In this document: in pieces, positions 1-27,920 of the stretch
How positions within the stretch are numbered: position 1 is the stretch's first letter
Layout of the letters: each line of letters opens with the position of its first letter
IMG/VR virus record: IMGVR_UViG_3300050821_004449
Location: 1 to 27,920 of that record
DNA length: 27,920 bases
DNA from: a virus
Strand: one strand, 5' to 3'
The notes under the pieces: generated by a model
What the model was told of the DNA's origin: nothing
Seen by the model: the letters and a program-made list of their open reading frames with translations, nothing else
Database searches by the model: none
Translations under genes and position numbers: made by a program

Positions 1-746
1 TTGAAGCCGTGACCATGCGCTGACTGGCCATGATTGTGACCTGGGTCGTTAAAACCGTGAGTGTGCGCCGGCACCAAGTGCTGATGCGGCGGTAGATGGG
101 CCACCGCCAGCGACACGGAGCCAGCGCCGCCGACTGCGCCGATCGTGGTCGAGATGGGAACGCGCCCGCCGAGATTGGGCACTCCGCACGTCGTCGACCC
201 GTCACCGCCGAACCGGTTGCCGATGACGGCGTTGAGCTGCGGGACTGATGAGACGTTGTAGACGGTGCCGTCGCAGTTGAGAAAGCGGGCTGGAGGTGTG
301 GGCGAGCCGTACATGACGATCCCGCCGATGGGCACCCCGATGGCGTTGGTCAGCGCATTGGCGGCATTGGCGATCGCCGTGTCCTGAGTATCGACATAGG
401 ACTTGAGAGTGAAGGTCGGAGACAGAGCGCCCCACGTCGCATTGACCCGCCCGTAGTAAGTCCCGGCTGCTGCTGGAGCGTCATTAGGGATAGGGTCGGG
501 AGACCATATCATATGCCCGCCTGACACGACCCGACGATAGTTCTGACCGTCAGACGGAGCGTCACCCTGGATCACATTGCTGGTCCACGCCATATTGCGG
601 CGCGAATACTGCAAGCCGTCGCTCGGCGCTTCGACCCAGTTGCCCGCTGGCGACGGCTCCCACTTAGTCCCGTCCCACGACCACGTGGTGGTGCCTGAGG
701 TGAAGGTGTCGCCAATAGCCGGAGAGCCGGGAAAATCAATGGCCAT
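1..746 (-). CDS. Tail fibre/collar-domain protein, C-terminus cut by window edge
   Basis: An open frame from an ATG at 746 runs 248 codons off the left edge. Residues 1-35 carry a Trp-rich motif (WSWDGTKWEP at 22-31) that is common at the start of phage fibre domains. A short KSYVDTQ segment at 115-121 resembles the linker of tail-repeat proteins. Residues about 137-205 match the phage tail collar domain: an MYGSPTPPARFLNCDG segment (145-160), the GDGSTTCGVPNLGGRVP block (181-197) and then a His-rich tail. Four HxH motifs are visible at 221/223, 228/230, 237/239 and 244/246. Its ATG overlaps the stop of the upstream fibre gene by one base (TAATG). It probably forms the distal tail tip or a receptor-binding part. 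Family assignment is by motif; the role is inferred from position. Confidence 0.85.
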   Translation of the reverse strand, partial: MAIDFPGSPAIGDTFTSGTTTWSWDGTKWEPSPAGNWVEAPSDGLQYSRRNMAWTSNVIQGDAPSDGQNYRRVVSGGHMIWSPDPIPNDAPAAAGTYYGRVNATWGALSPTFTLKSYVDTQDTAIANAANALTNAIGVPIGGIVMYGSPTPPARFLNCDGTVYNVSSVPQLNAVIGNRFGGDGSTTCGVPNLGGRVPISTTIGAVGGAGSVSLAVAHLPPHQHLVPAHTHGFNDPGHNHGQSAHGHGF

Positions 747-1261
747 TAGTAAGTGCCCATGTCGAGACTGATCGAATTGAGCGCATTGTTGCAGACCACC
801 CACTGACTGCTAGTCGGATCTGAGTACCAGATGAATAGCTGGCCAGCAGTGGAGGCCCACCACAATTGCCCGGGATAGGGTGACGACGGCGGAGTGTCGC
901 TCGTGACCAGCGACGGCGGGATCGCAGCGATGTGGTTATCCACATACTGCTTGGTTGAAGCCTCCAACGGAGCGGCTGGGTCAGCGTGGAGGATCAGCGG
1001 CCCAGTCATCGTCGCGCCCGCCAAGGGCGCAAACACGTTCGGGTCGTAGAGGTTCCCGTTGACATAGAATGCGACGGCGTTGAGCGTGCCGTCGCCTTTT
1101 GGGCCACCCGTGGGATTGCCGATCACCATAGCATGCGCGTAGTAGACGGCCGGCCCCTGTATCGTCCAGGGATCCGGCTGCGGCTGCGGCCCGACTTGAG
1201 CCATCAGCGTCGGCTGACCCGTCACGGCCATTGTAGAGGGTCCGGGCGGTTGGCTTGTCAT
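746..1261 (-). CDS. Tail fibre protein with tail-repeat motif
   Basis: This 171-residue protein starts at 1261, where its ATG forms an ATGA overlap with the stop of the upstream gene. A longer reading from 1276 would begin inside that gene and is less likely. Residues 81-108 hold the phage tail-repeat pattern (AGATMTGPLIL, then a Pro/Ala stretch and EASTKQYVD) seen in side-fibre proteins. Residues 121-155 hold a second common fibre motif, DTPPSSPYPGQLWW followed by a Trp-containing SSQWV. The N-terminus is Pro/Gln-rich. It lies between a DQGL-module protein and the collar-domain fibre, so it is probably a fibre shaft or an adaptor. The motifs are seen directly; the exact structural role is inferred. 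Confidence 0.82.
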   Translation of the reverse strand: MTSQPPGPSTMAVTGQPTLMAQVGPQPQPDPWTIQGPAVYYAHAMVIGNPTGGPKGDGTLNAVAFYVNGNLYDPNVFAPLAGATMTGPLILHADPAAPLEASTKQYVDNHIAAIPPSLVTSDTPPSSPYPGQLWWASTAGQLFIWYSDPTSSQWVVCNNALNSISLDMGTY

Positions 1262-1569
1262 GCGGTTGGCCAGCAAACTGCGGTGAACTTGTGCGAGGCG
1301 GAGTTACTCGCAGCAGTCACCGGGGTGAGAGTGTTCGGAATGACGCTGTAGGACTGCCCCGGCTGCAGCGCCAGCGTGGTGCCGTTGGCTGTCGTTTTCG
1401 CCGGGCCGACTTGGTCGACGTACAACACTTCATTGGTCGACAAGCCCTGATCCGTGGCGCTCAGGGGATTGACGATGTAGCCGCCCGCTTGGTTGGCGGG
1501 AATGACGGTGATCGCTGTACCCGGCGTCGACGGGGTCTGGGTGTTAGCGCCCGCGACTGGAGCTGCCAT
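1258..1569 (-). CDS. Small virion protein consisting of the DQGL module
   Basis: This 103-residue protein is made almost entirely of a module that is also present in the gpI-like protein (3376-4515) and in the 465-residue protein (15972-17369). Here it covers residues about 18-100: GGYIVNPLSATDQGL at 29-43, a VLYVDQVGPA strand at 48-57, TTLALQPGQS at 64-73 and SHKFTAVCW at 92-100. The alternating hydrophobic pattern suggests a compact beta fold. A GAGGAG Shine-Dalgarno sequence precedes the ATG. The gene sits among fibre genes, so it may be a free-standing decoration or adaptor version of the module. I know no function for this family. Confidence 0.8.
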   Translation of the reverse strand: MAAPVAGANTQTPSTPGTAITVIPANQAGGYIVNPLSATDQGLSTNEVLYVDQVGPAKTTANGTTLALQPGQSYSVIPNTLTPVTAASNSASHKFTAVCWPTA

Positions 1570-1581
1570 GTCATTTCTCCT

Positions 1582-2106
1582 CTATTTCTTTATCCTGAGG
1601 GGCGGCAAGACACTGCGACCCGCCAGCTGACCGTTGAGATAATCAATCGTCTCATTGTAAGCGGCTATGCCAGCGTCGAAAAAGACCTGGTCGGCCTCCT
1701 CCACCGGCCGGTTCCATGGCGGCATGATCTGTGAGAAATGGTAGCCTTGAGTCGTTCCGGCCGCTAGCAGCTCGGTGTGAATGATTTGACGGTCGGTGCC
1801 CGGAGGTCGAGGCACCATTTCATTCTGCATGTAAGTCCGAATTTCTAGGGTCTGCCGGGTCATTCTCTCGTGGACCGTCTCGGGAGGAGCCACATAAGGG
1901 CCGATTGGTCCATACTCTCCCGCCATCGCTTTGGTCCACACCTCGACCCCGTGCTCCTCGGGATCTTGGGGACTAGCGATGAAGACTCCGGCCTGCCCAT
2001 ACTGCATGCAGTCAAGGGCGATCGGCGAGAGATCGGTGGGTGTTCCCGCCAGCGCCCAGCGCGGGTTGCGCAGGGTCTCAAGCATGTCCTCTGTGGATTT
2101 GAGCAT
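1582..2106 (-). CDS. Hypothetical protein in the tail-fibre cluster
   Basis: This 174-residue protein is not recognised. Its ATG directly follows the TAA of the collagen-like fibre gene with no gap, indicating coupled translation. It is mixed charged and aromatic, with no signal peptide or membrane segment. The C-terminal half contains WNRPVEEADQVFFDAGIAAY (about 131-150) and a helical stretch ending in a basic IKK. The composition is that of a soluble globular protein, unlike the beta-rich Gly/Pro composition of the neighbouring fibres. By position it could be a fibre assembly chaperone or a baseplate-fibre adaptor, but no chaperone motif is visible and the function is left open. Confidence 0.75.
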   Translation of the reverse strand: MLKSTEDMLETLRNPRWALAGTPTDLSPIALDCMQYGQAGVFIASPQDPEEHGVEVWTKAMAGEYGPIGPYVAPPETVHERMTRQTLEIRTYMQNEMVPRPPGTDRQIIHTELLAAGTTQGYHFSQIMPPWNRPVEEADQVFFDAGIAAYNETIDYLNGQLAGRSVLPPLRIKK

Positions 2107-3369
2107 TTATCCGACCCTCTGGTAGAAGTAGTTGGTGATGATCCCGTAGTTGTTGGCGTTCGCGTCCTGGCTGACAGTGCCGAGGAGCAGCCAGTTGCCC
2201 GGGTACCCCGCCGCATTGGGGTTGGTCGGCCCCGGCGTCCACCCGATAGTCATCCACACGCTGCCAAGGCCTCCATAGCCCTGCCAGGCGCCCGCTGGGC
2301 CGGGTGGACCGGCAGGCCCCTGTGACCCTGCGCCCGGAGGTCCGACGGCTCCCTGCGGGCCGATAGGGCCAGCTGGGCCTGGAGGCCCCGCAGGACCGGT
2401 CGGCCCCGCTGGACCGCCAGCGCCGGTCGAGCCCTGAGCGCCCGTCGGCCCTTGAGCGCCGACAGTGCCCGGCCCAACGACAGTAAAGTAGGGTCCGCTA
2501 GCATTGTAGATGAAGATCAACTCGGCGTTGGCGACAATATCGCCGCTGACCATGGCGATGCCGTTGGGCTTGTAGCAGGTCAATGCGCCGAGGCCGTTGA
2601 AGTTCGCTGTCGTCGCGCCCGTGTTGGTGTTCTTGATCCGGACGTTGAATTGCATGCCTTCCGAGTAAGCGCTCGGAGCCGGCGAGCACGCGGCGGAGAT
2701 AGCGTTCGCCACGCCGGTGTCGACGCCAGTGTGGATAACTCGAGATCCGACCAGTGTGGGATAATTGATGAGCTCGTAGTAAGCAGTGGCGCAGTTGGTG
2801 ATCAGGATGCGATCGCCGGGATTGAGCTCGCCACCTTGCAGGGGTTTGTTGCCCATGCTGGTCAGCGGGATCGGAGCCACACCCATGATAATCACGTCGA
2901 CCGGCCCAGTGTTGGCGTAGTTGACTGTGATCAACATCGCCTGGCCGTTGACGGGATTGCCGTTCGGAGGCGGCGATAGAGTGGTAACTACGATGTGGTT
3001 AGGCGACCCGACATCGAACCCGTCATAGACGATCGCCGTGTTGACGCCGACGCCGGTCTGGACGAACGAAGACAGAGTCGCGGCGGTGACCAGATTGCTG
3101 ATCGTGTCGCCCGGGTTCCAGGATTTCGGCTGGGTGCCCTCCTGCCCGCGCACCATGGTGAAAGTGTCGTTGGCGACATTGGTGACGTGGACAATTTCTT
3201 GGATTGTTCCCGTCGCAGCGTCGTAGAAGGTGGCGCAGAAATAATCCCCGGTCTGATTGGGAAACGGGAACTCCATCCCGGTGCCCGCCGCCACATTGAC
3301 TTGGGTATCTGTCGGGCCGATGGAGCCGACGACAGTGGTCGAGGCGTTGTTGGAGAAAAGGACGGTCAT
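2107..3369 (-). CDS. Tail fibre with collagen-like Gly-X-Y repeat
   Basis: This is a 420-residue protein. Residues 1-105 match an N-terminal domain common in phage fibres: an [13 protein letters not shown] start, a TGMEFPFP turn, and an IVHVTNV strand followed by VRGQEGT. The middle is beta-rich. Residues about 304-361 are collagen-like: some 15 uninterrupted Gly-X-Y triplets, a Ser-Gln break, then three or four more triplets. A 59-residue aromatic C-terminal cap ([10 protein letters not shown] onward) follows and may act as the trimer-registering tip. The gene lies just after the gpI-like baseplate gene, where fibres are normally encoded. The collagen repeat implies a trimeric shaft, as known for phage collagen-like fibres. 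Confidence 0.88.
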
Positions 3370-3375
3370 GATGGT

Positions 3376-4515
3376 TTATCCTATGACGACGTTGAAGTTG
3401 AACTGGAATGGCAACTCCAACACCCCAGCGGCGATCGCCTCAGAGAACTGGTTGATGTAGTCGGGACGCTCGTAAGTCACGAAGCTCGTGTAGATATAAT
3501 TGAGTGTCGGCGGTTGACCGCGAGACCACCTCGACGCTCCGTCGGGCGAGCCGCCGATCGTTCCATTGGGGCCGAACCGGTTGGGGAGCGCGCCGCCGAT
3601 CGCCTTGCGATTGATGAGCGGAAACCTGATCGTGCATCCATACCTCGGCCCAAAGGTGATCGAGATGTCTTCAGTCGTGTCGATGGGAGGAGATGATCCA
3701 TTAACCCCGATCAGAAATCTTTTTATCCGACGCTTGAGCCAGCGAACGTTGAAATACTTGCCGTCGCCCTTCATGTAATGCCATGTCAGGCAGCGCTTGT
3801 AGAAATCGTCGTCGGCGATGACAACTCCTTTCGGCTGCTGCTTGACCAGGCGGTCGATGGGAACAAGTTGATTGGGTCCCCAAGTGTTGAGGGCTCCAAG
3901 TACGAACCCGCGCTCGGCGTAGACCCATGGTCTCTTGTAGCCGTAGATCCCTTGAGCCACCCAGTCGAGCAGCGGCCCGGCGATCAGCGGGTTGGTGTAG
4001 ATGGGCAGATTGAGCGCATTGAAGGTGTCAACATAGTTCTGCTGCATGGCGTTCTGACTATCGACAAACGCCTGCAAATCATCGTCGTCTGAATACTCCT
4101 GGTAGAGATATGACGGAATGACTTTGGTCAGACCAGTGACGCCGGATGGCGGGAAGTTCCCCGGCACCGGGGTGGCGCTACCCTTGACGGCGATAGACGA
4201 TGAATAGAAGTAAGAAGCGAACTGGTGGCCTTTGCTGGGCGCGTCGACCCACACATGGACGCCGGGAGGGACTATGAACCGTTGACCCGGCTCCAGCTTG
4301 GTAGTGTGGCCATCCTCCGTCTGCGACGGCGGTTGGACGATGCTGATGAAGAGCGGTTCGGGCTCCGGGAGCCCTTGGTCACTCGCCTCGAATGGGTTGG
4401 TGACGACGCCGCCGAAATTGGGCAAGCCGACGGGCATCAGCTGGGTAGCGAACCCAGGATGAATGATGGTGTCGGTTAACCCGCCGACAACTTGATAGTT
4501 CGGGTAAAGCGGCAT
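3376..4515 (-). CDS. gpI-like baseplate/tail protein with N-terminal DQGL module
   Basis: This 379-residue protein begins with a DQGL module (about 22-104): GGVVTNPFEASDQGL at 35-49, TTKLEPGQRF at 71-80 and GHQFASYFY at 96-104. The remainder looks like the phage tail protein I type: after PSYLYQEYSDDDDLQAFVDS (about 135-154), which resembles the N-terminus of many gpI proteins, comes a helical region and a segment with many aromatics and basics (KRCLTWHYMKGDGKYFNVRW, about 239-258). It directly follows baseplate J with a one-base TGATG overlap, the usual J-I order. The gpI role is supported by order and general pattern rather than by a diagnostic motif. The module at its N-terminus is unusual. 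Confidence 0.78.
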   Translation of the reverse strand: MPLYPNYQVVGGLTDTIIHPGFATQLMPVGLPNFGGVVTNPFEASDQGLPEPEPLFISIVQPPSQTEDGHTTKLEPGQRFIVPPGVHVWVDAPSKGHQFASYFYSSSIAVKGSATPVPGNFPPSGVTGLTKVIPSYLYQEYSDDDDLQAFVDSQNAMQQNYVDTFNALNLPIYTNPLIAGPLLDWVAQGIYGYKRPWVYAERGFVLGALNTWGPNQLVPIDRLVKQQPKGVVIADDDFYKRCLTWHYMKGDGKYFNVRWLKRRIKRFLIGVNGSSPPIDTTEDISITFGPRYGCTIRFPLINRKAIGGALPNRFGPNGTIGGSPDGASRWSRGQPPTLNYIYTSFVTYERPDYINQFSEAIAAGVLELPFQFNFNVVIG

Positions 4516-5981
4516 CAGAAGCCGCCCTCGCTGAACACGATCTGAGACAAGTCAGTCAAGAAGTAACTGTTCGGGTCTCCATAGATGACGCCAGTGCCGG
4601 TTGATGGCGAGACGGGCATCCCGTCGATGCTGACCTGGAAATCCAACACCGTGATGGCCTCGGAAGCGACAGTGCTCGCGGTCGCCTGAAGGAAGATCGA
4701 AGTCATGTCGTAGATGTTGATCGGAGCCGTTCCCACGGCCAGGGAATTGATGTAATCTCGCAGGGCCGGTCCCGCTAGCGCCGCGATTGCGCTGGGCGAC
4801 ACGTAATTGGGCGAGTCTGTTTGCCACACCACTTCGATGAACACCGCCTCCATCGGCGGCAGGACATAAGGGATGATGTAGGTGTCGGGCCAGTCGACAA
4901 TCGAGACTTCCTCGACGATCGGGTTGGGCGTCACATGGCCGCCTGAAGTGTAGGTCGACCCGGCGATAGCAGTGTTGAACGGAATAGTGAATTGGTTGAG
5001 GGACGGCTGACCGCCGATCGTCGGAACTGTGACGGGGAACGACTTGCCGTTGAGCGTCGGAAACACGCCAGTACCGTGGATGTCGTAGAGCGTCTCGACC
5101 ATCCCAGTGACGAGATTGTGGTTCTGCGCCGTCGTCACTACGGCCGGGTTGCCTGAAGAGATGTTGGTGATGTCAATCGGAGCCGGCAGCAATCCGCCAG
5201 TCCAGAACAACGCCTTCCAGATCGCATAAGCGACTTGGTAGGGGTCTCCGCCTCCACAGATGGCGATGTACCGGCCGCTGACCAAATCCTGCCGGGCGCT
5301 GACCAACCGGGCCTGGACGCCGGGCACGTTCGCCAGCAACGTCTTCATGTACCTCGACATGCCGGTCGATGACGCCAGCCCAGCGGTGAACACGCGATCG
5401 CGGTAGTCACTGATCGCTTCACCCGACGTCGCCGGAATGCCGTCGGTCGGGTTGGTGACAGTGACGAGGTCGATCACACTGGCGGGAAGCGACGACGCCA
5501 GCAGAGTGACGGAGCCGGCGGGGACCGCCCAAGTGCCGGGCACGACAGCCACACAATAGATGGGCAACGACTGGCCGTTGGTTCCGATGATGCCGCCGTC
5601 TTGGACGACGTACTGATAGGAGCCGTCGCCAACCAAGAACCCCTCGACAATCACCAATCCGGGCGGTCCGTAGAAAACCACGTAGACAGTGACGTTGGTA
5701 GCGACTTGGGGCCGGAGGCCGTAGAGAATGCCCTGTTGCTGGAGGATGAAAGCATTGGCTCCGTTGGGCGACACGGAGTTGACCAGGTCGACCAAGAAAG
5801 AGTCGCTTTGCACGCAGGCAGCCACATCGGTCGAAGCAACATCCTCGACCAAGGAGCCCGGCAAGTTGTCAGTGTAGTCTTGGTTAGTGGCTGCGACTGC
5901 CGCCACCAACTGAGACCGCAAGTTGGCCGGGGCCTGCGGCTGCAAGCCCTGGGCGGTCATGATGAGAGGGAGCACAGCCAT
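4515..5981 (-). CDS. Baseplate J-like wedge protein
   Basis: This 488-residue protein shows the Baseplate_J pattern. A beta-rich central part (about 120-165) is followed by VTNPTDGIPATSGEAISDYR (about 174-193) and DRV, which corresponds to the conserved glycine-acid-acid-R-x-R-V region of J/gp6 proteins. A compact beta domain appears to be inserted at about 270-355 (VVTTAQNHNLVTG, then LNGKSFPVTV, then FTIPF). The J-like C-terminal part resumes at about 357 and contains the segment ALRDYINSLAVGTAPINIYD (406-425). It follows the gp25-like gene with a TGATG overlap and precedes the gpI-like gene, which is the canonical baseplate order. It builds the inner wedge ring of a contractile baseplate. 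Confidence 0.92.
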   Translation of the reverse strand: MAVLPLIMTAQGLQPQAPANLRSQLVAAVAATNQDYTDNLPGSLVEDVASTDVAACVQSDSFLVDLVNSVSPNGANAFILQQQGILYGLRPQVATNVTVYVVFYGPPGLVIVEGFLVGDGSYQYVVQDGGIIGTNGQSLPIYCVAVVPGTWAVPAGSVTLLASSLPASVIDLVTVTNPTDGIPATSGEAISDYRDRVFTAGLASSTGMSRYMKTLLANVPGVQARLVSARQDLVSGRYIAICGGGDPYQVAYAIWKALFWTGGLLPAPIDITNISSGNPAVVTTAQNHNLVTGMVETLYDIHGTGVFPTLNGKSFPVTVPTIGGQPSLNQFTIPFNTAIAGSTYTSGGHVTPNPIVEEVSIVDWPDTYIIPYVLPPMEAVFIEVVWQTDSPNYVSPSAIAALAGPALRDYINSLAVGTAPINIYDMTSIFLQATASTVASEAITVLDFQVSIDGMPVSPSTGTGVIYGDPNSYFLTDLSQIVFSEGGF

Positions 5982-6349
5982 CAGATCGGAACCACAGTTT
6001 CTAGGGTCGAGCCGTAATTGGTGATGATGGTTATCGCGTAGTATGGCGCGGGCCGCCCGGCTTCATCCGTAACATCATCCATCTTTTGCAGCATCAGTGT
6101 CATGAAGTACGGCGCGAACCGTTGCTGCATCAGCGCCATGTAGAGATCTGGGTGGATCTGAGTGACGATCGACGTGTAGGCCGGAATACCCCAGTCAGCC
6201 CAGAAAGGCGACTCCCCAAGGTTCAACTTTAAGCACTGGGCCAGCGTTGTCAGCATGACCATGTCTTGGAACCCGTTTGGGTCGGTCGTCACTGTGACCC
6301 ACGTCTTTTTGCCCGTAAGGACGTCCTGGGTTCGTCCGTAAGTGCGCAT
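5981..6349 (-). CDS. gp25-like baseplate wedge protein
   Basis: This 122-residue protein has the size of the gp25/W family and its location directly before baseplate J. Residues about 36-60 contain the diagnostic-looking LKLNLGESPFWADWGIPAY run (40-58), similar to the NxxGE(R)-type core of W/gp25 proteins. The C-terminus forms a beta hairpin (YYAITIITNYGSTLETVV). A purine-rich AAGGGA lies upstream of the ATG. In known baseplates this protein bridges the sheath-like fold and the wedge. The assignment rests on length, motif and gene order. Confidence 0.8.
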   Translation of the reverse strand: MRTYGRTQDVLTGKKTWVTVTTDPNGFQDMVMLTTLAQCLKLNLGESPFWADWGIPAYTSIVTQIHPDLYMALMQQRFAPYFMTLMLQKMDDVTDEAGRPAPYYAITIITNYGSTLETVVPI

Positions 6350-6500
6350 AGGTGCCGTGTCCCTTCACTGTCTCCACTACCCGCTGCTTCCGCTGGGATG
6401 GACGGATGTTCTCGACATACCGCACGAAAGGCGGATGCGTTGTCGCTCGCATAGATTTCTGCGCCGCCAGTCCCGTGTGTGGGCAAGCTGTGAGTCTCAT
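6195..6500 (-). CDS. Doubtful small overlapping ORF between spike and gp25-like genes
   Basis: A 101-codon frame starts at an ATG that forms an ATGA overlap with the spike stop, the same junction style used by real genes here. Only its first half (6350-6500) lies outside the gp25-like gene; the second half overlaps it in another frame. The N-terminal half is basic with two Cys residues, and the C-terminal half has a shadow-like composition (RPKRVPRHGH). Without it, about 147 bases would be non-coding in an otherwise gapless operon. It may be real, it may be a short leader that couples translation to the gp25-like gene, or it may be chance. Confidence 0.3.
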   Translation of the reverse strand: MRLTACPHTGLAAQKSMRATTHPPFVRYVENIRPSQRKQRVVETVKGHGTYAHLRTNPGRPYGQKDVGHSDDRPKRVPRHGHADNAGPVLKVEPWGVAFLG

Positions 6501-7306
6501 CCGATCCTCGCCTGAACGTTCTTACTCGGCCCCGCTATCGTCACTACGGGAGCGTAGGTTCCCTCTTTCCCATCGCCGCCGAGATACGCGATGTCGCTGA
6601 GGGGCACATTGAGCGCGATCTTGTTGCTGTCCTGGTCGACAATGACCTGGTGCTTGCCGTCCGGGCTCTGGTGGGTAATCACGCCTTTGCTGTCGATTTG
6701 CATAAAGGCCTTTGGCGTGCTCTGGGTGGCCTGTAGGGCCGGTCGGGGCGCTCGCCTGAGCCATTGCGCCCGTGCGCGAGAACTCATGCCCAGCAGGCGT
6801 CTTTGGCGAGCCTGCGCTGATCCGCCCGCTGGTGGCTGTGTTCCTGGCGGTGGCTGCGTTTTGGCTTGCTGCGAGTTCTGAATGATCTTGACGCCATTCG
6901 GCCCGCCGGTCATCGTGTACTGATCGTAGTCACGAGTTTCGTTCTGGGTCAGGCTGAACGCCTGGAAGGAGAGCGGGGTCAGGTTCCCTTTGGGGTAGAA
7001 GTTGGTGTAGCTGCCGCCCAGCCCAGTCAAGGTCTGCGTGTTATACTCGCTCGGGACGGCCCAGCCCAGGTCGCCCACTTGGGTCGGCTCGCGGCCGTAG
7101 CGCGAGAATGATTGTGGGATCTGCTGCTGGGGTAATGTTTGGATGCCGTTCTGCGGCTCAAAGCTGACGGTGACGAAGTCCTTGTTGACCTTCGTGACCT
7201 TGACCGGGATCGCCTTCGCCTGAGCCTGGCGGAAGTTGTCAGATCGCCGGTCAGCGGCCGTAATCAGCGAGAGATTAAACGGAGTCTTGAGAGCGTTGTC
7301 AGTCAT
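6497..7306 (-). CDS. Baseplate spike / gpV-Gp138-like protein
   Basis: This 269-residue protein lies between a baseplate plug candidate and the gp25-like gene, the usual spike position. Residues 31-86 form an OB-fold-like segment (IPVKVTKVNKDFVTVSFEPQ, then a GDLGWAVPS strand), as in gpV/gp5/Gp138 N-terminal domains. The C-terminal part (about 201-250) has short repeated strands (MQIDSKGVITHQSPDG, VIVDQDSNKIALNV), typical of spike beta-helices. Between them is a Pro/Gln/Ala linker and an Arg-rich stretch (167-188) that is not typical of spikes. It starts with an ATGA overlap. Membrane piercing is the expected role; no lysozyme domain is visible. Confidence 0.8.
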   Translation of the reverse strand: MTDNALKTPFNLSLITAADRRSDNFRQAQAKAIPVKVTKVNKDFVTVSFEPQNGIQTLPQQQIPQSFSRYGREPTQVGDLGWAVPSEYNTQTLTGLGGSYTNFYPKGNLTPLSFQAFSLTQNETRDYDQYTMTGGPNGVKIIQNSQQAKTQPPPGTQPPAGGSAQARQRRLLGMSSRARAQWLRRAPRPALQATQSTPKAFMQIDSKGVITHQSPDGKHQVIVDQDSNKIALNVPLSDIAYLGGDGKEGTYAPVVTIAGPSKNVQARIG

Positions 7307-7791
7307 GGGTTCGTCTCAAACTGCCCATCGCGGAAGATCAAGGTCGAGTATTGGAAGTAACCCTCGACCAAGTTGTTGTATCGGGATGCATGGCCCAGCA
7401 CAGTGATGACCCCGGGATCGGGGCTCGGGAATGTGAACCGCTGGTCGAATAGCGTCAAGCATTCATGGAGGCCGTTGATGGACGCCGGGGAGAAACCCTC
7501 GAGCGTGTAATTGACGACCTGGCCCGGAGACCGATACATCGGCGATTGCATCTTACCAATCAGCACACCTTGGCTCGGGTCATAGACCATCGATACCATA
7601 GATTGACCCTGAGATGTCTCGACCAATGGAACAGTGCAAATCCAGATGCCGTCGAGAGTGTACAGGTTGATGAAGTACCGCTGCGACGCCACGTTCCAAG
7701 TGATGACCATTGTAGTGTCTTGATAGTCGAGCGTAACCGTGAGGCGCGGCGCTCGAGTATTCGATGGCCGGAAGGGAACGTAGGTGGTCAC
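7303..7791 (-). CDS. Probable baseplate plug-type protein
   Basis: This 162-residue, beta-rich protein starts with GTG at 7791, directly after the upstream TGA and 7 bases from a GGAGG sequence. Residues 1-75 (YVPFRP, then VTLDYQDTTMVITWNVASQR and YFINLYTLDGIWICTVPLVE) resemble the small baseplate plug/DUF6983-type proteins found between hub and spike genes in compact contractile baseplates. That family pattern is a strand with a Trp, then a D-x-x-G turn and a PLV strand. It overlaps the spike gene by ATGA. The family match is recalled from the pattern and not verified, so hub-spike adaptor is the safest reading. Confidence 0.65.
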   Translation of the reverse strand: MTTYVPFRPSNTRAPRLTVTLDYQDTTMVITWNVASQRYFINLYTLDGIWICTVPLVETSQGQSMVSMVYDPSQGVLIGKMQSPMYRSPGQVVNYTLEGFSPASINGLHECLTLFDQRFTFPSPDPGVITVLGHASRYNNLVEGYFQYSTLIFRDGQFETNP

Positions 7792-8619
7792 TCACACACC
7801 TCCGATGAAGCCAACCGAGCCAATGCCGCCGCCCGACGCGCTGCCTTGGGTAGAGGGTCCGCTCGGTGTGCCGGCGGGCACTCCCGATGCAGTCAAAGAA
7901 GGTATCGGAGCGCTGGGGCCGCTGCTCATATTCGGTATCGAAGTAATCGACCCGAGACCGGCTGCTGGACCCGACCAGGCTCCATCCGTGATGACGCCGT
8001 TCGTTAGCTTGGACATCAAAGCGCTCTGGGCACGGCGCAACTCCTGGAGCACGATGAGCGGGCGTTCGAAGTCGAACCGCCACGCGTTCTGCGGGAGATT
8101 GCTCGAGCCGCGCGAAGCGTCAGTCAACGCCAACATCACCATGTTGTCATACACGTAAGCTGGAGTAACGACGATGTAAGTGCCGCCGTTGTTGTTGTGG
8201 ACCTCCAGCCGCTGCTTGACAGACTGCATGACTGTCAGCTTGGTGCCCCAAGCATTCGCGCCGCGCATCGGCGTGTCCCAGATCAGCGACACGTGCAGCG
8301 GATCTCTCAAGATGGCGTTGGCGGCGTAGCTCTGGTTGGCGAACGGGTACTTGGCCACAGTCTGCTGGATCAGCGACCCGCCCGCCAGCACATTGAACGC
8401 GCCGAAAGCATTATCCAGCGTAGCAGCATCCATCGACAGTGTGTTGAGGTCGAAGGATTGCGAGGCCATACCCGGGGTGTTGGAAGTGGCCGGGAAGGCT
8501 CCAGGATTGACGATGGACAAGAATGGCAACATCCCGTTGGGGACATTGGCGACTGGCGGTCCGGTCAAGAAGATCGGGGAAACCTGATAACTCAGTTTCC
8601 ATTGCTCGATCGAACTCAT
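7792..8619 (-). CDS. Baseplate/tail protein between hub and plug genes
   Basis: The start is placed at 8619, where the ATG overlaps the hub stop as ATGA and gives a 275-residue product beginning MSSIEQWKLSYQVSPIF. The frame stays open upstream to 9006, but that part is a shadow of the hub gene with an Arg/His-rich composition. The first 200 residues are globular and beta-rich with many aromatics (LHVSLIWDTPMRGANAWGTK; GGTYIVVTPAYVYDNMVML). The last 70 residues are low-complexity Gly/Ser/Pro and may be a flexible tail. I do not recognise a family. By position it is a baseplate or hub-associated component, perhaps the equivalent of a small LysM-bearing tail protein, though no LysM motif is visible. 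Confidence 0.72.
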   Translation of the reverse strand: MSSIEQWKLSYQVSPIFLTGPPVANVPNGMLPFLSIVNPGAFPATSNTPGMASQSFDLNTLSMDAATLDNAFGAFNVLAGGSLIQQTVAKYPFANQSYAANAILRDPLHVSLIWDTPMRGANAWGTKLTVMQSVKQRLEVHNNNGGTYIVVTPAYVYDNMVMLALTDASRGSSNLPQNAWRFDFERPLIVLQELRRAQSALMSKLTNGVITDGAWSGPAAGLGSITSIPNMSSGPSAPIPSLTASGVPAGTPSGPSTQGSASGGGIGSVGFIGGV

Positions 8620-10145
8620 ACCGCGTACCTCCGCACTGGGCGGCGGAGTATCGGCGACGGCGGAAACTCGCCAGTGGGCGGCGGCGATGCGCCAGGAGCT
8701 CCAGTCAATGGATTGGGCAGACTGACTATGCTGTTCGCCAGCATGGCCGAATTCGTCACCAAGCCGGTGCATTGCAGCGACCAAGACGATCCGTCCGGGT
8801 GACGACTGTCTCCGATTATAGTCACCTGGTTGAGAGTCACCGGCTGGTTGGCGAAGTTGACATTCAATGACTTGACCATCCCCGGAGCGATCTCCAGCGA
8901 CGGAGCCACAGTCTCTAGCGTGTCGGGCGGCAGCGTCACCGTCAGGGGCGGGTAGATGTCGGCGCGCATCGGCGTGCGAAATGTGATGGTGTTGGTCTGG
9001 AGCCAAGTTGGCTGACCAATCAACTCCTCGAACTTCAATGTCGGGCCCTGATGAATTCCATTGATCGGATTGCCATCAGTGACGATGATGCGTTGACATC
9101 GGACGAAGGTTTGAATGCCCTGATACGTGTCGGACCCGGGCGAGTTCTTACCTGCAGCGCCGAGAGCGCCGGCTAAGGACTGCAGGGTCGAGTTCCCGGA
9201 CCCCTGAGCCATTGCGCCGACGAGCGACGACATAGTGCCGGCCGCGCCCTGCGTGCCGCTCATCAGCGACAGACTAGTCTGCTTGGCGAAAGCAGCGAAC
9301 TGCTCGAGCGAGTTGTAGAAGCCACTGTCCTTGGCTCCCGGGTTCTTCAGCAAGTCGGCGATGCCGATGTCGATAGTGCACCACGGGAAAGCTTTGGTCA
9401 GGGTCTGTCGCAGCGCGTTGCTGAGCATGTCGCCCGGCTGCCAATTATGGATAATGTTGGCAGGTGTGGAACCCCACCCAGTGCCGGTCGCGAACGACGA
9501 AGCAATGGCGGAGATCGCGCTGCCGATGTCGCCTCCGGCGATACTTCCCAAGATGCCGCCCACACCACCGCCATCGCCGTCGAGCGGCGTCGTGGCGACG
9601 CGTCGCCGGCCCGGAGTGGGTCGCAGATATCCGACCCCGCGCTGCCGGTTTCGCAGGCGCATCGGCGAGGGAGAGAACGAACTGTCGGAACTCGCCGGTG
9701 CGCTGCTGCCGGTGCCGTCTGCTCCGCCTTTGGCGTCATTGCCAGCGCTCAGCAGCATGTCGAGGGTCATATCCTCATCTTGCCAATTGCCGAAGGCCTG
9801 CCAAATCTTGCCGCAGTAGATCGCGCCCGCGTAAGGCGCTTCCTCGGTGGCCAGCGGCAGCCCGGGCCAGAACCCGGCGTAGACTTCGATATTCAGGCCG
9901 TTGAGATTTGAGGCCTGCTTGAGCATCTCGATGTCTACACCATAGAGGCGCACGAATGAGTTGGGATTGACTGTCGCCAGACTGACCATCTCAATCCGGA
10001 GCATACAGCGCAGCGCGCCGGGATCGTTCTGCAGCCCATAGCCGACATCAGCCACACTGCTGAACTGCGCGCCAGCGACGGGAGCGCCGGGCACCGGCGG
10101 GAACACCGAGGGCGCCCCATCAATCTTGATGGCGTAATATCTCAC
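8616..10145 (-). CDS. Baseplate hub protein
   Basis: This 509-residue protein starts at GTG 10145, overlapping the tape-measure stop as GTGA. The N-terminal domain (1-130; LRCMLRIEMVSLATVNPNSF, NGLNIEVYAGFWPGLPLA, AIYCGKIWQAFGNWQDED) has the strand pattern of hub proteins (Mu gp44, gpD and gp27 types). Residues 140-205 are a low-complexity insert with Ser/Pro, then Arg-rich and Gly-rich parts. Later regions include TLTKAFPWCTIDIGIADLL (249-267) and a beta-rich C-terminal domain with NQPVTLNQVTIIGDSRHPDG. The last residues are basic (LRRPVRRYAV). The hub connects the tube and tape measure to the spike. The assignment comes from order and pattern. Confidence 0.78.
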   Translation of the reverse strand: MRYYAIKIDGAPSVFPPVPGAPVAGAQFSSVADVGYGLQNDPGALRCMLRIEMVSLATVNPNSFVRLYGVDIEMLKQASNLNGLNIEVYAGFWPGLPLATEEAPYAGAIYCGKIWQAFGNWQDEDMTLDMLLSAGNDAKGGADGTGSSAPASSDSSFSPSPMRLRNRQRGVGYLRPTPGRRRVATTPLDGDGGGVGGILGSIAGGDIGSAISAIASSFATGTGWGSTPANIIHNWQPGDMLSNALRQTLTKAFPWCTIDIGIADLLKNPGAKDSGFYNSLEQFAAFAKQTSLSLMSGTQGAAGTMSSLVGAMAQGSGNSTLQSLAGALGAAGKNSPGSDTYQGIQTFVRCQRIIVTDGNPINGIHQGPTLKFEELIGQPTWLQTNTITFRTPMRADIYPPLTVTLPPDTLETVAPSLEIAPGMVKSLNVNFANQPVTLNQVTIIGDSRHPDGSSWSLQCTGLVTNSAMLANSIVSLPNPLTGAPGASPPPTGEFPPSPILRRPVRRYAV

Positions 10146-12946
10146 GAGCTAGCCATCACAGTTGAGGCTGCGATGTTCACGTCGCTGCCGGTTCGATTGT
10201 GGATATTCACGTTGTGGATAGGCTTCTGTTGCCAATTGTCGTTGTCGAGACCGTTGGTCCCTCCCTGCTTCTTGCCGCCCGCTCCGGCGATGCCGAAGTA
10301 GTTCTCGGCTCCATGCTCGCCGAACCCGCCGATCCCATAGTGCTGGATGTGTGGGCCTTGGACCTGGCCTCGACGGCCGCTGTACTTGTACTGCTCGACC
10401 ACGTTGATGCCGGTGATCTTGCCACTCTGATCGCGCGTGTACCCGCCGAACAGCGCCGCATGGCTGGTGCCCGCGCCCGGGGTGCCAATGCCGCCCGCGT
10501 CGTATCGCTCGCTCTGTTGTCCGCTCGAGCTCATGAAAGTAGCGATCGGCGTGCCCACCTTCATGTTGCCGCTGAGCACATTCTGACCCTTGCGCCAGTC
10601 CCGGACGGTGCCGCCCATTCCGGTGAACTCGCGCACCAGGGTGACACACTGCTCGTTGGACAGATGCGGGTGAGTCTTCTTGACCTCGGCCAAGAGGGCG
10701 TTGGCGTCGGCGGCGTTGCCGCCTCCGGGCCCTCTGATCTCGCTGGTGCTGTTGGGCGTCGCGTTGGCCATAGCGCCCGCAGCGCCACCACCTTGACCGC
10801 CGAACTGCTCGTTGAGTTCGCCCAGTGTCTTGTGAGTGTCGAACGCGCCGAACTGCGCGTGCAGCATCCGCTGGGTGCGACCGCCGAATTGGTTGGCCGG
10901 GATTTGAGCAGCGACTTGCGCCTGCACGTCGCGAGGGGCGCTCATCGGTGTGGGATACTTGGTCAAGTCGACGCCGGCCTTCGCGGCATACTTCCGCCAA
11001 GTCGGGTCGATGATCTGGAAGTAGCCGCTCGCTGGGGTGCCCTTGTCGGTGTTCACATCGTGGATGCCCTGCACGATGTTGCGGTTGCTGCTCTCGATGT
11101 TGGACACGGCGTCGAGGAATGACCCGCTGCCGCCGCCCCCTGGGCCGCCCGCTGACGACGTTCGGCTGTGCGGGCCAGAACCGCCCGCGCCCTGCGGTCC
11201 ACCGGCTCCACCGCCCGTCCCAGGGCCAAGGGCTGCCCCTCCGGGTCCGGTGCCGCCGCCACCGCCCACACCCATCTTGTTGAGCCAGGCGTTGAAGTCC
11301 TCGAGAGTTCGGTTGAGTTTGTCCTGCTTCTCGGCCTCGGTCATGAAATAGTTGTCGAGGTTGCCCATCAAGCGCTGGGTGCTTTCGTCGCGATCCGCCG
11401 CCGCTCGCGCTGCGGCTTTGGTCGACTGCTGCTCCTGGACGAACCAACCCTTGAACCACTCCATGTACTGACCGCCGCCGAGCATACCGCTCGCACCCAT
11501 CAGTTCCTGCTGCGGCTTGTCCCCGGTGCCGCTCGCTGCATCCTTGCTCGAGAAACTGAAGCCGAAATTCTTCTGCTTCCACCAAGGCACTGATTGGATC
11601 TTGGGATCGGTAGTTGCCTGTACTGCTTCGCCGGGGTTGGGGAAATTGGCGCTCGACCCATCGGGGTTGATCTTGGCCCCGTACCTGTCGTAGCCCAGTC
11701 GAAGATTGCGGTCTTTGTCGTCCTGGGTCATCGGGCCGAAATGAGTGGAGCCGATACCCTCTTTCTCCAGACCCTGGACAGCGCCGGGCACCGCGCCCAA
11801 TACGGCTCCCACACCTTTGCCAATCGGACTACGGGCCACTAAGCCGATGATACGCGCAATGGTGTCGACAAAGGTGGCGAGAATTTCCGCGGCCTTGCCG
11901 AGCTTTTCCATGAACCGATTGAAGCTCTCCTGACCCTCCGTAGTTTGAAGCCAGTCGGCCCACTTCTGGATCTCATCGCCAAAATGCTTGATAGTGTTCC
12001 TGACGCCTTCAGTCTCCATGAACGCCGTGAAGGCTTTGGTCAGCGCCGTGCTCAGATCCGTCAGCGGCCTAGCGAGCGGCGCTAGCCGGTTGATTAGAAC
12101 ATCCTGGATGACTGACTTGGACGACTCCAGCGTGATCTGGAAGGTAGCCCACTTCTTGTTGGCCTCTTCCGCCGCGATCGCTGCGTCGCCGGCTGCTTTG
12201 ATGGCCTTGCGCCTGACTTCGATTTCTTCCTTGTCGAGCGCCATCCAAGTGCGGATGGCCTCGGGGCCGAGCAGGTCGTTGAGGCCGCTCGTGGCCGCGA
12301 TAGTGCCGCGGATTTTCTCGTCGAACTGGCCAAGATATTTCGTCGCCTTCTCGAGCGCATCCGCCATCGCCAGCGGGTCAGTGCGCGACAGCTGGCGATT
12401 GGTGTCCTGGCCGAACAGTGTTTGCGCGCCGCGGAATGCGCCCGAGGTCGGGTCCCACCGCGCCGTGCCCCACCCGGAGATCGCCGCGCCAGCGCCCGGG
12501 AATGACCCGGCGTTCATGCCGCGGAACTGGCCGTACCCCACACCTGCCCCGAGGGCTTTGGCGCGGTCGCCAACGACGCTGTTGACGAGCGATGTCAAAC
12601 CCCACAAACCACCTCCGCCCAGCCCCAGCAGGGCCAGGGTCGAACCCACGGCGGTCTTCCAGCTAACCAGGCCTTTGGTGATGGACTCTACATTGGTCCG
12701 GATCGCCGTCGAATGCTTCGACGTCTCGGCGAACTGCTGGGTGAATTTTTGGAGGGAGGCGGTGGAGCGCGCAACGGGCGCTGCCATGTTGGTCATCACG
12801 GCTGAGGCCGCCTTGACCTCAGTCGTGATCTTTGACCAAGTCGCCAGTGTGTCCTGGAGTGTCTTGGCGTATTGATTAAATGAGGTCTGGAACTTGTCGA
12901 AGTCGGTAGACGCGACATCGACCCTCAGGACAGCCGTGTCAGCCAT
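10142..12946 (-). CDS. Tail tape measure protein with two putative peptidoglycan-degrading domains
   Basis: This is the longest gene (934 residues). The N-terminal 350 residues are helical with heptad-like repeats. A hydrophobic Gly-rich segment lies at 96-125 and a second at about 350-390. Gly-rich linkers (about 555-605) lead to a lytic-transglycosylase-like domain (about 611-700; NIESSNRN with candidate catalytic Glu618, then SGYFQIIDPTWRKYA). A BPSL0067/NlpC-P60-like cysteine-amidase domain follows (about 755-900; EQCVTLVREFTG with Cys767, a GTPIATF strand, SHAALFGGY with His829, then INVVEQY). A GAAGG sequence precedes the ATG. The protein sets tail length and probably opens the cell wall at injection. 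The domain calls are motif-based. Confidence 0.9.
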   Translation of the reverse strand: MADTAVLRVDVASTDFDKFQTSFNQYAKTLQDTLATWSKITTEVKAASAVMTNMAAPVARSTASLQKFTQQFAETSKHSTAIRTNVESITKGLVSWKTAVGSTLALLGLGGGGLWGLTSLVNSVVGDRAKALGAGVGYGQFRGMNAGSFPGAGAAISGWGTARWDPTSGAFRGAQTLFGQDTNRQLSRTDPLAMADALEKATKYLGQFDEKIRGTIAATSGLNDLLGPEAIRTWMALDKEEIEVRRKAIKAAGDAAIAAEEANKKWATFQITLESSKSVIQDVLINRLAPLARPLTDLSTALTKAFTAFMETEGVRNTIKHFGDEIQKWADWLQTTEGQESFNRFMEKLGKAAEILATFVDTIARIIGLVARSPIGKGVGAVLGAVPGAVQGLEKEGIGSTHFGPMTQDDKDRNLRLGYDRYGAKINPDGSSANFPNPGEAVQATTDPKIQSVPWWKQKNFGFSFSSKDAASGTGDKPQQELMGASGMLGGGQYMEWFKGWFVQEQQSTKAAARAAADRDESTQRLMGNLDNYFMTEAEKQDKLNRTLEDFNAWLNKMGVGGGGGTGPGGAALGPGTGGGAGGPQGAGGSGPHSRTSSAGGPGGGGSGSFLDAVSNIESSNRNIVQGIHDVNTDKGTPASGYFQIIDPTWRKYAAKAGVDLTKYPTPMSAPRDVQAQVAAQIPANQFGGRTQRMLHAQFGAFDTHKTLGELNEQFGGQGGGAAGAMANATPNSTSEIRGPGGGNAADANALLAEVKKTHPHLSNEQCVTLVREFTGMGGTVRDWRKGQNVLSGNMKVGTPIATFMSSSGQQSERYDAGGIGTPGAGTSHAALFGGYTRDQSGKITGINVVEQYKYSGRRGQVQGPHIQHYGIGGFGEHGAENYFGIAGAGGKKQGGTNGLDNDNWQQKPIHNVNIHNRTGSDVNIAASTVMASS

Positions 12947-13310
12947 TGGTCGCCTTCAACAGTTGCAGAAAATACCTATTCCGCCATTCCGCAGCGGTTG
13001 TAAATCCTAAGCTGCTGTCTGGGGCCATAAACTGGCCCATGAACTCTTTGAAAGCGACCTCAGTGACCCAGCTCAGGCAGGAACCGACAACCGTTGCTTC
13101 TCCGGTGACGGGGTCGCAGCTGTCGCGCCAGTATTCTCTTCCGGCGTCGAGGTCGGCAAGGAATTCATAAACTCCATAACAGTCGAGGATGTAATTTGCG
13201 CTTGCCAGAGTGTGCGGAGGCTGTCCATCGCTATTGCCTCGCTGGGAAGTTTGATCCAGGAGGCGCAGGTAAAATATAACAAGAAGTTCTCCGCTTCGTC
13301 TCCTTGCTCC
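12939..13310 (-). CDS. -1 frame extension of the tail assembly chaperone (probable programmed frameshift)
   Basis: This frame is open for 123 codons from just after an in-frame TGA (13311-13313) to a TGA at 12939-12941, which overlaps the tape-measure start (ATGGCTGA). It contains no ATG, GTG or TTG, so it cannot easily be translated alone. From about 13196 its translation looks like a real protein (NYILDCYGVYEFLADLDAGR, then EYWRDSCDPVTG and later AAEWRNRYFLQLLKATNG), while the zero frame there becomes Thr/Pro/Ala-rich and stops at 13073. Tail assembly chaperones of many phages are made as a short form and a -1 frameshifted long form, encoded just before the tape measure. A slip near 13180-13210 would give roughly 240 residues. 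I see no textbook slippery heptamer. Confidence 0.7.
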   Translation of the reverse strand, partial: GARRRSGELLVIFYLRLLDQTSQRGNSDGQPPHTLASANYILDCYGVYEFLADLDAGREYWRDSCDPVTGEATVVGSCLSWVTEVAFKEFMGQFMAPDSSLGFTTAAEWRNRYFLQLLKATNG

Positions 13311-13666
13311 TCAGTTAGGATCCCGCGCTTGACCGACTCGACGAAGGGCATGTTGGCCCAGCCGGTGTCTCCGGGATAGACGACAAACGACAGCCGCTTG
13401 ACCTCGTTGACCAGCATCTCGCTATGGGCTTCGTCGCCGAAACTCTTGGCTTCGTCGCGGAACACGTAGCCCGCTAGCGAAGGACCCGTGATCGGCCCAT
13501 AACCCAGCCGTTGGATCTCAGTGAATGTGCGGCCGAGCATCCGATAGTGCTCGCGGAACACGGGCAGCGAAATCGGAGATGAGTAAACGTGAACCAAGCC
13601 CTTGTCAGTCATGAATGGCGGCAAGACAACATTGAGCTTTCGGTTCAGCTTGATAACTTCAGCCAT
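13073..13666 (-). CDS. Tail assembly chaperone, short (zero-frame) form
   Basis: This 197-residue protein lies between the tube gene and the tape measure, where the tail assembly chaperone normally sits. A very strong Shine-Dalgarno sequence (AAGGGAGGT) precedes its ATG at 13666. Residues 1-160 are globular and mixed alpha/beta (KLNVVLPPFMTDKGLVHVYS at 10-29; helical SEAIAMDSLRTLWQAQ). Residues 168-197 are Thr/Pro/Ala-rich and look like the dispensable tail of a pre-frameshift form. A second reading frame takes over inside its 3' end (see 12939-13310). In known phages this chaperone coats the tape measure during tail assembly and is absent from the virion. Confidence 0.75.
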   Translation of the reverse strand: MAEVIKLNRKLNVVLPPFMTDKGLVHVYSSPISLPVFREHYRMLGRTFTEIQRLGYGPITGPSLAGYVFRDEAKSFGDEAHSEMLVNEVKRLSFVVYPGDTGWANMPFVESVKRGILTEEQGDEAENFLLYFTCASWIKLPSEAIAMDSLRTLWQAQITSSTVMEFMNSLPTSTPEENTGATAATPSPEKQRLSVPA

Positions 13667-13688
13667 AGTACCTCCCTTTTCTTACCTC

Positions 13689-14153
13689 CTACGGGTCTCC
13701 AAAGAACCCTTGGTTGACCTGCATGTACCCGCGCATGGTGAACACGATCACTGGCTCGGTGCCGGCGAAGTTCATCTCGCGCACTGTCTCCAGCGCCATG
13801 TTCATCAGATTGAACGGCTGCAAGACGTCGGGCGTCACGTCCGGGTAGACAGTGACGTTACCGATGATCGTCGACCCTTTCTGCATCAGCTGCATGAGTT
13901 GGTTGGCTAGCGCCGCAGCCGACTTGACGATAGCCATTGTCAGGGTGCAACTCTGATACGGGGCGGGCGAGCTCACCATCCCGGTCATCGTGGGCAGCAG
14001 GTCAGTGGCGTTGCTGTCGAGCGCTAGCCTGATGCCCTCAGTGCCCAGATAAGAAGACGTGATCGTGAGCGGTTGCCCATTCGACTGGATTGTCGCAAAA
14101 ACCACCTGGGCGCTTAGGCGGTTCAGGACGCCTTGATTGACGAACGCTGTCAT
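13689..14153 (-). CDS. Tail tube protein
   Basis: This 154-residue protein immediately follows the sheath and precedes the tail chaperone, the canonical tube position in contractile phages. It is beta-rich, with a central helix (VKSAAALANQLMQLMQKGST, 76-95) flanked by strands (IIGNVTVYPD; EPVIVFTMRGYMQVNQG), compatible with the tube/Hcp-like fold. It starts with ATG behind a GAGGAG Shine-Dalgarno sequence. The length is typical of tube proteins in this type of phage. The assignment is mainly from order, size and secondary-structure pattern. Confidence 0.8.
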   Translation of the reverse strand: MTAFVNQGVLNRLSAQVVFATIQSNGQPLTITSSYLGTEGIRLALDSNATDLLPTMTGMVSSPAPYQSCTLTMAIVKSAAALANQLMQLMQKGSTIIGNVTVYPDVTPDVLQPFNLMNMALETVREMNFAGTEPVIVFTMRGYMQVNQGFFGDP

Positions 14154-14179
14154 TTTCCCGTCTCCTCATACGGCTCGCG

Positions 14180-15808
14180 TCAGATGGTGACCAGGTTAGT
14201 TGCCGTGACGCTGACCAGGATATGGATGAAGCCGCGAGCCGGAATGAACAGCACTGACAACCCGTCGTATTCGCCAATCTTGAAGTGCCCCGGATTAGCA
14301 TTGACGTAGTCGACGAACTGCACCGCATTCACGTCGCACATGCCCTCGAAGACGCCGAGCAAGATCTGGTTCTGCAGATCCGGCTGGTTCAGCCCGGTCA
14401 TGGTAATCGGCCCCAGCACCATGCCCAGCGTCGAAGCCGAGAGCATGGTGTTGTAGAGGTTGGTTTCCAGGAAGTTGATGCCGTCCTGGTTGTAGTAGAG
14501 CGGCGCGAACGGGTTGTTGCTCCCGTTGATGATGGCGTTCGACAGGTTCAGATTGATGTTGATCTGGACCCAGTCGATGGTCCACCACCAGTTGAAGTAG
14601 TCATTCCCATCCCGAGTGACGCCCTCGTAGACGATGTTGTAGGAAATGCCGCCCTCCGCGCCGGTAGCCACATAGTTAGTGGAATTGGTCTTGAAGGACT
14701 TGAGCAGCGGCCCGTTGTTCTTGGTCGGGTAGGCGGTGACCCCATAGAGGTACTTGAACGCCATCGGCGCGACCCGGTTGATCTGCGACGGGCGGAATGC
14801 CATGGCGTTGTAGAACATCGCCGCCATCGTGAATTCGCCATTCGGATTGGTCGCGTTCGACCCCTGAAGGTCAGTGACCGAGGGCGCTTCAACCATTTGG
14901 ATGACGCACTTGTAAGTTTCGTCGAGGACGGTGATGACATTGGGAGACACCGTCAGCCAGAAGTAGGTCATCGCCTCCGGGTTCTGGTATTGCTTGAACA
15001 GCGGCTCGAACGCTTGGATCGTGGTTTGGTTGTTGCCGCAAGCCCTGGGCAATAGATAGCCGCAGAAGACCTTGGGATTGACATTGAGCCACCCCTGCAG
15101 CGCCGCCGCGTTGTCAGTGATGGTGGCTCCGTATCCGAGTTCGAGCACCCACACTGAGGTCATGTTGCCCTGGTCGAAATACGTCGTCGCCATCTGCGAC
15201 AACTCAATCGCGCCCTGAGGCATGTAAGTCCCGACCGTCGTTGTCGGGCCCGGGTCGACGACGCACGGATAGGTGAAGGTCGCGGTGTCGACAATGGTGA
15301 CTGGGCCAGTGTAGTTGTATTGTGTGGGAACAAACCCGCTGACCGTCATCATCGGCAAGTCCCCGGGCGCGTAAGCGGGCACGAGGGGAGATGCCGTTGT
15401 CAGAGTGACGACGCCGGCTGCCCATGTCACGCTGGCTGCAGGCTGAGCGCCGAGGAGAACGTCGGTGAGATCGCTCCATTGGGTCAACTCGGCCGCATCG
15501 TTTCGAGCGATGCTGGTGGCTCCAAATGACACCAGGCACCCCGTCTGCTGGAAGGTGTTGGGCGTCGGAGCCTGGATCGTCTGAACCTTGACGGTGACGA
15601 TAGAGTTGGGGTCTTCCGAGAATTGCGTAACCGGAATATCCCTCACACCCACTGTCGGCGGAGCCAGCGCGGGGTCCACATAGCCCTTCGCCTTGATATT
15701 CAAGCCGTCGGGCAACACACGACGGCTCGGGCCCTGCGGGTGCCGCCACGCGCGCCGGATGGCCGCTCGGCGGTCGCCGTGAGAGAACGGCATGAAAGCG
15801 TTGACCAT
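14180..15808 (-). CDS. Contractile tail sheath protein (DUF3383-like)
   Basis: This 542-residue protein carries an AAGGAG Shine-Dalgarno sequence 8 bases before its ATG. The N-terminus is basic, followed by the first sheath-like strands (NSIVTVKVQTIQ; TGCLVSFGATSIARNDAAEL). Residues 121-196 look like an inserted beta domain (AAGVVTLTTAS, then DTATFTYPCVV). The main sheath core resumes with MTSVWVLELGYGATITDNAA and ends with IDWVQININLNLSNAIINGS, DGINFLETNLYNTMLSA and a C-terminal beta strand (GFIHILVSVTATNLVTI) that would provide inter-subunit handshake strands. The pattern resembles DUF3383-family sheaths. It is followed by the tube gene. Confidence 0.85.
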   Translation of the reverse strand: MVNAFMPFSHGDRRAAIRRAWRHPQGPSRRVLPDGLNIKAKGYVDPALAPPTVGVRDIPVTQFSEDPNSIVTVKVQTIQAPTPNTFQQTGCLVSFGATSIARNDAAELTQWSDLTDVLLGAQPAASVTWAAGVVTLTTASPLVPAYAPGDLPMMTVSGFVPTQYNYTGPVTIVDTATFTYPCVVDPGPTTTVGTYMPQGAIELSQMATTYFDQGNMTSVWVLELGYGATITDNAAALQGWLNVNPKVFCGYLLPRACGNNQTTIQAFEPLFKQYQNPEAMTYFWLTVSPNVITVLDETYKCVIQMVEAPSVTDLQGSNATNPNGEFTMAAMFYNAMAFRPSQINRVAPMAFKYLYGVTAYPTKNNGPLLKSFKTNSTNYVATGAEGGISYNIVYEGVTRDGNDYFNWWWTIDWVQININLNLSNAIINGSNNPFAPLYYNQDGINFLETNLYNTMLSASTLGMVLGPITMTGLNQPDLQNQILLGVFEGMCDVNAVQFVDYVNANPGHFKIGEYDGLSVLFIPARGFIHILVSVTATNLVTI

Positions 15809-15820
15809 CAGGATGTCTCC

Positions 15821-16009
15821 TTACTTCTTGGACTTGCCGTTGTTGTGGGCCTTCGCTGCCGCCGCCGCTGGCTGCTGCGCCGGATAAGACTCATTCGGTG
15901 TCGCAGTGGGCGGCAGCACAGTCGAGACGGTTACTCCGCCCGGCTTCTGAGCCGGAGCCAGGATGGGGTAGCTAGCCCGGAACAGCGGCAGATAAGTTGT
16001 CTGGGGCAT
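15821..16009 (-). CDS. Small Pro/Ala-rich basic-tailed protein
   Basis: This 62-residue protein starts inside the 3' end of the 465-residue gene (38-base overlap) with a clear AGGAG Shine-Dalgarno sequence 6 bases before its ATG. That makes it a real gene despite its size. The N-terminal third is hydrophobic and aromatic (MPQTTYLPLFRASYPIL); the rest is Pro/Thr/Ala-rich and ends in a basic NNGKSKK. No membrane helix or known motif is seen. It lies immediately before the sheath gene. It could be a minor neck or tail peptide; the function is unknown. Confidence 0.6.
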   Translation of the reverse strand: MPQTTYLPLFRASYPILAPAQKPGGVTVSTVLPPTATPNESYPAQQPAAAAAKAHNNGKSKK

Positions 16010-17369
16010 TTATCACTCCTGCAAGCTCTGGGAGCCCTGGGTAGAAATTGCACTTGGCTTTGAGGATGTATTGCCTCGCCACGTCGCGACTAACTGACTG
16101 GAGGTAGTTGACCTCAAAGGTGATCGACTTACGCTGGGCGATGACCTGCAGCTCCGATTGAACCTGGTTCGCGTCCGTGATGGCCCCAGTCGTGGCGATC
16201 CCGATTGCATTCCAATCCTTCGAATACTGCTCGACGAACTCCCGGAAGTCGGAAGCCAGCCGGTTGCTCGCGCCGTACATGTGAATGACGACCCGGTCTC
16301 GACAGAGTTGGTCGGCTTCCATGCGCTGACCCAGGACTGGGAACGGCATCAGCGCTTCTGTGCGCTCGACGTGAACCGAGCCGAATGGGAGTGGCGTGTT
16401 GCCGTCGACCAAGAACGCCGGATAGAGTTGAAATGGGCAAGTGAGCCCGCCCGGGTACGGAGGCTCATAGTAGTTCATGAACATCCAGATCGGGATGGAG
16501 TTGCTGTTGAAGACCTCCGGCTCGAATGTTTCTACGTCATCGACAACCTGTGTCGCCGTGGTGCTGTAGATCGCTCTGCCGACATAGTGGTAGAGATCGG
16601 CCTGCTCGTAGAGATAACCGCGTGAGGAGAATGCGAAGCGGATATCACGATAAGAGCCGATGTAGAGAAAGTCCGGCCCGATCTGATTGAACGGCTGGAT
16701 CTCGCTGAGCGATGTAAAGACCACGGTGCTGGTGTCGACTGTGGCGTCAGCCCGCTGCTCGGTCATGCTGTCGTAATGGAACGACCCTTGGACTTTGACA
16801 TCAGTGGGTAGGCTCACTGTCGGCGCGGTCTCGTGCAACACCACACTGAAGTGATGACCTCCGGTGAGCGCATTGACCCAGGCCGGTGTGGCTCCAGGAA
16901 TTTCCATGCTCTCGCCCGGCGCAAGCTCAGTCGTCGTCGCCGTCTCACTGCACGAGGCGGGTCCGGTGAAGTCAACGAAGATGCTCTCCGCTGGCGTCGA
17001 GGTCGGATAGTCAAGGAGGCCCGGTATCAGTGGCTCGACATAGAGAGAGGTGAGACCCTGGTCAGCCACACTGAGCGGATTAGTGATGAGGCCGCCGACG
17101 ACCCTATTCCCACGCGGCGCAACCTGAATGGCCTCGCCCGACACTTTCGTCTTGGTGGCCAGTCCCGCCCTCAGCTTGAGGCCGGCGGTGGTCACTGTCC
17201 CTTGAGCCGACGGCACCCGCAGCCAGTAGTTCATGCCATCAAGCGGGTTGACATACCGCTGATAGAGGGCGAACGCGATGGTCTGGTTAGCCGACAGATC
17301 CTTGACTGCCGCCGCGAGATCTGCCGCCAGCGGTGGCTTGGCGTTGAGGGCGTCGGCTACCGTAGGCAT
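15972..17369 (-). CDS. Neck/tail virion protein with DQGL module
   Basis: This 465-residue protein is encoded two genes before the sheath. Residues about 79-178 carry the DQGL module: VGGLITNPLSVADQGL at 91-106, IFVDFTGPASC at 130-140, TTTELAPGES at 145-154 and GGHHFSVVLHE at 170-180. About 20 residues are inserted between the DQGL and IFVDF elements compared with the other two copies. The C-terminal half (DRVVIHMYGASNRLASDFRE at about 357-376, then ITFEVNYLQSVSRDVARQYI) resembles neck or tail-terminator proteins placed before the sheath in comparable phages, but I cannot confirm this. The start overlaps the upstream gene by 13 bases and has no clear Shine-Dalgarno sequence, so coupled translation is likely. 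Confidence 0.75.
   Translation of the reverse strand: MPTVADALNAKPPLAADLAAAVKDLSANQTIAFALYQRYVNPLDGMNYWLRVPSAQGTVTTAGLKLRAGLATKTKVSGEAIQVAPRGNRVVGGLITNPLSVADQGLTSLYVEPLIPGLLDYPTSTPAESIFVDFTGPASCSETATTTELAPGESMEIPGATPAWVNALTGGHHFSVVLHETAPTVSLPTDVKVQGSFHYDSMTEQRADATVDTSTVVFTSLSEIQPFNQIGPDFLYIGSYRDIRFAFSSRGYLYEQADLYHYVGRAIYSTTATQVVDDVETFEPEVFNSNSIPIWMFMNYYEPPYPGGLTCPFQLYPAFLVDGNTPLPFGSVHVERTEALMPFPVLGQRMEADQLCRDRVVIHMYGASNRLASDFREFVEQYSKDWNAIGIATTGAITDANQVQSELQVIAQRKSITFEVNYLQSVSRDVARQYILKAKCNFYPGLPELAGVINAPDNLSAAVPG
16016..16020 (-). promoter_or_regulatory. Shine-Dalgarno AGGAG for the 62-residue protein
   Basis: AGGAG lies 6 bases upstream of the ATG at 16007-16009, within the coding region of the 465-residue gene. 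It decides the start of the small downstream gene and argues that this gene is translated. Confidence 0.75.
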
Positions 17370-17557
17370 TCGATGACAAACTTGTGAGAGGCGTCAACCA
17401 GCTGCTGTTGGTCGACTGGGGCCATCTCATTCCAGACCTCGAGCGACGCTTGTGTGAGCAGGGCTATACCCTCGTCGTTGTATGCCAGCGGAGTGTCATC
17501 TGAGAGCACCGCCATCAAACGCTGGTGGAGCATCTCCTCAAAAGAGTCCCTGTTCAT
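17357..17557 (-). CDS. Small hypothetical protein
   Basis: This 66-residue acidic, mostly helical protein (MNRDSFEEMLHQRLMAV at the start, ending SHKFVIECLR) has GGAG 7 bases before its ATG. It is the first gene after the only sizeable intergenic gap, and its 3' end overlaps the 465-residue gene by 13 bases. No known domain is visible. The soluble helical character and position suggest a minor assembly or neck factor, but that is only inference. Confidence 0.65.
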   Translation of the reverse strand: MNRDSFEEMLHQRLMAVLSDDTPLAYNDEGIALLTQASLEVWNEMAPVDQQQLVDASHKFVIECLR

Positions 17558-17644
17558 GGGTCACTCCGCAAATAAACGGCTCGTGGGCGGCGTCGGCCGT
17601 CGGCGGCCGTATTCGCTCAGCGGAGCGCAAAAAGGCTGCGTACG

Positions 17645-17669
17645 AGCGTCTGAGGGCGTCTTAGACGCT
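17645..17669. repeat. Inverted repeat, 7-bp stem
   Basis: AGCGTCT and AGACGCT are perfectly complementary, with 11 bases between them. An overlapping alternative stem GCGTC-TTA-GACGC uses the same right arm, so two mutually exclusive hairpins are possible. Confidence 0.6.
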
Positions 17670-17727
17670 ATTTTCGGCCGCCCGATGGGTTCGACCCCAC
17701 ACCTGGCGACCTCGGGAGCGGCTTTTT

Positions 17728-17749
17728 GGGCAATTTTGATGGTTTGCCC
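17728..17749. repeat. Inverted repeat just behind the membrane-protein gene
   Basis: GGGCAA and TTGCCC form a 6-bp stem with a 10-base loop, 18 bases after the stop of the two-helix membrane protein. On the minus-strand RNA it is followed by an A run, not a U run, so it is not a classical terminator. It could protect or punctuate the transcript. Confidence 0.45.
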
Positions 17750-17767
17750 AGCGGACCGCCCGGCTTG

Positions 17768-18028
17768 TTAACAGGTGAGCACGGTTCCTTGGCCATTTGT
17801 CAAACCCTGTCTGCCAATTAAGTGAACGGTCGGCATACCCAGCAGCAGCGCCACCAGCATGTAGAGCGCGATCAATGCCACCACCGCGAGGTAAAGTCGC
17901 TGGACGTTCCACGGAACGGGCCACTGCATCAGGCTCAGGAACCAGACGACCAGCGCGCCGACCAGCACCAGGACAACGACCACGATGGCGATGTTGATGA
18001 CGCCGAGTAAGAGACCACCGAGCGACAT
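17768..18028 (-). CDS. Small two-helix membrane protein
   Basis: The start is set at ATG 18028, 8 bases after a GGAG, giving 86 residues; a GTG at 18046 lacks comparable support. Two strongly hydrophobic segments are visible: residues about 3-33 (INIAIVVVVLVLVGALVVWF at 11-30) and about 45-68 (LYLAVVALIALYMLVALLL), joined by a short loop with Trp and Pro. The C-terminal tail is short and polar. It is the last gene before the intergenic gap and an odd member of a head-neck cluster. A holin-like or inner-membrane role is possible from topology alone; I cannot assign it. Confidence 0.7.
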   Translation of the reverse strand: MSLGGLLLGVINIAIVVVVLVLVGALVVWFLSLMQWPVPWNVQRLYLAVVALIALYMLVALLLGMPTVHLIGRQGLTNGQGTVLTC

Positions 18029-18033
18029 GACCT

Positions 18034-18513
18034 TTACTCCGTCCACGCTGCGAATGACGACTGGTAAAGACCAGTGTTGATGAAACTAGGTCGAGCCGCT
18101 CGCTTGGCGTACGGCCGCTTGAACCGATGCGACACGCCACCCAGCGACGCCTGTGTGGGCACGCCGTTAATCACGCCATCGAAAGCGCGCATCGACAAAG
18201 CCTGCTTGAACGCCGTCTCGATGTCGGACATCGCCTGAGCGTCTGGCTTGATCGGACCCGGCTGCCCGTTGACCATGTTGATGACTGACCCCACCATTGA
18301 TTTCTCGATGGCGGTAGCGATGTCCTTGCTGTTCATGTCGAAGAACGTTCGCATGATGTGATACTTGGCCTCGAGGATCTGGGCGACGTCGCCAGTCGTC
18401 TTGCCCTTGCCGTAAGCGGCTTGAGCCTTCGACTTGCCACGCTTGACCGCGCCCGCGCTCGTGTGGAACTGCGCCGCGTATCCCATGTCGTGAACGCCGA
18501 GAACCAATTGCAT
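18034..18513 (-). CDS. Probable tail-completion/neck protein
   Basis: The start is placed at ATG 18513, where TGATG joins it to the upstream stop, giving 159 residues. A GTG-initiated longer frame from 18591 would overlap the upstream gene by 79 bases. The sequence is basic and helical at the N-terminus (AGAVKRGKSKAQAAYGKGK), has DIATAIEKSMVGSVINMVNG in the middle, and ends with a FINTGLYQSSFAAW motif. That ending resembles the TG-x-x-x-x-S end of HK97 gp10-like tail-completion proteins. Position between capsid and sheath genes fits a head-tail joining role. Family membership is tentative. Confidence 0.68.
   Translation of the reverse strand: MQLVLGVHDMGYAAQFHTSAGAVKRGKSKAQAAYGKGKTTGDVAQILEAKYHIMRTFFDMNSKDIATAIEKSMVGSVINMVNGQPGPIKPDAQAMSDIETAFKQALSMRAFDGVINGVPTQASLGGVSHRFKRPYAKRAARPSFINTGLYQSSFAAWTE
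18037..18040 (-). promoter_or_regulatory. Shine-Dalgarno GGAG deciding the membrane-protein start
   Basis: GGAG lies 8 bases before the ATG at 18026-18028, overlapping the end of the upstream gene. It supports this ATG over the GTG located 18 bases earlier. Confidence 0.6.
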
Positions 18514-19016
18514 CAGCTGATGCCCCAGACGCCGCCCCATGCGCCAGCAATCATCATGTACTGCCGACCCCAAGGCGTCTGATAGAGCCACAGGTCGAGC
18601 GGACCCATCGACTGGATGAAGTCGGGCACGGTTGCGCTCTTCGACGTTCCTTGATCCGCCGCGCCAGTGACAATGCTGAACGAGAACATGGTGACGTTGA
18701 ACTTGTTCCGGATGTCCGACCAGAAGGTGGAGGGCGGCACATCCTGCACGATGTCGACCAAGATTGCAGCCGCGAGATTGTAGACGGCGAGCGCATAGAG
18801 CGACGGCGACCCAGCCTGATAGGGAACTGTCGCCAAGTCGTCAAGAGCCAGGTTCAACGACTCGTCGTAAGCCATCTGCAGTGTAGTCACGTCGGGCATG
18901 GCGTCTGCAGGCACACCCATCATGAACTGGACCCACGCTTGGAAGTCCGTGAAGTTCGGAGCCTCGCTCGTCCACGCATAAGCGACGCGTGAGCGGCGAA
19001 GAAGCGTCTCAGCCAT
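18513..19016 (-). CDS. Head-tail joining (neck) protein candidate
   Basis: This 167-residue protein starts with ATGGCTGA overlapping the upstream stop by 8 bases. It has helical stretches with aromatic residues (NFTDFQAWVQFMMG; LYALAVYNLAAAILVDIVQD at about 73-92) and a Trp/Tyr-rich C-terminus (LWLYQTPWGRQYMM). It is not membrane-like overall. Location after the capsid and before the tail-completion candidate suggests an adaptor or stopper in the neck. No specific family is recognised. Confidence 0.7.
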   Translation of the reverse strand: MAETLLRRSRVAYAWTSEAPNFTDFQAWVQFMMGVPADAMPDVTTLQMAYDESLNLALDDLATVPYQAGSPSLYALAVYNLAAAILVDIVQDVPPSTFWSDIRNKFNVTMFSFSIVTGAADQGTSKSATVPDFIQSMGPLDLWLYQTPWGRQYMMIAGAWGGVWGIS

Positions 19017-19563
19017 TCTTGCGGCCTCGACGGGCGCTACGGCCGATGAAGGGTAGGCCGCCGCCCTCCTCTTCTCGGATCACTCTGATCCCCTCACCCA
19101 GCGGGTCGTGAGTGTCGGGATAGCCGCCACGCGGCTCCTCCTCGGTGATGCTCATCTCGAGCTGGCGCAGGTTCTCGCCGATGGTGCCCTCGATCTGTCT
19201 GTTGACAGCGACGGCTGCCTCTTTGCGAATGGCCTTGCCGAGATCCTCGAGCGCCTCTTCGTTGCGCGTCATCGCGCGATGCAGTTTTTCGACCGGGATC
19301 GGCTTGTCGAGTGAATAGCACATCCCGTGGAATGGGGTCTTGCTGCTGTCGATCTCAGTGGCAGAAATCAAGCCATACTTGCGATGCTGGTCGAGGATGG
19401 CGTCAATGTCCGGGCTCGACAGTTCGTCTCTGCCGCCCGTCGGCGAAATCTTGATCTGACCGCCGATGGGAATGGGCTGAATAATCACCCCTTGACGCTC
19501 CGGCAGCCGGTAAGCGAATTGAACAATCTGCTTGGTCACGTTGGCCACAAAGAGTTGGCTCAT
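19009..19563 (-). CDS. Hypothetical virion or assembly protein
   Basis: This 184-residue protein has a GGAG Shine-Dalgarno sequence 6 bases before the ATG. The N-terminal 60 residues form a small beta-rich domain (TKQIVQFAYRLPERQGVIIQ, then IGGQIKI), followed by DAILDQHRKYGLI. The middle is helical and charged (EKLHRAMTRNEEALEDLGKA), and the C-terminus is an acidic then Arg/Gly-rich tail. It sits between the LuxR-type gene and the neck gene. A structural role is likely from context; the family is not recognised. Confidence 0.68.
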   Translation of the reverse strand: MSQLFVANVTKQIVQFAYRLPERQGVIIQPIPIGGQIKISPTGGRDELSSPDIDAILDQHRKYGLISATEIDSSKTPFHGMCYSLDKPIPVEKLHRAMTRNEEALEDLGKAIRKEAAVAVNRQIEGTIGENLRQLEMSITEEEPRGGYPDTHDPLGEGIRVIREEEGGGLPFIGRSARRGRKNG

Positions 19564-19576
19564 TTAGTTCTCCACT

Positions 19577-19840
19577 TTATCGACCCATGAGGTCGTCGGC
19601 GGTTATGATGTTCAACGCGACAGCATACGCCGTCGCCTGCGCTAGGGTAGCGGAGTCGAGTTTGTAGCGGCAGTGGTCGAGGTAGGTTTTGACCGAGCCA
19701 TATGACAGCTCGAGGATCAACCCAATCTCGTAATAGGTCTTACCTCGCGCCGCCCACAACAGGCATTCTCGCTCCCGACTTGAGAGCGAGAGTAGCGGTA
19801 TCCTCAACGATCGGGTCGCCTCCGTAGACGACCCAGTCAT
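19577..19840 (-). CDS. Stand-alone LuxR-type (GerE) HTH regulator
   Basis: This 87-residue protein is essentially one LuxR C-terminal DNA-binding domain. LSSRERECLLWAARGKTYYE (18-37) gives the first helices, with the conserved Glu of RERE and the Gly-Lys-turn. IGLILELSYGSVKTYLDHCR (38-57) contains the scaffold and recognition helices with the S-V-K-x-Y-L core, and KLD plus A-T-A-Y-A-V-A-L form the closing helix. No receiver or autoinducer-binding domain is present. Its ATG is only 2 bases after the capsid stop and lacks a Shine-Dalgarno sequence, so it should be translated by coupling to the capsid gene. It probably binds DNA to regulate phage or host promoters; the targets are unknown. Confidence 0.88.
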   Translation of the reverse strand: MTGSSTEATRSLRIPLLSLSSRERECLLWAARGKTYYEIGLILELSYGSVKTYLDHCRYKLDSATLAQATAYAVALNIITADDLMGR

Positions 19841-19842
19841 TA

Positions 19843-20865
19843 TCAGGAATACTGCATGCTGATGATGGTGATCGCCTCTGGACGGACACCCCAGCCCGAG
19901 GTCGTTCGCATCTCAGCGAGGACATCGATTGCACCGCCGGGCAGCGGAACCGGGATTTCCTTGGGCGCCGCCATGTCGCAGAGCATCAGGGTGCAGGCTT
20001 CCATCGAGGGCGTCAGCTTGGCGAACTCGTTGGTGTTGATCCGCTGCCCCTTGGGCTGCTCGACCTCGGGCATAACGATGATGACCGCGTCGTTGCCGCC
20101 CGCGCCCTTGCCGATGAGCGTGTCGTCGTAGCCCCACCCGATTTCGTCGTCGTTCATCTCGAGGACGTCTTTGATGAGACCGGCAGTCGACTGCGAGCCA
20201 GCACCCGGACGCTGATAGCTGGTCAGCTGGACGATGTTTTGGTATTCCATCGCCCCGAGGGTCCGCTGCGGCCCGATGATGACGAACTTGCGGCCGATGC
20301 CCAGTTGATTGGTCCGGGTCTTGATGGCTTGGATCTGAGCGATGATGAAGAACGCCATCTGGCCGTTGTCGTAAGTGACGACGGTCGAGTTGTTGGCCCC
20401 ATCCGGCGGCAGTGGGATTGAGGTTGCACCCGCAGCGTTGAGCAAGCCCTCGCCGTTGGTCGGGTTGAAGCCATAGAGCAAGCCGTTACGCAGGATCTGA
20501 AATGCGGCTTGCCTCATCCCGAGGCGGTGGGCTTCAACGATGGAGATGCCCCACCGCGCCATCGCCGCTGTGTCGTGGTGATCGTATTCCGCGCGCACCC
20601 TCAGGAGGTACGTCGGCGCACTGATCTGACCGAGGGCGAAGGAAACGCCAGGCAGTTGGTTGTAGGCGCTCTGGCCAGCGGCCATCCGGGTGCGGATGTC
20701 GATACGCTTGATGTAAGCGTACAGATCGCCGTCAGAGAGGCGGACCATAGGACCGCCGTCTGCCAGCAATTCGAACGCACCCGACGCCTGGGTGTAAGGC
20801 ATCAGAGTCTCAGGCAGCGTGTAGGACGGATGCACCTGAGCAAAGGACGGGGAAATCGTAGCCAT
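19843..20865 (-). CDS. Major capsid protein (DUF2184-like, HK97 fold)
   Basis: This 340-residue protein has the best ribosome binding site of the head region (AGGAG, 6-base spacing), expected for the most abundant virion protein. The layout fits DUF2184-type capsid proteins: an N-terminal arm, ISIVEAHRLGMRQAAFQILR (about 106-125) as a long spine-like helix, a GLLYGFNPTNGEGLLNA loop, then KFVIIGPQRTLGAMEYQNIV and a C-terminal beta part (AITIISMQYS). It follows scaffold and decoration candidates and precedes neck genes. The fold is inferred from family and position. Confidence 0.87.
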   Translation of the reverse strand: MATISPSFAQVHPSYTLPETLMPYTQASGAFELLADGGPMVRLSDGDLYAYIKRIDIRTRMAAGQSAYNQLPGVSFALGQISAPTYLLRVRAEYDHHDTAAMARWGISIVEAHRLGMRQAAFQILRNGLLYGFNPTNGEGLLNAAGATSIPLPPDGANNSTVVTYDNGQMAFFIIAQIQAIKTRTNQLGIGRKFVIIGPQRTLGAMEYQNIVQLTSYQRPGAGSQSTAGLIKDVLEMNDDEIGWGYDDTLIGKGAGGNDAVIIVMPEVEQPKGQRINTNEFAKLTPSMEACTLMLCDMAAPKEIPVPLPGGAIDVLAEMRTTSGWGVRPEAITIISMQYS

Positions 20866-20871
20866 GTTTTA

Positions 20872-20876
20872 CTCCT
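20872..20876 (-). promoter_or_regulatory. Strong Shine-Dalgarno of the capsid gene
   Basis: AGGAG lies 6 bases before the capsid ATG in the 49-base spacer after the decoration gene. It is an optimal site, in line with high expression of the capsid protein. Confidence 0.7.
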
Positions 20877-20914
20877 GATCTTTGGCCAGAGTTGGCCCCG
20901 GCCTCATTCCCAAA

Positions 20915-21544
20915 TCACAGCAGGCAGAGCGCCGCTGCTCCGTTGTAATTCCAAGTCACCTGGCCGTTGCCGGCGTTGAAGACTGGGACCATGCAGTTGC
21001 TGGACTTGATCCCGAGGATCTTGACCGGCAGAGCATTCGTTGCGAAGGCGATGATCCGCTGGTTGGCGAGATCCCAGCTGACCTGCTGAGTGATGATCGC
21101 GCCTTCCAGAGAAATCAACGCCGGGTCGATAGCCAACGCCACCCGAGCCTGCGAGCCCAAGCGGTAGAAGTTGACCAGGCCGCCAGCTTGGACGCTGGGG
21201 CACGGGCTCTGGGGCGTGTTGACCGCGGCGTAGTTCTGGTCGAACACACTGAAGCCCGTGATGCTGCCCGGGGCGAAGCCGATCGTAGCCACAGTGGCCC
21301 GAATGATCGCGCCGCCGAGAGCTGTATCCGGCCGAGTGACCGGAGGCCGCTCCTGCGGGATGGCCTCGCTGATGGCGACGCCGCCGAACATCGGAAGCGT
21401 CTCCGTCGCTGCGAGCCAGCCGCCCGCCAGCCAGTTGCGCGCCGACGGATCGGGCATCGCCGCGCCGACGATGTAGCCGTCGGACTCGATGTTGAACATC
21501 CCGGCCGCATTGGTCTGGACGTAGGGATTGAACTGAAATGCCAT
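20915..21544 (-). CDS. Probable capsid decoration/cement protein
   Basis: This 209-residue, beta-rich, Gly/Ala-rich protein has an AGGAG Shine-Dalgarno sequence and lies immediately before the capsid gene. It contains few charged residues and many small-residue strands (GGAIIRATVATIGFAPGSIT; RVALAIDPALISLEGAIITQ), plus three Cys near or in the second half. There are no membrane helices or enzyme motifs. Genes directly before a DUF2184 capsid commonly encode decoration or cement proteins. An alternative is a minor capsid or vertex protein. Confidence 0.65.
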   Translation of the reverse strand: MAFQFNPYVQTNAAGMFNIESDGYIVGAAMPDPSARNWLAGGWLAATETLPMFGGVAISEAIPQERPPVTRPDTALGGAIIRATVATIGFAPGSITGFSVFDQNYAAVNTPQSPCPSVQAGGLVNFYRLGSQARVALAIDPALISLEGAIITQQVSWDLANQRIIAFATNALPVKILGIKSSNCMVPVFNAGNGQVTWNYNGAAALCLL

Positions 21545-21581
21545 GGATCTAACTCCTGCTTATGAGAAACTTCCGCTGGGT

Positions 21582-22517
21582 TCAGCCGGGGAACTGGGTG
21601 CGGAAGCTGGCCACCCGGCGCGCAGGACGACCCATGCCCTTGACAAAGCTGTCACGGCCATAGAACACGATCGTCTTGAGACCGGTACGCGGGTCAGTGC
21701 GCGCGACCTCGCGCAACTCGCCCTCGCCCAGGTCGACCGGGTTCGCCGCTGCGGCTGCGGCGTCCGAGTAGACCTGACCCTCGGCGATGCTGAACGCCTC
21801 GTCCGGGAGCTGGCTGAACTTGACCGACTTCCAGACCGTGGAGTAAGGCTTCAGGTGTGTGGCCAAGCGCTTACGGTAATTGAGCAAGCTCTCGCCCTCG
21901 AGCGGGCGGGGCGCTGCCTTGCCGAAGCCCATGAACACGCTGTCGGCTTTCGCTTGCGCGTCGGCGAAGGCGGCGTGCTCGTCGTCCGAGCGCGGCTTGA
22001 GCTGGGCATTGATCCGCTCAATGATCTTGCCCTGGTTCTTGAGCGCCGTGTCCTGCTCGGCGATCTGACGACGAAGAGCCGCCATGACAGCGGCGTCAGC
22101 GCGGCTGTCGTCCTTGGCCGCGTCTTCCTTCTCTTCCTTCTTGGGCGGGAACTCGTCCTTGCGCTTGTCAGCGACCGGAGGCTTAGCGGTGGCGGCAGCC
22201 GGAGGAGCGGAGCCTTGGTCCTTGCGGGCGTCGTCGTCCTTCTCCTCTTCCTTCTTGGGCGGGAACTCGTCCTTCTTGGCGTCGTCGTCCTTCTCTTCGT
22301 CCTTGTCCTCATCTCCCTTGGCGACGGCGTCCTTCTTGGCGTCGTCCTTCTCGTCCTTGTCTTCATCCTTGCGACTGCTGCTGTCGCCCTTCTTGAGCGG
22401 GTTCTTCGATCCGCTGCCAACTTCCAACGAGTCCATGCGCGCGTGCATTTGCTCGAGAGTAGCGAGCACCCGGGTCAGGTCGTCGCCAGCCGTTGCCGTC
22501 TGCTGTGCCTCAGGCAT
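21582..22517 (-). CDS. Scaffold-like protein with Lys/Asp/Glu-rich repeats
   Basis: This is a 311-residue protein. Residues 1-35 are helical (DDLTRVLATLEQMHARMDSL). Residues 40-140 are almost only Lys, Asp, Glu, Pro and Ala and contain two copies of KDEFPPKKEE. Residues 142-170 are a helical coiled-coil stretch (AALRRQIAEQDTALKNQGKI). The C-terminal 130 residues are globular (GFGKAAPRPLEGESLLNYRK, later VKGMGRPARRVASFRTQFPG). The charged disordered region and coiled coil before the capsid gene fit an assembly scaffold, perhaps with a capsid-binding C-terminus. It starts with ATG after an AGGAG sequence. The C-terminal domain could instead belong to a distinct structural family. Confidence 0.7.
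   Translation of the reverse strand: MPEAQQTATAGDDLTRVLATLEQMHARMDSLEVGSGSKNPLKKGDSSSRKDEDKDEKDDAKKDAVAKGDEDKDEEKDDDAKKDEFPPKKEEEKDDDARKDQGSAPPAAATAKPPVADKRKDEFPPKKEEKEDAAKDDSRADAAVMAALRRQIAEQDTALKNQGKIIERINAQLKPRSDDEHAAFADAQAKADSVFMGFGKAAPRPLEGESLLNYRKRLATHLKPYSTVWKSVKFSQLPDEAFSIAEGQVYSDAAAAAANPVDLGEGELREVARTDPRTGLKTIVFYGRDSFVKGMGRPARRVASFRTQFPG
22131..22160. repeat. Direct repeat copy 1 (30 bp)
   Basis: This 30-base stretch is identical to 22245-22274 and encodes KDEFPPKKEE in the scaffold-like gene. Partial copies of the adjacent Lys/Asp codons continue the pattern, suggesting expansion by slippage or unequal recombination. Confidence 0.85.
22245..22274. repeat. Direct repeat copy 2 (30 bp)
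   Basis: Identical over 30 bases to 22131-22160 and shifted by 114 bases (38 codons), so the reading frame is kept. Confidence 0.85.
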
Positions 22518-22527
22518 TATAAGTCTC

Positions 22528-23559
22528 CTATGGGTGGTTAGCTTTCATCGTCTCCAGACGGCGGTCTAACCTCTCCGCCAGCCGGTCAACTGAGCGCGCA
22601 ATGCGGTAAGTGGTCATGCGCCGCGACAATCGGTCCAGTGAGTCATTGAAGGTGTCGACGCGGATGCCGTCCGGATCTCCGCCCTTGTCCCACACTCCTT
22701 TGGTGCAGATCGCCAAATGATCCACGTAAGACGGGGAGCCCTCCACCAGCAGCGTCTCGCCGTTGTCCAGCTCCATCTCGTAGTTGACTTCCGGGTCACG
22801 GAACACAACGCTGGGCGACGTGGACATCTGATCGCTGGTGAGTTCTCGGGCAGTCTCCCTGTCGTAAATTCTCGCGATGCCCCACACATCCTCGCCCTTG
22901 ATGTAGGGCAATTGCATGGTGCCTACGATCTGCTGCGAAAAACTCCGGCTGTCGAGAATTGACTTCTCTGGATGCTCGTAGATGATGGGCATCCCGGCGA
23001 CGCGCCGAAGAAAGGTTGGCGTCAGATAGTTCTCGGGCCGGCGATACACCCATTCCTTGAGCTTTGGGCGGTAGCTGACGCCGGTGCCCGACACCCGCAG
23101 GTCAATCAGCATCATATTTTCGAACGGCTGTGGCGAGGCTAGATCGCCGTCGCGGATGGCCTCGGCCACCTCATACTCGTTGAACCGCAGCCGCTTGAGC
23201 GCCAGGACCACACCTGGGTGGACCATTTCAATGTTGAGAGCGTCAGCGGGCAAGACCCACATATGCTCGGTGTGCTCGCTGTTGAGCGTGGGCTCGAACT
23301 CGTCGTCACACGGAAACAGGAATGTGGTGGCGTCCACACCATGCTTGACCGAGCGCATGAGGAACCGACCGGGATGACCCGTGAGGTACCCGGTCTCCTC
23401 CTGGACCTCGCGCACCGCGGCGATCTCTGGAGTCTCTCCTTCTTCTATCTTGCCGCCGGGAAGACCCCACTCGCCCTCATGATCGCCCTCTGAGGACCGG
23501 CGCAGCAACAGCACCCGTCCCGATGGCGACCGCAGCATGATGAAGGCGGCATTGATCAT
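22528..23559 (-). CDS. Nudix hydrolase fused to DUF2213-like phage domain
   Basis: This is a 343-residue protein. Residues 3-140 are a Nudix domain with a complete Nudix box: Gly36, Glu42, Arg50-Glu51, Glu54-Glu55 and Gly57 are all at the canonical spacing. The metal-binding glutamates are intact, so it should hydrolyse a nucleoside diphosphate-linked substrate that cannot be named from sequence. Residues about 150-310 resemble DUF2213 ([77 protein letters not shown]), a domain found between portal and capsid genes and suspected to act in capsid maturation. The start overlaps the upstream stop as TAATG. Confidence 0.87.
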
Positions 23560-24071
23560 TAACGCGCGGCTTTGTGACGCTCGGCGTAGTTGTCCATCCG
23601 GCCGGCAAGCTCGGCGATGGCGTCATTGACCAACTTCATGATCCGAGCGCTGTCTTGCTTCTGCTCCAGCTGCTCGACGGCGTCGGCGATGCCCATCCGC
23701 TCTTTGTGCTCAGTGTCGCGCACTTCATTGCGTAGCTGACGGACGATCTTCTTCTGGTCGTCGATCGCATTCTGGCGACCCTGACCCTCTTCCGACTGCT
23801 CCTGCTCGCGCTCGAGAGCCTCAAGCTCGTCTTCAGCAGCCTTGAGCCGGTCAGTCGGCTTGGGCTTCTCTTCACCCGCCGGCTCCTTGACCGTCGTCTT
23901 GGTCTCCTTGACGGGCTTCTCTTCCTCTTGGTCCTTTTTCTCTGCCATCTCGTCCTCACGCGACTTGCGCAGCGCCGCTGCTACCGCCTGCTCCTGCGGG
24001 TGACCGCTCTCGACCATCTCACGGATGTTCTGGCTAATAGTCTCCCGCGACGATCCCGACTTGAGGGGCAT
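23559..24071 (-). CDS. Charged coiled-coil protein with MPLKSGSS N-terminus
   Basis: This is a 170-residue protein. The first 39 residues ([20 protein letters not shown], then [18 protein letters not shown]) match a short motif known from many phage proteins, where it occurs alone or at the N-terminus. The rest is Lys/Glu-rich and helical, probably a long coiled coil (about 70-170). It has an AGGTGA ribosome site, starts 3 bases after the upstream stop and overlaps the Nudix gene. It probably acts with the scaffold or packaged head contents; no enzymatic motif is seen. Confidence 0.75.
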
Positions 24072-24074
24072 AGG

Positions 24075-24464
24075 TCACCTCGCGGCGGCGTGCTCCTTGA
24101 CCGGCTCCTTGGCGGGTTCCTTCTTGACTGGAGCCGCCTGGACCGAGACTTCGATCTTGCCCTCGACCGGGGCATCCTTCTCGATGACCATGATCTCGAG
24201 CGTCGCAGTCGATGAAGCGCCCGTGTCAGTCATACCAACCGCGGTGATTGTCGTGGGACCGGGCCCCGACGCGAATAAGCTCGCAGCGGTCGGATCCTCG
24301 GCGTTGGGGCTCACCGCAATCGGGCCGACTGCGCTCCACGTTGAAGACTTGATCTTGACATCGTTGCCCAAGGCGTCCTTGAATGAGACCTTAGCAGTCC
24401 CGGAGCCGCCCATCTCCATCTTCTGACGCTCGACAGGCTTGTCAGCGGGTTTCTCGTCAGCCAT
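24075..24464 (-). CDS. Ig-like (BIG-type) domain protein
   Basis: This 129-residue protein has an AGGAG Shine-Dalgarno sequence. After a short charged N-terminus, residues about 20-95 form one bacterial Ig-like domain (AKVSFKDALGNDVKIKSSTW, GPTTITAVGMTDTG, ATLEIMVIEK). The C-terminal tail is Lys/Pro/Glu/Ala-rich (VKKEPAKEPVKEH). Ig-like domains on phage heads often act as surface decorations that bind host or environmental glycans. That role is inferred. Confidence 0.72.
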   Translation of the reverse strand: MADEKPADKPVERQKMEMGGSGTAKVSFKDALGNDVKIKSSTWSAVGPIAVSPNAEDPTAASLFASGPGPTTITAVGMTDTGASSTATLEIMVIEKDAPVEGKIEVSVQAAPVKKEPAKEPVKEHAAAR

Positions 24465-24479
24465 TGTGCTTCTCCTAGG

Positions 24480-25343
24480 TTAAGCCGCAGCGATGTTGTC
24501 CAACGCTGCCATCGCCCTCTTGCCCTTCTCGGTCAACATGGCTGCGGGCAAGCGGTTTAGGTTGTAGATGTACTGATACCAGCAGCGGCAGTAGATTTCC
24601 TCTGCCGGCTGCGTGATCTCATCGGTGTAGCCATCCGGCCCCACCTTCATCAGCCCCTTCTCTTGCGCCCAGTTCCCACGTATCGTATAAACCAAGAGAT
24701 CACGCTCCTTATGATCCTCGCGATACTTGTAGTTGGTCTGCCGCCAGTTGGAATGCCAGATGGCGGCGATCGCTCCGGTTCCTTCCGCAAGTGTGGCGTT
24801 AAGGGCTGCATTGAGTTTGTGTCCTTGGTCGATGTTGAGCCGATTGGCTTCGAACCGGACCTTCCGGAACTCCTTCATCAACAGATTGGTTTCATCGCTC
24901 GGTGGGGTGGGCGTGCCGCTGGGAGGTATGCTGCTCACCCACCCCTTGAACCGACGCAAAGTCGCCGCCGTTGACTCCTCACGCCGGATTCTTATCAAGT
25001 CAGCATTGACCGCCACCCGGCGATCGAGTTCGTTACGCATCTTGTGAGCGAGCTCGGGCAGAGAGGCTATCCGCCGGAAAAACATCTCCGGCCCCATCCG
25101 CCCGGCAGTCGTCGATTGCAACGCCTGCATGTGCTTGGGCACTTTGCGCATCACCCGGCCGTAGACAGCCGAGAGATGGCGAGCGATCTGCGCGCTGGCT
25201 TCCTCGGGACTAATCATCGAACCCTGGGCCGCTTCCGAGATGCGGCCCGACCAGATGTCGAGCGCCTTCTGGCTCGTGTAGCCTTGCTGGCTGAAGTATT
25301 TCACCGCAGCCCGGATAACTGTCTGAAGATTGCGTAGACTCAT
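24480..25343 (-). CDS. Minor head protein, Mu gpF-like
   Basis: The start is placed at ATG 25343, which overlaps the upstream stop as ATGA; a TTG at 25376 would give 11 more residues but breaks the operon pattern. The 287-residue product is helical and basic. The C-terminal part contains AAIWHSNWRQTNYKYREDHK, ERDLLVYTIRGNW and EEIYCRCWYQYIYNL. The Cys-Arg-Cys near the end, the His-rich turn and the position right after the portal cluster match phage head morphogenesis (Mu gpF/SPP1 gp7) proteins. It is thought to be a minor capsid or portal-associated protein with a role in head assembly or DNA ejection. Confidence 0.78.
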   Translation of the reverse strand: MSLRNLQTVIRAAVKYFSQQGYTSQKALDIWSGRISEAAQGSMISPEEASAQIARHLSAVYGRVMRKVPKHMQALQSTTAGRMGPEMFFRRIASLPELAHKMRNELDRRVAVNADLIRIRREESTAATLRRFKGWVSSIPPSGTPTPPSDETNLLMKEFRKVRFEANRLNIDQGHKLNAALNATLAEGTGAIAAIWHSNWRQTNYKYREDHKERDLLVYTIRGNWAQEKGLMKVGPDGYTDEITQPAEEIYCRCWYQYIYNLNRLPAAMLTEKGKRAMAALDNIAAA

Positions 25344-25693
25344 GTGGTGGCGGTAAACGTCAAGTTGGCCGGGCAACTCTTGACGTACAACCCGTTGGCG
25401 AAGGGGATGTTCGTGTTGATGAAGAGTGTTCCCGCCGGCGCAGCCGTCGGGCTGCCCGGAACGGCCGGCACACTGGTCGGATTGAAGCCGAACATGAACT
25501 CGAGATCAGAAAGACAGGCCGAGTACAGGAGCGGACCCACACCTTTGGCAGCCGTGGCGTCAATCAGCGTCAGCGGGGTGCGGGCGTCGGCGTTGGCCGC
25601 GATGGGCATCGTGACAGCCAGACCCTTCAGGGCGCCCGCTGCCGCGACAACAGCGGTCCCAACCGCTGCCGAGGTGATGGGAGTAGCGGTCAT
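25340..25693 (-). CDS. Small hypothetical head-region protein
   Basis: This 117-residue protein is rich in Ala, Thr, Pro and Val (ITSAAVGTAVVAAAGALKGL near the start; GTLFINTNIPFANGLYVKSC near the end). It has two Cys in the C-terminal half and almost no charge. It is coupled to both neighbours by ATGA overlaps. The composition fits a small beta-rich virion protein such as a head decoration. The N-terminal Ala/Val stretch is moderately hydrophobic but not a clear membrane helix. No family is recognised. Confidence 0.7.
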   Translation of the reverse strand: MTATPITSAAVGTAVVAAAGALKGLAVTMPIAANADARTPLTLIDATAAKGVGPLLYSACLSDLEFMFGFNPTSVPAVPGSPTAAPAGTLFINTNIPFANGLYVKSCPANLTFTATT

Positions 25694-26223
25694 TTCCGTT
25701 TCCCTTGAGAAGGAGCCGCTACTTCCTCAGCCGCGATGACCGAGACATCGTTGCTCTCAGAGTAGCCCTGGCCGAAATCGTTCGAAGCTTCGATGCCGCA
25801 GAACACCGCCTCGCCCTCGTCAGTGACCGTAGTGTCGTAGGTCGACGCCGTCTCATTCTCGAGGGGGATGACTTGCCCACCAGCGAGCCGACGCTTCCAC
25901 AGATAGGCGTATCGGCTGGGCTCGCCTTCCCAGTTGCCCATCGTGACGCTGACTTGCTCGCCAACTCTCGCAATGGTGCCAGCGGGACCGCTGGCGAAGG
26001 GCGCGTCAATCACAACCGGCGGCTCACCTTCCTCCGGCGGCGGGTCGACTGGCGGATCGACGACGCCGGTTCCTTCTCTCATGAACCAAAGGCGAGCTTC
26101 GTTCACGAGGGATCCGATGATTAACCGCCAGCCTTCCGCTCCGAGCGCGTTCAACTGGGCAGTCACATCATCGTCATCTATCGGCAGCGTAAACTGGACG
26201 ATCTTATATTCGACGGGAGTCAT
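25690..26223 (-). CDS. DUF4177-like/Ig-like two-part protein
   Basis: This is a 177-residue protein. Residues 1-50 (YKIVQFTLPIDDDDVTAQLN, then ALGAEGWRLI) resemble the small DUF4177 fold. A Pro/Glu-rich linker follows (DPPVDPPPEEGEPP). Residues about 72-165 look like an Ig-like domain (GTIARVGEQVSVTMGNWEGE, YAYLWKRRL, TYDTTVTDEGEAVFCGIEAS). The tail is short and basic. It starts with an ATGA overlap on the portal stop. It may be displayed on the head. Both domain matches are by pattern only. Confidence 0.72.
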   Translation of the reverse strand: MTPVEYKIVQFTLPIDDDDVTAQLNALGAEGWRLIIGSLVNEARLWFMREGTGVVDPPVDPPPEEGEPPVVIDAPFASGPAGTIARVGEQVSVTMGNWEGEPSRYAYLWKRRLAGGQVIPLENETASTYDTTVTDEGEAVFCGIEASNDFGQGYSESNDVSVIAAEEVAAPSQGKRK

Positions 26224-27839
26224 CGTTTCTTCCTTGTGGCCAGCATCTGGCGTAGCTTGCCGATCGGGATGACATCTTGAGCGTCCGGGTGGACCTTGGC
26301 CAGTATCGACGCGGCCTTCTCGAACCGCTCACCGAGAGCGTCGGCTTTGCCCAGCTTGATGGGCACGCCCTGGCTCTGGTCGTCCTCGCCGTCGCCACTG
26401 TCCTGGCTCATATTCTCGAGTCCCTCTTTCTGGGCGTCCTCGAGGTCCTGGGCCTTCTCTTCCTCTTCGTCCAGGTGATGGGCCAGGCGCTCGAAGTCGA
26501 ACTCGAGGGGTGCGGAGAAGATAACCTTGTTGGTGGCGATGTTGTCAGCGGCCCATTCGTACAGCACTAGCTTGTTCTCGCTGTCGAGAATGGGCTCGAA
26601 CACCTGGATGAGCGCAATCACCGCCTTGAGCTTGACATCCTCAAGCCGCGCCATCTCGCTCTCGGGTTCCTCGAGAACCGACGGCCACTCAGTCGTGAAC
26701 GAGTTGGTCCAGCGGTAGAAGGCGTCCCGGTAGCTCATGCTCCCGTAGGTCTGCGGGAAGTCCCGCTGCATGCTCTCATAGAATGCCGGCGACCAGGCGC
26801 GATATTGACACACCTTGTCGAAGAAACGGTAGAGCGGAGCCATCGTTATCCGGACGCGGTCGACAAAGCGAGCGACAGCCCGGGCGTCCTCGGTGCCCTC
26901 GCCGAACCCCTCGACAAAGGCCTCCTGCGCCAATATCTTGATGGGCATGTCGGCGGCGGTAGCGATATTCTCCAGGATATTGCGCCGCGCCAGCGCGTGG
27001 GGCGCGTCCATGTTGGTCAGGTTGAGCGAGACCACATCTTCGTCGGGCGTGACGTTGATTGTGTTCCCGGTCTCGGCTTCCTTGACCACGTTGCGCTTGA
27101 AGGCAGCGCTGGCCTTCATCACCGCGTTGGCGATGGCTCCGGCCTGTTTGATCTTGGCGACGATGACCCCGACCTTGGTCTCGATCATGTCGTCGGTGAT
27201 CATCGACTTCAGGTAGGATTTCAGCGGGAAGAACGCTCGCTGATAGACCGACCGGCCGACGAAGCCGAACGCAGACGGGTTCCAAGCGATGTAGATCGGG
27301 AACTCATTCTGGACAGTGATGGACTTCGAGCGGTGGAACTTGTTGCCCTGAACCGCGATCTCTCGGACCTTCAGGAAGTCCATGTCCATCGGTTGCTGAC
27401 TGATGACTAAGCTGCCGCTGGTGTTGAGCGGGTCGTAGATGTTGAAAGCAATGGAGGCGTCGGGCAACGACCAGGGGTCGAGAGCCTCGGTGGAGGCCAC
27501 ACCGTCGATCAGAAGGGCGACTGAGCTAATGCCGTAGACACGCGACATCGCCATGGTCTGGAAGATGTACGAGTCGGCGTTGATTTCTTCCCACTGCTGC
27601 TTGAACGCCTCCGCCACCCGCTCGCCCGGCGAGTCGGGCACGGTGATCGCTCGACCTTCAGCCATCGCCAGCTGCAGCGGCCCGCACACCATCTTGTAAC
27701 CGAGCGGATGGTACAGGAAGATGGCTTTGCAGATGTTGTAGCTGACGGCGTCGCCCGGAACGATGTCAGTCGAGAGGAAGATCTCCTCAAGACTGTTCCC
27801 GAGCGGCGTGCTGTCGAGAAATGAACTCTTATCGGCCAT
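26220..27839 (-). CDS. Portal protein (DUF1073/HI1409-type)
   Basis: This 539-residue protein is the first complete gene of the module. The N-terminus (LGNSLEEIFLSTDIVPGDAV, later YIFQTMAMSRVYGISSVALL) and the middle (FVGRSVYQRAFFPLKSYLKS, then the helical AIANAVMKASAAFKRNVVKE) match the DUF1073 phage portal-like family, in which an aromatic- and Arg-rich core precedes long helices. The C-terminal 100 residues are acidic, then basic (HHLDEEEEKAQDLEDAQKEG, ending RQMLATRKKR). It forms the dodecameric channel at the head vertex. Some database names for this family refer to an Acb1-like domain, but no second HxT phosphoesterase motif pair is seen here. Confidence 0.83.
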   Translation of the reverse strand: MADKSSFLDSTPLGNSLEEIFLSTDIVPGDAVSYNICKAIFLYHPLGYKMVCGPLQLAMAEGRAITVPDSPGERVAEAFKQQWEEINADSYIFQTMAMSRVYGISSVALLIDGVASTEALDPWSLPDASIAFNIYDPLNTSGSLVISQQPMDMDFLKVREIAVQGNKFHRSKSITVQNEFPIYIAWNPSAFGFVGRSVYQRAFFPLKSYLKSMITDDMIETKVGVIVAKIKQAGAIANAVMKASAAFKRNVVKEAETGNTINVTPDEDVVSLNLTNMDAPHALARRNILENIATAADMPIKILAQEAFVEGFGEGTEDARAVARFVDRVRITMAPLYRFFDKVCQYRAWSPAFYESMQRDFPQTYGSMSYRDAFYRWTNSFTTEWPSVLEEPESEMARLEDVKLKAVIALIQVFEPILDSENKLVLYEWAADNIATNKVIFSAPLEFDFERLAHHLDEEEEKAQDLEDAQKEGLENMSQDSGDGEDDQSQGVPIKLGKADALGERFEKAASILAKVHPDAQDVIPIGKLRQMLATRKKR

Positions 27840-27842
27840 AGT

Positions 27843-27920
27843 TTAGGTTTTCGGAGCGTCCTTAGCGGGCGGGGCGTCCTTGGGCGGTGCTTTGGCTTTC
27901 GGGGGCGGAGCCGTGGTGAG
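27843..27920 (-). CDS. C-terminal tail of an upstream gene (partial)
   Basis: The last 25 codons of a minus-strand gene end at TAA 27843-27845, three bases before the portal ATG. The visible tail is only Pro, Ala, Lys, Asp and Thr (KAKAPPKDAPPAKDAPKT) and is probably disordered. By gene order this could be the large terminase subunit or a small head protein, but nothing in the visible part is diagnostic. Confidence 0.6.
   Translation of the reverse strand, partial: LTTAPPPKAKAPPKDAPPAKDAPKT

Follow-up and report, generated by a model that had tools for sequence, protein, structure and literature searches.

A small module of predicted jelly-roll fold on a wedge protein, a neck protein and a free-standing protein of contractile-tailed phages

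Accessory Ig-like domains spread over phage virion proteins are a known kind (PMC9022992), examples being Hoc and the lambda tail tube domain (Fraser et al. 2006, reviewed in PMC9022992). Repeated virion domains are known mainly as such Ig-like folds, and the purpose of the repetition is unsettled. Proteins that hold fibres or spikes have been described for other phages. In XM1 the terminator gp5 is contacted by six collar spike trimers (PMC10457771), and in Pa193 the tail-fibre attachment loop sits on the wedge protein gp46 (PMC11042391). The locus presented here has putative equivalents of gp5, the partner of the collar spike gp40, and of gp46, with the same gene order of wedge then fibre. 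Unlike in XM1 and Pa193, where the contacts as described are made without a shared inserted jelly-roll module, both equivalents carry one here.

The window analysed is a 27,920-nucleotide stretch (IMG/VR record IMGVR_UViG_3300050821_004449) and is a structural cluster of a contractile-tailed phage. An earlier note had claimed that a module recurs in three of its virion proteins, and an ORF check of the whole record recovered all three ORFs on the minus strand where that note had placed them (1258-1569, 3376-4515 and 15972-17369). One copy makes up the whole of the free-standing protein p103 (1258..1569). The second opens the gpI-like wedge protein p379 at its N-terminal end (aa 1-105, 4201..4515), where a Gly/Pro-rich linker (about aa 106-124) joins it to the core (aa 125-379, 3379..4143). 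The third interrupts the neck protein p465 (about aa 56-186, 16812..17204), between an N-terminal part of the core defined by homologue alignments (aa 1-55, 17205..17369) and a C-terminal part (aa 187-443, 16041..16811). Wedge, neck and fibre-region genes thus carry the module; p103 is probably a virion protein, judging from its place in a fibre cassette.

The likeness of the three segments is beyond chance. Smith-Waterman local scores between the segment pairs were 135, 123 and 136, against 59, 63 and 64 for the best of 1000 shuffles per pair. In a MAFFT alignment with 20 invariant columns, the other two copies were 35-36% identical to p103. A profile of the three copies matched only these three places in the window (E 3e-48 to 3e-54, self-matches), with no fourth copy. 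Separate profiles of free, wedge and neck relatives recognized each other in hhalign with probabilities of 99.5-99.9 (E 2.6e-27, 6.7e-23 and 8.1e-31), a link between the copies that is better than chance, and the conserved elements follow the same order in all three, as the earlier note had described. Near-invariant residues are G29, G30, N34, P35, E47, P70, G71, H93 and F95 in p103 numbering. Some details of the earlier description had to be modified. The DQGL ending is common but varies across the wider family (D in 84-90%, Q in 88-97%, G in 77-86%, L often I). The insertion of roughly 20 residues is present in p465 as 18 residues following DQGL (aa 109-126, 16992..17045, minus strand), but is confined to the window's closest neck relatives and absent from most neck copies. 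The module also reaches further N-terminally than had been proposed (about p465 56-186, p379 1-105 and p103 1-102).

The module is predicted to be a small beta jelly roll with cupin-like topology and without a metal site. An AlphaFold model of p103, made with 108 aligned copies, reached a pLDDT of 93.1 and a pTM of 0.82, and is all beta except for one short turn. The p465 model (pLDDT 82) shows the strand order of p103 within its module, and the 18-residue insertion is the lowest-confidence part of the module. A common fold is therefore predicted for p103 and p465 by models, whereas p379 is tied in by its sequence profile. Among PDB structures, the nearest to p103 were for the most part cupins, with a designed double-stranded beta-helix (E at least 0.013, TM about 0.4-0.55) and the endospore appendage subunit 7a02 (E 0.028); the 50 best PDB matches listed contained no Ig fold. 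The predicted likeness to the cupin/RmlC-like superfamily (PDB 2fqp and 6b8w; de novo 6e5c) lies in an all-beta jelly roll of about 100 residues, and wedge copies have a G-x5-P-x-G stretch reminiscent of cupin motif 2. Unlike cupins, the module has no metal motif (HxH...E in motif 1, His in motif 2), H93 being its single invariant histidine.

The earlier statement that the module has no named domain held: no Pfam model matched at cut-off and no PHROG covers it. Pfam cupin matches were below the cut-off wherever one was given (best 18.4 bits versus 22 for Cupin_1), weak Pfam and PDB profile matches to sugar-related cupins, lyxose and mannose-6-phosphate isomerases, were also below cut-off, and there was no Ig-type Pfam match. 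The PHROG matches of p379 and p465 both leave the module uncovered, and phrog_22789 matched weakly (best E 3.8e-4, in 9/26 members; E 0.014 for p103 itself). Coronavirus proteases and ribosomal proteins, which came up in the PDB profile search, were dismissed as chance matches. Burkholderia Lessievirus tail fibres, weakly matched by a consensus, were rejected because they share a TT-x-LQPGQ stretch only and have a different fibre N-domain. Predicted viral structures matched p103 better than the PDB did, the best being uncharacterised proteins (A0A6J5SRN5, E 2.5e-5, TM 0.76). These small phage proteins (BFVD A0A6J5SRN5 and A0A6J5SZ37, and tf_60/tf_61 of Pseudomonas phage tf) have 87-162 residues and a similar predicted fold (TMq 0.50-0.76), and in phage tf the two are tandem paralogues near a tail fibre gene. 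Unlike the module, they have no known fused copies, and tf_61 was rejected as a sequence relative, its likeness being one of fold only (profile score 0.9 bits).

We infer from gene order that p379 is a fibre-bearing wedge subunit. Its core matches phrog_8212 over residues 130-376 (E 1.1e-50), with one relative annotated DUF2612, and no solved wedge protein matched it in sequence. Directly upstream lies a gpJ-like baseplate wedge gene (4515..5981, minus strand; phrog_6 baseplate wedge subunit, E 4.6e-23), and we equate p379 with Pa193 gp46 because of this neighbour and the gene order. Following p379 on the same strand are a fibre gene with collagen-like repeats (2107..3369; ORF and PHROG search), the short tail-fibre-region protein p174 (1582..2106; phrog_1795/phrog_1141), p103 and a second fibre, p176 (746..1261). 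The neck protein p465 bears a weak resemblance to terminators in its predicted structure. Foldseek matches of its core were mostly phage neck or terminator proteins at weak values (E 0.002-0.03, probability 0.85-1.00; best phiTE, Pam3, Sf14, XM1 and lambda gpU), and there was no sequence match. Its C-terminal core matches phrog_6359 over residues 186-443 (E 9.2e-67), and its gene lies between head-completion genes and the sheath gene (14180-15808, phrog_205), the same order as in Rac-SA53.

Most relatives of both host proteins do without the module. Named phages (Klebsiella Chronis, Yersinia YenM phages, Pantoea PdC23, Escherichia Rac-SA53, Shewanella QDWS and others) match p379 only from residue 100 at the earliest and p465 only from residue 185 at the earliest. 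In a full alignment, the two strands that flank about 130 residues in p465 are joined in Shewanella QDWS by a loop only a few residues long, and IMG/VR neck homologues without the module have 16-49 residues at the insertion point, so that in neck relatives overall a loop of 4-49 residues replaces it. Wedge homologues without the N-terminal copy begin at the module's end. Among 61 distinct neck proteins, taken from the best 80 of at least 412 loci and thus leaning to close relatives, the module was present in 22 and absent in 39. Because neck relatives have a short loop and wedge relatives lack the N-terminal copy, the module is an add-on: it is dispensable at its insertion site in the neck protein and is an accessory addition. 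An insert of about 130 residues in a loop also implies that the unit folds independently and that its two ends lie close together.

We then considered how the copies are distributed. Pattern-plus-tblastn scans of IMG/VR yielded 133 distinct copies, 59 in wedge proteins, 51 in free genes of about 103 codons and 23 in neck proteins; none had a context beyond these three, with the proviso that the scans were seeded with these copies and an unrelated fourth context could escape them. Whole-record searches of 72 related records likewise gave no fourth context, two matches at E ~0.001-0.004 (in G055 and G065) aside. A tblastn search with p103 against cultured phages and plasmids gave no match, and non-exhaustive scans of bacterial genomes with free-type and neck-type patterns confirmed no relative. 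Records fell into three classes: no copy, wedge plus free copies, and wedge, free and neck copies. Among records found through the neck gene, a choice that does not select for the other copies, a free copy was present in 5/5 with a wedge module (counting those with enough downstream sequence) versus 0/15 whose wedge protein lacks the module (Fisher p 6e-5, uncorrected for kinship). Wedge and free copies also occurred together in 30/30 loci found through the module; a Fisher test on these loci is confounded by that choice, and the records picked by the neck gene are the better set.

A tree of 109 copies, built on only 105 columns and with no fixed root position, gathers the neck copies in one starred clade and sets the free copies on one side of a branch with weak support (42); the wedge copies require two changes. 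This grouping by context implies that copies track their context rather than their genome, and the tree gave no sign of homogenisation of copies within one genome. Of the three contexts, the neck insertion is the most restricted. The simplest reading is that wedge and free copies came first and the neck insertion later.

The free copy is linked to a particular fibre. In the window, the start of p176 overlaps the end of p103 as ATGA (1258-1261), and p176 has a conserved N-terminal segment of about 80 residues (983..1234, minus strand; PW..G....SGGVVVG.PTGG.KG.GT.NA...YVNG), a candidate partner of p103. A fibre gene with this N-terminus directly follows the free module gene in 43/54 loci with room for it, with overlapping starts in 23 of the 43, and is missing after the other 11. 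All 45 matches of the segment adjoin a free module, an adjacency partly expected because loci were mostly fetched around the module. The control was a set of 15 loci that lack the module, each covering about 6-12 kb after the wedge gene, and the segment was absent from all of them. A search of 50,697 phage records with its consensus gave no match at E <=1e-3. The copies also differ by context in their tryptophans: W85 is kept in 80% of wedge copies and in all neck copies and is lacking in free copies, while W100 is kept in 93% of free copies. This suggests that the fused and the free copies perform different tasks.

Our preferred explanation, to which we give a probability of about 45%, is that the module is a fibre-docking or fibre-hub domain at both tail ends. 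It draws on the presence of the module on two proteins that hold fibres or spikes elsewhere, together with the coupling of the free copy to a dedicated fibre N-terminus. Also in its favour are the homology of the copies, their restriction to three contexts, their add-on character, the high-confidence fold prediction, the co-occurrence of wedge and free copies, the grouping of copies by context and the likeness of the neck core to terminators. The earlier suggestion of a common attachment unit, or one binding a shared partner, gains from the same coupling and host proteins by analogy with XM1 and Pa193, while for the decoration and glycan-binding roles that were also suggested the results speak neither way. 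An independently folding accessory jelly roll would have been fused to the N-terminus of a fibre-bearing baseplate wedge protein, with a separate small module protein also made from the fibre cassette; a later insertion would have placed the module, probably surface-exposed, in an outward loop of a terminator-like neck protein. In the virion, p103 would bind the N-terminus of the next gene's fibre (p176) and join that fibre to the particle via the fused copy on the wedge protein, and the neck copy would give an equivalent fibre site at the other tail end. Against fibre docking, the faces used may differ, W85 in wedge and neck copies and W100 in free copies. The 11 of 54 free genes lacking the fibre N-terminus, the weak neck Foldseek matches (best E 0.002), the lack of a solved wedge protein matching the p379 core in sequence and the uncorrected kinship in the co-occurrence counts were also held against it.

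The main rival, which we consider rather improbable, is an exposed accessory adhesion domain that binds glycans or the host surface weakly, with copies on neck, baseplate and fibre region raising avidity. Its spread over several virion proteins and its dispensability fit, the polar invariants common to the copies (N34, E47 and H93) are candidate ligand-site residues, and there is a weak, fold-level likeness to sugar-related cupins (lyxose and mannose-6-phosphate isomerases), although all cupin matches are below cut-off. Phage Ig-like domains offer a precedent (PMC9022992): they too occur on several virion proteins, are dispensable to the core fold and come fused, inserted or separate, and the module shares their add-on feature of being absent from homologues. 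However, the copies have diverged by context even within one genome, each context forming its own group, whereas a common ligand alone would permit exchange between contexts, and this reading does not account for the pairing of the free gene with one fibre N-terminus.

Small jelly rolls are capable of self-assembly. The copies might accordingly be structural cement, forming hetero-oligomer rings that stabilise the baseplate and neck with no binding of fibre or host. We regard this as unlikely. The co-occurrence of wedge and free copies and the match to the endospore appendage subunit speak for it, but that match is no better than those to cupins, the neck copy lies far along the tail from the others and would need its own partner, and the fibre-gene linkage finds no explanation. 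Neutral spread of a domain by duplication and recombination, with no common function, would fit the add-on character and the absence from most relatives, but is very improbable, since phages that have diverged widely have long kept the copies, invariant residues included, in the same three places.

The kind of accessory domain to which the module belongs is already known, and a full-text search of open-licence papers found no published description of the module. It is new in its predicted fold, in its absence from Pfam and PHROG, and in its three fixed contexts, set against the Ig fold and promiscuous placement of phage Ig-like domains. Related phages with zero, two or three copies and the same core proteins form a natural comparison set. 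It is possible, though doubtful, that the new family is a standard fibre socket, in which a free hub and a dedicated fibre N-terminus serve with wedge and terminator copies to mount the same fibre system at baseplate and neck. If true, this would explain how one fibre type is mounted at two places and would make the module a portable attachment domain; if instead the module is an adhesin, a second fold would be added to the class of accessory domains. Either reading puts a name to a domain not covered by any of the libraries searched.

The module is carried in a loop of the neck protein, and this loop, judging from comparison of homologous sequences, is a general insertion site, because homologues lacking the module often hold a different insert there. 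This other insert, of ~36 residues with the pattern SALxNASxYNxxxYN, is frequent in neck proteins without the module (homologues in comparison loci L183-L222; for example, L202 2998-3993), and occupies the same loop as the module does in module-bearing homologues.

In several module-bearing phages, the free-standing copy of the module is followed downstream by three or four consecutive fibre genes that have short repeated segments in common (L013 3841-10442, L317 1475-6601, L319 3309-7558 and L320 3701-7810). A tail-fibre gene lies near tf_60 and tf_61, two small tandem paralogous proteins of Pseudomonas phage tf (L253 34452-34999). The size of tf_61 (87 aa) agrees with BFVD entry I2FLT0, whose fold is similar to that of the free module p103. 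The two proteins are possibly an analogous free-standing jelly-roll pair.

The next three genes lie in the window, all on the minus strand. The probable tape-measure protein (934 aa, 10142-12946) has a C-terminal third that by eye resembles a lytic transglycosylase/CHAP region; at E 0.01, Pfam yielded no match. An 87-aa LuxR-type helix-turn-helix protein (19577-19840; GerE match, E 1.5e-10) is encoded inside the structural operon, immediately after the gene of a 340-aa protein (19843-20865). Finally, a 343-aa protein (22528-23559) matches Pfam NUDIX at its N-terminus (PF00293, E 1e-21), and its C-terminal segment is DUF2213-like, slightly under the Pfam cut-off. It is apparently a NUDIX hydrolase joined to a DUF2213 protein within a phage structural cluster.
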